This document shows, piece after piece, positions 1 to 64,000 of a stretch of DNA of 64,000 nt. A program made the translations under genes and the position numbers. Origin of the DNA: Pseudorhizobium banfieldiae (GTDB lineage Bacteria > Pseudomonadota > Alphaproteobacteria > Rhizobiales > Rhizobiaceae); contig NZ_FO082820.1 in NCBI RefSeq assembly GCF_000967425.1, positions 2,170,001 through 2,234,000 of the forward strand. Direction: 5' to 3'. Below the pieces are notes generated by a model, which did no database searches, had not been told where the DNA came from, and saw only the letters and a list, made by a program, of their open reading frames with translations. How positions within the stretch are numbered: position 1 is the first letter of the stretch; each line of letters opens with the position of its first letter.

Positions 1-87
1 GATCATCATCCCGTATTCGCGCAGGTTCTCCTTCCAGAAGCCGGTGCCCCGCTGAGGCGAGGCCATGGTGTTGGGCGGGTTACTCAT
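1..87 (-). CDS. gguB: Sugar ABC transporter permease GguB, N-terminal fragment (cut by window edge)
   Basis: Only the first 29 codons are inside the window. They read [12 protein letters not shown] and then a [15 protein letters not shown] stretch, which is how permeases of the GguB/MmsB/XylH group begin just before the first membrane helix. The ATG overlaps the gguA stop in an ATGA junction, so translation is probably coupled. The product would be the membrane channel that works with ChvE and GguA in monosaccharide import. The assignment rests on this short match and on gene order, since chvE-gguA-gguB is the order known from Agrobacterium. Confidence 0.75.
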
Positions 88-1646
88 TCTTCCCTCTCTT
101 TGCGGCGCATGATGGCACGCATGATGTTCTCTTGTGTGGCCTCCTCTCCGGCCACTTCACCAACGAGATCTCCCTCGTGCATCACCATGATCCTGTCGCA
201 GATGCCGATCAGTTCCGGCATTTCAGACGATATCACGATGACAGCCTTACCGGCGTCCGCCAGTTCGTTGATGATCGAATAGATCTCGTATTTGGCGCCG
301 ACATCGATGCCGCGGGTGGGCTCATCGAGGATCAGCAGATCCGGGTTGGTAAAGAGCCACTTCGATAGCACCACCTTCTGCTGGTTGCCCCCGGAGAGCT
401 TGCCCGTCTCCTGGTAGACGTTGTGGCTGCGGATGCGCATGCGGTTGCGGAACTCCTGGGCCACCTTCATTTCGCGGATGTCGTCGATGACGCCGCGCGA
501 CGAGACGCCGCCGAGATGCGCCAGGGAGACGTTCTTGCGGATGTCTTCCGGCAGGATCAGTCCGAGCTGCTTGCGGTCCTCCGTGACATAGGCCAAACCG
601 GCCCTGATCGCCCTGTGGACGTCGGACACGTCGATCTCCTTGCCGCGCAGGCGTACCGTTCCGGAGATATCGCGTCCCCAGGAGCGCCCGAAGAGGCTCA
701 TGGCGAATTCGGTGCGGCCGGCTCCCATCAAGCCCGCAATGCCGACGACTTCACCGGCTCTGACGTGCATGGAGACGTTCTTGACGACGTGGCGCTCCGA
801 ATGCTGCGGATGGTAGACCGACCAGTCCTTCACCTCGAAAATCACGTCGCCGATCTTCGGTTCGCGTTTCGGATAGCGGCTCTCCATGTCGCGATCTACC
901 ATCCTGCGGATGATCTCGTCCTCCTCCACCACGCCTTCGTGGCAGTCGAGGGTACCGACCGTGCGGCCGTCACGAAGAACCGTGATACGGTCCGCGACGG
1001 CGGAAATCTCGTTCAGCTTGTGGGAGATCAGGATCGAGGTGATCCCTTGCGCCCGGAATTCTTTCAGGAGTTCCAGCAGCGCCGCGCTGTCCCTCTCGTT
1101 GAGGCTGGCGGTCGGTTCATCGAGGATCAGCAGGCGCACGTCCTTCGACAGCGCCTTTGCGATTTCCACCAGCTGCTGCTTGCCGACCCCCAGATTGGTG
1201 ATCAGTGCGTCCGGCGCTTCGCTGAGGCCGACTTTCGCAAGCAGCGCCTTTGTGCGCTCGTGGACGGCCGGCCTGTCGATGATGCCGAAGCGCGACGGCG
1301 GGTTCGACAGGAAAATGTTCTCCGCAATCGACATCAGCGGAATGAGCGCCAGTTCCTGATGGATGATGATGATGCCGAGTGCTTCGGAATCGTTGATGTC
1401 GCGGAATTGGCGCTCCTGACCGTCGAACAGGATCGAACCTTCGTAGCTGCCATGCGGATAGACGCCGGAGAGGACCTTCATCAGGGTCGATTTTCCCGCA
1501 CCGTTCTCCCCGACCAACGCGTGAATCTCTCCTTCGCGCACGGTGAAGCTCACGTCGGAAAGCGCCTTGACGGCGCCAAATGATTTCGAGATGCCGCGCA
1601 TCTCGAGAATGGGCGGTCGATCCGCCGAAACCACGGGTGCAAGCAT
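84..1646 (-). CDS. gguA: Sugar ABC transporter ATP-binding protein GguA
   Basis: A 520-residue double ABC ATPase of the sugar-import (CUT2) class, which energises uptake of aldoses delivered by ChvE. The first half has a Walker [10 protein letters not shown] near residue 46 and the Walker [12 protein letters not shown]. The second half has the degenerate P-loop GLMGAGRTE and a full signature [15 protein letters not shown] followed by [13 protein letters not shown] degenerate second P-loop is normal in CUT2 ATPases. It lies between chvE and gguB, separated from chvE by about 50 bases containing a strong hairpin. Length and motif order match GguA/XylG/MglA, and the chvE neighbour favours GguA. 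Confidence 0.9.
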
Positions 1647-1665
1647 CCGGAACTCCGTGTGAGAT

Positions 1666-1690
1666 GAAGGCGCCCTCGTCGGGCGCCTTC
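1666..1690 (-). promoter_or_regulatory. Intercistronic hairpin between chvE and gguA
   Basis: A perfect 10-bp inverted repeat (GAAGGCGCCC, loop TCGTC, GGGCGCCTTC) sits just after the chvE stop. There is no T-run, so it is unlikely to be a full terminator. Such hairpins after binding-protein genes commonly protect the 3' end and raise binding-protein levels over ATPase levels. That role is inferred here from position and structure. Confidence 0.6.
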
Positions 1691-1697
1691 CCGTACA

Positions 1698-2762
1698 TTA
1701 CTTGATCTGGTCGGCGGTGTAGTAACCGCTGCCGACAAGCACTTCTTCCCAGTTGTCCTTGTTCACGACCACCGGCTTCAGGAGATAGGACGGCACGACC
1801 TTGACGCCGTTGTCATAGGTCTTGGTGTCGTTGACTTCCGGCTCCTTGCCACCCATCACGGCATCGACCATGTCGACCGTCACCTTGGCAAGCTCGCGGG
1901 TATCCTTGAAGATCGTCGAGTACTGCTCGCCGGCAAGGATGGACTTGACCGAAGGCACTTCCGCATCCTGACCGGATACGATCGGCATCGGCATGTCGCC
2001 GGAGCCGTAGCCGACGCCCTTCAGCGACGACAGGATGCCGATCGAGATGCCGTCATAGGGCGACAGTACCGCATCGACGCGCTTGTCGGCATAGGTCGAG
2101 CTCAGAAGCGCATCCATGCGCGCCTGTGCAGTCGCACCGTCCCAGCGAAGCGTCGCCACCTTGTCCATGCCGGTCTGGCCGCTGCCGACGACGAGCTCGC
2201 CGCTGTCGATCATCGGCTGAAGAACGCTCATCGCGCCATCATAGAAGAAGTAGGCATTGTTGTCGTCCGGCGAGCCGCCGAAGAGCTCGATGTGCCAGGG
2301 GCCTTCCTTGCCGCTGGCCTTCAGGCCGTCGACGATGGACTGCGCCTGCAGGACGCCCACCTGGAAATTGTCGAACGTGGCGTAGTAGTCCACGTTAGCG
2401 CTGTCACGGATCAGGCGGTCATAGGCGATGACCTTGATGCCCTGATCGGCGGCCTGCTGCAGGACGTCGGAAAGCGTCGTGCCGTCGATCGAGGCGATCA
2501 CCAGCACCTTGGCGCCCTTCACGATCATGTTCTCGATCTGCGAAAGCTGGTTCGGCACGTCGTCTTCCGCATACTGCAGATCCGTCTCGTAGCCGCGCTC
2601 CTGCAGCACCTTCACCATGTTGTCGCCATCGGCAATCCAGCGCGCCGAGGACTTGGTCGGCATGGCGACGCCGACGAGGCCCTTCTCCTGCGCAGACGCC
2701 GGTGCGGCAAATGCCATGGACGCCAGCATTGCGGCTGTCGTCAGATACTTCATGAACTTCAT
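1698..2762 (-). CDS. chvE: Periplasmic sugar-binding protein ChvE
   Basis: The 354-residue product begins with a signal peptide ([16 protein letters not shown] ending near ASAQ) and continues as a periplasmic binding protein fold of the ribose/galactose class ([22 protein letters not shown]). An upstream in-frame ATG at 2843 would add 27 residues ahead of the signal peptide, so the start at 2762 is preferred. In Agrobacterium, ChvE binds galactose, arabinose, glucose and sugar acids, and it also presents them to the VirA sensor. No vir genes are visible here, so only the transport role is supported. It is transcribed with gguA and gguB downstream and the oxidative genes upstream. Confidence 0.93.
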
Positions 2763-2844
2763 GACTGCTCCTCCAAATGAACGGGCTCCACGACCCGCAG
2801 GTAAAATGGGACGGAGACCCCCTGCCCCCGTCCCCTCTGTCAAC

Positions 2845-4689
2845 TCAGTGGTTGTCGCGCGGAATGCCTTCCGTCTGCGCGATCCGCTGGTATTTCACGG
2901 CGGGCTCGAGAACCGCGCCTGATTCCATCTGCCCGACAATGCCGCGCTGGATTTCCTGCCAGGGCGTCTGGTGCTTCGGATAGTGATAGCCGCCCTGGGC
3001 GTCGAGCTCGCGACGGCGCGTCGCCAGTTCCTCGTCCGAGATCAGGATGTCCGCCGTGCCGCGACCGACATCGATGCGGACGCGGTCGCCCGTCTTCAAG
3101 AGCGCCAGGCCGCCGCCGGCAGCGGCTTCGGGCGAAGCGTTCAGGATGGACGGGCTGCCGGACGTGCCGGACTGGCGTCCATCACCGATACATGGCAGCG
3201 AGGTAACGCCCTGCTTGAGCAGGTAGTCCGGAGCGCGCATGTTGACGACTTCGGCAGCACCGGGATAGCCGATTGGACCGGCGCCGCGCATGAACAGCAC
3301 CGTGTTGGCGTCAATTTCCAGCGACGGGTCGTCGATCCGCTTGTGGTAGTCCTCCGGTCCATCAAAGACCACCGCACGACCTTCGAACGCGTCAGGGTCG
3401 TCCGGATTGGAAAGGTAGCGGTCCCGGAACTCGGGCGAGATGACACTGGTCTTCATGATCGCCGAGGAGAACAGGTTGCCCCGCAGCACGCGGAAGCCGG
3501 CGCGCTCCTTGAGCGGCTGATCAAAGGGGCGGATGACCTTCTCGTCCTCGATGATCGCACCGCGGCAGTTCTCGCCGATCGTCTTACCGTTGACCGTCAT
3601 GGCGTCCTCGTGGATGAGGCCTTGGCTCATAAGCTGGTTGACGACCGCCGGAACGCCGCCGGCATGGTAGTAATCTTCCCCAAGGTACTCACCGGCCGGC
3701 TGCAGGTTGACGAGCAGGGGCACGTCTTCCCCATACGTCTGCCAGTCGTCGACCGACAGGTCCACGCCCATGTGGCGGGCAAGGCCGTTCAGGTGGATCG
3801 GCGCATTGGTGGAGCCTCCGATCGCGGAGTTGACGCGGATGGCGTTGATGAAGGCTTCGCGGGTCATGATGTCGGATGGCTTCAGGTCCTCCTTCACCAT
3901 CTCGACGATCCTGAGCCCCGTCAGGTAGGAAACCTCCTGGCGGTCGCGGTAGGGCGCCGGGATTGCGGCGGAGCCCGGCAACTGCATGCCAAGCGCCTCG
4001 GCGAGCGAGTTCATCGTCGTCGCCGTGCCCATCGTATTGCAGTAGCCGGTGGATGGCGCCGAGGAAGCAACGAGCTTGACGAAGCCCGCATAGTCGATCT
4101 CGCCCTTCGCCAGAAGTTCACGTGCCTTCCAGACGATGGTGCCAGAACCCGTCCGTTCGCCGCGGAACCAGCCGTTCAGCATCGGTCCTACGGACAGCGC
4201 GATCGAGGGGATGTTGACCGTCGCGGCAGCCATGAGACAGGCCGGCGTGGTCTTGTCGCATCCAATCGTCAGCACGACGCCGTCGAGCGGATAGCCGTAG
4301 AGGACCTCTACGAGGCCCAGATAGGCGAGATTGCGATCCAGGCCCGCCGTGGGACGCTTGCCGGTCTCCTGGATCGGATGAACCGGGAACTCGATCGCAA
4401 TACCGCCTGCTTCGCGGATGCCTTCGCGCAGTCGCTTGGCCAGCTCCAGATGGTGGCGATTGCAGGGCGAAAGGTCGGAACCGGTCTGGGCGATGCCAAT
4501 GATCGGCCGATCCGACTGCAGCTCGGCCTGGCTGAGGCCGAAATTCATGTAGCGCTCCAGGTAGAGCGCCGTCATGTCGGCATTGGCCGGATTGTCGAAC
4601 CAGGCGCGGGAGCGCAGCTTGCGCGCTTCGCCACGACGGTGGTCGGTCTCGGCGATCTCGGTGGAGGGCAGGTTCTCGGAATTGCTCAT
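2845..4689 (-). CDS. IlvD/Edd-family sugar-acid dehydratase (arabinonate/galactonate type)
   Basis: A 614-residue IlvD/Edd dehydratase, which removes water from an aldonic acid to give a 2-keto-3-deoxy acid, using an iron-sulfur cluster and Mg2+. The three cluster cysteines expected in the family are visible in [21 protein letters not shown] and STGYCNTMG, and the family lysine in CDKT is present. Length agrees with pentonate/hexonate dehydratases (about 580–610) rather than with dihydroxyacid dehydratase alone. Its neighbours are a sugar dehydrogenase, GguC and ChvE transport genes, which point to L-arabinonate, D-galactonate, D-fuconate or D-xylonate. The exact substrate cannot be chosen from sequence. 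Confidence 0.88.
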
Positions 4690-4735
4690 GTTCTTCTTCT
4701 CAAGCGTTGAATTGGGACGGACGGCGTGGATGCCG

Positions 4736-5659
4736 TCAGTCCTCGAAAGCCTCTACGGCCGTGCGTCTTCCCAGCATGAAGGCGTCGGCGACATGCACCA
4801 GCGGCGTGAAATCGGCATCGATGCGACTGTCACCGACCAGCGACACGAAGTGACGGTACAGGTTGCGGTATTCCTGGTCCTCCTCGACGATCCGCGGTTC
4901 GCCGTCGACAGTCAACCGGCTGCCGCCATGGGTCAGCACCACCGGCCCCTCGGACGTTTCAATGCGGATGTCCCAGGTTTGAAGTCCGGTCTGTCGCCAG
5001 TCGAATTCGGCTTCGACTGGAACCCCTGAACCAGTCTTGAAAGACAGCGTCGCAGCAATCGGCGCGGCGCGGTTTTCCGGGAAGAAGAGGTCGGAGCGCA
5101 CGAGGTGGAACGCCTCCGGCAGGATGCGGGTCACGATCGACAGCGCATTGATTCCGGGGTCGAACACACCAAGGCCGCCAGACTCCCAGATCCAGGCCTG
5201 GCCCGGATGCCAATGGCGCACGTCCTCCTTCCACTCAACCGCAACGCTGCGGATGGTGCGGCCGGCGAGCAGCGCGCGTGCCGGCTCGACGGCGGCGGCT
5301 TCCCGGGAATGCCAGGTGGCGAAGAGGGTGACATTCCTGGCCTTCGCCAGGGCCTCAAGAGCATAGACCTCCGCCAGCGTCGCACCGGGTGGCTTTTCCA
5401 GCATGACATGCTTGCCTGCCAAGAGGGCCGCCCTTGCCTGCGCGAACCTACCTTGCGGCGGCGTGCAAAGGGATACGGCATCCACTTCCATGTTCGAGGC
5501 GAGGAGTTCGTCGATGTCGTTGAACGAGGCAATGCCGTCCAGTGCGGCGTTGCGGCTTGCAACGGCGACGAGCTCGATCCCCGCGCTCGCGGCGATCGCC
5601 CCGAGATGCTGATCCCTGGCAATCTTCCCTAGCCCGACAATGGCGAGGCGGATGGTCAT
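4736..5659 (-). CDS. Gfo/Idh/MocA-family oxidoreductase, probable aldose 1-dehydrogenase
   Basis: The 307-residue protein has an N-terminal Rossmann fold ([18 protein letters not shown]) and the family motif EKPPG near residue 93, whose lysine is part of the active site. The C-terminal half is the Gfo/Idh substrate domain. Length is close to the galactose/arabinose 1-dehydrogenases of this family, which oxidise the sugar to a lactone with NAD(P). It starts 7 bases after gguC and is followed by the dehydratase, so it would supply that enzyme's substrate after lactone opening. No separate lactonase gene is visible in the operon, so lactone hydrolysis may be spontaneous or encoded elsewhere. Confidence 0.85.
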
Positions 5660-5666
5660 CGCGACC

Positions 5667-6656
5667 TCAGAGCTTGCGGACGAAGACCGGTGTCGCCGCG
5701 GCGACGGTCAGCCTGTTCACGAGCGGGAGCTTGAAGGGCTCGGCCGAGATTTCGAAGACGTCGCCCGGCTCGGTCTTCACTCCCTCCGAGAAGGAAAGCG
5801 TCGCCGTGCCGAAGAAGTGGACATGCAGGTCTCCCGGTCTGCGGAAGAGTTCGTACTTGAAGTTGTGGTGCTCGAGGTTGGCGAATGAATGGGACATGTT
5901 CGCCTCGCCGGAGACGAAGGGCTTTTCGAAGACGAGCTCGTCGCCACGCCGAATGCGCGAGGTCCCCTCCACGCTCTGCGGCAGGTCGCCGACGAACAGC
6001 TCCGGACCGAGCGCCGCCTGGCGAAGCTTCGAATGCGCAAGCCAGAGGTAGTTGCCCTTCTCCGTCACATGATCGGAAAACTCGTTGGCAAGACAGAAGC
6101 CGAGACGATAGGGCGTGCCGTCGGGGCCGACCAGATAGATGGCGGCCAACTCCGGCTCCTCGCCGCCGTCGAGTGCAAAGGCTGGCGACACGAGATCCTC
6201 GCCCGTGGCGCGCAATTGCGAACCATCGCCCTTGTAGAACCACTCAGGCTGCACGCCTTCCTGATCTTCCGCCGGCTTGCCGCCCTCGACGCCCATCTGG
6301 AACATGCGCATGGAATCGGTTGGCTTCTCCGCCGCCTGCGCAGCCTTGTGCATCTTGTCGCGTCCGTCGGCAGAACCGAGATGCGTGAGGCCGGTTCCGG
6401 CGACGAAGAAATGCGCGGGATCGGGGTGCGCGACAGGAAGGCCGAGACGCCCCTCGCGGCGTGCAAGCTCCAGGTCGACCTCCGCTCCGTAGCCGAGCGC
6501 GTCGACCCTTTCGGCAAGCGACTGGCCCGCCTCGATGGCGCCCTTGGCCAGCTCGTAGGTAGAAGTCACGCCACGGACCACCCGAGCCGATCCGACACCA
6601 TCCCATGCGACAACCACCTGGCTGTCGCCGTCACGCACCTGAAGAATTCGAAGCAT
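5667..6656 (-). CDS. gguC: GguC / AraD1-family protein (fumarylacetoacetase fold)
   Basis: A 329-residue protein of the GguC/AraD1 family, related to fumarylacetoacetate hydrolases. Members act on 2-keto-3-deoxy sugar acids in non-phosphorylative pentose and hexose breakdown. The expected acidic/histidine metal-site region is seen around GEEPELAAIYLV, ANEFSDHV and LHVHFFGT in the C-terminal half. It is the first gene of the leftward operon and lies opposite ytfQ across a 311-base promoter region. Taken with the dehydrogenase and dehydratase downstream it completes an import–oxidise–dehydrate–process sequence. Whether it dehydrates or cleaves its substrate is not resolved by the sequence. Confidence 0.85.
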   Translation of the reverse strand: MLRILQVRDGDSQVVVAWDGVGSARVVRGVTSTYELAKGAIEAGQSLAERVDALGYGAEVDLELARREGRLGLPVAHPDPAHFFVAGTGLTHLGSADGRDKMHKAAQAAEKPTDSMRMFQMGVEGGKPAEDQEGVQPEWFYKGDGSQLRATGEDLVSPAFALDGGEEPELAAIYLVGPDGTPYRLGFCLANEFSDHVTEKGNYLWLAHSKLRQAALGPELFVGDLPQSVEGTSRIRRGDELVFEKPFVSGEANMSHSFANLEHHNFKYELFRRPGDLHVHFFGTATLSFSEGVKTEPGDVFEISAEPFKLPLVNRLTVAAATPVFVRKL

Positions 6657-6967
6657 GGATCCTCAACCTGAGCATTTGCAATGATGCCGACGCGGCACCC
6701 TCCTCCCATCACCTCGAGGCAATGGAACATTAATAGCACTATTGGACGTGAAGCAGGCTTGTCAAGGCGAGGATAGATTATCAGGCTGTCTGACAACCAC
6801 AAAACGAAAGCCGTATCTTACGCTGACATTTCAACGAGTTATGACAGTATCAAGGTATCTTCCCTACAAATTCCCGACTGACACCGGTCAAAAACGTCTT
6901 GCAAAAGTATGACAATATGCAAACTGTGTAGCGTCCATATGCCAATCATCTTCTGGGAGGATTTAAG
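6657..6967. promoter_or_regulatory. Divergent promoter region of the two sugar operons
   Basis: This AT-richer gap separates gguC (leftward) from ytfQ (rightward). It holds a 12-bp perfect palindrome AATAGCACTATT at 6732–6743, about 75 bases upstream of gguC. It also holds two direct copies of ATGACARTAT at 6841–6850 and 6909–6918 upstream of ytfQ. A clear ribosome site GGGAGG lies just before the ytfQ ATG. These are candidate operators, and which regulator binds them is not visible. The GntR gene at the end of the ytf operon is one candidate. Confidence 0.5.
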
Positions 6968-7927
6968 ATGAAGAAGGCTCTCGCGGCGGTTACCGTCGCC
7001 TTTACCGCATGCCTCGCATCCACTGTTTCCGCGCAATCACTGACCGTCGGCTTCTCGCAGATCGGCTCCGAGTCCGGCTGGCGTGCAGCCGAAACGACCG
7101 TGACAAAGCAGGAAGCTGAAAAGCGGGGAATCGACCTCAAATTCGCCGATGCACAGCAGAAGCAGGAAAACCAGATCAAGGCCATCCGTGGCTTCATCGC
7201 GCAGGGGGTTGATGCAATCCTCGTGGCTCCCGTTGTCGCCACCGGCTGGGAAGCGGTGTTGAAGGAAGCCAAGGAAGAGGAGATCCCCGTCATCCTGCTC
7301 GATCGCCAGATCGAGGCACCTGACGATCTCTACCTCACCGCCGTCACGTCCGATCAGGTTCACGAAGGCAAGGTCGCCGGAGACTGGCTGGTGAAGGAGG
7401 TGGGCGACAAGGATTGCAAGGTCGTGGAACTCCAGGGCACTACCGGCTCCTCGCCTGCCATCAACCGCAAGAAGGGCTTCGAAGAAGCCATCGCAGGTCA
7501 TTCCAACATCACCATCGCCCGTTCGCAGACTGGGGACTTCACCCGCACCAAGGGCAAGGAAGTCATGGAGAGCTTCATCAAGGCGGAAGGCGGCGGCCAG
7601 GATATCTGCGCTGTCTATGCCCATAACGACGACATGGCCGTCGGCGCAATCCAGGCGATCAAGGAAGCGGGATTGAAGCCGGGCTCCGACATCAAGATCG
7701 TCTCGATCGACGCCGTGCCGGACATCTTCAAGGCCATGGCAGACGGTGAAGCCAATGCTACGGTGGAACTGACGCCGAACATGGCCGGACCGGCCTTCGA
7801 CGTTCTCGAAGCCTATCTGAAGGACAAGACAGAGCCGCCGAAGTGGATCCAGACGGAGTCCAAGCTCTATACGGCCGCTGATGACCCGATGAAGGTCTAT
7901 GAGTCCAAGAAGGACCTCGGTTACTGA
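6968..7927 (+). CDS. ytfQ: Galactofuranose-type ABC transporter substrate-binding protein (YtfQ-like)
   Basis: A 319-residue periplasmic binding protein with a signal peptide (MKKALAAVTVAFTACLASTVSAQ). The mature start, LTVGFSQIGSESGWRAAET, is characteristic of YtfQ, which binds galactofuranose and related sugars in E. coli. Later matches include the ILLDRQIE and AHNDDMAVGAIQAIKEAG stretches shared by ribose/galactose-class binding proteins. It heads a five-gene operon with ytfR, ytfT, yjfF and a GntR regulator. The specificity is inferred from family likeness; sugar acids or other aldoses are possible. The ribosome site GGGAGG 9 bases upstream supports the ATG. Confidence 0.9.
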   Translation: MKKALAAVTVAFTACLASTVSAQSLTVGFSQIGSESGWRAAETTVTKQEAEKRGIDLKFADAQQKQENQIKAIRGFIAQGVDAILVAPVVATGWEAVLKEAKEEEIPVILLDRQIEAPDDLYLTAVTSDQVHEGKVAGDWLVKEVGDKDCKVVELQGTTGSSPAINRKKGFEEAIAGHSNITIARSQTGDFTRTKGKEVMESFIKAEGGGQDICAVYAHNDDMAVGAIQAIKEAGLKPGSDIKIVSIDAVPDIFKAMADGEANATVELTPNMAGPAFDVLEAYLKDKTEPPKWIQTESKLYTAADDPMKVYESKKDLGY

Positions 7928-7970
7928 TCGAGCCGGAGGGGGCGCTTCGCCGTCTCCTCCCTGAACCAAC

Positions 7971-7999
7971 GGCCGGAATCGTCGCACGCGGTTCCGGCC
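7971..7999 (+). promoter_or_regulatory. Intercistronic hairpin between ytfQ and ytfR
   Basis: An 8-bp inverted repeat (GGCCGGAA ... TTCCGGCC, 13-base loop) lies in the 95-base gap after ytfQ. There is no T-run. Like the hairpin after chvE, it probably stabilises the upstream binding-protein message or reduces read-through into the ATPase gene. The role is inferred. Confidence 0.5.
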
Positions 8000-8022
8000 G
8001 CCGGCCGCAGGACATTCCGCAC

Positions 8023-9542
<1,520 letters not shown>

Positions 9543-9543
<1 letters not shown>

Positions 9544-10571
9544 TGAACGCGCTGACCCGACGCCTGCGCCGCATCGCGCCGCAGCTCGCCGCACTGGCAA
9601 TCATCATCGCACTGATCAGCCTGCTATCGCCCGGCTTCCTTGACATCACCCTCCAGAATGGCCGCCTCTACGGCAGTCTCGTGGATGTGCTGGTCCGCGC
9701 CGCACCGGTCGCGTTGCTGACGATCGGCATGACGCTCGTCATCGCGACCCGCGGTATCGACCTCTCGATCGGTGCCGTCATCGCCATCTGCGGTGCGGTT
9801 GCCGCGACGCTGATCAGCGATGGTCACCCCTTGGTGACCGTTATTGCCCTGTCGCTTGGTGTAGGCTTGCTCTGCGGCCTGTGGAACGGCTTTCTCGTGG
9901 CCGTCCTCGACATCCAGCCGATCATCGCCACGCTGATCCTGATGGTTGCCGGCCGCGGCATCGCGCAGCTTATCACAGAGGGTGTCATCCTTACCTTCAA
10001 CAACGAGAGCTTTGCAGCCTTCGGGTCTGGCACACTCCTCGGCATTCCGATCCCGATCCTGATGTGGGTCGGCGCAGCGCTTCTGGTGGGCCTTCTGGTC
10101 CGCCGCTCGGCACTCGGCTTTCTCATGGAGGCGACCGGCATCAACCGTCGTGCCGCCATGCTTGCCGGCATCCGCGCCCGCTTCCTGCTCTTCTTCGTCT
10201 ACGCGATATCCGGCCTCATGGCGGCGGTCGCCGGGCTGATCGTCACCGCCGACATCCGTGGCGCCGATGCCAACAATGCCGGGCTCTGGCTGGAACTCGA
10301 CGCCATCCTGGCGGTGGTGATCGGCGGCAACTCCCTGAACGGTGGTCGTTTCTCGATCCTTGCAGCGCTCATCGGCGCCCTGATCATCCAGTCGATCAAC
10401 ACCGGCATCCTCGTCTCCGGCTTCCCTCCGGAGTTCAACCTGGTCATCAAGGCCGGCATCATCATCCTTGTGCTGACGCTGCAGTCCCCGGCGATCGTGG
10501 CCCTGCTCGGCTTCCTGAAGCCGGGCCGGCGGACGGCCGAGCCGGTCAAGGCGGAAAGGACAGCGCCATGA
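9543..10571 (+). CDS. ytfT: Sugar ABC transporter permease (YtfT-like)
   Basis: A 342-residue hydrophobic permease of the branched-chain/ribose type. It has about 8–10 membrane segments and the family loop GMTLVIATRGIDLSIGAVIAICGAV near residues 62–85. A second conserved patch reads ELDAILAVVIGGNSLNGGRFS. It begins at the last base of ytfR and ends in an ATGA overlap with yjfF, so the three genes are translationally coupled. With YjfF it should form a heterodimeric channel, as in E. coli YtfT–YjfF. Confidence 0.92.
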
Positions 10572-11569
10572 TCCACGCCCGCAACCTGCCCTTCGTCGCG
10601 GCCTTGGCGATCTTCCTGCTCGCCTACCTCGCCTGCATCCTGCAGTTTCCCAACATGCTGTCGACCCGCGTGATCGGCAACCTGCTGACCGACAACGCCT
10701 TCCTCGGCATTGCGGCGGTGGGCATGACCTTCGTGATCCTGTCGGGCGGCATCGACCTGTCGATCGGCTCGGTGATCGCGTTCACCAGCGTCTTCGTCGC
10801 GGTCATGGTCGGAAGCCTCGGCGTCAATCCGATCATCGCCTTCTGCGCCGTACTCGCCATCTCCACCGCCTTCGGGGCGGCCATGGGGCTCATGATCCGC
10901 TTCCTCGGCATTCCGCCCTTTGTGGTGACACTAGCCGGCATGTTCCTTGCCCGCGGCGTAGCCTATCTGATCTCGACGCAATCCGTGCCGATCTCCCATC
11001 CCGTGATCGATGCCATCCAGGGCTTCTACTGCCGCTTCCCGGGCGGCGGGCGCCTCACCGCCATGGCCATGCTGATGCTGCTCGTCTTCGTCATCGGAGC
11101 CTTTGTCGCCGGCCGCACACGCTTCGGCGCGAACGTCTATGCGATCGGCGGCAATCCACAGTCCGCCGAACTCATGGGAGTTCCCATCACGCGCACGACC
11201 GTCGGCATCTACGCACTCTCCGGCTTCCTCTCTGGCCTCGCCGGGATTGCCTACACGCTCTACACCTCGTCCGGCTATTCGCTGGCGACCGTCGGGGTGG
11301 AACTGGATGCCATCGCCGCCGTGGTGATCGGCGGCACGCTTTTGACCGGCGGCGCCGGACTTGTGGCGGGAACATTTGTCGGCATACTGATACAGGGGCT
11401 CATCCAGACCTATATCGTGTTCGACGGCACGTTATCCTCCTGGTGGACGAAGATCGTGATCGGCATCCTGCTGTTCACCTTCATTGTCCTGCAGCGCGGC
11501 ATTGTATGGTATTCGGATCGCAAGCTTGCAGAGGGGCGCTTGGCAGAGGGACGCCTGAAGGAGGCATGA
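10568..11569 (+). CDS. yjfF: Sugar ABC transporter permease (YjfF-like)
   Basis: The 333-residue product begins at the ATG at 10568 (MIHARNLPFVAALAIFLLAYLAC), which overlaps the ytfT stop as ATGA. Longer in-frame readings upstream are antisense-like and Arg/His-rich, so they are rejected. The family loop GMTFVILSGGIDLSIGSVIAFTS and the patch ELDAIAAVVIGGTLLTGGAG mirror those of YtfT. YjfF is the second permease subunit of the galactofuranose importer in E. coli. The C-terminal tail carries a small repeat (EGRLAEGRL). Confidence 0.92.
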   Translation: MIHARNLPFVAALAIFLLAYLACILQFPNMLSTRVIGNLLTDNAFLGIAAVGMTFVILSGGIDLSIGSVIAFTSVFVAVMVGSLGVNPIIAFCAVLAISTAFGAAMGLMIRFLGIPPFVVTLAGMFLARGVAYLISTQSVPISHPVIDAIQGFYCRFPGGGRLTAMAMLMLLVFVIGAFVAGRTRFGANVYAIGGNPQSAELMGVPITRTTVGIYALSGFLSGLAGIAYTLYTSSGYSLATVGVELDAIAAVVIGGTLLTGGAGLVAGTFVGILIQGLIQTYIVFDGTLSSWWTKIVIGILLFTFIVLQRGIVWYSDRKLAEGRLAEGRLKEA

Positions 11570-12358
11570 TTGGGACTGCTTGAATCGACGATCACCGGCC
11601 GCAAGGGTCGCAGCAGTCATGCGCATGTGGTCGCGGAACTCGGCAGCGCAATCGTCGCCGGCAGGATTGCCGAAGGCTCCCTGCTTCCCGGTGACGCCGA
11701 ACTCTCGGCCCGGTTCGGCGTCTCGCGCACGGTGCTGCGAGAGGCGATGAAGACGCTTGCTGCCAAGCGGCTCATAGAACCTAAAGCCAAGGTCGGCACC
11801 CGTGTCCTCGATCGTTCGAAGTGGAACTTCTTCGATGCGGATGTGCTCGGCTGGCGCTGCCAGTCCGGGCTGGACTTCGACTTCATCGAGCACCTCGCCG
11901 AGATGCGGATGGCCCTTGAACCCGCGGCGGCAGCGGCAGCGGCCCGGCGCGCCTCCAATGACGATATCGTCCAGCTCTATGCCATCGCGGCAAGGTTTGA
12001 CGATCAGAGCCACACGCCAGAAACCATCGCCCAGGTGGACCTGGAATTCCACCAGGCGATCGCGCGCATGTCCGGCAACCCTTTCATGCGGTCGGCAAGC
12101 GCCATCGTCGAAGCGGCGCTGGCGATTTCCTTCCAGCTCTCTTCGCCGGCGGCCTCACCGGAAAAGATCGCCGAAGTTGCAAGCAATCATCTTCGCATCG
12201 CCCATGCGATTGCCTCGCGCGATCCGGAGAAGGCGGTGCAGGCCATGCGGCACGTGATCGAGGTGGGCAAGAGCCGCATTCGCGCTTCGATCGCACCACC
12301 CTCCCAAACGGAGCCGGACGAACCGTCAGCCCCCCTGCCCGTCGCCTCGGCCTCCTGA
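11570..12358 (+). CDS. GntR-family (FadR subfamily) transcription regulator
   Basis: The 262-residue protein has an N-terminal winged helix (SAIVAGRIAEGSLLPGDAELSARFGVSRTVLREAMKTL, residues 24–62) and an alpha-helical FCD ligand domain. The motif DLEFHQAIARMSGNP contains FCD metal-ligand residues. The TTG start directly abuts the yjfF stop, and an in-frame TGA just before it excludes an earlier start. As the last gene of the sugar operon it probably senses a sugar acid and controls this operon and perhaps the divergent one. The last 33 bases overlap the convergent phosphoesterase gene. Confidence 0.88.
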   Translation: MGLLESTITGRKGRSSHAHVVAELGSAIVAGRIAEGSLLPGDAELSARFGVSRTVLREAMKTLAAKRLIEPKAKVGTRVLDRSKWNFFDADVLGWRCQSGLDFDFIEHLAEMRMALEPAAAAAAARRASNDDIVQLYAIAARFDDQSHTPETIAQVDLEFHQAIARMSGNPFMRSASAIVEAALAISFQLSSPAASPEKIAEVASNHLRIAHAIASRDPEKAVQAMRHVIEVGKSRIRASIAPPSQTEPDEPSAPLPVASAS

Positions 12359-12856
12359 CGTCGTCCCGCGGCGTCCGGCGGTCAGGTCTTCGAGAGTGAC
12401 CGGCCTAAACTCCCTCGCATCCACCCCGACATCGAACTGCCGCGGCATCGGCTTCAGCCGCCCATGCGAGTGGCCATGCAGGTTGATCGACTTCCTGCCC
12501 ATCTGGTTCCAGGTTCGGAAAGGGTAATGACAGAGCACGAGCATCTGCCCGTCGATCCGTATTTCCGCATAATGCTGCACGCTCGCCCAGCCCGTCGCCC
12601 TGATGACTGTATCCGGGTCATTGTTGCCGATGATGAGGTGCTTTCTGCCGTTCAGTCGCCGGAGCAACATGTCCGGCTCCCCCTGCCGGGCCCACATGAA
12701 GTCCCCCAGGTGCCAGAGTTCGTCGTCCGGGAGAACCGTTGCGTTCCACAAGTCGACCAGAACCTCGTCGTGTTCGGCCCTGCTGGAAAACGGCCGACGG
12801 TCGATCGCAAGGACACGAGGGTCGGAGAAATGAGTATCGCTCGTGAAATAGATCAT
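12326..12856 (-). CDS. Calcineurin-like metallophosphoesterase
   Basis: A 176-residue phosphoesterase with the metal-binding motifs in order: SDTHF near the N-terminus, HLGDF, IIGNND, CHYPF and HGHSHGR. These supply the usual Asp, His and Asn ligands for two metals. The short form resembles small phage- and plasmid-like phosphoesterases that act on phosphoesters of unknown nature. It is transcribed toward the GntR gene and overlaps its end by 33 bases. No partner gene indicates a substrate. Confidence 0.85.
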   Translation of the reverse strand: MIYFTSDTHFSDPRVLAIDRRPFSSRAEHDEVLVDLWNATVLPDDELWHLGDFMWARQGEPDMLLRRLNGRKHLIIGNNDPDTVIRATGWASVQHYAEIRIDGQMLVLCHYPFRTWNQMGRKSINLHGHSHGRLKPMPRQFDVGVDAREFRPVTLEDLTAGRRGTTSGGRGDGQGG

Positions 12857-13007
12857 GCGGCAGCAAACGCACCAGTTGCGCCATCGATCCTCCCAGACGG
12901 CCTCACCTGACGAAGGTCAATTCGGATCGTTGCGCTGCTTCGTCGACTCTGACATGGTCGCGGAAATTAGAATCAACTGATATTGCAGTTACGCCAGCAG
13001 GTTAACC

Positions 13008-13211
13008 GTGTCGCTCGAAACGCTCGTCAGTCATCAGCAGGAAGGCATAGCCGCAAGGCTGCGCGGCCTCGGGCACGAAAGCAACCCGTTCCTTGCACGC
13101 GAACTCCTGCCGCAGGCCACAGGCGAGCCTGCAGAAGAATGGCGCTCGAAGGCGGAAGCCTGGTTGTTCGGCTGGCTCATCGAGAACGCCTGGCGGCAGG
13201 ATGATCCTTAA
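13008..13211 (+). CDS. Small Rmf/CrpP-like protein
   Basis: A 67-residue protein starting at a GTG. The pattern HQQEGIAARLRGLGHESNPFL followed by EEWRSKAEAWLFGWL resembles the ribosome modulation factor/CrpP fold, in which a Gly-rich helix and a W..GW segment are conserved. If so it would bind ribosomes or act in stress adaptation. The likeness is judged by eye, the protein is longer than Rmf (about 55 residues), and no neighbour supports the role. The antisense reading frame is discarded as a shadow. Confidence 0.5.
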   Translation: MSLETLVSHQQEGIAARLRGLGHESNPFLARELLPQATGEPAEEWRSKAEAWLFGWLIENAWRQDDP

Positions 13212-13223
13212 TTCTTCCAAACT

Positions 13224-13325
13224 TTAATTGTAGACGGGCGTCGTCTTCGGGGGTTCGTAGTCGGACGGCACAGTCGTCGTGCAGGCGGCAAGCATCAGGA
13301 CGGCGATCAGGGCAAGAATTCTCAC
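13224..13325 (-). CDS. Very small lipoprotein (33 residues)
   Basis: A GTG-started reading frame encodes MRILALIAVLMLAAC and then TTTVPSDYEPPKTTPVYN. This is a complete lipoprotein signal with lipobox LAAC, and the mature part is only about 19 residues. A ribosome site GGAG lies 6 bases upstream of the GTG. Tiny lipoproteins of this kind are frequent in rhizobia and are easily missed because of length. Function unknown; it would be anchored in the outer or inner membrane. Confidence 0.6.
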   Translation of the reverse strand: MRILALIAVLMLAACTTTVPSDYEPPKTTPVYN

Positions 13326-13464
13326 GGCGGTCTCCAGTATTCTACGCCGTTCAGATTAGGCGAAGATTCTTACCAGGACCTGAACCACCCACTCCGGAGC
13401 ATGGCCGGGAACTCCTCGGTCCGACCCGCATTCTAGACCTGAAATGTCGAATGCGGAGAATACC

Positions 13465-14175
13465 ATGAAGTCCCTCGTGTCGCTGATCCTCGGATTAGGC
13501 CTCGCAGTACTCCTCTTCATCGGCGGGTTCATGGGCTTCAGCTGGCTGATCTCCGAGGACGAGCCGCACCGTTTCGCGAACCTCGACGGGGCGCCACTGT
13601 GGACCAATGATCCGGTCTCGGTAAACCGTGAAGCGCAGGACTACGAACGGATCGCGGCGGCACCGGTGCCACCGGTCTTCGCGGCGATGGCCGTGGATGT
13701 TCCCAACGAGATGGAAGAGGAGATGCGGCTCGCATCAAGGGGCCGGCAGGAAGCAGATCCAGGTCTCGACCAGACCGCAACCGGGGCGGTGGATCCCATG
13801 GACCTCGCCTCCACCGCGCATGCACACTGGTGCTCGGGCCAGTATCGCTCCTATCGCGTGGAAGACAACAGCTATCAGCCATTCAACGGCCCGCGCCGGG
13901 AATGCGAGTCGCCCTATATGGCTGATCTTGAGGTGATTGCATCGCGGGATGTAGATCTGCCGGACGAAGCCGCTTACGAGGATATTGCCCAATCAGGCCT
14001 TCCCGCTGCGGAACCGGTTAGTTTCACCGGCGCGACCCGTGCTGCCAACATGGAAGCGCCTATGGATGCGCATGTGGAATGGTGCCTGCAGCGATACAGA
14101 TCCTACCGTCCGGAAGACAACAGCTATCAACCCTATGACGGGCCGCGGCGGCAATGCATGTCGCCATTCGGCTGA
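13465..14175 (+). CDS. BA14K-family envelope protein with two BA14K repeats
   Basis: The preferred start at 13465 ([28 protein letters not shown]) gives 236 residues with an N-terminal membrane anchor and no lipobox. Two BA14K motifs follow. The first is [20 protein letters not shown] with PFNGPRREC around residues 120–150, and the second is [20 protein letters not shown] with PYDGPRRQC at the C-terminus. BA14K is the Brucella lectin-like immunoreactive domain, usually present once. The linker is acidic. A paralogue with the same architecture lies 0.9 kb downstream. An exported, membrane-tethered surface protein is likely. Confidence 0.85.
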
Positions 14176-14177
14176 GC

Positions 14178-14200
14178 AGCCGACATCCGTAATGTCGGCG
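14178..14200. terminator. Hairpin between convergent genes
   Basis: The inverted repeat GCCGACAT ... ATGTCGGC lies between the stop of the first BA14K gene and the stop of the convergent PilZ gene. No T-run follows on either strand, so termination strength is uncertain. Position between convergent genes suggests a bidirectional terminator or processing hairpin. Confidence 0.4.
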
Positions 14201-14222
14201 TGACGGGGCTTTGCAACCGGGA

Positions 14223-14567
14223 TCACGCCACCTGAAACATCATCTCCCGATGATAGTACTTGAAATAGGCATGGACCTTCGCCGCGGTGTTGGAGCAGCC
14301 GTCGAACTCGACGCCGATCCGGCCATTGCGGAACCACCGTATGTGCGCCTCCACCGTGCACAAGCCATCGCAGGTGAGCTTGACCGAGCTTCCCACCATG
14401 CCGCGGAAGCCGCCTCTCAACTCAATTGCCGCGCCGCTCGTCGATAGGTCCCGCAGCAGGCCTGGCGTTTCCAGGCCCATGTAGATGATCGCAACGTCCG
14501 CGGAGGTCTGCCGTCGAAGCGCCCTCCTTGTCTTTCTACCCCCTGCCTTCCCGCTCAGTTGGTGCAT
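14223..14567 (-). CDS. PilZ-domain protein
   Basis: A 114-residue stand-alone PilZ domain. The c-di-GMP-binding signature is present as RRALRRQ, which supplies the RxxxR arginines, followed about 20 residues later by DLSTSGAAIEL, the D/NxSxxG element. Such single-domain proteins act as c-di-GMP receptors that affect motility or polysaccharide production. It is monocistronic, convergent with the BA14K gene. Its target is unknown. Confidence 0.85.
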   Translation of the reverse strand: MHQLSGKAGGRKTRRALRRQTSADVAIIYMGLETPGLLRDLSTSGAAIELRGGFRGMVGSSVKLTCDGLCTVEAHIRWFRNGRIGVEFDGCSNTAAKVHAYFKYYHREMMFQVA

Positions 14568-14750
14568 GTCAACAGTTCCTCACGCTGCTTCAGAGGAAAG
14601 CGTGGCACCAACCCGTTACAGCGGGATTGAGGAGAATGCTAAAATTGACAAAAGACAGTCTTTTTACGAATCCTGCTCGGAATTGGATAGGACTTCAGTC
14701 CCTATCGCTGGTTCACCTGCCGTTCATACTGGCAGGGCCACACTGGCGAC

Positions 14751-14948
14751 ATGACTGATTATCAACCGAACCTCAGGCCCCTGGAGCCCGCTGAACTGCA
14801 GCTTCTGGAATGCGTTCTGAACCTTGTCTGTCAGCGGCGGGGGCTCGAGAAGACCAGCGTGGAAGCCGAGAATATCGCGGCCGATCTTGTCCAGCTTTAC
14901 GAGCGCGGCGTGCGCCAGGAAGTCGACTTCGGTGCCTTGATGAGCTGA
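14751..14948 (+). CDS. Small conserved-looking hypothetical protein
   Basis: A 65-residue, mainly helical, acidic protein (MTDYQPNLRPLEPAELQLLECVLN...). There is no signal peptide, membrane segment or recognised motif. It ends in a helix ERGVRQEVDFGALM. It resembles small rhizobial helical proteins I cannot name. It lies alone between the PilZ and second BA14K genes. Confidence 0.5.
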   Translation: MTDYQPNLRPLEPAELQLLECVLNLVCQRRGLEKTSVEAENIAADLVQLYERGVRQEVDFGALMS

Positions 14949-15064
14949 ATCACGCGGAGGGCCGATAGCGCCCAACGACTGCCGGACTTTGGTCCCAGAT
15001 GCGTTTTTCAGGGAACCCACACCATCTGTGAACATTTTGCCTTCAGCTAATTCTGGAGTGCATC

Positions 15065-15820
15065 ATGAAGGTGGTCTTGACGATCTTGGGCGGGCTTTGC
15101 TTTTCCGTCATCACGTTCGTAGCTGGTCTCGTTGCAGCAACCCTCTATTTCTCCTCTGGCGATGAGAAGAAGCAGCTGGCGGACACGACCGATCTGTGGA
15201 CCAACCATCCGGTGCGGATCGACTCTGCGAGCAACAACTTCGAGCGCCTTCCGAGTCGGGCAGCGGCACCAGAGCCGGCGTTGGCGGCCAACCAGGATCG
15301 ATCCCGGCCGCCGACAAGTGCAGGAACGGCAATGGCCGCTGCAGGCGACACCGCTGATGGCATGGAAGACGTGGCGATCGACACCACGATGACCGGCTCC
15401 ATATCGCCTGACCAGCTTGAGGCATCCGCGGGCGCACCCGAAGAGCCGCAGTTGAGCGAGGCGCATCTTGAGTGGTGTTCCTCCAGGTATCGGTCGTACC
15501 GCCCCCGGGACAACAGCTACACGCCCTACAGCGGCGGCCGGCGGGAGTGCAAGTCGCCCTTCTCGACGACGCCGCAGAACCAGGCCGCCTTGTCCGAGGA
15601 AGACACGATCTCGCCGCCCCCCACGGCAGAAGACAGTTTCGCGGAGGACGCGGCGGAACCCGCGAACCAGAACGTGGAGCAGGCAGCGGCAGATGAAATG
15701 CCCAGCAGCTATGGCACCTGGGAACACGCAAAATCCTGCTTCGCCCGCTACCGCTCCTATCGCCCCGAGGACAACACCTACCAACCCTACGGCGGCGGCC
15801 CCCGGCGCCAGTGTCGGTAG
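15065..15820 (+). CDS. BA14K-family envelope protein, second double-repeat paralogue
   Basis: A 251-residue protein with an N-terminal membrane anchor (MKVVLTILGGLCFSVITFVAGLVAATLYF). It has two BA14K motifs: HLEWCSSRYRSYRPRDNSYT with GGRREC around residues 135–165, and [20 protein letters not shown] with GGGPRRQC at the very C-terminus. The intervening and preceding segments are acidic and Pro/Ala-rich. The motif LWTNHPVRIDSASNNFERL near residue 45 is matched by [19 protein letters not shown] in the upstream paralogue, so the two genes arose by duplication. It is the last core gene before the island. Confidence 0.85.
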   Translation: MKVVLTILGGLCFSVITFVAGLVAATLYFSSGDEKKQLADTTDLWTNHPVRIDSASNNFERLPSRAAAPEPALAANQDRSRPPTSAGTAMAAAGDTADGMEDVAIDTTMTGSISPDQLEASAGAPEEPQLSEAHLEWCSSRYRSYRPRDNSYTPYSGGRRECKSPFSTTPQNQAALSEEDTISPPPTAEDSFAEDAAEPANQNVEQAAADEMPSSYGTWEHAKSCFARYRSYRPEDNTYQPYGGGPRRQCR

Positions 15821-15879
15821 GTCGCGGTAGGGCGAGCGGCCTAACTGGATGGTGAGATAAAATTTGATATGAGCGGAAA

Positions 15880-15926
15880 TGGTGGGCCCGGAGGGACTCG
15901 AACCCCCAACCAAGCGGTTATGAGCC
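15880..15926 (-). repeat. Left attachment repeat (attL): 47-bp copy of tRNA-Ile(CAU) 3' end
   Basis: These 47 bases are identical to 51538–51584, the 3' end (including CCA, T-arm and anticodon stem) of the intact tRNA gene. Beyond position 15926 the match stops at once. This is the duplicated core left by site-specific integration and marks the left border of the island. The integrase gene starts 165 bases inside. Confidence 0.93.
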
Positions 15927-15940
15927 AACTGGCCGCCTCC

Positions 15941-15970
15941 TTTCAGATGATTTCAGGAGGTTTCAATTGA
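15941..15970 (+). repeat. Three TTTCA repeats in 10-bp phase (candidate integrase/excisionase arm sites)
   Basis: Three consecutive 10-base units begin TTTCAGATGA, TTTCAGGAGG and TTTCAATTGA, so TTTCA recurs exactly once per helical turn. An inverted copy, ATTGAAAT, follows at 15981–15988. The block lies between attL and the integrase gene, where arm-type and excisionase sites usually are. The role is inferred from position and phasing. Confidence 0.5.
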
Positions 15971-16055
15971 ATTCGAACCTATTGAAATCGTTGACTTTTC
16001 GTGGAAAACGCGCGCTACTTCGGTGGTCGGCGAGAATGAGCCGCTCGTCGCCGGG

Positions 16056-16076
16056 GTTGCCCGAGATGTTGCCCGA
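16056..16076 (+). repeat. GTTGCCCGAGATGTTGCCCGA element near left end
   Basis: This stretch contains two GTTGCCCGA-like words spaced 13 bases and is matched 18 of 19 by 51241–51259 near the right end of the island. It lies just upstream of the integrase ATG. Having related copies at both ends suggests either recombination sites or the residue of a shared ancestral end. Confidence 0.4.
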
Positions 16077-16090
16077 AAAGGAGCCGTGTC

Positions 16091-17440
16091 ATGGCGAGAA
16101 ACCGTGGTCTCACAGAGGAAGGCATTAGCTCATTGCCGCCCGCCGCCGCGGGCATGCGGTATGACGTTGCCGACTTGCAGACGCCGAACCTCTTTATAAG
16201 GGTCGGCACCAAGAAAAAGGTCTTCGTATACGTCGCGCGCTTCGCCGGCGGGAAATCACCCACCCGAAAGACCATCGGGGTCTTCCCGGCAATGTCACTG
16301 GAAGAAGCGCGTGCGACCGCCCTCCAATGGAGCCGCGAAGTCCAAAGGGGCCTCGACCCCAAAGAAGAAAGGAAGATCGCCGAACGTGAGAGGCTCATGC
16401 TACGGCGGCGGACGTTCAGGTCTGTCATGGAGGACTACATCGTCGACCTACCGACGCGGAAACGCAACCGCCACGTCGCCAACGATATCATGACGATACG
16501 TCACAACATGCTCGACCCCGCCGGGAACAGCTGGTTGGAGAAACCGATCGCGGACGTCACGGACGCCGACATCGCCAAACTACTCGAAGACATTCGCGAC
16601 CGGCCGGCACGCGCGCAGGCCTTCAACTGCTTGGCCCTGCTGAAGGGCTTCTTCCACTGGACGATGTTCCCCGCGCGACGCGGCGAATACGGCGTAACCG
16701 CCAACCCGGTCGCAAACATAACCCCCGCTGATCTCAAGCTCTGGAAAAACAAGAGGAAGGTTCTGCCGACTGTCTACCAGCTGAGGGCATATATGATGGC
16801 TGCCAGGGCGACCCCCTATCCCTACGGACCCTTTTTCGAGGCCGTGATATTTACCGGAGCGGTACGGAAAGCGGAACTGGCCAGATCGCGCTGGTCTGAA
16901 TTCGACTTGCACATGGCTCTGTGGACAGTACCAGCGTCCCGCGTGAAGAACGGGGAGGAACAGCCGGAGCATCTGGTTCCCCTCACATACACTATGATCT
17001 CATTACTTGACCGACTGCGGCGCAACCAGCCCGCAGGTCACGGCTACTACGTGTTCAGCACGACGTATGGACAAAAACCGATCAACGGGTTCGGGAAGGC
17101 AATGAAAGCGTTCCGCGGACGAATCGATGACGCTCTACGGGAAATCGCACCCGCTGCGGGGAGCCAGCACATCATCCTGCACGACACGCGCCGCCTGGTC
17201 AGGAGCGCCCTCTCGGCACTTGACGTTCCCGACGTCGTCGCCGAGTTGATAATTGGCCATGGACGAAAGGGCATTGAGGGTGTGTATGACCAATACAAGT
17301 ATCTCCCGCAGATGCGAAACGCGCTGGACCGCTTCACGGAAAGGCTGCACTTTATCCTCGATGGTACGGTCGACCATTTTGGGGATGATCCAAATGTTCC
17401 CAAAAGCTGGCATGGTGCTCCGGGAGACGGTGTGCCTTGA
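16091..17440 (+). CDS. Tyrosine recombinase / phage-type integrase
   Basis: A 449-residue P4-type integrase with an N-terminal arm-binding DUF4102-like domain (residues 1–95). The C-terminal catalytic domain shows the active residues Arg in TGAVRKAELA, the HDTRR box, His in IIGHGRKG and the nucleophilic Tyr in GVYDQYKY. It would catalyse integration and excision at the 3' end of tRNA-Ile. A ribosome site AAGGAG precedes the ATG. The stop overlaps the start of the next gene (TTGA), suggesting coupling. All catalytic residues appear intact. Confidence 0.93.
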   Translation: MARNRGLTEEGISSLPPAAAGMRYDVADLQTPNLFIRVGTKKKVFVYVARFAGGKSPTRKTIGVFPAMSLEEARATALQWSREVQRGLDPKEERKIAERERLMLRRRTFRSVMEDYIVDLPTRKRNRHVANDIMTIRHNMLDPAGNSWLEKPIADVTDADIAKLLEDIRDRPARAQAFNCLALLKGFFHWTMFPARRGEYGVTANPVANITPADLKLWKNKRKVLPTVYQLRAYMMAARATPYPYGPFFEAVIFTGAVRKAELARSRWSEFDLHMALWTVPASRVKNGEEQPEHLVPLTYTMISLLDRLRRNQPAGHGYYVFSTTYGQKPINGFGKAMKAFRGRIDDALREIAPAAGSQHIILHDTRRLVRSALSALDVPDVVAELIIGHGRKGIEGVYDQYKYLPQMRNALDRFTERLHFILDGTVDHFGDDPNVPKSWHGAPGDGVP

Positions 17441-18357
17441 CGCGGGAAGAGCTCTACGACCTTGTTTGGTCCAACCCGGTCTCAACCGTTGCCAAAGACC
17501 TGGGAGTGTCGGACGTCTACCTCGGGCGTGTCTGCGGTTTGCTCGAGGTACCCACGCCGCCTCGTGGGTATTGGCGGAAGCTCGCGACCGGAAAGGCCCA
17601 CCAGCGGCCCGAACTCCCGGACCCGCGACCGGGCGTGCCTCGGGTCTGGACCAAAGGGAAGGCAACTGCCCAACCGGCAGCGCAGCGGCCCCGTTATCAG
17701 GCCGAACCCGCCCAGCCGTCTGCGGGACGAAGGAGAAGGCCGCCGCACGAGCTGGTGAAGCAGGCTGAAGAACACTACCGTGAGAGCGAGCACGGTGTAG
17801 ATGGCTATCTCCGTCCCCGAAAGAAGCTGCTGCCTGACATCATAACCTCCAGGGATGGGGCCGCGCGATGTCTGCGCTTTGCAAGCGACCTGTTCCACGT
17901 ACTCGAATCCAGGGGACATCGGGTGATGATCGCACCCGCTTTCGAACGACTTATACGACCCGATCCATTGATGACAAAAACCGATGGCGCAGGCGCGCTA
18001 TGGTCGCCCCTACGGCCGACCGTGGCCTACATCCACGGCGTGCCCATCGGGCTTTGCGTGATGGAAGCCGCCGCGAAGAAGAAACTGCGCTACGTAGGAG
18101 AGGGTCGGTACATTCCCGAGAAAGACTACCGGCCGGACCGGCACCCCGGCCCCACCAGTACGGTCGAGCGATCAATGCCGACAGGACTAATAGAACTGAT
18201 AGCATACAGCCCTTTTCATGGGTTCCCCTGGGTCAAGGAATGGGCGGAAACGCCCAAATGGTCCCTTGGCAGCGGCATCGACGGGGTCATAACGGTTATC
18301 GAGGGCGGGGCAGTTGGCTTGGGCATCGAGCTGGAGAAGGCGGGCCGCTATTTTTGA
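17437..18357 (+). CDS. Hypothetical protein with N-terminal HTH, coupled to integrase
   Basis: The 306-residue product starts at a TTG overlapping the integrase stop. The first 55 residues (MTREELYDLVWSNPVSTVAKDLGVSDVYLGRVC ... PTPPRGYWRKL) form a helix-turn-helix-like segment often seen in island proteins of unknown function. The remainder has a basic, Pro-rich linker (residues 70–105) and an alpha/beta C-terminal part with no motif I recognise. Position suggests a role in island maintenance or integrase control. That is inference. Confidence 0.65.
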   Translation: MTREELYDLVWSNPVSTVAKDLGVSDVYLGRVCGLLEVPTPPRGYWRKLATGKAHQRPELPDPRPGVPRVWTKGKATAQPAAQRPRYQAEPAQPSAGRRRRPPHELVKQAEEHYRESEHGVDGYLRPRKKLLPDIITSRDGAARCLRFASDLFHVLESRGHRVMIAPAFERLIRPDPLMTKTDGAGALWSPLRPTVAYIHGVPIGLCVMEAAAKKKLRYVGEGRYIPEKDYRPDRHPGPTSTVERSMPTGLIELIAYSPFHGFPWVKEWAETPKWSLGSGIDGVITVIEGGAVGLGIELEKAGRYF

Positions 18358-18423
18358 CCGGAGAACGCCGTATGCGGAACTGGGGCAGCATTCATTCCAG
18401 AATATAGCGTGTCTCACGTGTAT

Positions 18424-18690
18424 TCACTGCGTCGACCGATTTGCCATCCAGAGATGTATGACGGTTTTCAGCCACCCGATACGTCCGCTTGTGAGCCTCT
18501 CAGGCGCAGGAAATTTATCGGCCCTCCGGAGCCTCCAGATCGTCGTGGCGGAGAGCGTCGTCAGTTTACAGACCTCTCTGAGTGTATAGTAGCCCTGCAG
18601 CTCGAACACTGGCCGAAACTCCCACCTGCATTTTTTGGGCACCGACGAACGACAGCTCCTCCCGTCGCGCGCCAGCGAGCACCGCAACAC
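18424..18690 (-). CDS. AlpA-family regulator / candidate excisionase
   Basis: An 88-residue protein whose C-terminal 58 residues (YYTLREVCKLTTLSATTIWR ... FPAPERLTSGRIGWL) match the AlpA/excisionase winged-helix pattern: a TLxEV entry helix, a recognition helix TTIWRLRR and the FPxP–GRxGW wing. AlpA proteins act as recombination directionality factors or activate integrase genes on P4-like islands. The first 30 residues look unlike the family, so the true start may be further in. It lies 1 kb from the integrase on the opposite strand. Confidence 0.75.
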   Translation of the reverse strand: MLRCSLARDGRSCRSSVPKKCRWEFRPVFELQGYYTLREVCKLTTLSATTIWRLRRADKFPAPERLTSGRIGWLKTVIHLWMANRSTQ

Positions 18691-19186
18691 TCCGGCTCGA
18701 CCCCGTCCGGATCAACCCGCATCTGCGGCCCGGAAACCAATTGCACGGTCGACGTCAGACGCGATTTGCGGTGCACGAATACTACACCCTGGATGGATGG
18801 TGGATCAACCCAAAATTCCTCACAAAAAAATTTAAGTATAAGCTATAAGTTACGGTAAATATTACGTTATTTAAAGTCTTCCATTTCTCGAAAATGCGGG
18901 ATGGAAACGCTAGACCCAATCAACGGGAACTGCAAGTGACGTCTACAATTCTACCGAAGAAGTCACGGCCAGCAGTAGCATTTATATGAGATCGGCACCC
19001 TGCGCCGAAATCGCGGCAAGAGGGTGCGGGCGCATCCGCAACTCAGCCGGTTGAAGGGCCTTCCGGCAATACACGCGCCGTTATTCGCTCGGTTGCAGAG
19101 CGCGCTCGTCCGTAAACGCCAGATTTGGCGGCCGACAGCAACAGGGTCACGCTGGTCGCCCTCTCTTGGTTTTTTGCGCCTTGCGG
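18691..19186. other. Intergenic region without a recognisable gene
   Basis: About 500 bases between the AlpA-like gene and gabD. It includes an AT-rich stretch at 18815–18890, probably the promoter zone of the AlpA-like gene. No convincing coding region, tRNA or repeat is seen. Short open frames here show no protein-like composition. Confidence 0.5.
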
Positions 19187-20659
19187 CTAGGGTATGTCGG
19201 TCTCGATGCCCATGCAGAGATATTTGATCTCCAGATAGTCGTCCAGGCCGTACTTAGACCCTTCGCGGCCGTTCCCGCTTTCCTTCACGCCGCCGAACGG
19301 TGCGACTTCAGTAGAGATGATTCCTTCGTTGATGCCGACGATGCCGTACTCGAGCGCTTCCGCCACCCGCCAAATCCGCGAGATGTCACGGCCGTAGAAA
19401 TACGCTGCCAACCCGAACTGCGTGTCGTTGGCGAGTCTGATCGCGTCGCTCTCTGTCTCGAAGCGGAAGATAGACGCGACCGGCCCGAAGATTTCTTCGT
19501 TGAAGATTTGAGACCCGGGCGGCACGTCAGCCAGAACTGTCGGTTGATAGAAGCTGTGCCCGAGGGCATGTCTCTCGCCGCCTACCAGTACCCGCCCGCC
19601 CCGCTGGACAGCGTCAGAAACCAACTCCTCAACCTTCGCTACCGCCTTCTGATCTATCAGGGGACCAATCTGAGTATCCGCCTCGAAGCCGTTTCCGACC
19701 GGCATTGCCCCGACGACTTCCGCCAGGCGTTGCACGAACCTGTCGTAAATGCCGTTCTGGACGAGGAACCGATTGGCGCAAACGCAAGTCTGTCCGGCGT
19801 TGCGGTATTTGGAGGCGACAGCCCCCTTAACAGCGGCTTCCAGATCGGCATCGTCAAAAACGATGAAGGGGGCATTTCCTCCGAGTTCCATGGATGTACG
19901 CTTAACAGTCGCTGCGCACTGGGCCATCAGAACCTTGCCGATTTCGGTCGAACCGGTGAAGCTGAGCTTTCGGACCACTGGGTTGGACGTAAGCTCGCCA
20001 CCGATCTCCGCAGCCGACCCGGTAATACAGGATAACACTCCTTTCGGAACGCCTGCCCGCTCCGCCAAAACGCATAGGGCGAGGGCGGACAGCGGCGTTT
20101 GGCTCGCGGGCTTGATCACCATGGTGCATCCAGCTGCTAGCGCCGGGCCGGCCTTGCGAGTGATCATCGCAGCGGGGAAGTTCCACGGCGTGATCGCCGC
20201 ACACACCCCGATCGGCTGCTTCAGGACAACGATACGCCTGTCGGCAGTGGGAGCCGGTATGGTGTCGCCGTAGACGCGCTTTGCCTCTTCACCAAACCAC
20301 TCGATGTAGGATGCCGCGTAAGCTATTTCTCCCTTCGCCTCAGCGAGAGGCTTGCCCTGCTCCGCGGTCATGATGGCAGCGAGATCATCCTGGTTCTCCA
20401 TCAGGAGGTCGAACCATTTTCGCAGGATTACCGCCCGTTGCTTGCCGGAAAGAGCTCTCCAGCCGGAAAGGGCCTTGCCGGCCTCTTCCAGGGCCAACCT
20501 CGTCTCGCCGGCACCCATTCGAGGAACGCTCCCGACAACCGTACCATCGGCGGGATTGGTGACTTCCAGGACTTCCCCATTGTTCGCATCTCGCCACTCA
20601 CCAGCGACGAAGCACTTGTCAGCCAGGAGCGATGGGTCTTTCAGTCTCAGAGTGGCCAT
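19187..20659 (-). CDS. gabD: NAD(P)-dependent succinate-semialdehyde dehydrogenase
   Basis: A 490-residue aldehyde dehydrogenase close to GabD throughout, for example VTNPADGTVVGSVPRMG, EQGKPLAEAKGEIAYAASYI and ITPWNFPAAMITRKAGPAL. The catalytic Cys lies in NAGQTCVCANR and the general-base Glu in SMELGGNAP. It oxidises succinate semialdehyde to succinate. It is the last gene of a seven-gene leftward operon and follows the iron alcohol dehydrogenase, a pairing also seen in the Agrobacterium blcAB genes for 4-hydroxybutyrate. It probably delivers the pathway end product to the TCA cycle. Confidence 0.92.
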   Translation of the reverse strand: MATLRLKDPSLLADKCFVAGEWRDANNGEVLEVTNPADGTVVGSVPRMGAGETRLALEEAGKALSGWRALSGKQRAVILRKWFDLLMENQDDLAAIMTAEQGKPLAEAKGEIAYAASYIEWFGEEAKRVYGDTIPAPTADRRIVVLKQPIGVCAAITPWNFPAAMITRKAGPALAAGCTMVIKPASQTPLSALALCVLAERAGVPKGVLSCITGSAAEIGGELTSNPVVRKLSFTGSTEIGKVLMAQCAATVKRTSMELGGNAPFIVFDDADLEAAVKGAVASKYRNAGQTCVCANRFLVQNGIYDRFVQRLAEVVGAMPVGNGFEADTQIGPLIDQKAVAKVEELVSDAVQRGGRVLVGGERHALGHSFYQPTVLADVPPGSQIFNEEIFGPVASIFRFETESDAIRLANDTQFGLAAYFYGRDISRIWRVAEALEYGIVGINEGIISTEVAPFGGVKESGNGREGSKYGLDDYLEIKYLCMGIETDIP

Positions 20660-20684
20660 GAAATTTTACCTCTACAGGAGTCTC

Positions 20685-21134
20685 TTAGGGCTGCGTCAGG
20701 AGGGGCTCGAGCACTCCGCGAACCTTGCCGCCGAACGGAACCGGTCGCCGCGAATAACGATCGACATTCACATGAACGAAGAAACCCTCCGCCGACGCGA
20801 TGTCTTCATCGTTCCTGAAGAGCCCGATTTCATATCGTACGGATGAGTTTCCGAGTTTGGCGACGCGTATTCCCGCGGTCACGCGATCCGGAAAAGCCAT
20901 CTCCGCGTGGTAGCGACACCCCGTCTCAACCACCAGGAACACCTCGGAGCCCCCCCGCATATCAAGCGCTCCATTCTCGATCAGAAAGGCGTTCACCGCC
21001 GTGTCGAACATGCTGTAGTGTACAACGTTGTTCATGTGCCCGTAGATATCGTTATCCGACCATCTTAGATCGATAGTGCGGAACACCTTGTAAGCAGAGC
21101 GATCTCCGGGTTTTGCTCGTTCTCCCATCACCAC
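20685..21134 (-). CDS. 4HBT-type acyl-CoA thioesterase
   Basis: A 149-residue single hot-dog fold protein. The 4-hydroxybenzoyl-CoA thioesterase pattern is seen at the N-terminus as RWSDNDIYGHMNNVVHYSMFD, with the expected catalytic Asp just before the YGHMNN helix. It hydrolyses an acyl-CoA to the free acid. It overlaps the end of the upstream alcohol dehydrogenase by 7 bases and precedes gabD by 25. In this cluster it may release an acid made by the CoA-ligase branch. Confidence 0.85.
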   Translation of the reverse strand: MVMGERAKPGDRSAYKVFRTIDLRWSDNDIYGHMNNVVHYSMFDTAVNAFLIENGALDMRGGSEVFLVVETGCRYHAEMAFPDRVTAGIRVAKLGNSSVRYEIGLFRNDEDIASAEGFFVHVNVDRYSRRPVPFGGKVRGVLEPLLTQP

Positions 21135-22288
21135 GCCGCCTTGTAAATTGCGAGGGCGTCAGCCTCGGTAACTTCGCGTGGATTGTTCACTAGCAGCCGT
21201 GTCTGTTTCATGGCGTCCCGAGCCATTGACGGCAGGTCGGCTTGGCCGATTCCGACGTCGCGGAGCCTGGACTGCAACCCGAGTTTCACCGACAGCTCAG
21301 CGAGGCCCTCGATGAAAGCAGCACATCTTCCCTGCTCTCCTTCTTCCCAGGTGATCTCTGGAAAGACGTCACCGGCAATCTCAGCGTATACAGAGCTGGC
21401 GGCAGGCGCATTGAACCGAAGGACATGCGGGAGCACAAGCGCGTTCGAAAGACCGTGCGGCACATGGAATCTCCCCCCGATCGGATAGGCCAAGGCGTGT
21501 ACTGCCGCCACGGGCGAGTTCGCGAAAGCTTGGCCAGCCAGCATCGAGCCCAAGAGCATCGCGCCGCGTGCTTCACGATCTTGTCCCTCGAATACCGCCT
21601 TCTCAATATTTGCGCCAAGAAGCAGCAGGGCTTGCCGTGCAAGCATCTTCGACAGAGGATTGTTGTTTGCGTTCGTTGACGCATATGCCTCTATCGCATG
21701 GACCATGGCGTCGATTCCCGTCGCAGCAGTTATCCCGGGTGGGAGGCCCAAGGTTAGATCGGGATCAAGAACTGCGACATCAGGCAGGATTACCGGCGAT
21801 GAGACACCACGCTTCTCGTCGCCTCCCACGGTAATGATCGAAACCGGGGTCACCTCTGACCCCGTGCCGGCCGTCGTGGGCACCAGCACCAAAGGAAGGC
21901 GGGGTCCCTTCGCGTTTCCTACGCCCCATGCCTCCTCGATCGGCTCGCCGGAACCGCATAGCAAGGCGACAACCTTGGCTACGTCAAGCGATGATCCGCC
22001 GCCAAAGCCAATAACCCCCGAGACATCTCCTGCCGTTGCGGCCGCAGCGGCGGACATGACCGTACCGATCGACGGATCGGCTTCGACTCCGTCGAAAATC
22101 GTCGTTTCGATTCCGGATGCTGACAGGGACGCGAGCGCAGGTTCGCAGAGGCCGAGCTTCCGCAACCCCGGGTCTGTCACAAAAAGCACTCGGCGACCGA
22201 GCCTTTGCCCGATCAATTCGCCGATCGCAGCTGCCGCACCCGGCCGGAATACAATCTGCGCCGTTGTACTGAAAACAAACGGATTCAT
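21128..22288 (-). CDS. Iron-containing alcohol dehydrogenase (candidate 4-hydroxybutyrate dehydrogenase)
   Basis: The 386-residue group III alcohol dehydrogenase has the nucleotide loop GFGGGSSLDVAK and the VPTTAGTGSEVT motif. Metal ligands lie in TGIDAMVHAIEAY and FHVPHGLSNALVLPH. The neighbouring succinate-semialdehyde dehydrogenase and an AttM/BlcC-like lactonase in the same gene cluster recall the blcABC set, where the homologous BlcB oxidises 4-hydroxybutyrate. Maleylacetate reductase and other alcohols remain possible. It starts 23 bases after the acyl-CoA synthetase stop. Confidence 0.85.
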   Translation of the reverse strand: MNPFVFSTTAQIVFRPGAAAAIGELIGQRLGRRVLFVTDPGLRKLGLCEPALASLSASGIETTIFDGVEADPSIGTVMSAAAAATAGDVSGVIGFGGGSSLDVAKVVALLCGSGEPIEEAWGVGNAKGPRLPLVLVPTTAGTGSEVTPVSIITVGGDEKRGVSSPVILPDVAVLDPDLTLGLPPGITAATGIDAMVHAIEAYASTNANNNPLSKMLARQALLLLGANIEKAVFEGQDREARGAMLLGSMLAGQAFANSPVAAVHALAYPIGGRFHVPHGLSNALVLPHVLRFNAPAASSVYAEIAGDVFPEITWEEGEQGRCAAFIEGLAELSVKLGLQSRLRDVGIGQADLPSMARDAMKQTRLLVNNPREVTEADALAIYKAAW

Positions 22289-22311
22289 GCGCGTCTCCTA
22301 TGCGGTCTCGT

Positions 22312-23838
22312 CTATGCGGCGGGGATGCTCTCGCGGAGCTTCACACGCAAAATCTTTCCGGAGCCGGTGCGGGGAATTTGACCGACCACGTAAATCCGGT
22401 CAGGGACCTTGTAGGTCGAAAGACGGTCCCTGCAGTGTTTGAGCAATGCATCCTGATCGAAAGGCACGCCGTCTTTCAGAACGACACAAGCAACCGGCAC
22501 TTCGCCCAGCATTGTGTGCGGCATGCCAATCACAGCACAATCCATGATGGCCGAGTTGAGAAGTATTGCCTCCTCCACTTCCGCTGGCGCGATGTTCTGT
22601 CCTCCGCGGATTATCAATTCCTTCAGCCGGCCCGTAATCGTAAGGAACCCATTCGCATCTGACTTTGCCAGGTCTCCAGTGTGATACCACCCCTCGACCA
22701 CCGCCTTCTGGGTCTCGAGAGGCTTGTTATGATAGCCCTGCATCAGGTTAGGCCCTTTGCAGATGAGTTCTCCTTCCGTCCCTGGAGGGACATCGAGCCC
22801 CGTCTTTGGATCGACCAGACGCACAGTCAGCCCAGGAAGAGGCAACCCACAGGACCCCGGCACGCGCCAACGGCCAGGCCAGTTCATCGTTACCATGGTC
22901 GATGTCTCGGTGATGCCGTACCCGTCGAGCAACGGCACCCCGAAGAACGCCTCGAAGTCACTGTTCAATGTCCCGGGCATAATCGCGCCTGCGGAAACGC
23001 ACAGCCGCACTGATGACAGTAGTTTTTCGCCGTTCGCCTGGCAGGCAGAGAGGAAGTAATGGAAGACGGTCGGGACCCCCGGCATGAAGGTGAAGCGTCC
23101 GCTTCGAAGCAGTCTCGTTGCCTCTGTCGTCGAGAACTTCTCCATGATGTATTCACTCGCACCGGTCGCGATTATGGACAGGACGGCGATATTCAGGGCA
23201 TAGGAGTGGTATAGCGGCAGCGTGTTGAGGACGACGTCATGTTCGTTCAAGCCCGCTATCGGTGCCCAACAGGCCGATGTCACCCAAAGCATCGAACGGG
23301 TGGACAACAGTACACCCTTGGGCTGCCCCGTCGTCCCGGATGTATAGACGATATACGCTGCTCGGTCGACATCGGGGTCGTCTTCCACGACACCCGGGCT
23401 GGGCCCCAGAGATTCGAAGCCGGCTGTGTCGCTCGCTTCTATGATCTTCACGGACCTTTCCAGGCGCGGTTGCAGTGCATCAACCAGCGTCCTCTTTTCC
23501 GGAACGCTGATAAGAATTGAGCACTCCGCATCGGCGAGCCGATACGCCAATTCCGCGTCGGTGGATTCGATGGCCACTGGTACGGAGACGCCTCCTGCCC
23601 TGACGACCGCCAGGCATGCGACCACCCAGTTGACCGAGTTGGGGAGGAAGACCGCGACAGCCTCCCCCTCTTTCAGGCCAGCCGCCCTTAGATGGGAGGC
23701 GAGCGCCCGCGTCTCCTCGTCAAGCCGGTTGTATGAAATGGCCCGATGCTTATCCTCAAAGGCCATCTTTTCGGGACGCACCCGCGCGTTGCGGCGGAGA
23801 ATATCGCCAACGGGCGCTATGAGATCGAAGTGTATCAT
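22312..23838 (-). CDS. Acyl-CoA synthetase (AMP-binding)
   Basis: A 508-residue ANL-family ligase from the ATG at 23838, which has a good GAGGAG ribosome site; an upstream ATG at 23880 lacks one. Motifs in order are the P-loop YTSGTTGQPKG, GYGITET, YHTGDLAK, GRLKELIIRGGQNIAPAEVE and the C-terminal catalytic Lys in GSGKILR. It activates a carboxylic acid to its CoA thioester. The gene sits between the SDR and the alcohol dehydrogenase in a tight operon. The substrate is not evident; a heterocyclic or short hydroxy acid fits the neighbours. Confidence 0.9.
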   Translation of the reverse strand: MIHFDLIAPVGDILRRNARVRPEKMAFEDKHRAISYNRLDEETRALASHLRAAGLKEGEAVAVFLPNSVNWVVACLAVVRAGGVSVPVAIESTDAELAYRLADAECSILISVPEKRTLVDALQPRLERSVKIIEASDTAGFESLGPSPGVVEDDPDVDRAAYIVYTSGTTGQPKGVLLSTRSMLWVTSACWAPIAGLNEHDVVLNTLPLYHSYALNIAVLSIIATGASEYIMEKFSTTEATRLLRSGRFTFMPGVPTVFHYFLSACQANGEKLLSSVRLCVSAGAIMPGTLNSDFEAFFGVPLLDGYGITETSTMVTMNWPGRWRVPGSCGLPLPGLTVRLVDPKTGLDVPPGTEGELICKGPNLMQGYHNKPLETQKAVVEGWYHTGDLAKSDANGFLTITGRLKELIIRGGQNIAPAEVEEAILLNSAIMDCAVIGMPHTMLGEVPVACVVLKDGVPFDQDALLKHCRDRLSTYKVPDRIYVVGQIPRTGSGKILRVKLRESIPAA

Positions 23839-23860
23839 CGCAAGCTCCTCCCCTACTCGC

Positions 23861-24616
23861 TCACACCATGCTGAAACCACCGTTGACGCTGATCACTTGA
23901 CCCGTGATCCACGACGAGGCTTCAGATGCGAGGAATGTGACCATCGGAGCAATATCGTCGGGCTTGCCGATGCGGCGAAGCGGATACGCCTTCACGATCT
24001 TCTCGCGGTTCTTCTCCAGGAACTCGGGGTCCGAATGGGAGGTCTCGACAAGGCCGAGGGACACCGTGTTGACGGTGATACTGTTTCTACCGAACTCGCG
24101 CGCCAGCGATTTTCCAAGCGCGATGGTTCCACCGCGAGCGGCAGCTGCGATTGCGAGGTTTGCCTCTCCTATTCGGGAACTATCGCCAACAAGATTGATG
24201 ATCCGGCCGGCGTTCTGACCGATCATCAGCGGTGCCACCGCGTGACAGCAGTTGATCGCACCGTAGAGGCAGACATCGATCTGCTTCCTCCACTCCTCGG
24301 GGGTCGATTCGGTGAACCTCTGGTACTTTACGTAGCCAGCGTTGTTGACCAGCACATCGATCGTGCCGAAGTCTTCCTTAACAGCAGCAACCATGGCTTT
24401 AACTTGGTCATTGACGCTGATGTCAGCCTGATAGGCTTTTGCCCTACCGCCCTTGGCGACGATGGACTCGACAACACTGTCGGCCTCGGCTTTCGAGCGG
24501 CTGTAGTTGACGGCTACGACAGCGCCCTCTGCGGCGAGCGAACGAGCTATATCACCGCCGACGTCGCGGCCACCGCCCGTTACAAGCGCTACCTTGCCAT
24601 TCAGATTGGTTTGCAT
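23861..24616 (-). CDS. SDR-fold protein lacking the usual catalytic triad
   Basis: A 251-residue short-chain dehydrogenase fold with cofactor loop LVTGGGRDVGG and NNAG motif at 91–94. It resembles BadH/FabG-like members over its length and ends GQVISVNGGF. Aligned without gaps, the catalytic Ser, Tyr and Lys positions are Gly144, Ala157 and Arg161 (segment NLVGDSSRIGEANLAIAAAA, then R). The standard oxidoreductase mechanism therefore looks absent. The start at 24616 has an AGGAG site; the longer reading from 24667 does not improve the fold. It may have a changed or non-catalytic role in this pathway. Confidence 0.82.
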   Translation of the reverse strand: MQTNLNGKVALVTGGGRDVGGDIARSLAAEGAVVAVNYSRSKAEADSVVESIVAKGGRAKAYQADISVNDQVKAMVAAVKEDFGTIDVLVNNAGYVKYQRFTESTPEEWRKQIDVCLYGAINCCHAVAPLMIGQNAGRIINLVGDSSRIGEANLAIAAAARGGTIALGKSLAREFGRNSITVNTVSLGLVETSHSDPEFLEKNREKIVKAYPLRRIGKPDDIAPMVTFLASEASSWITGQVISVNGGFSMV

Positions 24617-24676
24617 TCCATGTCTCCTATTGGAACGTGCTGCCAGCGTCGCGAACGTGTTCAGCACTCGAATTCT

Positions 24677-25444
24677 TTATCGACCGAGAAACCGTGGGGG
24701 GCGCTTCTCGCTGAAGGCTCTTCGCCCCTCAGCGTAGTCCTGACTCCCGCTCGCTTCGTCGATCAGCCGGTCCGCTTCGGCCGGGTCGAAATTGCCTCTG
24801 ACGCATCCGTTCAGAATGTATTTCGCTCCCCGGATCGTCAGGGGAGCGCTAGGGGCCATGGAAGCCGCTTGTTCCTTGGCCGCCTGTAAAGCGTCATCCG
24901 TCAACTGGTCGACAAAGCCATTCCCGAGGGCGTCTTCGGCTCCGAAACGTTGGGCGGTGTAGAGGATTCGTTTTGCCTCCGTCACTCCGACGAGTGAAAG
25001 CAGCTTCCGCGTTGCGGAAACCCCGTAGACGATCGACAGCCGGGCCGCCGGAATGCCGAACACTGCGCTGTGCTCCGCTACTCGAAAGTCGCAAGACATT
25101 GCGAGGTGCGCAGCGCCGCCAAGGCAATAGCCACGGATAGCCGCGATAGTGGGCTTGGAAACGCTAAAGATCGCGTCTCCAGCTGCATCTACGGCAACTT
25201 CGTAATGTTTGCTCGCGTCAGCGCTACCTCTAATCGCGTCGAACTCGCTGATGTCCGCGCCGGCAGAGAAATCCGTGCCGGCTCCCGTGAGGATAATCGA
25301 ACGAACGTCTTGGTCGGCGTCGAGGTCTTGAAAAAGCTCTGCCAGCCCGCGCCACATGTCGTAGGTGACAGCGTTGCGTTGCTTCGGTTTGTTGAGGGTG
25401 ACGACAGCTACGCCGTCTGATCGTTCAAGCAGAAGATCGCTCAT
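24677..25444 (-). CDS. Enoyl-CoA hydratase/isomerase-family protein lacking both catalytic glutamates
   Basis: A 255-residue crotonase-fold protein. The oxyanion-hole segments are present (SAGADISEF and RGYCLGGAAHLAM). Against rat enoyl-CoA hydratase, Glu144 aligns with His113 and Glu164 with Ala133 (FGIPAARLS). Simple hydratase chemistry is therefore unlikely. Crotonase members with other residues act as CoA-thioester hydrolases, decarboxylases or C–C hydrolases. It lies second in the leftward operon, after the binding protein and before the SDR. A CoA-thioester hydrolase role, as proposed for HmfE in furoate pathways, is one inference. Confidence 0.87.
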   Translation of the reverse strand: MSDLLLERSDGVAVVTLNKPKQRNAVTYDMWRGLAELFQDLDADQDVRSIILTGAGTDFSAGADISEFDAIRGSADASKHYEVAVDAAGDAIFSVSKPTIAAIRGYCLGGAAHLAMSCDFRVAEHSAVFGIPAARLSIVYGVSATRKLLSLVGVTEAKRILYTAQRFGAEDALGNGFVDQLTDDALQAAKEQAASMAPSAPLTIRGAKYILNGCVRGNFDPAEADRLIDEASGSQDYAEGRRAFSEKRPPRFLGR

Positions 25445-25527
25445 GTGGTCCGTCTTTGCTCCTGGCCCGTCGCCAGTTGATGGGGCAGTTCAAGGGTGCC
25501 CGGCGTCGCCGCCGGGCATTGGTCGGC

Positions 25528-26736
25528 TCACTTCTTGACTAGGGGGCATTCGCTCTCGGAGAGGGGGCGGAATGCCTCGTCTCCTGGGATCGTTGTGACG
25601 AGCTTCAGCAGGTCCCACTCGCCCTTGGACTCCTCAGGTGTCTTGACTTGATACACATACATGTCGTGGACCATCCGCCCGTCTTCGCGAATTTTGCCGC
25701 CCGTCGCAAAGAAGTCATTGATTGGCGTCTCTTTCATCTTCGCCATGACCTCCTTCGCGTCAGTCGTACCTGCCGCCTCGACGGATTTCAGGTAGTGCAT
25801 CGTGGACGAATAATCCCCGGCGTCTCCCATGTGAGGGGGGCGACCGACCCGCTCCTGAAACTTCTTGGCGAAAGCGCGCGTCTCGTCATCACGGTCCCAG
25901 TAGAATGCGTTGGTGAGGATCATCCCCTGAGCCGTCTCCAGTCCCAGCGCATGGACGTCGGTGGCCCACACCAGCAGACCTGCGACCGTCTTGCCAGACG
26001 CTGCGAGACCGAATTCAGAAGCGGACTTGACCGCATTGACGAAGGTCGTGCCGGAACCCGCCAATGCGACAACCTCCGCAGGCGAAGCCTGGGCCTGCAA
26101 CATAAACGCGCTATGGTCAGAGGTCTCGATCGGATATCGGACCGAGCCTGAGACGGTCCCACCATTAGCCTTTACGATCTGGCTTGCGTCCGCTTCCAAT
26201 GCATGTCCGAACGCGTAGTCGGCGGTCAGAAAGTACCAGTCCTTCTTGCCCTCGCGGATCAGCTCATTCGCAGTACCATTCGCGAGCGCGTAGGTATCAT
26301 AGGAATAATGGATTGAGTTCGGCGTGCAGCTGTCGTTGGTCAGGCGCGACGAACCCGAGCCATTCACGATGGCGATCTTGTCCTCGTCCTTCGCCACCTG
26401 AGTCACCGCAAGCGCTATTCCCGAGTTGATCAGGTTGTTGATCATGGTGACGCCTTGCGACTCGTACCACTCTCGAGCCGTGGAAACGGCGACCTCTGGC
26501 TTGTTCTGATGATCCGCGACAACCACCTCCAGAGGACGGCCAAGAACCTTTCCGCCGAAATCTTCGACGGCCATCTTGACGGCGGCGACTGCCCCCTCTC
26601 CGCTTTCATGCGAGAACTGACCGCTGATATCGGTGAGAACACCGATCTTTACCGGCCCTGACTCCTGCGCCTGCAAGGGCATACCTACCGATGCAAACGC
26701 TGCCGCGCAGGACAACAAGACTCTCAGATTTCTCAT
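25528..26736 (-). CDS. Branched-chain-type ABC transporter substrate-binding protein
   Basis: The start at 26736 (MRNLRVLLSCAAAFASVGMPLQAQ) gives a signal peptide and a 402-residue protein. A longer reading from 26775 only adds a charged stretch. The mature part, VKIGVLTDISGQFSHESGEGAVAAVKMAVEDFGG, is a type I periplasmic binding fold of the LivK/aromatic-acid type. It heads the leftward catabolic operon and is divergent from the matching livGFHM genes, 257 bases away. Proteins of this group often bind aromatic or heterocyclic acids rather than amino acids. That fits the context. Confidence 0.88.
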   Translation of the reverse strand: MRNLRVLLSCAAAFASVGMPLQAQESGPVKIGVLTDISGQFSHESGEGAVAAVKMAVEDFGGKVLGRPLEVVVADHQNKPEVAVSTAREWYESQGVTMINNLINSGIALAVTQVAKDEDKIAIVNGSGSSRLTNDSCTPNSIHYSYDTYALANGTANELIREGKKDWYFLTADYAFGHALEADASQIVKANGGTVSGSVRYPIETSDHSAFMLQAQASPAEVVALAGSGTTFVNAVKSASEFGLAASGKTVAGLLVWATDVHALGLETAQGMILTNAFYWDRDDETRAFAKKFQERVGRPPHMGDAGDYSSTMHYLKSVEAAGTTDAKEVMAKMKETPINDFFATGGKIREDGRMVHDMYVYQVKTPEESKGEWDLLKLVTTIPGDEAFRPLSESECPLVKK

Positions 26737-26888
26737 GGCTTTCTTCTCCCAGTTACGGCGTCGAGGCTCCTCCACAACGCCAATAGCACTTGCGCTATCG
26801 TACCTTGATGCGGTGAAATAAGACGATCATATTGCGCCACAACAGTTACTGTGCCGCAAGGAAAGCAGAAATTATCAAACTACGCAAG

Positions 26889-26906
26889 CTTGCATTATTA
26901 GACTTT
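26889..26906 (-). promoter_or_regulatory. Shared 18-bp motif, copy A (upstream of binding-protein operon)
   Basis: Read on the minus strand this is AAAGTCTAATAATGCAAG, identical in all 18 bases to 31273–31290. It lies in the divergent gap between the binding-protein operon (starts 26736) and livG (starts 26994). ATAATG within it may be the -10 of the leftward promoter. It is a candidate operator for the fused HxlR regulator. Confidence 0.65.
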
Positions 26907-26993
26907 GTGTGATTTCTTGAAGTCCTCTCGGAAGGGAGGGCGCACAGCATTCATTGGTGCGCTGGAGGAGATTTCGAGCCGGTAGGAGGACGC

Positions 26994-27752
26994 GTGCCGG
27001 AAAACGCACCCATCATTGAAGCGCGCAGGTTAACGCGCTCGTTTGGCGGCTTCGTTGCCGTCAATAACGTCGACATCCAAATCAGTCCGGGAACTATTCA
27101 CGCCCTTATCGGTCCAAACGGCGCGGGCAAGAGCACACTCTTCAATTTGCTTACGAAGTTCCTTTCCCCCAGTTCCGGACACATCTTTTTCAAGGGGCGT
27201 GACATTACCGGCATGGCACCGGCGGACATCGCAAGGCTGGGGCTGGTGCGCTCATTCCAGATTTCCTCAGTGTTTCCGCATCTAAGCGCACACGAGAACG
27301 TCCGCGTTGCCCTTCAGGCCCGCGAGCACGAGACTTTCTCGTTCTGGAAATCCAATACGTGCCTCAGACGCTTCGATGACGAAGCGAGCGCGCTTCTCGA
27401 GAGTGTGGGTCTTTCCGACAAGGCAGGAGCATTGGCAAGCGAACTTTCCTACGGGCGCAAGCGCGCACTGGAGTTGGCGACCACACTTGCGCTGGAGCCC
27501 GAGGTCTTGTTGCTCGACGAACCGATGGCAGGCATGGGCACCGAAGATATCGGCAGAACCGCTGATCTCATACGGCGGGTTGGAAAAGGCAGAACCGTGC
27601 TGATGGTAGAACACAATCTCGGGGTTGTGGCGGACCTGTCCGATACGATCACGGTACTCCGTCGTGGCGAAGTGATCGCCGAAGGCTCATACGCCGAAGT
27701 GTCCGCCAACAGCGAAGTTCGACAAGCCTATATGGGAGCATCCCATGTCTGA
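26994..27752 (+). CDS. livG: Branched-chain-type ABC transporter ATPase (LivG-like)
   Basis: The GTG-started gene encodes 252 residues: Walker A GPNGAGKST, LivG-type insert FQISSVFPHLSAHENV, a modified signature ELSYGRKRALELATTLA and Walker B VLLLDEPMAGM. LivG proteins end, as here, with a short tail and pair with LivF. The ribosome site GGAGGA lies 7 bases upstream. It is first in livGFHM and is divergent from the substrate-binding protein gene. Confidence 0.9.
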   Translation: MPENAPIIEARRLTRSFGGFVAVNNVDIQISPGTIHALIGPNGAGKSTLFNLLTKFLSPSSGHIFFKGRDITGMAPADIARLGLVRSFQISSVFPHLSAHENVRVALQAREHETFSFWKSNTCLRRFDDEASALLESVGLSDKAGALASELSYGRKRALELATTLALEPEVLLLDEPMAGMGTEDIGRTADLIRRVGKGRTVLMVEHNLGVVADLSDTITVLRRGEVIAEGSYAEVSANSEVRQAYMGASHV

Positions 27753-28452
27753 ACCCGCACTGCTCGATGTAAAGGACCTCGAAGCCTGGTACGGCGAAAG
27801 CCACGTCCTGCACGGAGTGAACTTCAATGTAAGAAGAGGCGAAGTTGTAACGCTCATTGGCAGGAACGGGGCGGGCAAGACTACGACTTTACGGACCCTG
27901 ATCGGCATCGTCGGAAAACGCTCCGGCAGCGGGTTGTTGGGGAGCGTAGACCTCCTGAAGGTTCCACCTCACAAGGTAGCCCGCCACGGCATCGGGTATG
28001 TCCCGGAAGAGCGCGGCATATTTTCGAAACTGAACGTACTGGAGAACCTGCTGTTCCCGCCCGCGTGGAAAACAGGAGGGATGAGCATCGACGAGATTTA
28101 CGATCTCTTTCCAAACCTCCGGGCACGTGGCGCAACGCCCGGAACGCGCCTCTCCGGGGGCGAACAGCAGATGCTGGCGATCGGAAGGGTGTTGCGAACT
28201 GGAGCCGACATCATCCTTCTCGACGAACCGACCGAGGGCATAGCTCCGGTCATCATCGAGGAGATCGGGGCCGCCTTGCGGATACTCAAAGAGCGAGGCA
28301 TCACCATCATCCTCGTCGAACAGAACCTGCGCTTTGCAGCCTCCATCGCGGACCGGCATTTTGTGCTGGATCAAGGGAAGGTCGTCGACGAAATCCCCAA
28401 CAGCGAACTCGACGCCAACATGGACCGTCTCAACCGGTACCTCGGGGTCTGA
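27745..28452 (+). CDS. livF: Branched-chain-type ABC transporter ATPase (LivF-like)
   Basis: The 235-residue LivF-type ATPase starts inside the last codons of livG (8-base overlap). It shows GRNGAGKTTTLRTLIG, the LivF hallmark GIGYVPEERGIFSKLNVLENL, the signature LSGGEQQMLAIGRVL and IILLDEPTEGIAPVI. It forms the ATPase heterodimer with LivG. Confidence 0.92.
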   Translation: MSEPALLDVKDLEAWYGESHVLHGVNFNVRRGEVVTLIGRNGAGKTTTLRTLIGIVGKRSGSGLLGSVDLLKVPPHKVARHGIGYVPEERGIFSKLNVLENLLFPPAWKTGGMSIDEIYDLFPNLRARGATPGTRLSGGEQQMLAIGRVLRTGADIILLDEPTEGIAPVIIEEIGAALRILKERGITIILVEQNLRFAASIADRHFVLDQGKVVDEIPNSELDANMDRLNRYLGV

Positions 28453-28486
28453 CCGTGGCACACACACTTCAACAGGTAGAAATCCA

Positions 28487-29374
28487 ATGACAGATTTCCT
28501 CGGGGTGCCTATACCCGTCCTCTTGGGCCAATTGCTGCTCGGCCTGATCAACGGCTCATTCTACGCGCTGCTGAGCCTCGGTCTAGCGATCATCTTCGGG
28601 ATGCTCAACGTAATCAACTTCGCCCATGGTGCCTTCTATATGCTTGGCGGGTTTGTCGCCTGGTACCTGCTCTCAAGACTTGGCCTGGGATACTGGTGGA
28701 CCTTGATCGCGGCCCCCCTAATTGTCGGGCTGGCGGGGATTGGCGTGGAGAGGTTGCTCCTGAAGCGGCTCTACCGCATGGACCACCTATACAGCCTGCT
28801 CCTGACATTCGGCGTCGCTCTCATGTTAGAAGGGCTCTTCCGACACGTATTCGGATCGGCCGGCAAGCCCTATCCCGTTCCTGCTCTACTGAGCGGCGGC
28901 CTCAACCTCGGCTTCATGTTCCTGCCGATGTATCGGGCGTGGGTGATCGTAGTGTCGCTGGCGATCTGCTTGATTACGTGGTTGGTCATCGAACGGACGA
29001 AGCTCGGAGGTTATCTAAGAGCTGCGACAGAGAATCCCTCGCTTGTTCAGGCGTTCGGCATCAATGTTCCACTGATGCTCACCTTGACCTACGCGTTTTG
29101 CGTCGGTCTCGCTGGCTTCGCTGGAGCGCTTGCGGCACCGCTTTATCAAGTGAGCCCCGGGATGGGTTCGAGTATCATCATTGTCGTATTCGCCGTCGTC
29201 GTGATCGGCGGCATGGGGTCCATCGGAGGGGCGATCGTCACTGCGCTGGCATTGGGTGTAATCGAAGGTCTGACCAAGACATTCTACCCTGCCGCATCTT
29301 CAATTGCGGTGTTCGTGGTGATGGTGCTGGTTATCCTCATTCGGCCGGCGGGCCTTTTCACACGGGAGGCGTAA
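28487..29374 (+). CDS. livH: Branched-chain-type ABC transporter permease (LivH-like)
   Basis: The ATG at 28487 gives 295 residues beginning MTDFLGVPIPVLLGQLLLGL. The hydrophobic LivH hallmark segment follows (NGSFYALLSLGLAIIFGMLN, then VINFAHGAFYMLGG). About eight membrane helices are visible, plus the cytoplasmic loop RAATENPSLVQAFGINV that couples to the ATPases. An in-frame extension upstream to 28334 reads through livF and is rejected. It forms the channel with LivM. Confidence 0.92.
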   Translation: MTDFLGVPIPVLLGQLLLGLINGSFYALLSLGLAIIFGMLNVINFAHGAFYMLGGFVAWYLLSRLGLGYWWTLIAAPLIVGLAGIGVERLLLKRLYRMDHLYSLLLTFGVALMLEGLFRHVFGSAGKPYPVPALLSGGLNLGFMFLPMYRAWVIVVSLAICLITWLVIERTKLGGYLRAATENPSLVQAFGINVPLMLTLTYAFCVGLAGFAGALAAPLYQVSPGMGSSIIIVVFAVVVIGGMGSIGGAIVTALALGVIEGLTKTFYPAASSIAVFVVMVLVILIRPAGLFTREA

Positions 29375-29375
29375 T

Positions 29376-30347
29376 ATGAATATGACAGCCCTTTCCTCCT
29401 CTCTGCCGAAGTCCAACCTGGCGCGGTCTATTGGTCTCGCCCTGCTGATACTGGTCGCGTCGATTCTGCTGCTCGCACCTCTGCTCACGTATCCGCTGTA
29501 CCTGATCAAGATTCTCTGCTTCGTTCTCTTCGCCGCCGCATTCAATCTTGTGCTCGGATACGCCGGCTTGCTTTCTTTTGGCCACGCAGCCTTTTTCGGA
29601 GGGGGCGCATACATCGCCGCCCATGCGGCGAAGGTCTGGCAGTTGCCCTTCGAACTCGCGATTCTCGCTGGCACCGCGTTTGCGACGATCGTCGGCTTCA
29701 TTTTTGGAGCGATCGCGATCCGCCGGCACGGCATCTATTTCGCGATGATCACGCTGGCCCTTGCGCAGATGATTTACTTTCTCGCAGTCCAGATGCCCTT
29801 CACCGGCGGCGAGGATGGCATCCAGAGCGTGCCTCGGGGCTACCTATTGGGAATCGTCAACCTCGAAAACATAACTGCGATGTACTACACCGTACTCGGC
29901 GGCACAGCCCTCGGCCTGGTGATCATCTGGCGCACCGTCAACTCACCCTTCGGTCATACTCTTTCAGCAATCCGAGAGAATGAGACGCGAGTAATCTCGT
30001 TGGGTTTGAAGCCAGAGCGCTACAAACTGATCGCCTTCACCCTGTCGGCTGCGCTTTCGGGCTTCGCCGGCTCAATGAAAGCGATAGCCTTTCAACTGGC
30101 TTCGCTCGTGGACGTGACTTGGCACATGTCGGGTGAAGTCATCTTGATGACGCTCCTCGGTGGCATGGGTACCCTTATCGGACCCATCGTCGGAGCAACC
30201 GTCGTTGTCGGCCTCGAACACTTCCTCGCAACGAGTGGCCTGCCGATCACGTTCATAATCGGCCTTTTCTTCGTCGTCTGCGTCATGATGTTCAGACGTG
30301 GTGTCTTTGGAGAATTGAAGCACTTCCTCCAGCGAGGTCAGGCGTAG
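29376..30347 (+). CDS. livM: Branched-chain-type ABC transporter permease (LivM-like)
   Basis: A 323-residue LivM-type permease with about nine membrane helices, the segment NLVLGYAGLLSFGHAAFFGGGAY and the coupling loop IRENETRVISLGLKPERYKL. It follows livH with one base between. A strong terminator 25 bases after the stop closes this transport operon. Overall the four genes and the divergent binding protein make a complete importer. Confidence 0.92.
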   Translation: MNMTALSSSLPKSNLARSIGLALLILVASILLLAPLLTYPLYLIKILCFVLFAAAFNLVLGYAGLLSFGHAAFFGGGAYIAAHAAKVWQLPFELAILAGTAFATIVGFIFGAIAIRRHGIYFAMITLALAQMIYFLAVQMPFTGGEDGIQSVPRGYLLGIVNLENITAMYYTVLGGTALGLVIIWRTVNSPFGHTLSAIRENETRVISLGLKPERYKLIAFTLSAALSGFAGSMKAIAFQLASLVDVTWHMSGEVILMTLLGGMGTLIGPIVGATVVVGLEHFLATSGLPITFIIGLFFVVCVMMFRRGVFGELKHFLQRGQA

Positions 30348-30371
30348 ATAAGTCTTGTTATGCAAGCATGG

Positions 30372-30397
30372 AGGCCGGATCAATCCGGCCTTTTTTT
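30372..30397 (+). terminator. Rho-independent terminator after livM
   Basis: A perfect 8-bp stem AGGCCGGA / TCCGGCCT with loop TCAA is followed by seven T residues. It ends the livGFHM operon. Because the coxG-like gene converges on it, it may also slow transcription from the other side, although no T-run is seen on that strand. Confidence 0.9.
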
Positions 30398-30411
30398 CGT
30401 CCAACAGCAGA

Positions 30412-31200
30412 CTATCTCGACCTTGCGCCGAACAAGTAACCGATTGCCGCGGCCATCGCCAAGAGCGCTACAGTCGTCAAATCTGGAGATACCCCGTCTA
30501 GGACGCTGCTTTCGGACGTTAGGGTCGGGGAGATCAGGCTGTAAGCCGCCAAGGCCGCCAGCACCGACACAAAGACTATAAGGGACAGCATAGGCAAGGA
30601 TGCTGTCCCACGAGTATCCGCAATTAGGCTTCCGCCAGATGGGCCGGAAGAAGGCGCGGCGGGTGCCGCGGGACGCGCAGGCTCCGTCGCGCCACCATGT
30701 TGCGCTGTAACTTGAATCGAGCCGTCCTGCTTCTGGCTGCCTGAGGCCGGCAAAGCCTTGCGGGCTTGAATCTCCTCAGAGAACTTGGCGAAGAAATGCC
30801 CCGCCATCTGTTTGGCGGTAACATCGATAAGCCTCCCGCCCAACTGGGAGAGCTTGCCCCCGATCTGCGCGGCGACGCTGTAGTGCAGCATGGTTCCATC
30901 ATCCACGGCCTCCAGCTTCACGGTTGCGTCGCCCTTCGCGAAGCCGGCGACACCGCCCTGTCCTTCTCCGCTTATCTTGTACCCGTGAGGTGGGTCGAGG
31001 TCGGACAGCGTTACATTGCCCTGAAACCTTGCCTTGACTGGACCAACCCTCATGACGGCCACCGCGGACATCTCAGTATCCGAAATTTTCACCAGTTCCT
31101 GGCAACCAGGGATACAGAGCTTCAACACCTCGGGATCGTTGAGCGCGGCCCAGACCTCTTCCTTTGTTGCCGGGATCATCTGCTGGCCCGTCATTTCCAT
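30412..31200 (-). CDS. CoxG-like SRPBCC protein with C-terminal membrane segments
   Basis: From the ATG at 31200, which has a GGAG ribosome site, this is 262 residues. Residues 1–150 are a CoxG/SRPBCC domain (IPATKEEVWAALNDPEVLKLCIPGC and VTAKQMAGHFFAKF). A Pro/Ala/Gly-rich linker follows, then two hydrophobic helices near the C-terminus (LPMLSLIVFVSVLAALAAYSL and a last one ending GYLFGARSR). CoxG proteins tether molybdenum hydroxylases of the CO-dehydrogenase type to the inner membrane. It is divergent from the hydroxylase genes and shares their promoter region with the 18-bp motif. Confidence 0.87.
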   Translation of the reverse strand: MEMTGQQMIPATKEEVWAALNDPEVLKLCIPGCQELVKISDTEMSAVAVMRVGPVKARFQGNVTLSDLDPPHGYKISGEGQGGVAGFAKGDATVKLEAVDDGTMLHYSVAAQIGGKLSQLGGRLIDVTAKQMAGHFFAKFSEEIQARKALPASGSQKQDGSIQVTAQHGGATEPARPAAPAAPSSGPSGGSLIADTRGTASLPMLSLIVFVSVLAALAAYSLISPTLTSESSVLDGVSPDLTTVALLAMAAAIGYLFGARSR

Positions 31201-31257
31201 TGATTCTCTCCTCACCTATGTCCCTTTGCGACTGACACCAAGCCGCACACTGGTCAC

Positions 31258-31290
31258 TTGACAATCGTTCGTAAAGTCTAATAATGCAAG
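31258..31290 (+). promoter_or_regulatory. Promoter and shared 18-bp motif, copy B (upstream of hydroxylase operon)
   Basis: AAAGTCTAATAATGCAAG at 31273–31290 is an exact copy of the motif upstream of the binding-protein operon. A consensus -35, TTGACA (31258–31263), lies 17 bases before ATAATG, so the motif overlaps the -10 of a good sigma-70 promoter directed at the hydroxylase genes. A bound regulator here would block or remodel that promoter. The coxG-like gene starts 58 bases away in the other direction. Confidence 0.7.
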
Positions 31291-31386
31291 TGAATTTTGG
31301 AGCATCTCGAAGAGATGGCAGCCGAAGCGCCTTGATAACAGGGCTGTTGATGGCAAGGTCTCCGATGCGATGGGATAAATGGCACG

Positions 31387-32274
31387 ATGAAGCCGGCGCA
31401 ATTCGATTATGCAGTCCCTACAACGGTCGAGGAAGCAGCGCGGCTGCTTGCGGAATCGAACGGCGACGGCAAGATCATTGCCGGCGGCCAAAGCCTCATG
31501 CCCATGATCAACTTCCGCCTTGTAAAGCCGTCGATCCTCATCGACGTGAATCGGATCGCAGGCCTCAACCGCATAGAGCTAGTCGGGAAGCGGGTAAGGA
31601 TTGGTGCGACCGTCCGCCATCATCAGACAGCCTCTGATCCATTGATCGCCAAGCATCTGCCGGTGGTCCATGATGCCATGCAACATGTCGCACATGTCAC
31701 GGTCCGCAACCGAGGCACCTTCTGCGGCAGCGTCGCCCATGCCGACCCGGCAGCCGAAATGCCGATGGTGACACGGTTCTTGGACGGAACAATCATCGCC
31801 TTGTCGATACGGGGCGAGCGACGTATCCCAGCGGCCGACTTTTTCGTGGGTTCTTTGGTCAACAGTCTCGAGCCGGATGAAATGGTGCTCGCAGTGGAGA
31901 TCGACGTGATGCCCGATGAAGCCGGTTGGGGCTTCGAAGAATTCGCCAAGCGTCACGGAGACTTTGCATTGGCCGCCTTTGCCGCCACACTCCGGATGGA
32001 TAACGGACGTGCACGAGACGTCCGTATCGGGATGATGGGCGTCGGCGAAGTACCTCTGCGTCTTCCTGAGGTCGAAGAGATTCTCGAGGAGACGCAGTTG
32101 ACTCAAGGAGTGCTCCAAGCGGTCGCTGAAAAGCTCAACGACATCTTGACGCCGAATACCGATATCCACGCCTCCGCTGACTATCGCAGGCATTTGTCGG
32201 GCGTTCTCGCGAAGAGAGCGCTCCGCTCCGCCTGGGTTAGAGCGGGCGGTAGAAATGAGGCGACCAATGGTTGA
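31387..32274 (+). CDS. Molybdenum hydroxylase FAD-binding (medium) subunit, CoxM-like
   Basis: A 295-residue FAD subunit of the xanthine dehydrogenase/CO dehydrogenase family. The FAD motifs are seen as IIAGGQSLMPMINFRL near residue 35 and NRGTFCGSVAHADPAAEMP near residue 110. It starts MKPAQFDYAVPTTVEEA, which is typical. It carries electrons between the 2Fe-2S subunit and the acceptor. The end overlaps the next gene by 20 bases or 8 bases depending on the start chosen. Confidence 0.92.
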   Translation: MKPAQFDYAVPTTVEEAARLLAESNGDGKIIAGGQSLMPMINFRLVKPSILIDVNRIAGLNRIELVGKRVRIGATVRHHQTASDPLIAKHLPVVHDAMQHVAHVTVRNRGTFCGSVAHADPAAEMPMVTRFLDGTIIALSIRGERRIPAADFFVGSLVNSLEPDEMVLAVEIDVMPDEAGWGFEEFAKRHGDFALAAFAATLRMDNGRARDVRIGMMGVGEVPLRLPEVEEILEETQLTQGVLQAVAEKLNDILTPNTDIHASADYRRHLSGVLAKRALRSAWVRAGGRNEATNG

Positions 32275-32746
32275 GAAAACAATTACTGTGGGCGTCAACG
32301 GGATATCCTACACCCGCACCGTCGAACCGCGGATGCTTCTTAGCGATTTCCTGCGTCAAGAACTGACCCTTACCGGAACGCATGTCGGCTGCGAACATGG
32401 AGTGTGCGGTGCCTGCACCGTACTTCTGGACGGTCGAAGCGCGCGCTCGTGTCTGACTCTTGCGGTCCAAGTCGATGGCTTGGAGATTGAAACCATCGAA
32501 GGTCAGGGGGAGATCGACTGCCTGGGCAGGGTCCAGGAGGCCTTCCGCCAGCATCATGGGCTCCAGTGCGGCTTCTGCACGCCCGGTTTCATCATGGCAG
32601 TCACGGACCTTCTCCGGCATCACCCGCTCGAATCGGACGAGCAGATACGGGAAGCCCTCTCGGGCAACATCTGCCGCTGCACGGGATATGAGAACATAGT
32701 CAATGCTGTTCGCGAACTGGCACGGGAAAGAGGACCTCTCACATGA
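32255..32746 (+). CDS. Molybdenum hydroxylase iron-sulfur (small) subunit, CoxS-like
   Basis: A 163-residue (159 from the alternative ATG at 32267) two-cluster ferredoxin-like subunit. The plant-type 2Fe-2S ligands lie in GCEHGVCGACTVLLDG and, after 20 residues, ARSC. The second cluster lies in QCGFCTPGFIM and GNICRCTGYENIV. All eight expected cysteines are present. It overlaps the medium-subunit gene upstream and the lactonase gene downstream, so the three are tightly coupled. Confidence 0.93.
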   Translation: MRRPMVEKTITVGVNGISYTRTVEPRMLLSDFLRQELTLTGTHVGCEHGVCGACTVLLDGRSARSCLTLAVQVDGLEIETIEGQGEIDCLGRVQEAFRQHHGLQCGFCTPGFIMAVTDLLRHHPLESDEQIREALSGNICRCTGYENIVNAVRELARERGPLT

Positions 32747-33504
32747 AAATGCACTTCCTCGAAGGTGGCCGGCTGCGCATGCGACGGTCGATCTATGTCG
32801 CAGGAGCGCCAAAGGAAGAGTCGATCGAGCTTCCTGTGCACGCTACTCTGTTACGCCACCCGCAAGGAAACGTACTCTTCGATAGCGGCTGCAATCCCGA
32901 AGCCGCTATCGATCCCCAAGCGCGTTGGGGAGGATTGAGCAAAGTCATGACGCCGGCGTTCGAGCCGGATCAAACCGTCATTCATCAGCTTAACCACGTG
33001 GGTTTGACATCAGATGATGTTGACGTTGTCATCTGTTCGCACCTCCATCCTGACCACTGCGGATGTAACGCCTACTTTGTCAAAGCCACCATCATCTGTC
33101 ATGAGGCCGAGCTTCAAGCGGCACGGACTGAAGGTGCCGTTAGCGCGGGCTATCTTCCCCGCGAATGGGATCAGCCGCAGGGGTTTCAGACATTCGCCAC
33201 CGAGCATGATCTTTTTGACGACGGCAGGATCGTGATCATCCCGATGCCGGGGCACACTCCGGGGATGAGCGTCGCCAGAATTGAGCTGGACCGTGACGGC
33301 GCTTTCGTACTCGCGTCTGATGCCGCCCCTCTGCAGGAGAATATCGACAGTGGCATTGCGCCCAAGAATACCTGGAACATGGAGCTCGCCGGATTGGCCC
33401 TCAAGCGTCTGAAATCCATGCGCGACAGCGGCGACACTGTTATTTCAGGGCACGATGACGCTCAGTGGAAGGGCCTTCGGAAAGGATCGGAATTCTACGA
33501 ATGA
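32743..33504 (+). CDS. AttM/BlcC-like metallo-beta-lactamase-fold lactonase
   Basis: A 253-residue MBL-fold hydrolase with the metal box SHLHPDHCG, MPGHTPGM and the C-terminal GHDDAQWKG. The fold order and local words (DPQARWGG, SHLHPDH, the ending GSEFYE) resemble Agrobacterium AttM/BlcC and AiiB, which open gamma-butyrolactone and N-acyl homoserine lactones. It is placed between hydroxylase subunit genes, overlapping both neighbours by 4 bases. Opening of a lactone made by the hydroxylase is therefore the simplest inference. Quorum-signal cleavage as a side activity is possible. No signal peptide. Confidence 0.85.
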   Translation: MKMHFLEGGRLRMRRSIYVAGAPKEESIELPVHATLLRHPQGNVLFDSGCNPEAAIDPQARWGGLSKVMTPAFEPDQTVIHQLNHVGLTSDDVDVVICSHLHPDHCGCNAYFVKATIICHEAELQAARTEGAVSAGYLPREWDQPQGFQTFATEHDLFDDGRIVIIPMPGHTPGMSVARIELDRDGAFVLASDAAPLQENIDSGIAPKNTWNMELAGLALKRLKSMRDSGDTVISGHDDAQWKGLRKGSEFYE

Positions 33505-35900
33505 CCGATCACCAACATCCTGCCGAACTCCGACCGAAAATGGTCGGGACCCGCGTCAAACGTACTGAGGACCCACGCCTTCTTGCAGGCATGGGGCAAT
33601 ACGTTGACGACATATCTCCCGCCGGAACCTTGCATGTAGCACTCAGGCGTTCCGACCAGCCGCATGCTCGGATACTGAACATTGATGTCGGCGAAGCGTT
33701 CTCAGTCCCCGGGGTCGTAGCCATCTATGACATCAGTGACATCGAAGGCGAGATCAAGCCGGCGATCCCGACATCCCGCATGCCCGGCTATTACGCCACT
33801 CCCAATTGGCCCCTAGCGCGAGGAAAAGTACGATACGTTGGCGAACCCGTTGTTGCGGTCGTCGCTGAGAGCCGGTACGCCGCCGAGGATGCCCTTGAGC
33901 ACATAAACATCCAGTACGACCCGTTGCCTTTCGCCATCCGGCAGGTCGACGCAGTCAAGGATGATGCGCCGTTACTCCACGAAGAGGCCGGAACGAACAC
34001 CATAATTCGCCGCGAGTTCAAGCGAGGCGATGTTGATGCCGCCTTCGAGGAGGCTGCCGTTATTGTGAAGGGCCGCTTCAGGATGACCCGCAAGACCGCA
34101 GTCCCGATGGAGAACCGTTCCTACTTGGCCCAATGGGACGGCAGAAAGCAGTCGCTGACCCTCCACACGTCGTCGGGCAGCCCGGGCATCATACGCGACG
34201 TACTATCAGGTTGCCTGGATTTGCCCGGAACACGCTTGCGGGTTGTCGCACCCGACGTCGGTGGCAGCTTTGGCGCTAAAGGGTCGTTGTACCCCGAAGA
34301 GATGCTGGTCTGCGTCCTGGCGCGAAAGCTGAAACGTCCAGTGAAGTTCGTCAGCGATCGTCTGGAGGACCTATCTGCCACAAGCCAGGCCTTCGACGAA
34401 CTGATCGAAGCGGAATTGGCTGTCACAAGCGAGGGGCTGCTCATCGGGCTCAAAGCAGACGTGATCGGCGACGTGGGTGCGTACTCCATATATCCATGGA
34501 CCGCCGCACTGGAAACCGTACAGGTCGTCAGCTTCCTCCCTGGTCCATACCGGATGGAACACTACAGGGGCCGGATCAGGGGTGTCCTCACTCCCAAGCC
34601 GCCCACGGGTCCCTATAGGGGAGTTGGCCGTCCCTCCTCCACCTTTGCCATGGAACGGCTTGTCGAAATGGCGGCGCGCGAGTTGAACATGGACCCCGTC
34701 GAGTTCCGGCGAAGAAATTTGGTGCGGGCGGAAGAATTCCCTTACCGGACGGCTTCGGGGATCATCTGGGACAAGTCCGCATTCCAAGAGTGTTTGGAAG
34801 GCGCTTGCGAGAAAGCCGATTACGCGGACCTGGTTCGCCAGAGAGACGCGGCACGAAGCGAAGGCCGTTGGGTGGGCATCGGACTGGCAAGCTACGCGGA
34901 ATTGACGGGTATAGGCTCACGCATATCGGTCGCGCCCGGCATGCCCATCAACACCGGGACAGAAACTTCGAAGATCGAGATAGACGCAACCGGCGCGATT
35001 ACAGCATCTTTCGGGATTTCGTCACATGGCCAAGGCTTGGAGACGACCCTTGCACAGGTGATCGTCGATGAGCTTGGCTGTAAGTTGGAGGACATCCAGG
35101 TAAGACACGGTGACAGCGCACTCGTACCAATGTCCAGCGGCACCTACGCCAGTCGCTCGGCAGTGCTAGGAGGTGGCGCGGCCACGCTCGCCGCACGGGT
35201 TGTTAAAGGCAAGGTGTTACGGGCAGCGGCCTTTCTCATGGAGCAGAGCGTCGATGATCTGGATATCCGCGACGGTATCATTGCGAGCCGCCAGTCCAAT
35301 CTAACGATGACGCTCAAGGAAGTCGCCTCAGCTGTGTATACTCAAATGGGGCGCATCCCACGCGAGCAACGCGAAGACCTCACCGCATCGGAAACCTACG
35401 ATCCTTACCTGGGGACGGCTTGCTCATCCACGCATCTGGCGATGGTGGAGATCGATCCGGAGACCTACGGTGTTGAAATACGCCGCTATGTCGTGGCAGA
35501 GGACTGCGGCAAGATCATAAATCCCATGATCGTGGACGGGCAAGTACATGGAGCTGTAGCGCAAGGCATCGGTGCCGCGCTGCTCGAGGAGATCGTTCAC
35601 GACGACAATGGACAGGCAGTGGCTGCCAGCCTTGCAGATTATCTTGTACCTGTCGCAGGCACCGTACCAAACATCGGCATCGTACACATAGAGGCCGACT
35701 TGCCCAACAACGTTGGCGGCTTCCGGGGAATGGGTGAAGGCGGAACAATCGGGGCTCCAGCAGCTATTGCCAACGCAGTATCTGATGCCTTGGCCCATCT
35801 TGGCGTCTCAGTCGAGACCCTGCCCATTACGCCCGAGCGGATATTCCAGTTGCTGCGCGACAAGGCACTAGCAGGTCAGCCGGTCAAGACGCCGGCGTAG
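33501..35900 (+). CDS. Molybdenum hydroxylase large (Mo-cofactor) subunit, CoxL form II-like
   Basis: From the ATG at 33501, overlapping the lactonase stop, this is 799 residues. An upstream start at 33465 would lie within the lactonase gene. VGTRVKRTEDPRLLAG opens the family domain. The active-site loop near residue 371 reads PYRGVGRP, as in form II or other hydroxylases; true CO dehydrogenases have AYRCSFR. The catalytic Glu lies near residue 746 in GMGEGGTIGAPAAIANA. It hydroxylates a carbon next to a heteroatom or aldehyde using water. CO oxidation is not supported. Confidence 0.92.
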   Translation: MTDHQHPAELRPKMVGTRVKRTEDPRLLAGMGQYVDDISPAGTLHVALRRSDQPHARILNIDVGEAFSVPGVVAIYDISDIEGEIKPAIPTSRMPGYYATPNWPLARGKVRYVGEPVVAVVAESRYAAEDALEHINIQYDPLPFAIRQVDAVKDDAPLLHEEAGTNTIIRREFKRGDVDAAFEEAAVIVKGRFRMTRKTAVPMENRSYLAQWDGRKQSLTLHTSSGSPGIIRDVLSGCLDLPGTRLRVVAPDVGGSFGAKGSLYPEEMLVCVLARKLKRPVKFVSDRLEDLSATSQAFDELIEAELAVTSEGLLIGLKADVIGDVGAYSIYPWTAALETVQVVSFLPGPYRMEHYRGRIRGVLTPKPPTGPYRGVGRPSSTFAMERLVEMAARELNMDPVEFRRRNLVRAEEFPYRTASGIIWDKSAFQECLEGACEKADYADLVRQRDAARSEGRWVGIGLASYAELTGIGSRISVAPGMPINTGTETSKIEIDATGAITASFGISSHGQGLETTLAQVIVDELGCKLEDIQVRHGDSALVPMSSGTYASRSAVLGGGAATLAARVVKGKVLRAAAFLMEQSVDDLDIRDGIIASRQSNLTMTLKEVASAVYTQMGRIPREQREDLTASETYDPYLGTACSSTHLAMVEIDPETYGVEIRRYVVAEDCGKIINPMIVDGQVHGAVAQGIGAALLEEIVHDDNGQAVAASLADYLVPVAGTVPNIGIVHIEADLPNNVGGFRGMGEGGTIGAPAAIANAVSDALAHLGVSVETLPITPERIFQLLRDKALAGQPVKTPA

Positions 35901-35928
35901 CACTCCAAGCGAACGCGCCGGCCTCGCA

Positions 35929-36909
35929 TCAAAGGTCAAACGGGTACCTAAGCTTGTAGTCGGTGTCCTTGGCCGAGATCGGCTTCTTGCATTCGGAGCA
36001 GACGACGACGGCAGAGAAATCATTGCCGCACTTCTTGTGCCGAAGGCGCATCGGGGGCTTGCCATTTGCCAACCAGCGGTCGCCCCAAGCCATCATGACC
36101 AGCATCGGCTTGTAGAGATCGAGTCCCATTTCCGTGAAGCGATACTCGAAACGGTCCCCACTACCATATGGCGTCTTGCGAAAAACGCCTGCCTGAACGA
36201 GCCGTGCAAGCCGATCGGAGAGGATGTTGGTCGCGATTCCAAGGTTCTCGCGCATTTCCTCGTATCGGCGGACGCCGTTCCAACCCTCTCGAAGAATAAG
36301 GAAACTCCAGCGATCCCCGATGATCGCAAGGGTCCGCGCAACGGAGCAGGGCCTCACTCTTTCAAGCAACGCAGGGTCAGAACTCCTTCGGGATGTGGGC
36401 CTGGTCTCAACGGGTGTGTACCCAGCTCCCGGACCATCACGAGGCGCAACCTCCCTCGCCGTGAAAGGTTCGAGGCATTCGCTGCACACAGTCACCGGCC
36501 GACAGCTGCATCCGCAGGTCTTGTGAAGCAGTTGCAGTGGCGGCTCATTATCGCCGGCGAGCCACTTGTCTCCGAATTCCATCAAAGACAGCATCGTCGG
36601 GAACAGGTCCTTTCCACGTTCAGTAAGAAAGTACTGTTGCCCCGGCTCTTTCGGCCTTTTTCCTAACGCCAGAATTTCATTTGATAGCAGTGACGCCAGT
36701 CTTGATGACAGGGTCTGCCGAGGGATGCCAAGGCGCTGCTGGAACTTGTCGAACCTCCGGACACCAAAGTACGCCTCTCGAAGGATCAAGAAGTTCCACG
36801 TGTCCAGGACAATTTCCATTGTCCTGCGTACCGATGACTGCCGCTCCATCAAAGGCTTCGGCTGGATAGACTGGGTCGACAATATATGCTTGCTCAGGTC
36901 CAAATGCAT
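35929..36909 (-). CDS. Transcription regulator with two fused HxlR domains
   Basis: The 326-residue protein contains two HxlR winged-helix domains in tandem. The first is at about residues 27–115 (IVLDTWNFLILREAYFGVRR, RQTLSSRLASL). The second is at about 185–275 (IIGDRWSFLILREGWNGVRR, TNILSDRLARL). Each is followed by a metal-ribbon-like tail with a C..CG...C..C pattern (HKTCG ... VCSEC and HKKCG ... VCSEC). HxlR proteins are normally single domains of about 110–130 residues that dimerise, so this fusion may be an intrinsic dimer. It closes the catabolic cluster and is its only regulator. Confidence 0.9.
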   Translation of the reverse strand: MHLDLSKHILSTQSIQPKPLMERQSSVRRTMEIVLDTWNFLILREAYFGVRRFDKFQQRLGIPRQTLSSRLASLLSNEILALGKRPKEPGQQYFLTERGKDLFPTMLSLMEFGDKWLAGDNEPPLQLLHKTCGCSCRPVTVCSECLEPFTAREVAPRDGPGAGYTPVETRPTSRRSSDPALLERVRPCSVARTLAIIGDRWSFLILREGWNGVRRYEEMRENLGIATNILSDRLARLVQAGVFRKTPYGSGDRFEYRFTEMGLDLYKPMLVMMAWGDRWLANGKPPMRLRHKKCGNDFSAVVVCSECKKPISAKDTDYKLRYPFDL

Positions 36910-36952
36910 CCACGTCCTTATGGGGCCGGCTTCGATCTAGCCGATCGTATCG

Positions 36953-36970
36953 CAAGTCTAATAGTGAAAG
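36953..36970 (+). promoter_or_regulatory. Shared motif, copy C (upstream of the HxlR regulator)
   Basis: CAAGTCTAATAGTGAAAG matches copies A and B at 15 of 18 bases. It lies 44 bases upstream of the regulator start and is in the orientation opposite to that gene. This would fit autoregulation by binding at the regulator's own promoter. The role is inferred. Confidence 0.5.
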
Positions 36971-36996
36971 TCGCCGATTTCAACTAGGCATGGCGC

Positions 36997-38037
36997 TCAT
37001 AGGCGGTATACCTCCGCCCAATCCTCCGCCTCCCGAAGTCCCTTGAAGGAGGGATGCCGCAGCGTACCGGTATGGGTCCAGGCACGGTACTCTACCTCGG
37101 CCAAGAGCGATGGAGACGCTGACACCAAGTTTTTGCCCGGTAGACGCACAGGTGGAACGCTCGTCTTCAGCTTGTCGAGCTGTTTCTTGAGGGACCTCGC
37201 CTGATCCTGACTGAAGCCTGTCCCGACGGAACCCACATAGACGTAGTCGGGGCCCTTGAGGGCCGCCAGCAAGAGGCTGCCGACTGCACCTGGCACCGCC
37301 TTGGATGGCTCATAGCCGACGATGGCGAAGGTGTCCCTCTGCACGCACTTGATCTTCAGCCAGTCCCCGGTACGACCAGATCGGTATGGGCGATCGCGAT
37401 GCTTGGCGATGATGCCCTCAAGCTCGTGGACACATGCGTGCCGGAACAGTTGGTCCGGGTCTTCTTCGAACTCCTCCGACAAACGGATCGCGCCCGTCTT
37501 CTCCGCCAGCACATCCTCAAGAAGCCTTCGCCTGGCGCTGTGCTCCATCCGCGTCAGGTCGTGGCCGTCCAGATAGAGCAGATCGAATGCAAGCAGCACC
37601 GAGTTCCGTGAAGGCAGTTTTCCGCCCCTGCCCCCAAGCGAGTTCTGCAGCATTCCGAAATCCGGTATGCCGCGTTCGTTGAACATGACGGCCTCTCCGT
37701 CGAGGATCATCGTCGATGGTGAGAACCGTTTCGCCTCTTCCTCGATTCCTGGAAAGCGATGCGTCCAGTCATGGCCGCCGCGCGTGAGGATTCGCACTCG
37801 CCCGGGTTCGATGTGGACCGCGAGACGATAGCCGTCCCACTTCAGTTCATATGACCACTCATCCCCATGAGGAGGCTTGGTGACCAGTTTGGCGAGACAA
37901 GGCTCCACGCGCTCCGGCATGGGATCAAAAGGTAGTTCGGGCTGCTTCGGATCACGCCTTCTGACGCGCCCGCTTTTCAGCGGCAGGTCGTGCTCGTGGA
38001 GCAGTGGCGCAACAGCCTTGCGAGGGCGCTTGGTCAT
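36997..38037 (-). CDS. ATP-dependent DNA ligase, LigD ligase-domain type
   Basis: The 346-residue ligase has the nucleotidyl-transfer motif ELKWDGYR (Lys66), followed by LDGEAV, AFDLLYLDG, EGIIAKHRDRPY and WLKIKC. An OB-fold C-terminal domain starts near residue 240. This is the ligase module of bacterial non-homologous end joining without the polymerase and phosphoesterase domains. No ku gene is in the window. Together with the SRAP gene nearby it makes a DNA-repair pair on the island. The N-terminus is basic. Confidence 0.9.
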   Translation of the reverse strand: MTKRPRKAVAPLLHEHDLPLKSGRVRRRDPKQPELPFDPMPERVEPCLAKLVTKPPHGDEWSYELKWDGYRLAVHIEPGRVRILTRGGHDWTHRFPGIEEEAKRFSPSTMILDGEAVMFNERGIPDFGMLQNSLGGRGGKLPSRNSVLLAFDLLYLDGHDLTRMEHSARRRLLEDVLAEKTGAIRLSEEFEEDPDQLFRHACVHELEGIIAKHRDRPYRSGRTGDWLKIKCVQRDTFAIVGYEPSKAVPGAVGSLLLAALKGPDYVYVGSVGTGFSQDQARSLKKQLDKLKTSVPPVRLPGKNLVSASPSLLAEVEYRAWTHTGTLRHPSFKGLREAEDWAEVYRL

Positions 38038-38185
38038 CGAGCTATTGCAGCAGGAAATGCTTAATAAGAAATCGCATTGACTCCACGTCGCCGCAGAACA
38101 TAATGAGAACAGAGGAGCCGCATGGCGGCCGTGCTCCCATCACATCTCGAACCCAGCAGACGCGCCTCGGCGCGAAGGAGAACCC

Positions 38186-38401
38186 GTGTCCGCATTGCCT
38201 GTAGAGCCGCCAGTAGAAGAAGACCCCATCGATGAAGTCGAGGCTGCTGTTGCCTGGCACGGTGGTGATGCTCGCGCGGCCATCGCTACCCTCCTCGATG
38301 ATTGCCGACACCTGCGACTTCAATTGGCGTTGACCGAAGCCGCCATGAGCCGGGGTTTCACGCGCGATTGGAGCCCTTCGCCGAAGAGGGGCGAAGCATG
38401 A
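38186..38401 (+). CDS. Small hypothetical protein, first of a three-gene operon
   Basis: A GTG start gives 71 residues (MSALPVEPPVEEDPIDEVEAAVAWHGGDARAAIATLLDDC...). It is acidic and helical with no recognised motif. Its stop overlaps the next ATG (ATGA) and the SRAP gene follows, so it is part of a repair-associated operon. It is divergent from the ligase gene. Similar short helical proteins occur in rhizobial accessory DNA, but I cannot name a function. Confidence 0.55.
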   Translation: MSALPVEPPVEEDPIDEVEAAVAWHGGDARAAIATLLDDCRHLRLQLALTEAAMSRGFTRDWSPSPKRGEA

Positions 38402-38844
38402 CGGGTGACGCTGCCGGGAAACTCAAGGAGGCCATCAGGCATCGCATCGCATGCATCGACCGGGTGACGATCAACGCCTTCGCGGGCACCGGGAGATCAA
38501 GGCGACGCGAACTTCAGGCCACTCACGCCATCGCCAGGCGCATCGTTTATGAGGGACTGCACCCATTCTCGTTCCACTGGGATCACGGCAACCGCGAGCC
38601 TGCTACCAGCCACGACGTCTACTTGACCGTTTTGACCGCTCTGTTCGATATTGACGATGAGGATGCCCGCCGCTGGGGCAGCAAGACCGAATGGGATGCA
38701 GCCAGGGCAGAAGCCACCCGTGACATTGTCAGGGCACTGACGCGGAAGTTCGTGGTCGGAGAACGCAGGATCGTTTCTGTTCGGCCAGAGGATTATGTCG
38801 GTTCTCACAGTCTGAGCGCCAGCAGATATGAGGATGAGCTGTAG
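38398..38844 (+). CDS. Hypothetical protein, second of the SRAP operon
   Basis: The ATG at 38398, coupled to the preceding stop, gives 148 residues (MTGDAAGKLKEAIRHRIACIDRV...). A longer reading from 38302 lies within the upstream gene and is rejected. The protein is soluble and mixed alpha/beta with no motif recognised. It ends immediately before the SRAP ATG, with zero bases between. Function unknown. Confidence 0.6.
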   Translation: MTGDAAGKLKEAIRHRIACIDRVTINAFAGTGRSRRRELQATHAIARRIVYEGLHPFSFHWDHGNREPATSHDVYLTVLTALFDIDDEDARRWGSKTEWDAARAEATRDIVRALTRKFVVGERRIVSVRPEDYVGSHSLSASRYEDEL

Positions 38845-39600
38845 ATGTGCAACCTCTACAACGTCACCACCAATCAGGAAGCCATCCGCGCAATTACCAA
38901 GGCGCTCGACCGCCTGGGCAACCTCCAGCCATCACTCGACATCTATCCTGACCAGATGGCACCCATCGTGCGCAACATTGACGGTATCCGCGAGATGTCA
39001 TGGGTGCGCTGGGGCATGCCGAGTTCGCAGCAGGCACTCTACCAAGCCGCAACGAAGCGGGCCGACAAGCTGCGGGCAAAGGGAAAAGAAGTCGACTTCC
39101 AGGAGCTGCTGAAGATGGAGCCGGATGGTGGGACGACCAACATCCGGAATACGACCAGCAAGCATTGGCTTCGCTGGACTGGCATCGAGAACCGCTGCGT
39201 TGTTCCGTTCACCCGTTTCGCCGAGCCCGATCCAGCGAGCAAGGTAGAAGGCGGCCGGACACCGAACGCGTGGTTCGCTCGCGACGAGAGCGAGCCACTG
39301 ATGTTCTTCGCTGGTCTCTGGGTGCGGGATTGGGAATGCGTTCGGAAAGTGAAAGAAGGTCTCATCCGCTGCGATCTCTTCGCGTTCCTCACAACCGAGC
39401 CGAATGCCGTTGTGGCTCCCATCCACCCCAAAGCAATGCCTGTGATCCTGGGCAGCGAGGACGAGGTGGAACGATGGCTGACGGCACCGTGGTCGGAGGC
39501 AAGAGAGCTGCAGCGCCCCCTACCGGTGAGCGAGCTTGTGCTGCTTCCGGAGCGCGCGGTTGGAAGCGAGCCCTCTGCTACTCACCCGTCACTGCTGTAA
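38845..39600 (+). CDS. SRAP-family protein (SOS response-associated, YedK/HMCES-like)
   Basis: A 251-residue SRAP protein. Catalytic Cys2 follows the initiator Met (MCNLYN), which forms a thiazolidine cross-link with abasic sites in single-stranded DNA. Other family features are NIRNTTSKHW, CVVPFTRFAEP and FLTTEPNAVVAPIHPKAMPVIL. It would shield abasic sites during repair. The LigD-type ligase just upstream on the other strand supports a repair role for this part of the island. Confidence 0.92.
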   Translation: MCNLYNVTTNQEAIRAITKALDRLGNLQPSLDIYPDQMAPIVRNIDGIREMSWVRWGMPSSQQALYQAATKRADKLRAKGKEVDFQELLKMEPDGGTTNIRNTTSKHWLRWTGIENRCVVPFTRFAEPDPASKVEGGRTPNAWFARDESEPLMFFAGLWVRDWECVRKVKEGLIRCDLFAFLTTEPNAVVAPIHPKAMPVILGSEDEVERWLTAPWSEARELQRPLPVSELVLLPERAVGSEPSATHPSLL

Positions 39601-40326
39601 GCGACGTCATGGAAACTTGCGACAGCTCCAATGGCACTGGCTGGGCCTGCGAACCTCACCCTCGAAAGCCAAGGACTGGCTCGCGGCAATTCGGATGTGG
39701 TGGAGCGGGCATTTTCTGTCCCTTTTGCAGTTCGGTGGATGATCAAGATCAGGAGCCTAATCTCTCAAACATGACTGGAGTCATGAGAAGTTATTACTAA
39801 GATGCCCGACTGGCTAGGCTACGTGATTTCCGCGCTAGCGTTGTTGTTCGCGCTCACCTCCATAGCGGGACACGCAGCAAGCTGGATGGGCTGGATTTAG
39901 CCCCTGTTGCATGCGTGAAAAGCCTTAGCGAGGAGAGGTACTGCTGGTGCGCTTTGAGAACCGGCGACCAAATACTGCGACTTGGGTGACCGCTACTGGC
40001 GGCGCAAAGCTGCTGAAGGCCATAGTGACTATGGCCAAAGCGGACACAACCGCTCACGGATGCAGCTTCCGCGTAGCGCTTGGTCTCGTCGTTCAAGTAC
40101 ATTGCGCCAGCGGTTGAAAGCGGACGGTGCATCATTCCTTGTTAGTGCGCCTTGGTCGTCTTTGAACCGTTGTCGGCTCTCGTATATACAGCGGCCGTGC
40201 TGATCTGGGGGGCAATGGTCGCCTAGCCGGCTCACGACCTTCCCGTGGTCATTCAGCCCCTGGTCTTGGTGTCCTAGACTCGAGCATAGTACTACCTTGG
40301 TCTGAGTCGGAGGCCGAGGAGGGATC
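39601..40326. other. 726-base region with no clear gene except one tiny frame
   Basis: Between the SRAP gene and the MBL gene only a 32-residue hydrophobic frame at 39802 stands out. Other open frames have no ribosome site and unlikely composition. No known RNA or insertion sequence is recognised. It may be eroded DNA left from earlier insertions. Confidence 0.5.
39802..39900 (+). CDS. Possible 32-residue membrane miniprotein
   Basis: The frame MPDWLGYVISALALLFALTS followed by IAGHAASWMGWI is one membrane helix. It is too short for most gene finders. No convincing ribosome site precedes the ATG and the flanks look non-coding, so it may be chance. Confidence 0.25.
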   Translation: MPDWLGYVISALALLFALTSIAGHAASWMGWI

Positions 40327-41310
40327 ATGCAAGTCAAGATGGTGCAGCACGCGGTCGGCCAGGGCGGATTGTTTAGTGGCGAGCTGAGGACACAGCGAAC
40401 GTCGTGGCGCTGGGTTTACGACTGCGGCTCGAACCAGCGGGACGCACTACGGCGCGAAATCAAGATCACTGCCAGTTGCGGTGACATCGACATGCTCTTT
40501 CTTTCACATCTTGATAGCGACCATGTCAGCGGCGTGGATGAACTGCTTTGCCAGGTTAGGGTACGCGAGGTCGTCCTTCCCTACCTCAACGAGTCGATGG
40601 TGCTGGCAATCATGGCTCGAGAGGCTTCAAGCGGCGCTTTGTCTGGCATGTTCATCGAAGCCACAAACGATCTTGCCAGTTGGTTTGGCAGTCGGGGTGT
40701 CGAGACGATCACCTTCTTGGGCGGTTCAGACGACGATGGCGGTGAAGGCCCGATCCTGCCAATTGATCTAAGCGACGATGGTGATGAGGACGGTTACGTT
40801 CCCGAGTGGACACAGCCGCCGCGGCTAATGACCGAGTTGGTTGCCGACCCCAACCGGGTTCAAGGTCGATCGGACCGTGTCGCGGCGATGCAGCAGGTAG
40901 TGGCCGGCGCTACCATCCAACTTATGACACCGAAAGGAGCGATAAATTGGGCACTGATCCCTTATGTCCACTTACCGGGAACCAAATTGATGCGCGCTTT
41001 CGAGCGAGCACTAGAGGATGAGTTTGGGACACCGCTCGACAAGAAGGCCATCATGGCAAATGCCAAGGACCCGCACGTCCGCGACAAGCTTCGTGACTGC
41101 TATGACGCGCTTTGGCTTGACCATAACCTCGTGACGATGACGCTGTACTGTGGTCCGCTGGCTTCTAAGCGCGGAAAGGTGTCGCTCTCTAGATATCACT
41201 TTCACGATAGTTGGGAGCAAGCGATTGGCGGTTGGATGCTGACGGGCGACGCCTGTTGGTTTCCACGCGGAACTGAGCCGGTTAGGCGCATAATTTCCAT
41301 TGAGAATTGA
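40327..41310 (+). CDS. MBL-fold metallohydrolase, 3' end replaced by IS21-type element
   Basis: A cytosolic MBL-fold protein. It starts MQVKMVQHAVGQGG and has the metal box FLSHLDSDHVSGVDEL near residue 58, an acidic insert around 140 (GGSDDDGGEG) and the late box MLTGDA. The insertion sequence begins at 41254, directly after GDA, so the last 18 residues (CWFPRGTEPVRRIISIEN) are encoded by the IS end. The family normally continues after this box, so the C-terminus is lost. Gene order with the reverse transcriptase beyond the IS suggests these were once neighbours. A good GGAGG site precedes the ATG. Confidence 0.8.
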   Translation: MQVKMVQHAVGQGGLFSGELRTQRTSWRWVYDCGSNQRDALRREIKITASCGDIDMLFLSHLDSDHVSGVDELLCQVRVREVVLPYLNESMVLAIMAREASSGALSGMFIEATNDLASWFGSRGVETITFLGGSDDDGGEGPILPIDLSDDGDEDGYVPEWTQPPRLMTELVADPNRVQGRSDRVAAMQQVVAGATIQLMTPKGAINWALIPYVHLPGTKLMRAFERALEDEFGTPLDKKAIMANAKDPHVRDKLRDCYDALWLDHNLVTMTLYCGPLASKRGKVSLSRYHFHDSWEQAIGGWMLTGDACWFPRGTEPVRRIISIEN

Positions 41311-41365
41311 GCCATGTGAACCTTCCCCCAACGCGGAGAGCGACGGGGGCAACGGAGTGATCCAC

Positions 41366-42886
41366 ATGGGACTTTTAAACATCATCCGCCGGATGGCGCT
41401 GCGCGAGAAGCTGTCGATCCGTGAGATCAGTCGGCGCACGGGGCTTTCGCGCAACACGATCTCGAAGTATCTGAGCGCTGGCACGATCGAGCCGACGTTC
41501 ACTGTGCCGGAACGGCCGAGCAAGCTTGATCCGTTCGCTGACAAACTGGCGGCCTGGCTGAAGACCGAGACCGGGAGATCACGCAAGCAGCGCCGAACGC
41601 TGAAGCAGCTTCATGCCGATCTGGTGGCTTTGGGCTTTACCGGCTCCTACGGTCGCGTCGCTGCGTTCGCCCGTGACTGGCGGGTTGAGCAGCAGGCGGT
41701 CGGCCGCGGCATATTCGTTCCCCTATCTTTCCGCCCAGGCGAAGCATTCCAGTTCGATTGGAGTGAAGACTATGCCGTGATAGGCGGCGAGCGCACGAAG
41801 CTTCAGGTCGCGCATATCAAGTTGGCGCACAGTCGGGCCTTTCTGGTCAGAGCTTACCTGCTGCAGACACACGAGATGCTCTTCGACGCCCACTGGCACG
41901 GCTTCCGTGTCCTTGGCGGCGTGCCCGCGCGTGGAATTTATGACAACATGCGCACCGCGGTTGATCGCGTCGGCCGCGGCAAGGAGCGGCAGGTCAACGT
42001 CCGCTTCCTGGCGATGACGAACCACTACGTCTTTGCGCCCGAATTCTGCAATCCGGCGGCAGGCTGGGAGAAGGGGCAGGTCGAGAAGAATGTTCAGGAT
42101 GCCCGACCACGGCTATGGCAACAGATGCCGGACTTTCCGAATCTGCCGGCATTGAATGCCTGGTTGGAACAGCATTGCCAGGACCTGTGGCGGGAGACAC
42201 CGCATGGCACCTTGCCCGGCACGATCGCGGATGTCTGGGCTGATGAGCGGGCAGCATTGATGACACTGCCTGCAGCTTTTGACGGCTTCGTCGAACAGAG
42301 CAAACGAGTCTCCCCCACCTGCCTTATCACCTTCGAGCGGAACCGCTATAGCGTGCCCGCATCGTTTGCCAACCGGCCTGTCAGTTTACGAATCTATCCC
42401 GAGCGGCTGGTCGTTGCGGGCGAGGGCAACGTTCTTTGCGAACATGTGCGGATCATAGAACGCAGTCACGACAAGCCACCACGGACGATTTACGACTGGC
42501 GGCATTATCTTGCGGTCATCCAGCGCAAGCCCGGAGCACTTCGTAACGGCGCACCCTTTATGGAATTGCCACCGGCCTTCCGCAAATTACAGGACCAGAT
42601 GCTCCGCCGCCCCGGCGGTGATCGCGAGATGGCGGACATCCTTGCTCTCGTTCTTCATCACGACGAACAGGTCGTCCTGCGCGCTGTGGAACTGGCCCTG
42701 GAGGCCGGCGTGGCAACCAAGACGCATGTGTTGAACCTGCTGCATCGGTTGGTAGACGGGAAAACGACCGACGGCCCTATTATCGATACGCCGCACGCAT
42801 TGGCATTGGCTCGTGAACCCAAGGCCAATGTCGAACGCTATGACGGGCTGCGTGTTCGGATCGTAGGGGGTCGCCATGCGTCATGA
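41366..42886 (+). CDS. istA: IS21-family transposase IstA
   Basis: From the ATG at 41366 with GGAG upstream, IstA is 506 residues. It has an N-terminal HTH ([20 protein letters not shown]) and a DDE catalytic core with Asp in [11 protein letters not shown], Asp in YDNMRTAVD and Glu in [13 protein letters not shown]. The C-terminal beta-domain includes [15 protein letters not shown] longer reading from 41300 runs into the IS end. It appears intact and overlaps istB. Confidence 0.95.
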
Positions 42887-43670
42887 TCCTGCCAGTGCCG
42901 CCGTGGTCATCATGCTGCGGAGCCTGAAGATGTATGGCATGGCCCAAGCGGTCATGGATCTGATTGAGCAAGGAGCGCCAGCGTTCGATGCGGCCGTGCC
43001 GATCCTGTCGCAGTTGCTGAAGGCGGAAATGGCGGAGCGCGAGGTTCGCTCCATCGCCTATCATATGAAGGCCGCCCGTTTCCCCGCCTACAAGGACATC
43101 TCCGGATATGACTTCGCCGCCAGCGAGATCAACGAAGCCACCGTGCGCCAATTGCATCGGTGTGAGTTCATGGACGAAGCGCAGAACGTTGTCCTGGTCG
43201 GAGGCCCTGGCACAGGCAAAACACATATCGCGACCGCTCTCGGCATCCAGGCTATCGAGCATCATCGCAGAAAGGTCCGCTTCTTCTCTACCATCGAACT
43301 GGTCAACGCTCTTGAGCAGGAGAAGGCCAAGGGCAAGGCCGGTCAGATCGCCGAAGCCCTGGTCCGTCTCGATCTGCTAATCCTCGATGAGCTTGGATAC
43401 CTTCCGTTCAGCGCCTCGGGCGGCGCATTGCTCTTCCACCTGCTGAGCAAGCTTTACGAGCGCACCAGCGTCATCATCACCACCAACCTCAGCTTCAGCG
43501 AATGGGCTACCGTCTTCGGCGACGCCAAGATGACCACCGCTTTGCTCGACCGCCTGACCCACCGTTGCCACATCCTGGAAACAGGAAACGACAGCTTCCG
43601 CTTCAAGGCCAGCTCGGCCGCAGCGGCACAGAAGAGAGGAGAAAAGGCCAGCCCATTGACCAAACCCTGA
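42876..43670 (+). CDS. istB: IS21-family helper ATPase IstB
   Basis: The 264-residue DnaC-like ATPase shows Walker [18 protein letters not shown] and Walker [14 protein letters not shown]. It assembles with IstA for target selection. It starts 11 bases before the istA stop and looks complete. Confidence 0.95.
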
Positions 43671-43743
43671 TCAGAAAACCATACTCAGAGGTGGCTCACT
43701 TCTCGGTGGAAAAACCGGCTCAGTTCCGCGTGGAAACCAACAG

Positions 43744-45210
43744 GCCCCTCACTATAACGCGATCTTTAGCCGCGCCGGCGATGAGCTGTGGGAGCAGATC
43801 AAGCAGCAACTACGTTCTGGAAACTACCAGCCAGAACTGCCCATCACTATCAGTGTGCCGAAGGAGCGTTTTTTCACGCGACCGGGAAGCATTCTCAGGC
43901 CCGCCGACCGTTTCATGTACCAAGCTCTCGTCGACAACATCATGGATGAACTGGAGGGGGGGCATGACCGCAGCCGTTCGTTCAGCCACGTTCCCTCGGA
44001 AGAGGAAGGGCAGATGTTCGCTCCCAACCACGAAGCGTGGGAACGATTTCAGGAGCGGGTCGCCGAAATCTGCGCGCATAGCGATTTTATCCTGAAGGCG
44101 GACATTTCGAACTATTTTGAGCGGCTGCCGCAGCACCATCTCGTGAACCTGATGTCGGCGGCCGGCTGCGCTCCGGAGGTCGTGAGCCTCCTGGAAGAAA
44201 TGATGCTGGCGTTTCGCGAGCGGAATTCGTTTGGCATCGTTCAAGGCGTCTATCCTTCCGACGCGCTCGGCAACTTCTTCCTTTCCGACTTCGACGCTTA
44301 CTGCGAACTCGCCGATATTATGTCAGCGCGCTACGTGGACGACATCTACATGGGGTTCCCGTCCGAAGCGGAGGCGCGACAAGGCCTCGCCGAATTAATA
44401 GAGACGCTACGCAAAGACGGCCTGCACCTCAACGAGTACAAGTCCAAGATCATGCCAGCCGACGAGGTCATCCAAGAGGAGACCGCGATCGACCGCCTGT
44501 TCGACGAAATCCGCGAGGAGATCGAGGATGATGAGTCTTACAATCGCGCCAGCCCATACGGTTTCGAGGTCGAGTGGGAAGACGAGGACGACGAGGCAGA
44601 AGCAAGCGACGAGGTCGACGACAACGTGGAACTTGAGAACGCCGCGGTCGAACGCCTGATGGAAAGCATCAGCAACTACCCGAACCAGGAGGACCAGATC
44701 GAGAAGTTCTGCCTCCCTATCCTGCGATCCGCCCAATCGGAAAGCGCCGTTGAGCATGTGCTCGGGAAACTGAAGGAAAAGCCGCACCAAACACGACTAT
44801 ACTTTTCCTACATTTCCACCTTCGTCCGGACGAGCCAAGATGTGGTCGGTGCCTTGGAAGAACTGGTGGCGGACGAAACGGTGTCGGACTACCAGCGGAT
44901 GTTCCTGCTGGCCGCGCTTGTGAGGGCGAGGACTGTCAGCCGGCCGACGGTGAATACGGCCCTTCAGTGGCTCCAGAACCGCAGGGTCGCGAAGGAGACG
45001 CGGGCCATGGCTGCCATTTTCGCGGCGAAACACGGCGTCGCGCAGCAGAAGCGGGCCGTACGCACCGCCTACGAGGACGAGCCCTCAGAGTACGTGCGGA
45101 GCGCAATACTGTTCTCATCTAAGTACCTGACCGCGATGGAACGCAGGACCTGCAAGCGCGCCTGGGGCGGGCATAACCCGATTAACGGGCTAATCGCTCA
45201 GACGATCTGA
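43744..45210 (+). CDS. Reverse transcriptase of the Abi/UG type, N-terminally truncated by the IS
   Basis: The frame is open from the IS border (APHYNAIFSRAGDELWEQI) into a reverse transcriptase with ITISVPKERFFTRPG, FILKADISNYFERLP (motif A), GVYPSDALGNFFLSDFD (motif B) and ARYVDDIYMGF (motif C). The last two-thirds is an acidic segment and an alpha-repeat-like domain. Such RTs with helical C-terminal domains are often antiphage (DRT/Abi) proteins; that is family knowledge, not shown here. No start codon remains upstream of a GTG at 43855, which would remove at least 37 residues, so the gene is probably inactive. No msDNA or group II intron parts are seen. Confidence 0.82.
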   Translation, partial: APHYNAIFSRAGDELWEQIKQQLRSGNYQPELPITISVPKERFFTRPGSILRPADRFMYQALVDNIMDELEGGHDRSRSFSHVPSEEEGQMFAPNHEAWERFQERVAEICAHSDFILKADISNYFERLPQHHLVNLMSAAGCAPEVVSLLEEMMLAFRERNSFGIVQGVYPSDALGNFFLSDFDAYCELADIMSARYVDDIYMGFPSEAEARQGLAELIETLRKDGLHLNEYKSKIMPADEVIQEETAIDRLFDEIREEIEDDESYNRASPYGFEVEWEDEDDEAEASDEVDDNVELENAAVERLMESISNYPNQEDQIEKFCLPILRSAQSESAVEHVLGKLKEKPHQTRLYFSYISTFVRTSQDVVGALEELVADETVSDYQRMFLLAALVRARTVSRPTVNTALQWLQNRRVAKETRAMAAIFAAKHGVAQQKRAVRTAYEDEPSEYVRSAILFSSKYLTAMERRTCKRAWGGHNPINGLIAQTI

Positions 45211-46165
45211 GGAACGAAAAAATCCGCTTGCACATCGCAAGATGCGAGGCTGGTGGATGTATGCCTACTGGACTCGCTATCTGCAAGCCGAAAGTCCTCT
45301 CTCGGCCATGACCCGGTTGCTCTTGTCTTCAACGCTGACCACCGCTGAGCGGCAGACACCTCCCGCTCATTGCGGTCACAGATACAGCATGAGAAGTACA
45401 TCCACACGCTACCAGATCGAGTAAATCAGCGGGCTCGAAACCTTGAACGCGCCATAGTCGCTTTCTGGATTGCCGCACAAGACCATTGCACTTATTGGAA
45501 TGCCAAGGCTGTTGCCGGGGCGATGCCGCCATCCCCTTAGCACCGCTGATTTTCATTCCAGATTAGGTACCGGTTCTCGGTTCCCTCGACGATCTGATAG
45601 TTCTTCCTCTGGTGATCAGTCTGGCCATTCGATCGATTCCTCCCCAGCGGATGGCTCAGTTCAGACAACAAGCATTAGCCGTAAACACCGCCGAGCAGCA
45701 TAGCTGCTGCCGCCGCGATCACTGTTGTTTGGGCAGTTTACTATTCTTCGACTCCGCCTCCCATTTTACGCCGCCTTACCGAGGGCACTGGAGTGCACCC
45801 CGTTTCGCCGGACATGTCGGCTAGTTTGATTTAGCCCCGATGAACTGTCGAGGGGAAGCCATCTTGAGCGCGGAATGAGGATGGATTTCGTTGTAGTCCT
45901 CGATCCACCCGCCGACGAGCCTAGCAGGGCCTTGATATTAACGGAGCAGGAGCGGTGACGACGGAGTTGGATCATTCTTCACTGGCAGGGTTAGCCAGAT
46001 TCCACTTATAATGGTGATATTCCATTCTGCGGCTTGACTTGACGACAGAGTGGGGCCCCCGCGGACTTCCGTTCGACTAATCGATCTTACTTATCTGTTG
46101 TAACTACCCGCCTCCGATACGCATCTGCGCCAGCACAACCAAAACTATTCGCCGAGAAGGATCAC
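45211..46165. other. 955-base region with insertion-sequence remnants and no intact gene
   Basis: Apart from a fragment of IS3-type transposase near 45821–45920, no coding region is convincing. Base composition changes along the stretch, as expected from layered insertions. The last 150 bases should include the promoter of the DUF6602-like gene. Confidence 0.5.
45821..45920 (-). pseudogene. C-terminal scrap of an IS3-family transposase
   Basis: On the minus strand the frame GGWIEDYNEIHPHSALKMAS and PRQFIGAKSN followed by TAG matches the end of IS3-family OrfB proteins (the W..DYN..HPHS.L...SP signature). The rest of the transposase is missing. It is a dead relic and shows repeated insertion in this part of the island. 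Confidence 0.8.
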
Positions 46166-47041
46166 ATGGACGGCCAACGTCTTCAAGTATTCTGGAATCA
46201 AGAGGTGAAATCACTTCTAGCAGTCTACAAGCAGTTCGAGACCTTGCTGCCAAATCCCCATACCGCAGGGGCGGAGCATCGCGGCGAGGACGGTCGGTAT
46301 GTTGAAACGTTGGTGCGCTCGTACCTTCAAAAGTATCTGCCAAAAGACCTCGAGGTCCTAACCGGCTTTATCCTTCGACCGGCAGTTAAGCTGGGAGAAA
46401 ACGATCGATCAAGGTCCAAGGAGCAAGACCTTCATACAACCCAGCTTGACATAATAATCTATGACTCCGGAACTTACCCCGTGTTCCAACGAATGGTTGA
46501 TACCGTGATTGTTCCGCCCGAGGGCGTAGTCGCAGTATTATCAGTTAAGAAGACCCTTCGGGATGCAGAGATCATCGCAGAATGTAATGCACTTTTAGAG
46601 GGTTCGAAGGCCTGCCGCTGTGACGAGAACAATCTGGAATCGCGCCGCCGCGGGCCGTTTTTAGCGTTAGTCGCAACCGCCTCTGACCTTGCTGATAAGC
46701 AAGAACCGAAAGAAAAAAGACTATTTGATAAGCTTGAGGCAGTGTACGGGAGCGATAGTGTTTTTGACGATATGATAGGTTTCATCGGCGATCTTTCCGC
46801 CTGGCACGTATTCAAGACTCGCCCACCGCTCAGGCTGACTCCTACAAATAGCTTCGCGAGGTATATGTATGTGGAGCTAGATGATGACGAATTGCACCAG
46901 GGATTTCAGTTTTTATTGTCAGGAATATTGTCCGTATACTATGACAAAACGAGAGGTGGCGTAAAGCGCCCTGGATATACTGCCTTTGCAGCGAAGCCGG
47001 CTAAAGAAATCGGAAGGATCGCTTTCAGTTCGCTGCGCTAG
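46166..47041 (+). CDS. DUF6602-like protein with nuclease-like core
   Basis: A 291-residue protein resembling DUF6602. RYVETLVRSYLQKYLPKDLEVLTGFIL is followed by TTQLDIIIYD and, about 30 residues later, GVVAVLSVKKTL. This D ... (S/E)xK order recalls the PD-(D/E)XK nuclease fold, but the usual Glu is Ser here, so activity is uncertain. Codon use is more AT-rich than the flanks, indicating separate transfer. DUF6602 proteins are often in mobile DNA; a defence role is a guess. A terminator follows the stop. Confidence 0.7.
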   Translation: MDGQRLQVFWNQEVKSLLAVYKQFETLLPNPHTAGAEHRGEDGRYVETLVRSYLQKYLPKDLEVLTGFILRPAVKLGENDRSRSKEQDLHTTQLDIIIYDSGTYPVFQRMVDTVIVPPEGVVAVLSVKKTLRDAEIIAECNALLEGSKACRCDENNLESRRRGPFLALVATASDLADKQEPKEKRLFDKLEAVYGSDSVFDDMIGFIGDLSAWHVFKTRPPLRLTPTNSFARYMYVELDDDELHQGFQFLLSGILSVYYDKTRGGVKRPGYTAFAAKPAKEIGRIAFSSLR

Positions 47042-47055
47042 TCTTAGTCTAGCAA

Positions 47056-47097
47056 TAGGGCCGCCCCGTCTCCGGCGCGGCCCTAACCCGGTTTTTT
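47056..47097 (+). terminator. Rho-independent terminator after the DUF6602-like gene
   Basis: A 9-bp stem TAGGGCCGC / GCGGCCCTA (47056–47085) is followed a few bases later by six T residues. It lies 15 bases after the stop codon and closes this single-gene unit. Confidence 0.75.
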
Positions 47098-47584
47098 CCG
47101 CTATTAGCCGTCAGGAGTGACCGGAAACACACTTTGGCTGCCTCGTTGGCGGCCTACAGGCTGCCCTTAACAAAACCATTAGTGGTGACGGATCGGATGT
47201 CAAGGTCCCCCTCAAGAGCGCGAAGAGTTGGCCTAGCAAACTCGACTACTGCCCGCCGTACTTGTCCGCGTTCGGTGCGAAGCGGAAGAAGCCTAAGGTC
47301 CTGGGCGGAGCACGTCATTAGATGCGTCCATCCGCGCCGCGAGCCAAAAGGAGCACCCGTCATACCTGTTCATCTCCCGCTGGCGTCACGCAATACCGGC
47401 GGATTCTAGGACGGAGCGGCCTGGGTTTCAACATTATCCGTAGATCATTCGCCTGCCATCCGATCTCATCCAAACCCGAGCCCAGTGACTTACCCGCATC
47501 TAAAGCGGTGTCCTTCTGATCGTTGCCTTCTGTCATCTCGATCCCATTCGGTATCCCACGGAGAGTAGCTGTCTAGAAGAACCT
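47098..47584. other. Intergenic stretch without a recognised gene
   Basis: Nearly 490 bases between the terminator and the end of the AAA+ protease gene. A 69-residue minus-strand frame at 47154–47363 has no recognised motif or ribosome site and is not called. No repeat or RNA was found. Confidence 0.45.
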
Positions 47585-49546
47585 TTACTGCTTGACGGAG
47601 TTGCCGGACGCCGCGGGCGACCCTTCCTGAGGCGGTGGTCTGTGTCTGCGAAGGATAGACACCACTTCGGCTCGAGACAGTTTTCGAGCGGCTAACAGTT
47701 CCTCAACGGTCTCATCCAGCGCCGCGCGGTGATTATTCAGGATCGAGATCGCACGTTCCTTTTGCTGTTCAAGCGTTCGGTGCACAGCCCCGCGAAGGTC
47801 CGGGTCGAGTGACCGCAACTTTGACAAATCTGCATTCTCGACCAATTCCACCATTAGTGTTCTGCCTAAGCCAAAAGTCGTCTCCACCTGCGTCGCCAAT
47901 TCGGTTGCACGAGCCAAGTCTGATGCATACCCGCCCGTTCCGCCGTCAGAGTGGTCTCCAAGGACCAACGTTTCAGCGGCAACCCCCGCCAAGTACAGGG
48001 CAATCTGGTCAAGGTAGAAGCTCCTATTTTTCCTTCCTATGGGAGGCTGCGTGAACACCGCACCACCCACGATCTCCGGGCCCCTTAGCGTGACGCTGTC
48101 CAGGATGCGGACAAACTCCAGTTCCCCGACAAGCAGCTCAAGGCCCACGATCGCGTGGCCGGCTTCATGAATCGCATTTGCGCGAAGATGCTCCAACGGG
48201 ATGGAGTGCAGGGTTGGCAATAGGCTTATGACATCATCCACCTCCAGCGGACGCGAGGCCCGTCGCGCGCGCCGCCTCGCGTCCCTGACCAGTTGCTGGA
48301 GGTCGGCCCCCGCCATTCCCTGAGTTGAGCGGCAAAAACGATCTAGCTGTGCGCTCGGCATATCAAGACCTGAATGGAACCGGAGAATATGCGAGCGGGC
48401 TTCTGCATCCGGCAGCGGGATCGGAATGTGTTTGTCCAGCCTTCCGGCTCGCTTGATCGCCGGATCGAGTTTCGAAGGAAGATTCGTTGCCCCAACAACC
48501 ACCACACCAGTTCGACGCTCGTAGCCATCCAGGAGTTCCAGGAAGCCGTTTATCGCCTGACGCTTATAGTCTGCATTGTGATCATCCACCACCCGGTCAC
48601 CGAACGCGTCAATTTCATCGATGAACAAGATCGAAGGTGCCTTGGACTTCGCCTCGTCGAACGAACCTCTCATCGCCTTCAGGAAGTCGTTCAGGTGTCC
48701 GGCGGCCTGCCATTGTGCAGACGAAGCGAAGACCATTGGGACGTTGCACGTCCGCGCCAATGCGTCGGCGAACATCGTCTTGCCGGTACCTGGCGGTCCG
48801 GACAGAAGAACGCCCGTATCTACGTCCTCCCACCCGATTTTTCCGGATTTGAAGTCAGCAAAGTCTAGAGCAAGCTCAAGGCCCCATTCAGCTGCCTCGC
48901 CGAAACCATGCAGTTCACGCAGAGTAGGCCCTTGTGATCTGGTATCTGGCTCCGCGGGTGCCGATAGTTGCTGCACCGCCCGCAAACGTCTCAACCCATC
49001 AACCAGCGACCGGCCCGGCGGAAAGGCGAAACGCAAATTTCTCCATGTCGCAGAGAGTAAGAGCTTGGTGTCAGGATCAGTTATGTGGTGACCGAAGTGG
49101 CTGAACACGAGCGCGACTTGACTTGCGGTTGGTCGCGGTACCGATATCTCCAGATCGCAGAAAAGGAGCGTGTCGTCCTCAAACTTGGTGTCGCTTTCGC
49201 AGACGAGGATGGCGACTTTCCTTTCTTGCGCGGCGTAGAATAGCTCATCTTCAGCGCGCAGTCCTTTTCCTGACCGTGTCACGGCATTTACCCAGACCTC
49301 TTCATGATCGGGGACCTCGGAGGCGGCGCGTCGATAGAACAATCTGATGGCTTCGACGTAACTGTCCACGGCATTTTGTGCCTCGATGCGAATGATTGCC
49401 AAAACGTTCTTCTTCACCCGCCGCAGTGGGCGGAGCGCGGCTGCAATGCCGAGATACGCCAGAATGGTCGGAAGGGTGACTGGACGACCCTTTCCCTTCT
49501 GTTGATCTATCGGCCAGCCAGGTTGTTTCGTAGTCGATTTAGCCAT
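47585..49546 (-). CDS. Soluble FtsH-like AAA+ protease (AAA plus M41 peptidase)
   Basis: From the ATG at 49546, 653 residues. An uncharacterised N-terminal region (about 1–220) has no FtsH-type membrane helices. The AAA domain has Walker A GPPGTGKT near 250, Walker B ILFIDEID, and the second region of homology in ATNLPSKLDPAIKRAGRLD. The M41 zinc site HEAGH (460–464) is present, with a likely third ligand in YASDLARAT. It should be an ATP-dependent zinc protease. The start overlaps the metallophosphoesterase stop by 8 bases; an earlier ATG at 49603 is inside that gene. Confidence 0.88.
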   Translation of the reverse strand: MAKSTTKQPGWPIDQQKGKGRPVTLPTILAYLGIAAALRPLRRVKKNVLAIIRIEAQNAVDSYVEAIRLFYRRAASEVPDHEEVWVNAVTRSGKGLRAEDELFYAAQERKVAILVCESDTKFEDDTLLFCDLEISVPRPTASQVALVFSHFGHHITDPDTKLLLSATWRNLRFAFPPGRSLVDGLRRLRAVQQLSAPAEPDTRSQGPTLRELHGFGEAAEWGLELALDFADFKSGKIGWEDVDTGVLLSGPPGTGKTMFADALARTCNVPMVFASSAQWQAAGHLNDFLKAMRGSFDEAKSKAPSILFIDEIDAFGDRVVDDHNADYKRQAINGFLELLDGYERRTGVVVVGATNLPSKLDPAIKRAGRLDKHIPIPLPDAEARSHILRFHSGLDMPSAQLDRFCRSTQGMAGADLQQLVRDARRRARRASRPLEVDDVISLLPTLHSIPLEHLRANAIHEAGHAIVGLELLVGELEFVRILDSVTLRGPEIVGGAVFTQPPIGRKNRSFYLDQIALYLAGVAAETLVLGDHSDGGTGGYASDLARATELATQVETTFGLGRTLMVELVENADLSKLRSLDPDLRGAVHRTLEQQKERAISILNNHRAALDETVEELLAARKLSRAEVVSILRRHRPPPQEGSPAASGNSVKQ

Positions 49547-50324
49547 TGGCAAGCTCTGCAAGATCGACAACCAGCGCTGGATTGAATGTTTGTGAGACTT
49601 CATCGGGATATCCGCGCGGATTGCAGATGATCCGGGTCTGGCCGATCGAGTAGTCGCTAGATGTGTGAAGGTGCCCGTGCACCCACAGCAGAGGCTGATA
49701 CTCCAGTATCTTGGCTTCGAGATTCGACGCGAAGGATGGCGTCAGCGGGTCATGCAGGAAAGCGCGGGGGACGGACATCAGGCTTGGGGCGTGATGCGTA
49801 ACGACGATCGTCGCCAAAGCCGATGGCGTGGACAGTACCTGCTCGATCCCGACCCTAGCCATATTGTGGAGGTATTGGCTCTCGCGCGGGGTAAACCGCT
49901 TGAACGGCGTCTTCTGGAGCTTGATCTGTCGGTAGTCGTTTAGCAACTCCTTGGCTTCGGCCATTGCGATGCCTGCGTGGCCAAACAGCATGAAGTCGGT
50001 CCACAGAGTAGCGCCCACAAACCGAAAACGGTCGAAAAGAACGACATCTCGTTCGAGAAGGTAGACGCTGTCGTATCGCCCTACGGCCTCGTAGGCTGCG
50101 GCCATGCCTTCCCGGACAGATGCCCTGTAGAACTCGTGGTTGCCGGCAACAAACACGACCGGCATATGGGGCGCGATGACTTCACCGAGAAATTCGATGC
50201 TCGGGACGACACCGCCGTCCAGAATGTCGCCGGCACAGATGCAGACATCGGCGTCGGGGATTTGGAGCCAGTCCAGCGATCTGTCCATCTCCAGGTGAAG
50301 ATCGGAGATTATCCAGGCTCTCAT
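49539..50324 (-). CDS. Calcineurin-like metallophosphoesterase in protease module
   Basis: The 261-residue enzyme has the metal motifs ISDLHLEMD, CAGDILDGG, VAGNHEFY, VVTHHAPS and WVHGHLHTSSDY. Its fold is the longer phosphoesterase type, unlike the small one at 12.3 kb. It overlaps the DUF6634-like gene by 4 bases and the protease gene by 8, so all three are cotranslated. The substrate is unknown; a nucleic-acid or nucleotide target linked to the protease is possible. Confidence 0.87.
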   Translation of the reverse strand: MRAWIISDLHLEMDRSLDWLQIPDADVCICAGDILDGGVVPSIEFLGEVIAPHMPVVFVAGNHEFYRASVREGMAAAYEAVGRYDSVYLLERDVVLFDRFRFVGATLWTDFMLFGHAGIAMAEAKELLNDYRQIKLQKTPFKRFTPRESQYLHNMARVGIEQVLSTPSALATIVVTHHAPSLMSVPRAFLHDPLTPSFASNLEAKILEYQPLLWVHGHLHTSSDYSIGQTRIICNPRGYPDEVSQTFNPALVVDLAELANG

Positions 50325-50662
50325 TGCGGCCTCCGTCGGTTGTGGTCATCCGCATCCCCTATCTGGGTTCCCAGCCGATACCATCGGGAGAACGACCGGG
50401 CGTATCCGTGATCCACATCCATGAAGAAAAGTTCGCTGGAAACCATCGGATGGCCGTTGTCGATGAATGGGTGGCCTAGCGGTCGGCCCACGAGACAGGA
50501 AACGGCTCGACGCCCGACGAACCAGTCATTGATGTACACGGCATCCGACGGCGGCCAGTTCAATCTACCTATTGTCTCAAGATCATCTGCCAGCCGTCTA
50601 AGCTGAGCTACCAACGCCTCGCGGCCTTGCCCTAGCCATTCCGAACAGTCTGAGTCGCTCAT
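50321..50662 (-). CDS. DUF6634-like small protein, first gene of protease module
   Basis: A 113-residue protein. The segments LRRLADDLETIGRLNWP, RRAVSCLVGRPLGHPFIDNG and ARSFSRWYRLGTQIG resemble a DUF6634-type pattern common in rhizobial plasmids and islands; this is from memory and was not searched. No catalytic motif is seen. It is the promoter-proximal gene of the module and lies opposite the XRE gene across 165 bases. Confidence 0.6.
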   Translation of the reverse strand: MSDSDCSEWLGQGREALVAQLRRLADDLETIGRLNWPPSDAVYINDWFVGRRAVSCLVGRPLGHPFIDNGHPMVSSELFFMDVDHGYARSFSRWYRLGTQIGDADDHNRRRPQ

Positions 50663-50751
50663 GTCTACACCCGTCCTTGTCTTGGTGGGGCCACGGCCTC
50701 GGGGAGTCGCAATTCCGAATCGCGCGGCAGGTGCCTTATCTACGAATTTTT

Positions 50752-50788
50752 ATACGTATTTGAAAGACCCGAGTACATAAATTACGTA
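50752..50788. promoter_or_regulatory. Paired TACGTA elements in the divergent promoter
   Basis: TACGTA occurs at 50753–50758 (within ATACGTAT) and again at 50783–50788 (within TTACGTAC), exactly 30 bases or three helical turns apart, in an AT-rich gap between the protease module and the XRE gene. A second inverted pair GTAC ... GTAC overlaps the second copy. These are candidate sites for the XRE protein. Confidence 0.5.
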
Positions 50789-50827
50789 CAATTTGACATT
50801 TCACACCGCAGCCGGTTCTAGGTCTTC

Positions 50828-51109
50828 ATGGCAACCTTGTTGACGGCTGATCTGATACGGGCAGGCCGAGCCTTGCTCGGTTGGACCCAGCTTGAGCTGG
50901 CGCGGAGGTCCGGCGTAACGCAGAAGGCGCTCAGCGACTTCGAACTCGGAAAGAAGCCTTTGACCGCCAAGGTGAGTGATAAGCTGCGCGTCGTACTCGA
51001 GGAGAACCGCGTTCAGTTCATCGCCGTCAATGCCGAAAGCAGCGAAATTGTCGGTGCCGGTGTCCGCTGGCGTCCGGAGCATCATGGTTTGGACATCAAA
51101 ATCCTATAG
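50828..51109 (+). CDS. XRE-family helix-turn-helix regulator
   Basis: The 93-residue protein is mostly one HTH_3 domain (residues 8–60: IRAGRALLGWTQLELARRSG and ALSDFELGKKPL). The C-terminal tail contains VQFIAVNAESSEIVGAGVRW, common in rhizobial single-domain XRE proteins. It is divergent from the DUF6634–phosphoesterase–protease operon and is the likely controller of that operon and of itself. Confidence 0.87.
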   Translation: MATLLTADLIRAGRALLGWTQLELARRSGVTQKALSDFELGKKPLTAKVSDKLRVVLEENRVQFIAVNAESSEIVGAGVRWRPEHHGLDIKIL

Positions 51110-51537
51110 ACGTTTCTTGGAAGTTGCCCAGTATCGGCTTGGACCGGAGCGCCTGGAGTAGCGGGCGGAATGCGATGGCGAAGGGCCAGTCTGCTTGGCA
51201 CAGGCTGCCGGCGATGACTCGTTTGCCCGCGATCGTTGATGTTGCCCGAAATGTTGCCCACCGACACCGGTCAGGCCGAGGCGACCGTCGATTAACACCG
51301 ATTCAAGGCACCCCCTTGATGAGCTCGAACTTCCGCCACCACGGTTATCAACCGCTGTGTCCAGTCTTACGGCTCGCGGGGTTCTGGCCCGTTGCCCGAT
51401 TCCGGCGATGGCAACCGGTTGAAAATTCGGGATGATTTGTTATTCTGACGTAGACAGAGGGCCGGTTGGAAGCCTTTGATCTGTCGCCCGAGGCGGCGAG
51501 ACGATACCGGCGCGCAGCGGAAAGTCTCTGAAATGAG
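51110..51537. other. Right end of the island, non-coding
   Basis: About 430 bases with no gene. It contains the GTTGCCCGAAATGTTGCCC element (51241–51259), which matches the left end, and CGGTTATCAACCG near 51343. It probably holds right-end integrase sites. Open frames on either strand here show no protein likeness. Confidence 0.45.
51241..51259 (+). repeat. GTTGCCCGAAATGTTGCCC element near right end
   Basis: Matches 16056–16074 near the left end at 18 of 19 positions in the same orientation. It lies about 280 bases inside attR. Role unknown; a recombination-protein site or residue of older integrations are options. Confidence 0.4.
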
Positions 51538-51584
51538 TGGTGGGCCCGGAGGGACTCGAACCCCCAACCAAGCGGTTATGAGCC
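51538..51584 (-). repeat. Right attachment repeat (attR) within tRNA-Ile
   Basis: The 3' 47 bases of the tRNA gene, identical to 15880–15926. The integrated island lies on the 3' side of the tRNA and the gene itself remains whole, so function is preserved. Confidence 0.93.
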
Positions 51585-51613
51585 GCCGGCTCTAACCATT
51601 GAGCTACAGGCCC
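51538..51613 (-). tRNA. tRNA-Ile (CAU anticodon, lysidine-modified type)
   Basis: Read on the minus strand the 76 bases fold as a standard tRNA: acceptor GGGCCTG paired with CGGGCCC, D-arm AGCTCAATGGTTAGAGC, anticodon loop CTCATAA (anticodon CAT), T-arm GGGGGTTCGAGTCCC and encoded CCA. The sequence follows E. coli tRNA-Ile2 closely in the D and anticodon arms rather than elongator or initiator tRNA-Met, so the isoleucine (AUA-reading) form is favoured. It is the integration target of the island. Confidence 0.93.
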
Positions 51614-51760
51614 TGCCAGACTGGCATCGGGTGGCGCAATGGTTCGCCGGCCCGTGGCCCCGCTCTAACGCAATTCCGCCGCCGCCTCAAGCCACCGCCG
51701 CATTCGCTTCACAATCGCAGACCACCAATGACGGATTGCCCATCCCCGAGAGGAATCACG

Positions 51761-52540
51761 ATGCATCCGTCCCTCCCCGTTTTCCATCCGACCAGTGCCC
51801 TGCCGTCGCTCCTGTCCCGCCTGTCGCTCGGCGGACTTCTCGTCCTGGCAGCCGTCGCGCCGGTCGCTGCGCAAGAGCCCTCGCCACAGCGCGAGCCCGT
51901 GGTCCGCGTCTCAGCGCAGGGCGAGGCCTCGATTGCGCCGGATATTGCCATCGTCAGCTTCTCGGTCGTGCGCAATTCGAACACGGCACAGGTCGCAATG
52001 GACCAGAACAGCCAGGCCATGAACGCCGTCATGGCGGCCTTGAAGTCGCAAGGGGTAGAGGCGAAGGATATCCAGACCGCCAATTTTTCGATCCAGCCGC
52101 AGTATCAACATTCCCAGCCCAAGGAGGACGGCACGATCGATCCGCCGGAGGTCGTCGGCTACGAGGTCACCAACACGCTGATGGTGAAGATCCGCGACGT
52201 CGCCAAGGTCGGCACCATCCTCGACCGCGTCGTGAAGCTTGGCGTCAACCAGGGCGGCCAGATCAGCTTCACAAACGACGATCCGGAGGAAGCGCTGACG
52301 CAGGCCCGAAAGCAGGCGGTTGAACGGGCGGTCGCCAAGGCACGCGTGTTGACGGAAGCGGCAGGCGTCAGGCTCGGGCGGTTGATCGAGATCGTCGAAC
52401 AGGCTGAGGCCCCCATGCCGCCGCAGCCCATGTACCGGATGGCCATGGCCAAGGAGGCCGCCTCCGACGCGGTTCCGGTCGCGGCCGGCGAGAACACCTA
52501 CACCGTCCGGGTAGAGCTGACCTTCGCCCTCGAACAGTAG
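51761..52540 (+). CDS. SIMPL-domain (DUF541) exported protein
   Basis: The start at 51761 with AGGA upstream yields 259 residues. A signal peptide (LSLGGLLVLAAVAPVAAQ) is followed by the SIMPL domain: VVRVSAQGEASIAPDIAIVS, the core YEVTNTLMVKIRDVAKVGTI, and a conserved Ala/Gln-rich helix (ALTQARKQAVERAVAKARVL). A longer reading from 51599 overlaps the tRNA and is rejected. SIMPL proteins such as BP26/OMP28 of Brucella form periplasmic or outer-membrane oligomers of uncertain function. A terminator follows. Confidence 0.9.
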   Translation: MHPSLPVFHPTSALPSLLSRLSLGGLLVLAAVAPVAAQEPSPQREPVVRVSAQGEASIAPDIAIVSFSVVRNSNTAQVAMDQNSQAMNAVMAALKSQGVEAKDIQTANFSIQPQYQHSQPKEDGTIDPPEVVGYEVTNTLMVKIRDVAKVGTILDRVVKLGVNQGGQISFTNDDPEEALTQARKQAVERAVAKARVLTEAAGVRLGRLIEIVEQAEAPMPPQPMYRMAMAKEAASDAVPVAAGENTYTVRVELTFALEQ

Positions 52541-52551
52541 GACGGATAAGA

Positions 52552-52590
52552 AAGGCCCCCGAGAGACCTGATCTCGCGGGGGCCTTCTTT
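52552..52590 (+). terminator. Rho-independent terminator after SIMPL gene
   Basis: A 9-bp stem AAGGCCCCC / GGGGGCCTT with additional inner pairing (GAGA/TCTC) and a following T-rich tail, 11 bases after the stop. Confidence 0.85.
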
Positions 52591-52618
52591 CATTTATCGT
52601 CGATCTTGATGGCAACTA

Positions 52619-52966
52619 TTATCGGCGAATGACCGGGCAACCGCGGTCATTGGCAAAGACGATGCGGTCGCGGCCATGCCGGTCACGGCCGACGACTGTG
52701 ACGGTGCGGCGATCGACATCGACCACGCGCGCACGGCGCAGCCCCATGCGGCTGGCCTTTTCCTCCGCGAGCCATGGGTTGCAACGACCGCCACGGTCAC
52801 GGCGCGGACGCTCCCACCGGTCGCGGCGATGGTCGCGGTCGTCCCATCCGTGCTGGACGAAGATGCGGAATTCGGGCCCTCCGGCGGCTGCCGTCGACGC
52901 GGTGGCGGTGAGGCCGGAAAGCGCAACGAGAGCGGCAAGTCCGGTCTTGACGAGGATATTGGTCAT
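52619..52966 (-). CDS. Small exported Arg-rich hypothetical protein
   Basis: A 115-residue protein with a signal peptide (MTNILVKTGLAALVALSGLTATASTAAAG). The mature part is very basic (DRDHRRDRWERPRRDRGGR) and ends with a pattern familiar in rhizobia: CNPWLAEEKASRMGLRRARV, then DRRTVTVVGRDRHG and RGCPVIRR. Two Cys residues could form a disulfide. Function unknown. It is convergent with the SIMPL gene. Confidence 0.7.
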   Translation of the reverse strand: MTNILVKTGLAALVALSGLTATASTAAAGGPEFRIFVQHGWDDRDHRRDRWERPRRDRGGRCNPWLAEEKASRMGLRRARVVDVDRRTVTVVGRDRHGRDRIVFANDRGCPVIRR

Positions 52967-53089
52967 GGAAGTCTCTCCCGAGAAGGGCCAGAACCTGGCG
53001 CCGTTGATTTCTCCCGTCCGCCGGGATTGAAGGCACCCTAGTTCGGGCCCGCTGAACGCCGTCCGAATCCGCTGTTCAGGAGAGGTTCA

Positions 53090-53518
53090 TCAGCATCCGG
53101 GGGAAAGATGCAGCACGACATTGCGGCTATGCGGGCGGTCGCGATGCTCGAAGAGATAGATGCCTTGCCACGTGCCGAGCGCAAGTCCACCCGCATTCAC
53201 CGGGATCGCAAGCGATACGGCCATCAGCGCCGCCTTGATGTGGGCCGGCATGTCGTCCGGTCCCTCCATCGTATGCGTCACCCAGGCCATCGACGGCGCG
53301 TCGGACGGGGGCACGAGGCGCGAGAAGAAGGTCTTGAGGTCGCGCTGGACATCGGGATCGGCGTTTTCCTGAACCAGCAGCGAGCAGGAGGTGTGCCGCA
53401 CGAAAACCGTCAGCAGCCCCTCCTCTACCCCTTGCCGCCTCACGAACTCCGTAACCTCGTCCGTGAATTCGTAGAGGCCCTGGCCCCGCGTCTGGATCGT
53501 CAGTTGCGTCTGCGGCAT
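53090..53518 (-). CDS. yjbQ: YjbQ (UPF0047) family protein
   Basis: The 142-residue YjbQ protein has the conserved segments GLLTVFVRHTSCSLLVQENADPDV and, in the C-terminal half, LGTWQGIYLFEHRDRPHSR. The E. coli member can act as a weak thiamin-phosphate synthase; its physiological role is unclear. Length is standard for the family. It lies in a leftward set with DUF1428 and alcohol dehydrogenase genes. Confidence 0.9.
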   Translation of the reverse strand: MPQTQLTIQTRGQGLYEFTDEVTEFVRRQGVEEGLLTVFVRHTSCSLLVQENADPDVQRDLKTFFSRLVPPSDAPSMAWVTHTMEGPDDMPAHIKAALMAVSLAIPVNAGGLALGTWQGIYLFEHRDRPHSRNVVLHLSPGC

Positions 53519-53560
53519 GAAGCGTCCTTCACCTTGAGATGAGCGCCCGAGGGCGCCCGC

Positions 53561-53914
53561 TCACAGTGTCAGAAACGCCTGAAAGCCGCCATAGATCATC
53601 CGCTTTCCGTCGAAGACCTGTTTCCATTCTTCCCCGGCAAGCCGCGGGTCGGCCATCACCTTGGCGAGGATTTCGTCGCGGCTCGCACGGTCCTTGTAGG
53701 TGATCCAGGAAAAGACCACCGTCTCCTCTTCCGTCGCCTGGACGGCACGCGGAAAGGACGTCACCTCCCCATAGGGGATGTCGTCGCCGATGCACTCCAC
53801 ATAGGAGAGCGCCCCATATTCCATCCAGACGTCGCCGGCCGTGCGCGCCATTTCCTTGTAGGCCTCGAGCTTCGCCTTCGGCACGGGCACGATGAACCCA
53901 TCCACATAAGCCAT
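53561..53914 (-). CDS. DUF1428 (YbaA-like) protein
   Basis: A 117-residue protein matching DUF1428 throughout: MAYVDGFIVPVPKAKLEAYK, then GALSYVECIGDDIPYG and the ending KRMIYGGFQAFL. The fold is a dimeric alpha/beta barrel; function unknown. Monocistronic or cotranscribed with yjbQ, 43 bases apart. Confidence 0.9.
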   Translation of the reverse strand: MAYVDGFIVPVPKAKLEAYKEMARTAGDVWMEYGALSYVECIGDDIPYGEVTSFPRAVQATEEETVVFSWITYKDRASRDEILAKVMADPRLAGEEWKQVFDGKRMIYGGFQAFLTL

Positions 53915-54003
53915 TGTCTTCCTCCTCCTGTTGCTCGGATGCAGCTAGGACGAATGACCGGACGGCGATCCGACACCCGATGGTGATTTTGCCGTTGTTC
54001 GCG

Positions 54004-55044
54004 TCAGAAGCGGGTGATGACACTGATGCCGGGTGTTGTCGCGCGGTCCAAGGCCATCAGCCCCGGCACCGCCTCTTCCAGCGTGATGCGCGACGAAATG
54101 AGCCTCGATGGCTCCATCCGGCCGGCGGCGATCATCGACAGCATCGCATCATAGCGCCAGGCCTGCATGCCATGGCTGCCGTAGATCTCGAGCTCGTGGC
54201 CGATCACCTGCGCCATGGGAATCTGCGGCGTCGAATGCTCGCCGTGCATTAGCCCGACCTGGACGTGGCGACCCCGCCGGCGGAGATTCTTGATCGAGTT
54301 GAAGCAGGTGGTCGGATGGCCAAGTGCATCGATCGAGACATGCGCCCCGCCCCTGGTGATCTCCCGCACCGCCTCGACCGGATCGGCAACGCTGCTGGCA
54401 TTGATGGTCGCCACCGCACCGCAAGCGCGGGCCAGTTCCAGCTTCTCATCTGAGAGATCGATGCCGATCGCGTTTGCCCCGAGCGCCGTGGCGATCATGA
54501 TGGCCGAGAGACCGACGCCGCCGCAGCCATGCACGGCGATCCACTCGCCAGGCCCCGCGCGCGCCTGGTCCGCGACCGCGCGGAAGGAGGTGGCGAAGCG
54601 GCAGCCGAGGCTGGCGGCGGTCGCGTCATCAATCTCTTCCGGCAGATGCACGAGATTGGTGTCGGCATAGCCGATCGCCACATATTCCGCGAACGAGCCC
54701 CAGTGGGTAAAGCCGGGCTGGAACTGGCTCGGGCAGACCTGCTGGTTGCCAGAATGGCATTCGCTGCAATGGCCGCAACCGGAGACGAAGGGGACCGTCA
54801 CCCGGTCGCCGACCTTGAAACGCATCACGCCCCTGCCGGTCGCCACCACTTCGCCGGCCAGTTCATGGCCGGGCACATGCGGCAGGCGGATATCCGGGTC
54901 GTGCCCCATCCAGCCATGCCAGTCGCTACGGCAAAGGCCGGTGGCGCCAACCTTGATGACGACGCCGTCTTCGCCTGGAGTGGGATCGGGAAGGGTCAGG
55001 ATTTGCGGCGCCTTCTCGAAGGCGTCGTAGAGCATGGCTTTCAT
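54004..55044 (-). CDS. Zinc-dependent alcohol dehydrogenase (MDR family)
   Basis: The start at 55044 (MKAMLYDAFEKAPQILTL) gives 346 residues; an upstream ATG at 55092 lacks family match. Catalytic zinc ligands lie in GLCRSDWHGW and PGHELAGEV, and the structural zinc site is CGHCSECHSGNQQVC. The NAD loop GCGGVGLSAIMIA is near residue 170. It oxidises an alcohol with NAD(P); substrate not defined. Core chromosomal context, 90 bases from the DUF1428 gene. Confidence 0.9.
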   Translation of the reverse strand: MKAMLYDAFEKAPQILTLPDPTPGEDGVVIKVGATGLCRSDWHGWMGHDPDIRLPHVPGHELAGEVVATGRGVMRFKVGDRVTVPFVSGCGHCSECHSGNQQVCPSQFQPGFTHWGSFAEYVAIGYADTNLVHLPEEIDDATAASLGCRFATSFRAVADQARAGPGEWIAVHGCGGVGLSAIMIATALGANAIGIDLSDEKLELARACGAVATINASSVADPVEAVREITRGGAHVSIDALGHPTTCFNSIKNLRRRGRHVQVGLMHGEHSTPQIPMAQVIGHELEIYGSHGMQAWRYDAMLSMIAAGRMEPSRLISSRITLEEAVPGLMALDRATTPGISVITRF

Positions 55045-55119
55045 GGGGTCCCTCGTTTGCCCGGAGCATAGCTCGCCGGAACGGTCGGTCAATCGGCTAA
55101 ACCCGACGGAAGTTCGACC

Positions 55120-56073
55120 TCAGGAGCCTGGAAAGCCGCGCCGCCGCCATTCGCTGCGTGGGACAGGAGCGCCGATGCGGAAGGCGAAGCTCAACACCTT
55201 GGTGGCCTCCTCGTTGATCTGGCAGCGGAAGCTCAGGTCGAACCATGCCCCTTCGGCGCGGAACGCGGTTCGACGAAGCTCGAGCACGGTGCCTTCCGAA
55301 AGCGGGGACCGCGGGATGAAGTCGGGATCCTGCGGGGGCGAGGCATTGCGCAACTGCTCGGTCAGTTCCGTCTCGCACAGTTGGGTCGCCCGCATGGCGC
55401 GGGGCATACCCTCCATCGCCGTTCGCGCGACGGGGTCTTCCGTGATGTCCGGGGAAAACAGCGTTTTCGCCTCGGCCAGCGTCTCGGCAGGCTCCTCGGC
55501 CGGCTGCTCCGGTGTCTCGGCAGCCTCCGCGCTGGCCTCCGGTGGCGCGGTTGTCAGGCCGGCGACTTCGGCATCGTCCTGCGGTTCGGCAGCCAGTTCC
55601 TCCGGCGCTTCAGGCGGGGGTGTCTGCGAAGCTTGGTCCTCTTGTTCCTGCTCTTGCGGTCCTTCGGCCCCTTCCTCGGACGAATTGCCCGCGGGCGAGA
55701 CACGCGGTCCCGTGGTTTCCTCACCGAACTCGAAGACGGGCCGGAGCGTCGGGATGGGCGGTGCCGCGGCGGCCTCTTCCTCGGCAGGAGGCTCCGGCGC
55801 CTGATCCTCCTCGACGGGTGGCGGTGGGGGCGGCTCCTCGGCGGCTTCCTGCTCCGCCGGCTCGGAATCCGGTTCCGGCTCGGGTTCGGGTTCGGGTTCG
55901 GGTTCGGGAGGAGGTTCGACGATCTCCACCGTCACCGTCTCCTCTTCCGGCGGTGTCGGCAGCTCCAGCGGCAGCCCGAGAGTCACGATCGCAGCGACAA
56001 GAAGATGCGCAACCATGGAGACCGGAATGCCCCATCGAAAGTCGCTGCGCGGCTTGTGCTGATCATCCTGCAT
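55120..56073 (-). CDS. TonB-like Pro/Glu-rich protein with DUF930 domain
   Basis: The preferred start at 56073 (MQDDQHKPRSDFRWGIPVSM) gives 317 residues. One N-terminal membrane helix (VAHLLVAAIVTLGLPLEL) is followed by a long Pro/Glu/Ala-rich stretch (about residues 40–185) and a C-terminal DUF930-type domain beginning near PRAMRATQLCETELTEQLRN. Layout resembles TonB-type periplasm-spanning proteins. A block of TTCGGG repeats at 55879–55902 encodes Pro-Glu repeats and is prone to length change in 6-bp steps without loss of frame. Confidence 0.75.
   Translation of the reverse strand: MQDDQHKPRSDFRWGIPVSMVAHLLVAAIVTLGLPLELPTPPEEETVTVEIVEPPPEPEPEPEPEPEPDSEPAEQEAAEEPPPPPPVEEDQAPEPPAEEEAAAAPPIPTLRPVFEFGEETTGPRVSPAGNSSEEGAEGPQEQEQEDQASQTPPPEAPEELAAEPQDDAEVAGLTTAPPEASAEAAETPEQPAEEPAETLAEAKTLFSPDITEDPVARTAMEGMPRAMRATQLCETELTEQLRNASPPQDPDFIPRSPLSEGTVLELRRTAFRAEGAWFDLSFRCQINEEATKVLSFAFRIGAPVPRSEWRRRGFPGS
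55879..55902 (+). repeat. 6-bp tandem repeat encoding Pro-Glu
   Basis: CTCGGG followed by copies of TTCGGG encodes a run of Pro-Glu on the other strand. Change in copy number by slippage keeps the frame, so the spacer length of the DUF930 protein could vary between strains. Confidence 0.7.
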
Positions 56074-56130
56074 GGTCGTCGATGTAAGACTCCTGCCCGA
56101 CGAGATCGAGACCCTCGCCCATATTCGGCG

Positions 56131-56159
56131 CAAAAAGAAACCCGGCCGCAGGGCCGGGT
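56131..56159 (-). terminator. Rho-independent terminator after rpoD
   Basis: A stem ACCCGGCC / GGCCGGGT (56140–56159) is followed on the minus strand by TTCTTTTTG. It lies about 25 bases past the rpoD stop and separates it from the DUF930 gene. Confidence 0.85.
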
Positions 56160-56182
56160 CAATTTCTGATATGAAGGACTGC

Positions 56183-58234
56183 TTAGCTGTCCAGGAAGCT
56201 CCGAAGCTTCCGCGAGCGGCTCGGATGCTTCAGCTTGCGCAGCGCCTTCGCCTCGATCTGACGGATACGTTCGCGGGTGACCGAGAACTGCTGGCCGACT
56301 TCTTCGAGCGTGTGATCGGTGTTCATGCCGATACCGAAGCGCATGCGCAGGACACGTTCTTCACGCGGCGTGAGCGAAGCGAGGACACGGGTCGTCGTTT
56401 CGCGCAGGTTCGCCTGGATGGCTGCATCGATCGGCAGCAGCGCGTTCTTGTCCTCGATGAAATCACCGAGGTGGCTGTCCTCTTCGTCGCCCACAGGGGT
56501 CTCGAGCGAAATCGGCTCCTTGGCGATCTTCAGGACCTTGCGGACCTTTTCGAGCGGCATGGCGAGCTTTTCTGCCAGTTCTTCCGGCGTCGGCTCGCGA
56601 CCGATTTCGTGCAGCATCTGGCGCGACGTGCGGACAATCTTGTTGATCGTCTCGATCATGTGCACCGGAATGCGGATCGTGCGGGCCTGGTCGGCGATCG
56701 ATCGGGTGATCGCCTGCCGGATCCACCAGGTGGCATAGGTCGAGAACTTGTAGCCGCGGCGATACTCGAACTTGTCGACCGCCTTCATCAGGCCGATATT
56801 GCCTTCCTGGATGAGATCCAGGAACTGCAGGCCGCGGTTCGTGTACTTCTTGGCGATCGAGATCACGAGACGCAGGTTGGCCTCGACCATTTCCTTCTTG
56901 GCGATGCGGGCTTCCCGTTCGCCCTTCTGGACCATCGACACGATGCGGCGGAACTCGGCAATCGAAATGCCGGTCTCGGTCGCAAGGTTCTGGATCTCCT
57001 GGCGGATCTCGCGGATCGTCTGGTTCTCCTCGCGGGCGAAATCCTTCCAGCCGCGTGCGGAGAGGTTGGCGATCGACTTCATCCAGTTCGGGTCGAGTTC
57101 GGCACCCTGATACTGCTCCAGGAACGAATCGCGCTTGACGCCGTAGGATTCCGCCAGCCGAAGCAGGCGGCCTTCATTCTGCATCAGGCGCTTGGAGATG
57201 TCGTAGAGCTGTTCGACGAGGCTCTCGATGCGGTTCTGGTTGAGCGACAGTGACTTCACCGCCGTGATCAGCTGATCCTTGAGTTCCTTGTAGCGACGCT
57301 CCTGGCCGGACGACAGCGTGCCGGTGCAGGAGAGGCGCGCCTCGACCTGCTGATCCTGCAGCTTGCGCAGCTTCTTGTAGGTGTCGGCGATGACGTCGAG
57401 GGTTTCCATGACCTGCGGACGCAGTTCCGCTTCCATGGCGGCAAGAGACAGGCTCGACTCATCGTCGTCCTCTTCTTCCTCTTCCGGAGGCAGGCCCTCA
57501 CCGCCGACGGCAGTGATGTCGTCGTCGTTTGCGGCAGTCCGCGTCTTGCGGGCCTTTTCCTTCTCTTCGGCCGCCTTGCGGTCGGCTTCGATCTTCTCGG
57601 GGCTCTGGAACTGCGGGGCAGCCTTTGCCTCGGGACCGGAATAGGTGGTTTCGAGATCGATGATCTCGCGCAGGAGCGTCGTGCCTTCGTTGAGTTCGTC
57701 GCGCCAGATGATCAGCGCCTGGAACGTCAGCGGGCTTTCGCACAATCCCGCGATCATCGTCTCGCGGCCGGCCTCGATGCGCTTGGCGATAGCGATTTCG
57801 CCCTCGCGAGAAAGAAGCTCAACCGAGCCCATCTCGCGCAGGTACATGCGCACCGGATCGTCGGTACGATCGGTGGGCTCCTTCTTCTTCGCAGTCGCGA
57901 GCGCGGTGCCGGAGGTCGGGGCGATTTCGCCACCCTCGCTCTCACCGTCGTCGGAGCTGTCGTCGTCGTCGGCGGTGGCCTCTTCGGCCTCGTCATCCTC
58001 GACGACGTTGATACCCATGTCCGACAACATGGACATGGTATCCTCGATCTGTTCGGACGTGACCTCTTCGGAGGGCAGGACCGAATTCAGCTCGTCCATC
58101 GTCACATAGCCGCGCTTCTTGGCGGCCTTGATCATCTTCTTGACCGCGTCATCCGAAAGATCGAGAAGCGGTCCATCCTGCGTACCTTCGCGCTCGGTTT
58201 CCGCTTCTTCGTTCTCTTTGACTTTGGTTGCCAT
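56183..58234 (-). CDS. rpoD: RNA polymerase primary sigma factor RpoD (SigA)
   Basis: The 683-residue housekeeping sigma factor has an N-terminal region 1.1 (ATKVKENEE ... MDELNSVLP), an acidic linker around residues 75–110, and the large non-conserved region. Regions 2 to 4 follow: [20 protein letters not shown], the core-binding and -10 helix [20 protein letters not shown], and the -35 helix [20 protein letters not shown]. It directs transcription of most genes. Length equals that of rhizobial SigA. It follows dnaG on the same strand with 426 bases between, as in other alphaproteobacteria. Confidence 0.97.
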
Positions 58235-58660
58235 GAATTTTCGCTTTCCCTGAACGCCACCTCGCCGCGGTGGCCGCCGGCTGGGATCAAGTCCTCAGCC
58301 GCGAATCACTGTTCAACACGTACGGAATGACCTTTAATTCCGGATTACCACCGAGGCGGACGTCAACTACCGAGACCGCTGGTCCACGCATCGCCGCTCG
58401 TGGCCCGGTGTGCTTGACCCACTCCACCTTTTCTGCCTGCTGTGGTGATTCCCACAAATTAACGCTCCGTCAAGCTTTTCTGAGGCGATCAGCCTAGGAA
58501 AAGTGGAAAAACCGTCTGTCTCTTGGGCTTCGAGGTCTACGCGCACACGTTTCGCCCGATATGTAGTCAGTGGTCGCAGAATGACAAGGGCATCCACCGC
58601 CCTCTAGCCCTTAACGACCGCTACTACACCCACAGGCTTTCCTCGAACTCCTGATTCGCT
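58235..58660. promoter_or_regulatory. dnaG–rpoD intergenic region, likely rpoD promoter
   Basis: The 426 bases hold no plausible protein. The region includes a GC-poor patch near 58440–58480 that may be the rpoD promoter on the minus strand. I see no clear heat-shock consensus or terminator hairpin with T-run. The short frames at 58367–58597 lack ribosome sites. Confidence 0.4.
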
Positions 58661-60658
58661 TCAGCCATGACTGACGGCGGGGCCTTTCACCCGCCCCGAC
58701 ATGACGCCGAACCCATCGATAATCGCCTCCTGGTTCTCAAGCCGTGCAATCTCCAGCTGGACCTCCGAAAGAGCCCTGATCAGCGCCGACCCTCGCTCGA
58801 CCTCATCCGAACCGGCTTCCGCAAGTTCCCGCTCCAGTTCGATCTTCTGCCACCGCAGCTCCTTGTTGCGGGAATGCAGGGCAAAGGCCTGGCGGTAGGC
58901 CTGCACGACATCATGCAGGTCAGCCTCCTCGGTCGCCGTCCACAGGCGTGCATTGCGGATCTGCTGGTTCATCACCTTCAAAAGCGCTTCGAAGCCGTTC
59001 TCCTCCAACTGCTCCCTTAGGTTCTCACGCTCCAGCCGCGCCCCGGCCTTCGCCACCACCGTCAGGAGGCAGGACCAGAAGCGTTGCAGGTCGCGGTTCT
59101 CGAACTCGATGCCGGCGATTTCATCGTAGTCCTGCAGGAGGAGTTCCGGATGGTTGACAACGGTCAGCGCCAGCACGCTCTCGCGCAATGCCGGCAGGTC
59201 GCGGTGACCGCGGACGAGACCGGATCGCGCCAACCGGTCTGACACGGCGACACCGCGTCCCGCGGCCCTTGGGCCTTGCGGCGCCTGTCCGCGATCCTGA
59301 CCCTGCCTGCCACCCCTCGACTGGAGATTCTGGCGCCGGTCGCCTCCCCGTCCCGCCGACTGGAAAAAGGCATTCAACCGCTCGCGGACGTCCTGCTGGT
59401 AATGGCGACGGACATTCTCGTCGGCGATCACCGACACGACCTGCTTCAACCGCGCCTCAAGCTCGGCGCGCTTTTCCGGCGTGTCGAAACTGGCACCTGC
59501 CGTTTCACGCATCCAGATCATTTCGGCCAGCGGCCGAGCCTCCGCGAGCACCCGATCGAAAGGTGCCCGCCCCTCATGGCGGACGAGATCGTCGGGATCC
59601 TTGCCTTCCGGCAGGAGTGCGAAGCGGACGGAGCGGCCAGGCTTGAGGAATGGCAGCGCAAGATCGGCTGCGCGATTGGCTGCCCGCATGCCGGCGCCGT
59701 CGCCGTCGAAGCACAGCACCGGCTCCGGCGACATCCGCCACAGCAGGTCGAGCTGGTTCTCGGTCAAGGCCGTGCCGAGAGGCGCCACCGCGTTTTCCAC
59801 GCCCGCCTGGTGGAGCGCGATGACGTCCATATAGCCTTCCACGGCAATGATCGTCGTGCTGTCGCGCTCCCCGGCCCGTCCCTGTGCGGCGCGCCGGGCC
59901 CGGGCGAAATTGTAGAGCACCTGCCCCTTGTGGAAGAGCTCCGTCTCGTTGGAGTTGAGATATTTCGCCGGCGCATCGGGCGCCATGGCGCGGCCTCCGA
60001 AGGCGATCACCTTCTCCCGCGCCGACAGGATCGGGAACATGATGCGGTCGCGGAACCGGTCGTAGGAGACTGCAATCCCCTCCCCGTGCACGACGAGCCC
60101 GCAAGCCTCGATCTGCTCCTTCGACACACCCTTGCCGGCGAGGTGCTCCTTGAGCGCGTTCCGGCTCTCGGGAGCGTAGCCCAGACGAAACGTCTCGATC
60201 GTCCTGCCGGTCAGCCCGCGGTCGCGCAGATAGGCGCGCGCCTTGGCGCCGGCCGCAGTCTGCAACTGGTCCTGGAAGAAGCGCGTCGCCATCTCCATGA
60301 CGTCGAGGAGCGACATACGCTCCTTTTCCCGCCGCTCTGCCTGCGGATCGGGCTGAGGCAGGGCGATACCCGCCATGTCGGCAATCTGCTGGACGGCCTC
60401 CGGAAAGCTCATCCCCTCCAGCTCGGTCAGGAAGCGGAAATGATCGCCGGAAACGCCGCAGCCGAAGCAATGGTAGCGGCCCTTGCGATCCTCGCAGTGG
60501 AAGCTCGGGCTTTTTTCACCGTGGAAGGGGCAGCACGCCCAGTAGTCGCCGCGCGAGATATTGGTCTTCTTACGATCCCACGTCACGCGACGCCCGACGA
60601 CCGCCGATATCGGCACCCGGTCGCGGATTTCGTCAAGAAAACTATTAGAGAAGCGCAT
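58661..60658 (-). CDS. dnaG: DNA primase DnaG
   Basis: The 665-residue primase contains the N-terminal CHC2 zinc finger (CPFHGEKSPSFHCEDRKGRYHCFGCGVSGD, seen in segments at residues 41–70) and the catalytic TOPRIM domain with EGYMDVIALHQAG and the acidic FDGDGAG. The C-terminal helicase-binding region is helical. It makes RNA primers for replication. Order dnaG then rpoD on the minus strand is the conserved macromolecular-synthesis arrangement. The start MRFSNSFLDEIRDRVPIS is typical of the family. Confidence 0.97.
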   Translation of the reverse strand: MRFSNSFLDEIRDRVPISAVVGRRVTWDRKKTNISRGDYWACCPFHGEKSPSFHCEDRKGRYHCFGCGVSGDHFRFLTELEGMSFPEAVQQIADMAGIALPQPDPQAERREKERMSLLDVMEMATRFFQDQLQTAAGAKARAYLRDRGLTGRTIETFRLGYAPESRNALKEHLAGKGVSKEQIEACGLVVHGEGIAVSYDRFRDRIMFPILSAREKVIAFGGRAMAPDAPAKYLNSNETELFHKGQVLYNFARARRAAQGRAGERDSTTIIAVEGYMDVIALHQAGVENAVAPLGTALTENQLDLLWRMSPEPVLCFDGDGAGMRAANRAADLALPFLKPGRSVRFALLPEGKDPDDLVRHEGRAPFDRVLAEARPLAEMIWMRETAGASFDTPEKRAELEARLKQVVSVIADENVRRHYQQDVRERLNAFFQSAGRGGDRRQNLQSRGGRQGQDRGQAPQGPRAAGRGVAVSDRLARSGLVRGHRDLPALRESVLALTVVNHPELLLQDYDEIAGIEFENRDLQRFWSCLLTVVAKAGARLERENLREQLEENGFEALLKVMNQQIRNARLWTATEEADLHDVVQAYRQAFALHSRNKELRWQKIELERELAEAGSDEVERGSALIRALSEVQLEIARLENQEAIIDGFGVMSGRVKGPAVSHG

Positions 60659-60811
60659 CGTTACCTCAAGGCAGACTGTTCCTATAGTGCCTGCGGCTTC
60701 ATCTATCCATCGTCTAAGGAAACATACACGCTATCCACAGTCCCGGCGCACGGAAACAGAAAGGGCGGAGCCTTCGAGACCCCGCCCCTCCGACCGCTAT
60801 CGGCGGCCGTG

Positions 60812-61264
60812 TTACTTCAGCATGTCCTTGACCATGCCGGACGCCTTGGCGAAGTCCATCTGGCCGGGGTACTTCTCCTTCAGCGCGTTCATGCACTTGC
60901 CCATGTCCCGCAGGCCCTGGGCACCTGTCTCGCTGATGACGGACTGGCAGAGCTGACGGACTTTCTCCTCCGGCAGTTGCTCCGGCATGAAGCTCTTGAT
61001 GACGCCGATTTCCTCGCGCTCCTGCGTCGCAAGCTCGGCGCGGCCAGCTTCCTCGTAGATCTTCGCGGACTCTTCGCGCTGCTTCACCATCTTCTGGAGG
61101 ATCTGCATGATTTCGTCGTCGCTGACGGGATCCTTGCCGGCGCCACGATTGGCGATGTCGCGATCCTTGATCGCCGTCTGGATGAGACGCACGGTCGAAA
61201 GGCGGCGGCTGTCCTTGGCCTTCATCGCCTCTTTCAAGGCATTGGCGAGCTTGTCTCGCATCAT
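60812..61264 (-). CDS. GatB/YqeY-domain protein
   Basis: The 150-residue YqeY-like protein (MRDKLANALKEAMKAKDSRRL, with RLIQTAIKDRDIANRG and the C-terminal GLRDMGKCMNALKEKY) resembles the tail domain of GatB, which binds tRNA. Stand-alone members have no settled function. Two adjacent ATGs (61264 and 61261) are possible starts. It is divergent from carA across 319 bases, and lies upstream of dnaG on the same strand. Confidence 0.92.
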   Translation of the reverse strand: MMRDKLANALKEAMKAKDSRRLSTVRLIQTAIKDRDIANRGAGKDPVSDDEIMQILQKMVKQREESAKIYEEAGRAELATQEREEIGVIKSFMPEQLPEEKVRQLCQSVISETGAQGLRDMGKCMNALKEKYPGQMDFAKASGMVKDMLK

Positions 61265-61583
61265 TGTCTCTGCTCCTTCGGAAAGCCGGCGCGTGAGTGG
61301 AATTGCGGCTTTTCCTTGTCATTCGGGCGGCCCTCATAGACAAGCATTCGGCTTCGATCAAATCAAATCCGCCAAGCCCTTGATTTCCATGGATGCGAAT
61401 TCCACGTAGAAAGAACTCGGCCTAGATTGACCGCTCCGCGCGCTTTGTCTATTTTCCGGCACCTGCACGAGATTTAGGTATTCAAGGCTACGCGGGTCGT
61501 CCTGCGCGCCTTTTTCTGCGACCATAGATGGCCCACGCACCCTGCGACTTCAAGTGGCGGGGCCTGCGGGCAGAAGGATAGAG
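61265..61583. promoter_or_regulatory. Divergent promoter region between the YqeY-like gene and carA
   Basis: The 319-base gap should hold promoters for both genes and the carA leader. A ribosome site GGATAGAG precedes the carA ATG. I see no convincing attenuator, PyrR site or riboswitch by eye. Confidence 0.4.
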
Positions 61584-62789
61584 ATGACCGCGACTGCTCC
61601 CTGGACAAGCAAGAAACCCACCGCCGTTCTCGTTCTCGCAGATGGCACGGTGATCGAAGGCATCGGCATCGGAGCAACCGGCAAGGTGACCGCGGAAGTC
61701 TGCTTCAACACCTCGCTGACCGGCTACCAGGAGATTCTGACGGACCCGTCCTATCTCGGCCAGATCGTCACATTCACCTTCCCCCATATCGGCAATATCG
61801 GCACGAACGAGGACGATATCGAGGACCTGACGCCTGCCGCCCGGCACGGCGCCGTCGGCGTGATCTTCAAGGCCGACATCACCGAGCCGTCGAACTATCG
61901 TGCTGCCAAGCATCTCGACGAGTGGCTGAAGTCGCGCGGCATCATCGGCCTTTCTGGCATCGACACGCGCGCGCTCACCGCCTGGATCCGCGAGAATGGC
62001 GCCCCAAACGCCGTCATCGCGCATGATCCGAACGGCGTCTTCGACATCGAGGCATTGAAGGCTGAGGCACGGGCCTGGAGCGGCATCGAAGGCCTAGACC
62101 TCGCCAAGGAAGCCACCTCAGGCCAGTCGTCGCAGTGGACACAGACGCCCTGGGTTTGGAACGAGGGATATGGCGAGTCGAACCCAGACGAGGCCAAGTA
62201 CCACATCGTCTGCGTGGACTACGGCGTGAAGCGCAACATCCTGCGGCTGTTCGCGGGTCTCGACTGTAAGGTGACCATCGTCCCCGCGCAGACCTCGGCG
62301 GAAGACATCATGGCGCTGAACCCCGATGGCGTCTTCCTCTCGAACGGACCGGGAGACCCGGCCGCCACCGGCGACTATGCCGTGCCGATGATCCAGCAGG
62401 TACTCGACGAGGACATCCCGACCTTCGGCATCTGCCTTGGCCACCAGATGCTCGGCCTCGCTCTAGGCGCAACGACCGTCAAGATGCACCAGGGACATCA
62501 CGGCGGAAACCACCCCGTGAAGGACCACACGACCGGCAAGGTGGAGATCGTCTCGATGAACCACGGCTTCGCGGTCGATGCGAACACGCTTCCGGAAGGC
62601 GTTGAAGAGACTCACGTTTCCCTCTTCGACGGCAGCAACTGCGGCCTGCGCGTCAGCGGCAAGCCAATCTTCTCCGTCCAGCATCACCCGGAAGCATCGC
62701 CCGGCCCTCAGGACAGCCACTACCTGTTCCGGCGCTTCATCAACATGGTGCGCGAGCGCAAGGGCGAGCCGGCGCTTGCCGAGCGCTGA
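61584..62789 (+). CDS. carA: Carbamoyl-phosphate synthase small subunit (glutaminase)
   Basis: The ATG at 61584 gives 401 residues; a start at 61554 would add ten residues with no family match. The N-terminal CPSase domain includes LVLADGTVIEGIGIG and FNTSLTGYQEILTDPSY. The C-terminal GATase1 has the catalytic Cys in FGICLGHQMLGLALG and the His/Glu pair in SVQHHPEASPGP. It supplies ammonia from glutamine to CarB for arginine and pyrimidine synthesis. carB is not adjacent, as in many rhizobia. Confidence 0.97.
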   Translation: MTATAPWTSKKPTAVLVLADGTVIEGIGIGATGKVTAEVCFNTSLTGYQEILTDPSYLGQIVTFTFPHIGNIGTNEDDIEDLTPAARHGAVGVIFKADITEPSNYRAAKHLDEWLKSRGIIGLSGIDTRALTAWIRENGAPNAVIAHDPNGVFDIEALKAEARAWSGIEGLDLAKEATSGQSSQWTQTPWVWNEGYGESNPDEAKYHIVCVDYGVKRNILRLFAGLDCKVTIVPAQTSAEDIMALNPDGVFLSNGPGDPAATGDYAVPMIQQVLDEDIPTFGICLGHQMLGLALGATTVKMHQGHHGGNHPVKDHTTGKVEIVSMNHGFAVDANTLPEGVEETHVSLFDGSNCGLRVSGKPIFSVQHHPEASPGPQDSHYLFRRFINMVRERKGEPALAER

Positions 62790-62801
62790 TCCCGGACGGT
62801 C

Positions 62802-62826
62802 AAGGCCCGCGCAAGCGGGCCTTTTT
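62802..62826. terminator. Terminator between carA and the MATE gene
   Basis: Stem AAGGCCCGC / GCGGGCCTT with loop GCAA, followed by T residues for carA. AA residues on the other side could serve the convergent MATE gene too. Confidence 0.85.
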
Positions 62827-64000
62827 CATTTGGATCGCACGAGGAGGTAGAAGCGACCGCACAGCATCGCGGCCGCGGCAGCAAGACCGGTGACGAAGCC
62901 GAACCAGACGCCTGGGCCGCCATAGCCCAGCGGAAAGGCGAAGATCCAGGCGCAGGCAAAACCGATCGGCCAGTAGGCAATCAGCGCCAGCACCATGGGT
63001 ATCGTGGTGTCCTTGAGCCCCCGCAGCAGTCCAGCCCCCACCGCCTGCAATCCGTCCGCCAACTGGAACACACCCGCAATTACGATCAGCGTTGCCGCAT
63101 AGTCGAGCACCGCCTGTGCATCCTCCCGCGTCGTGTCGAGAAAGAGCCCACCGAGCACCCGCGGCAGAAGGGCAAACAGCGTACTTCCGCAGATCGAGAA
63201 GACGAGGCTGACCAGCAGTACTGCCACGGCCGCACGCCTTACCCCCTGCATGTCACGCCGGCCGTAGGCGAGCCCGACCCGCACCGTCGCAACCTGCGCC
63301 AGCCCGAGGGGTATCATGAAGGCGATGGACGCCAGTTGCAGCGCGATACCATGGGCCGCGAGTTCTCTGGTGCCGATCGTGCCGATCATCAGCGACGCGG
63401 CTGCAAAGAGACTCGTCTCGGCGAGGATCGTAAAGCTGATCGGCAGGCCGAGCACGAGGTTTTCGCGGATGGCGCCCCAGTCAGCGCGCCAGAAGCGAAC
63501 GAACAACTCGTAAATGCGGGTCTGCACCCGGCTTTCGATGTAGATGATCATCGCGACACAGCCGATCGTGCTGGCACAAACCGACGCGACGGCTGCCCCG
63601 ACCAGGCCCCAGGCGGGTGCACCGAAGTTCCCGAAGATCAGGGCATAGTTGAGGAGCGCATTGGCCAGGAACATGCCGATCGTGACATAGAGAATGATGC
63701 TCCCGCGCTCCAGTCCGCTCAGGAAGCTGCGAAGAACCATGAGCGTCAGGGCCGGGAAGATGCCCCATTGCGCCACGCGCAGATAATCCTGGGCAACTGT
63801 CGCGACCTGCTCCTCCTGCCCCAGCAGCATCAGGATCGGCTTGGAGAAGAACAGGATCGGGAACGTGAGAAGTCCATAGGCCAGCACGACCCAGATCCCC
63901 ATCCGCACCGCGCGTCGCACGGAGGTCACATCCCCCTGCCCGACGGCATGCGCCACCATGGGCACGACCGCCGCTGCGAACCCAGAGCCGAAGATGAAGA
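62826..64000 (-). CDS. MATE-family efflux transporter (N-terminus beyond window)
   Basis: The visible 391 residues read FIFGSGFAAAVVPMVAHAVGQG at the window edge and continue through about 10 membrane helices with MATE features (VPMVAHAVGQGD, the inter-repeat loop, ADGLQAVGAGLLRGLKDTTIP). MATE proteins export drugs or metabolites using a Na+ or H+ gradient. The missing N-terminal part should be about 60–75 residues. It is convergent with carA; the substrate cannot be assigned. Confidence 0.92.
   Translation of the reverse strand, partial: FIFGSGFAAAVVPMVAHAVGQGDVTSVRRAVRMGIWVVLAYGLLTFPILFFSKPILMLLGQEEQVATVAQDYLRVAQWGIFPALTLMVLRSFLSGLERGSIILYVTIGMFLANALLNYALIFGNFGAPAWGLVGAAVASVCASTIGCVAMIIYIESRVQTRIYELFVRFWRADWGAIRENLVLGLPISFTILAETSLFAAASLMIGTIGTRELAAHGIALQLASIAFMIPLGLAQVATVRVGLAYGRRDMQGVRRAAVAVLLVSLVFSICGSTLFALLPRVLGGLFLDTTREDAQAVLDYAATLIVIAGVFQLADGLQAVGAGLLRGLKDTTIPMVLALIAYWPIGFACAWIFAFPLGYGGPGVWFGFVTGLAAAAAMLCGRFYLLVRSK

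Follow-up and report, generated by a model that had tools for sequence, protein, structure and literature searches.

A widely shared and apparently undescribed gene set that probably opens a furan-ring acid and passes it on to central metabolism through 4-hydroxybutyrate and succinate

Introduction

Which substrate is consumed by a gene cluster that joins a molybdenum hydroxylase to a lactonase and a CoA ligase, and where does its pathway end? The cluster occupies positions 19187-36909 of the window, which is the whole 64-kb stretch of Pseudorhizobium banfieldiae DNA analysed here. Its 17 intact ORFs, assigned to families by Pfam and NCBIfam profiles, encode an importer of the Liv type, a CoxMSL molybdenum hydroxylase, a lactonase, CoxG, a CoA ligase, a short-chain dehydrogenase/reductase (SDR), a crotonase, a thioesterase, an iron-type alcohol dehydrogenase (Fe-ADH), GabD and a regulator of the tandem HxlR type. 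Current annotation spreads such genes over 'carbon monoxide dehydrogenase', 'N-acyl homoserine lactonase' and 'enoyl-CoA hydratase'. We propose that this gene set, which is widely shared and apparently undescribed, probably opens a furan-ring acid and passes it on to central metabolism through 4-hydroxybutyrate and succinate, with 3-furoate as our best guess for that acid.

Results

Gene content and genomic island

An earlier note on this DNA had placed the genes at 19187..36909, and all of them were found there as intact ORFs of the families it named. The importer is complete, with a Peripla_BP_6 binding protein, LivG and LivF ATPases and two BPD_transp_2 permeases, and the three-subunit Mo hydroxylase (CoxM, CoxS and CoxL) is accompanied by the CoxG-like protein that the note had described.

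The cluster is carried on a mobile segment of the chromosome. Identical 47-nt direct repeats lie at 15880-15926 and 51538-51584, the latter within tRNA-Met (51538-51613, minus strand). These tRNA-derived repeats and the neighbouring tyrosine integrase mark an integrative island of 35.7 kb, whose G+C fraction of 0.582 is lower than those of the window flanks (0.621 and 0.634), in agreement with the label 'island-borne' in the earlier note. The features are as follows.

15880..51584, no strand: integrative island between two identical 47-nt direct repeats, each a part of tRNA-Met
16091..17440, plus: tyrosine integrase adjoining the left repeat (Pfam Arm-DNA-bind_3, 46.7 bits; Phage_integrase, 27.5 bits, cut-off 27.1)
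19187..20659, minus: GabD, succinate-semialdehyde dehydrogenase (NCBIfam NF008415; 64% identity to BlcA)
20685..21134, minus: 4HBT-type thioesterase (Pfam 4HBT_2/4HBT), proposed from context to act on 4-hydroxybutyryl-CoA
21128..22288, minus: iron-type alcohol dehydrogenase (Pfam; 56% identity to BlcB), proposed 4-hydroxybutyrate dehydrogenase
22312..23880, minus: AMP-forming acyl-CoA ligase (Pfam AMP-binding, PDB relatives), putative furoyl-CoA synthetase
23861..24667, minus: SDR lacking the Ser-Tyr-Lys triad (likely start 24616), putative ene-reductase of a CoA-bound butenolide
24677..25444, minus: crotonase lacking both hydratase Glu residues (His113, Ala133, Tyr140), putative malonyl-type decarboxylase
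25528..26775, minus: periplasmic binding protein of the importer (Pfam Peripla_BP_6, 352 bits; PDB 3i09, 417 bits)
26994..27752, plus: LivG-type ABC ATPase (profile match)
27745..28452, plus: LivF-type ABC ATPase (profile match)
28487..29374, plus: LivH-type permease (Pfam BPD_transp_2; within ORF 28334-29374, 28487 being the more likely start)
29376..30347, plus: LivM-type permease (Pfam BPD_transp_2)
30412..31215, minus: CoxG-like protein (Pfam COXG)
31387..32274, plus: CoxM, FAD subunit of the Mo hydroxylase (profile match)
32255..32746, plus: CoxS, 2Fe-2S subunit of the Mo hydroxylase (profile match)
32743..33504, plus: metallo-beta-lactamase-fold lactonase of the AHL-lactonase group (Pfam Lactamase_B; matches AHL lactonases of the PDB with 113 bits at most)
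33501..35900, plus: CoxL, large subunit that binds Mo (loop PYRGVGRP; nearest among solved structures to quinoline 2-oxidoreductase, 543 bits)
35929..36909, minus: tandem HxlR-type regulator (Pfam HxlR, two stretches)

Conservation of the gene set

The composition of the cluster is far above chance, given that the set recurs in other families. It is kept mainly in Hyphomicrobiales, and its gene order is often reshuffled, frequently so in other families. The ligase, CoxL, lactonase and SDR form a core that is present in 48 of 64 tallied loci, a tally that leaves out 20 genome-contig loci (four of them seemingly duplicates), the relics L033, L037, L038 and L039, the short contigs L102, L103 and L107, the unextended loci L040 and L041, the loci of class-level crotonase relatives, the Sphingobium/Cupriavidus loci L087 and L088, the weak lactonase matches L048-L053, 8 of 47 lactonase match rows and some plasmid matches. 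The crotonase accompanies the core in 44 of these 48 loci and is missing from the inspected stretch in the other four, one of which is the dehydratase locus G1384. Within one family, 296 genomes were sampled and 42 of them carry the lactonase; 38 loci were retrieved from that family, and 25 of these have all four core genes. The plasmid matches listed fall mostly on Rhizobium sym plasmids; L033, the one chosen for examination, is a relic in which the cox genes are truncated.

The molybdenum hydroxylase and the embedded lactonase

What does the Mo enzyme act on? The CoxMSL and CoxG annotations suggest an aerobic CO dehydrogenase. CO-type Mo enzymes have a Cys in the active-site loop. The earlier note had argued from the loop PYRGVGR against CO oxidation; the loop reads PYRGVGRP and recurs across the 64 tallied loci, in 44 of the 45 ORFs that exceed 650 aa and contain a GxGEGG motif, and CoxL scores below the cut-off of both CODH models listed (605.8 against 950 and 492.3 against 991). 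CO oxidation was rejected on these grounds. An unrelated patchwork of genes is opposed by the conservation of the set despite its reshuffled orders, and either of these two readings is extremely improbable.

In NCBIfam, the best models for CoxL, CoxM and CoxS stand for the three subunits of one aldehyde-oxidising Mo enzyme, and all three scores are below the cut-offs. The closest solved sequence relative of CoxL is quinoline 2-oxidoreductase, which hydroxylates beside a ring heteroatom. A difference from this and other CoxL-type Mo hydroxylases is that the cox operon of the window encloses the lactonase gene (32743-33504), which is sandwiched between coxS and coxL and overlaps coxL by 4 nt if the latter begins at the ATG at 33501 and not at 33465. 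The lactonase has the metal motif HxHxDH in the form HLHPDHCG, invariant in four aligned sequences. The earlier designation as an AttM/BlcC-type enzyme stands for the AHL-lactonase-group fold and this motif; it does not extend to closer kinship, as identity to BlcC is 29% and neither the AttM model (144.3; cut-off 390) nor the other model of the AttM/AiiA group (99.3; cut-off 375) is reached.

A probable 4-hydroxybutyryl-CoA node

The BlcA/BlcB route leads from 4-hydroxybutyrate to succinate. Over nearly the full length, GabD shares 64% identity with BlcA and Fe-ADH 56% with BlcB. The likeness to blcABC drawn in the earlier note holds for these two members of the trio and is weak for the lactonase. 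GabD exceeds the curated cut-off of NF008415 (831.6 bits against 828), and Fe-ADH falls below that of the 4-hydroxybutyrate dehydrogenase (CUPNE) model (241.8 against 500). Loci with Fe-ADH also have the thioesterase (27 of 27) and mostly GabD (23 of 27).

Some related loci point to the same node by another enzyme. In the B. elkanii locus L086, one protein matches two solved structures, the vinylacetyl-CoA isomerase 6vjr at 797 bits and 1u8v at 574 bits, and 4-hydroxybutyryl-CoA dehydratases 61-84% identical to it occur in five further loci of 38; the chance of at least 5 of 38 is 4.6e-7 if 0.004 per locus and independence, which is not fully true, are assumed. Fe-ADH and GabD are absent from the inspected stretch in five of the six dehydratase loci, and core locus G1481 has both Fe-ADH and the dehydratase. 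The dehydratase loci vary in other genes: the inspected stretch has no crotonase in G1384 and no CoxL in G1639, and in G1522 the Mo enzyme is of another kind (41%), with ligase and crotonase absent at threshold. In the genome of the window, a search that had no positive control gave no dehydratase match.

Taken together, the Blc-like exit genes and the dehydratase of related loci make 4-hydroxybutyrate or 4-hydroxybutyryl-CoA quite likely to be the node of the pathway. Fe-ADH or the dehydratase is present in 30 of the 48 core loci; because 18 show neither at the thresholds used and in the stretch inspected, we lowered our estimate slightly, from a high to a fairly high probability.

SDR and crotonase without classical catalytic residues

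How is the carbon skeleton processed before this node? The SDR does not have the Ser-Tyr-Lys triad of a classical SDR alcohol dehydrogenase: in 15 of 15 aligned rows, Ser is replaced by Gly, Tyr by Ala, Gly, Val or Thr, and Lys by Arg. Similarly, the crotonase lacks the two catalytic Glu residues of enoyl-CoA hydratase and has His113 and Ala133 (Ser in some relatives) in their place. The first Glu is His and the second Ala in all crotonase rows of A2 (9/9) and A3 (12/12), and a further comparison found His plus Ala or Ser at these sites in 8/8 cluster rows. An ordinary beta-oxidation fits poorly with these two enzymes, and the genes of 19187-36909 include no thiolase or acyl-CoA dehydrogenase by Pfam; plain beta-oxidation was rejected on both counts.

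Among five E. coli crotonases, Tyr140 is common only to ScpB, and neither protein keeps the second Glu. However, methylmalonyl-CoA decarboxylase has Glu where the crotonase of the window has His, identity to it is 26% versus 33% to CaiD, and the Tyr is also found in 4olq, whose reaction is unknown. The predicted crotonase model (pLDDT 77, below 50 at 133-139) does not tell the functions apart, and no methylmalonyl-CoA decarboxylase appears by title among its 50 Foldseek matches listed. Cluster genes were not seen in the short loci of most class-level crotonase relatives (42-52% identity).

These residues also bear on a different route, in which an acid such as 4-hydroxy-2-methylenebutanoate would be activated, hydrated, oxidised, released and decarboxylated to 4-hydroxybutanal/2-hydroxytetrahydrofuran, from which the Mo enzyme would make gamma-butyrolactone for Blc-like steps. 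Such a route would use each enzyme gene once, lead into the Blc-like exit (GabD 64%, Fe-ADH 56%) and suit the aldehyde-oxidising, albeit sub-cut-off, top models of CoxL, CoxM and CoxS. Yet it requires a hydratase and an alcohol dehydrogenase from a crotonase without both Glu residues and an SDR without the triad, and its early loss of CoA is unsuited to the 4-hydroxybutyryl-CoA dehydratase of related loci. The 4-hydroxy-2-methylenebutanoate route was set aside given the crotonase residues and the dehydratase loci, and we consider this type of route improbable.

A proposed route from 3-furoate

Which substrate would yield 4-hydroxybutyryl-CoA with these enzymes? In the route that we favour, 3-furoate would be taken up by the binding protein and LivGFHM and converted to 3-furoyl-CoA by the CoA ligase. 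CoxMSL would hydroxylate C2, beside the ring oxygen, to give 2-hydroxy-3-furoyl-CoA, equivalent to the butenolide 2-oxo-2,5-dihydrofuran-3-carbonyl-CoA. The triad-less SDR may then reduce the butenolide C=C to a gamma-butyrolactone bearing an alpha CoA thioester, which the AHL-lactonase-like enzyme would open to 2-(2-hydroxyethyl)malonyl-CoA. Decarboxylation by the Glu-less crotonase would produce 4-hydroxybutyryl-CoA, from which the thioesterase, Fe-ADH and GabD would form succinate by way of 4-hydroxybutyrate and succinate semialdehyde. The dehydratase would lead instead to crotonyl-CoA in some relatives, and additionally in one. What the sequences show directly is the gene content, its conservation, the loss of catalytic residues, the Blc-like exit genes and the dehydratase; we infer the substrate, the order of steps, the SDR, crotonase and thioesterase reactions and regulation by HxlR.

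Atom bookkeeping of this scheme (S + 2 H2O - 2H + 2H - CO2 = C4H8O3) gives S = C5H4O3, furoic acid, and thus points to furoate, a formula that hinges on the assumed SDR and crotonase reactions and changes with other assignments. Since only the 3-isomer yields a straight C4 chain, 3-furoate is preferred to 2-furoate, and we give it about an even chance of being the substrate. The fuller claim, that the cluster serves the catabolism of a furan carboxylic acid, most likely 3-furoate, by the steps proposed, has a similarly balanced probability. In the earlier note, an imported acid of furan type or one that forms a lactone was to be activated with CoA, hydroxylated by the Mo enzyme, opened at its ring and led out through succinate semialdehyde to succinate; this general scheme fits the evidence, and the 4-hydroxybutyryl-CoA node and 3-furoate over 2-furoate are now indicated.

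The substrate may instead be 2-furoate, degraded as in the Hmf pathway by a ligase, C5 Mo hydroxylation and lactone opening to 2-oxoglutaryl-CoA and 2-oxoglutarate, with the other genes serving elsewhere. The opening enzymes are alike in kind (HmfD ligase, HmfABC Mo hydroxylase and HmfE, which has a crotonase fold). Nevertheless, this reading has no use for Fe-ADH, GabD and 4-hydroxybutyryl-CoA dehydratase, present in many loci, and a 2-furoyl skeleton cannot yield the straight 4-hydroxybutyryl chain by these steps, which leaves it a poor candidate.

Another ring acid, such as a substituted furan, some other O-heterocycle or a furylacrylate whose side chain is first shortened by beta-oxidation, could reach the same node. 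In S. meliloti MABNR56, A. tumefaciens CFBP7129 and G564, an extra module of ligase and BktB thiolase, accompanied by a gene for a FadB-type or 3-hydroxyacyl-CoA dehydrogenase, lies beside or inside the cluster, and in variant loci the lactonase and SDR occur together with a Mo enzyme of only ~41% identity; both observations would suit such an acid. The 64-kb window, however, has no ligase-BktB-type extras, and bookkeeping of the core set gives C5H4O3. We regard another ring acid as unlikely, and 3-furoate remains the preferred substrate.

Discussion

If the route from 3-furoate is correct, soil and plant-associated bacteria would share it as a common catabolic pathway. It would supply functions for several unassigned subfamilies and new reactions for three enzyme groups; lactonases of such loci need not be quorum-quenching, and part of those now annotated in that way would become catabolic enzymes. 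Tentatively, and with somewhat less confidence than in the substrate, we suggest an undescribed aerobic opening of a beta-substituted furan ring, held as the CoA ester throughout, by Mo hydroxylation, SDR ene reduction, AHL-lactonase-like butyrolactone opening and alkylmalonyl-CoA decarboxylation. The open-literature searches made found no description of the cluster or of 3-furoate catabolism and so do not contradict the earlier remark that no cluster of exactly this composition had been described; one paper names 3-furoic acid once, as a lignin product (PMC10870720).

Comparison with known systems

Two papers describe the hmfABCDE pathway for 2-furoate in Cupriavidus basilensis HMF14 and Pseudomonas, in which the ligase HmfD and the Mo hydroxylase HmfABC, acting on furoyl-CoA, lead through a lactone intermediate and a proposed 2-oxoglutaroyl-CoA thioesterase/hydrolase, HmfE, to 2-oxoglutarate (PMC6678421, PMC12064950). 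The cluster of the window likewise has a CoA ligase, a three-subunit Mo hydroxylase and a hydrolase, a likeness of enzyme kinds only. It differs in its 4-hydroxybutyrate-type exit genes (thioesterase, Fe-ADH and GabD) and adds a dedicated lactonase, the triad-less SDR, the Liv importer and HxlR, and some of its relatives, unlike hmf, have 4-hydroxybutyryl-CoA dehydratase.

With blcABC (attKLM), the gamma-butyrolactone operon of Agrobacterium fabrum C58, the cluster has in common GabD (BlcA), Fe-ADH (BlcB) and an AHL-lactonase-group hydrolase. By identity, the BlcA and BlcB counterparts are present, whereas those of BlcC and of the IclR-type regulator BlcR are not, the regulator here being HxlR. 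A Mo hydroxylase and a CoA ligase are present in the cluster, in contrast to the blc stretch inspected. Finally, the AbfD routes share 4-hydroxybutyryl-CoA dehydratase with six related loci, implying the same CoA intermediate, whereas the cluster of the window has a thioesterase, Fe-ADH and GabD.

The gene cluster and its island

Seventeen genes, all intact, fill positions 19187-36909 and include every gene kind that the earlier note had listed. Some details differ from that note: the cox operon runs coxM-coxS-lactonase-coxL with the lactonase gene internal, 33501 is the probable start of coxL, and HxlR stretches occur twice in the regulator. The location on an island is borne out by tRNA-Met-derived repeats, a tyrosine integrase adjoining the left repeat and a lower G+C content (0.582, versus 0.621 and 0.634 in the two window flanks) in this 4.58-Mb genome. 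The island and its other features are as follows.

15880-51584, integrative island, with identical 47-nt direct repeats from a tRNA-Met gene at both ends
36997-39600, genes for an ATP-dependent DNA ligase-domain protein and an SRAP-family protein, past the regulator
41300-43670, + strand, IS21-type pair (Mu-transposase-like gene and IstB), inside the island
43855-45210, + strand, DRT-group reverse transcriptase (PADLOC RT_UG20, 644 bits, covering profile positions 70-511 of 511)
46166-47041, + strand, DUF6602 protein, weakly similar (62 and 29-35 bits) to PD-(D/E)xK and NucC-type nucleases
47585-50324, - strand, AAA ATPase with M41-peptidase similarity (PADLOC IetA, 89 bits), with a calcineurin-like phosphoesterase alongside

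The reverse transcriptase gene, a candidate anti-phage gene, shares the island with the cluster, and the DUF6602 gene adjoins it.

Conservation of the gene set

The same gene set occurs in many genomes; the finding of the earlier note is real, and it is more general than its author thought. All seventeen genes occur in unchanged order on plasmids of Sinorhizobium meliloti MABNR56, A. tumefaciens HAMBI 105 and CFBP7129, A. salinitolerans and R. gallicum. GabD alone is missing from an S. chiapasense stretch, and the same genes in altered order are found in Aminobacter and other lineages, including G564, a genome of the same class and another order. The lactonase occurs in 11 of 297 genomes sampled in the window's family (E 1e-40; own genome and three relic carriers counted in) and in 9 of 398 sampled in the phylum (E 1e-30; own genome counted in); identity reaches 58% in four of these nine, one of them the own genome, and two of those four carry relics. 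A Bradyrhizobium lactonase query matched 13 of 397 genomes sampled in the order (E 1e-70; own genome and three relics counted in) and 42 of 296 sampled in the family of genome G1300. CoxL is present in 5 of 57 genomes sampled in the genus, own included. The crotonase query matched 20 of 337 class genomes (E 1e-60; own included), and since cox genes lie next to the crotonase in only one other of those short class-level loci, the family of this crotonase extends beyond the pathway.

In a tally of 64 loci, found via whole-cluster DNA, lactonase, crotonase or CoxL (a selection that favours those genes) and scored by fixed identity thresholds, the core set of ligase, CoxL, lactonase and SDR is present in 48, of which 44 also carry the crotonase. 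Fe-ADH occurs in 27 of the 64 stretches, which are mostly about 20 kb long so that gene absences are weak, and is accompanied by the thioesterase in all 27 and by GabD in 23. Constant content despite reshuffled order is the strongest sign that the genes belong to a single pathway.

L033 (R. etli CFN 42 p42d) and L037-L039 are relic loci with a full-length lactonase, partial coxM and coxS, and coxL in fragments, suggesting that the pathway decayed there and the lactonase was kept.

Proposed pathway and substrate

From the position of the lactonase gene within the cox operon, the product of the Mo hydroxylase would seem to be a lactone, directly or one step removed. In the proposed route, the ligase would convert the starting acid to a CoA ester, the Mo enzyme would add oxygen from water and remove 2H, the SDR would add 2H, the lactonase would add water, and the crotonase would release CO2 to give 4-hydroxybutyryl-CoA (free acid C4H8O3). 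If these five assumed reactions apply, atom bookkeeping gives C5H4O3, the formula of furoic acid, for the starting acid. By the same bookkeeping, the straight chain would be obtainable from 3-furoate only: C2 hydroxylation would turn that carbon into a carboxyl geminal to the thioester, and loss of this carboxyl would yield HO-CH2-CH2-CH2-CO-SCoA, whereas 2-furoate would lead to C5 dicarboxylates. The alpha,beta-unsaturated butenolide would require reduction before it resembled the lactones opened by AHL lactonases; with this reduction first, the far carbon would stay at the alcohol level, which would explain Fe-ADH ahead of GabD. We give 3-furoate an even chance of being the substrate.

The catalytic Ser, Tyr and Lys positions of the SDR are occupied by Gly, by Ala, Gly, Val or Thr, and by Arg, respectively, in all 15 aligned relatives. 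Because the whole triad is replaced, a role as an ordinary alcohol dehydrogenase appears unlikely, and we propose that the SDR may reduce a C=C bond, by analogy with SDR-fold dienoyl-CoA reductases, which are likewise not known to carry the classical Tyr.

Of the two catalytic Glu residues found in enoyl-CoA hydratases, the crotonase has His for the first and Ala (Ser in some relatives) for the second; these replacements hold in all 9 rows of A2 and all 12 of A3, two alignments of crotonase relatives, and in all 8 cluster rows of a further alignment. Tyr140 is shared with methylmalonyl-CoA decarboxylase alone among five E. coli crotonases. However, structure 4olq has this Tyr as well, the crotonase is less similar to methylmalonyl-CoA decarboxylase (26% identity) than to CaiD (33%), the decarboxylase retains Glu where the cluster enzyme carries His, and no methylmalonyl-CoA decarboxylase title appeared among the 50 matches listed of 1903 in a fold search. 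Thus, the Glu losses support a predicted loss of hydratase chemistry, whereas decarboxylation, given this mixed likeness, is a proposal.

Probable exit through 4-hydroxybutyrate

Oxidation of 4-hydroxybutyrate to succinate is carried out by BlcA and BlcB. The earlier note had likened the lactonase, Fe-ADH and SSADH trio to blc, and compared with the A. fabrum C58 proteins (from the plasmid record), the likeness holds for Fe-ADH (56% identity to BlcB) and GabD (64% to BlcA) but not for the lactonase, which is only 29% identical to BlcC.

Another exit is predicted at L086, a B. elkanii plasmid locus in which the core set is present and the thioesterase, Fe-ADH and GabD are all below threshold. 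A protein annotated there as 4-hydroxyphenylacetate hydroxylase matches 6vjr (vinylacetyl-CoA delta-isomerase, 797 bits) and 1u8v (gamma-aminobutyrate metabolism dehydratase/isomerase, 574 bits) and is probably a 4-hydroxybutyryl-CoA dehydratase. The predicted dehydratase recurs in 5 of 38 further loci (61-84% identity); the chance of at least five is 4.6e-7, assuming one random copy per 5-Mb genome and independent loci. Fe-ADH and GabD are both missing from the fetched stretch in five of the six dehydratase loci. Both exits are present at G1481, the thioesterase is present as well at G1419, and G1522 and G1639 lack the full core set within their stretch. Against a 4-hydroxybutyryl-CoA end point, neither Fe-ADH nor the dehydratase reaches threshold in 18 of the 48 core loci; despite this count, 4-hydroxybutyryl-CoA is the most likely end point of the core pathway. 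We regard 4-hydroxybutyrate as a probable node, with a confidence that the same count lowered slightly.

Variants and accompanying genes

On plasmid loci L009, L011, L012, L034 and L035, gabD has as neighbours genes for an XdhC-type maturation factor and an adenylate-kinase-like protein, joined in three of them by a MocA-like gene; none of these genes was found in the window, and elsewhere in its genome XdhC has only weaker matches. L166, L169, L183 and L188 pair the lactonase and SDR with a different CoxL (about 41% identity) and probably represent a sister pathway for another substrate; PadR regulators and a TPR protein are present at L169 and L188. A module of a ligase and a BktB-type thiolase lies beside or inside the cluster at L060, L012 and L009 and could shorten a furyl-alkenoic side chain; where visible, its companions are genes for MarR and for a FadB-type or 3-hydroxyacyl-CoA dehydrogenase protein.

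Comparison with known pathways

Among the open-access papers listed by searches aimed at 3-furoate catabolism and at this gene set, none described either. The hmf pathway for 2-furoate begins with a ligase and a Mo hydroxylase, includes a hydrolase proposed to act on 2-oxoglutaroyl-CoA, and ends in 2-oxoglutarate; of two papers, one assigns no gene to its lactone step and the other names only a putative hydrolase (PMC6678421, PMC12064950). In kinds of enzyme, hmf resembles the cluster, with a ligase and a Mo hydroxylase in both. We rate the cluster as belonging with the known Mo-hydroxylase ring-opening pathways for furan acids, as a variant that carries a specific prediction.
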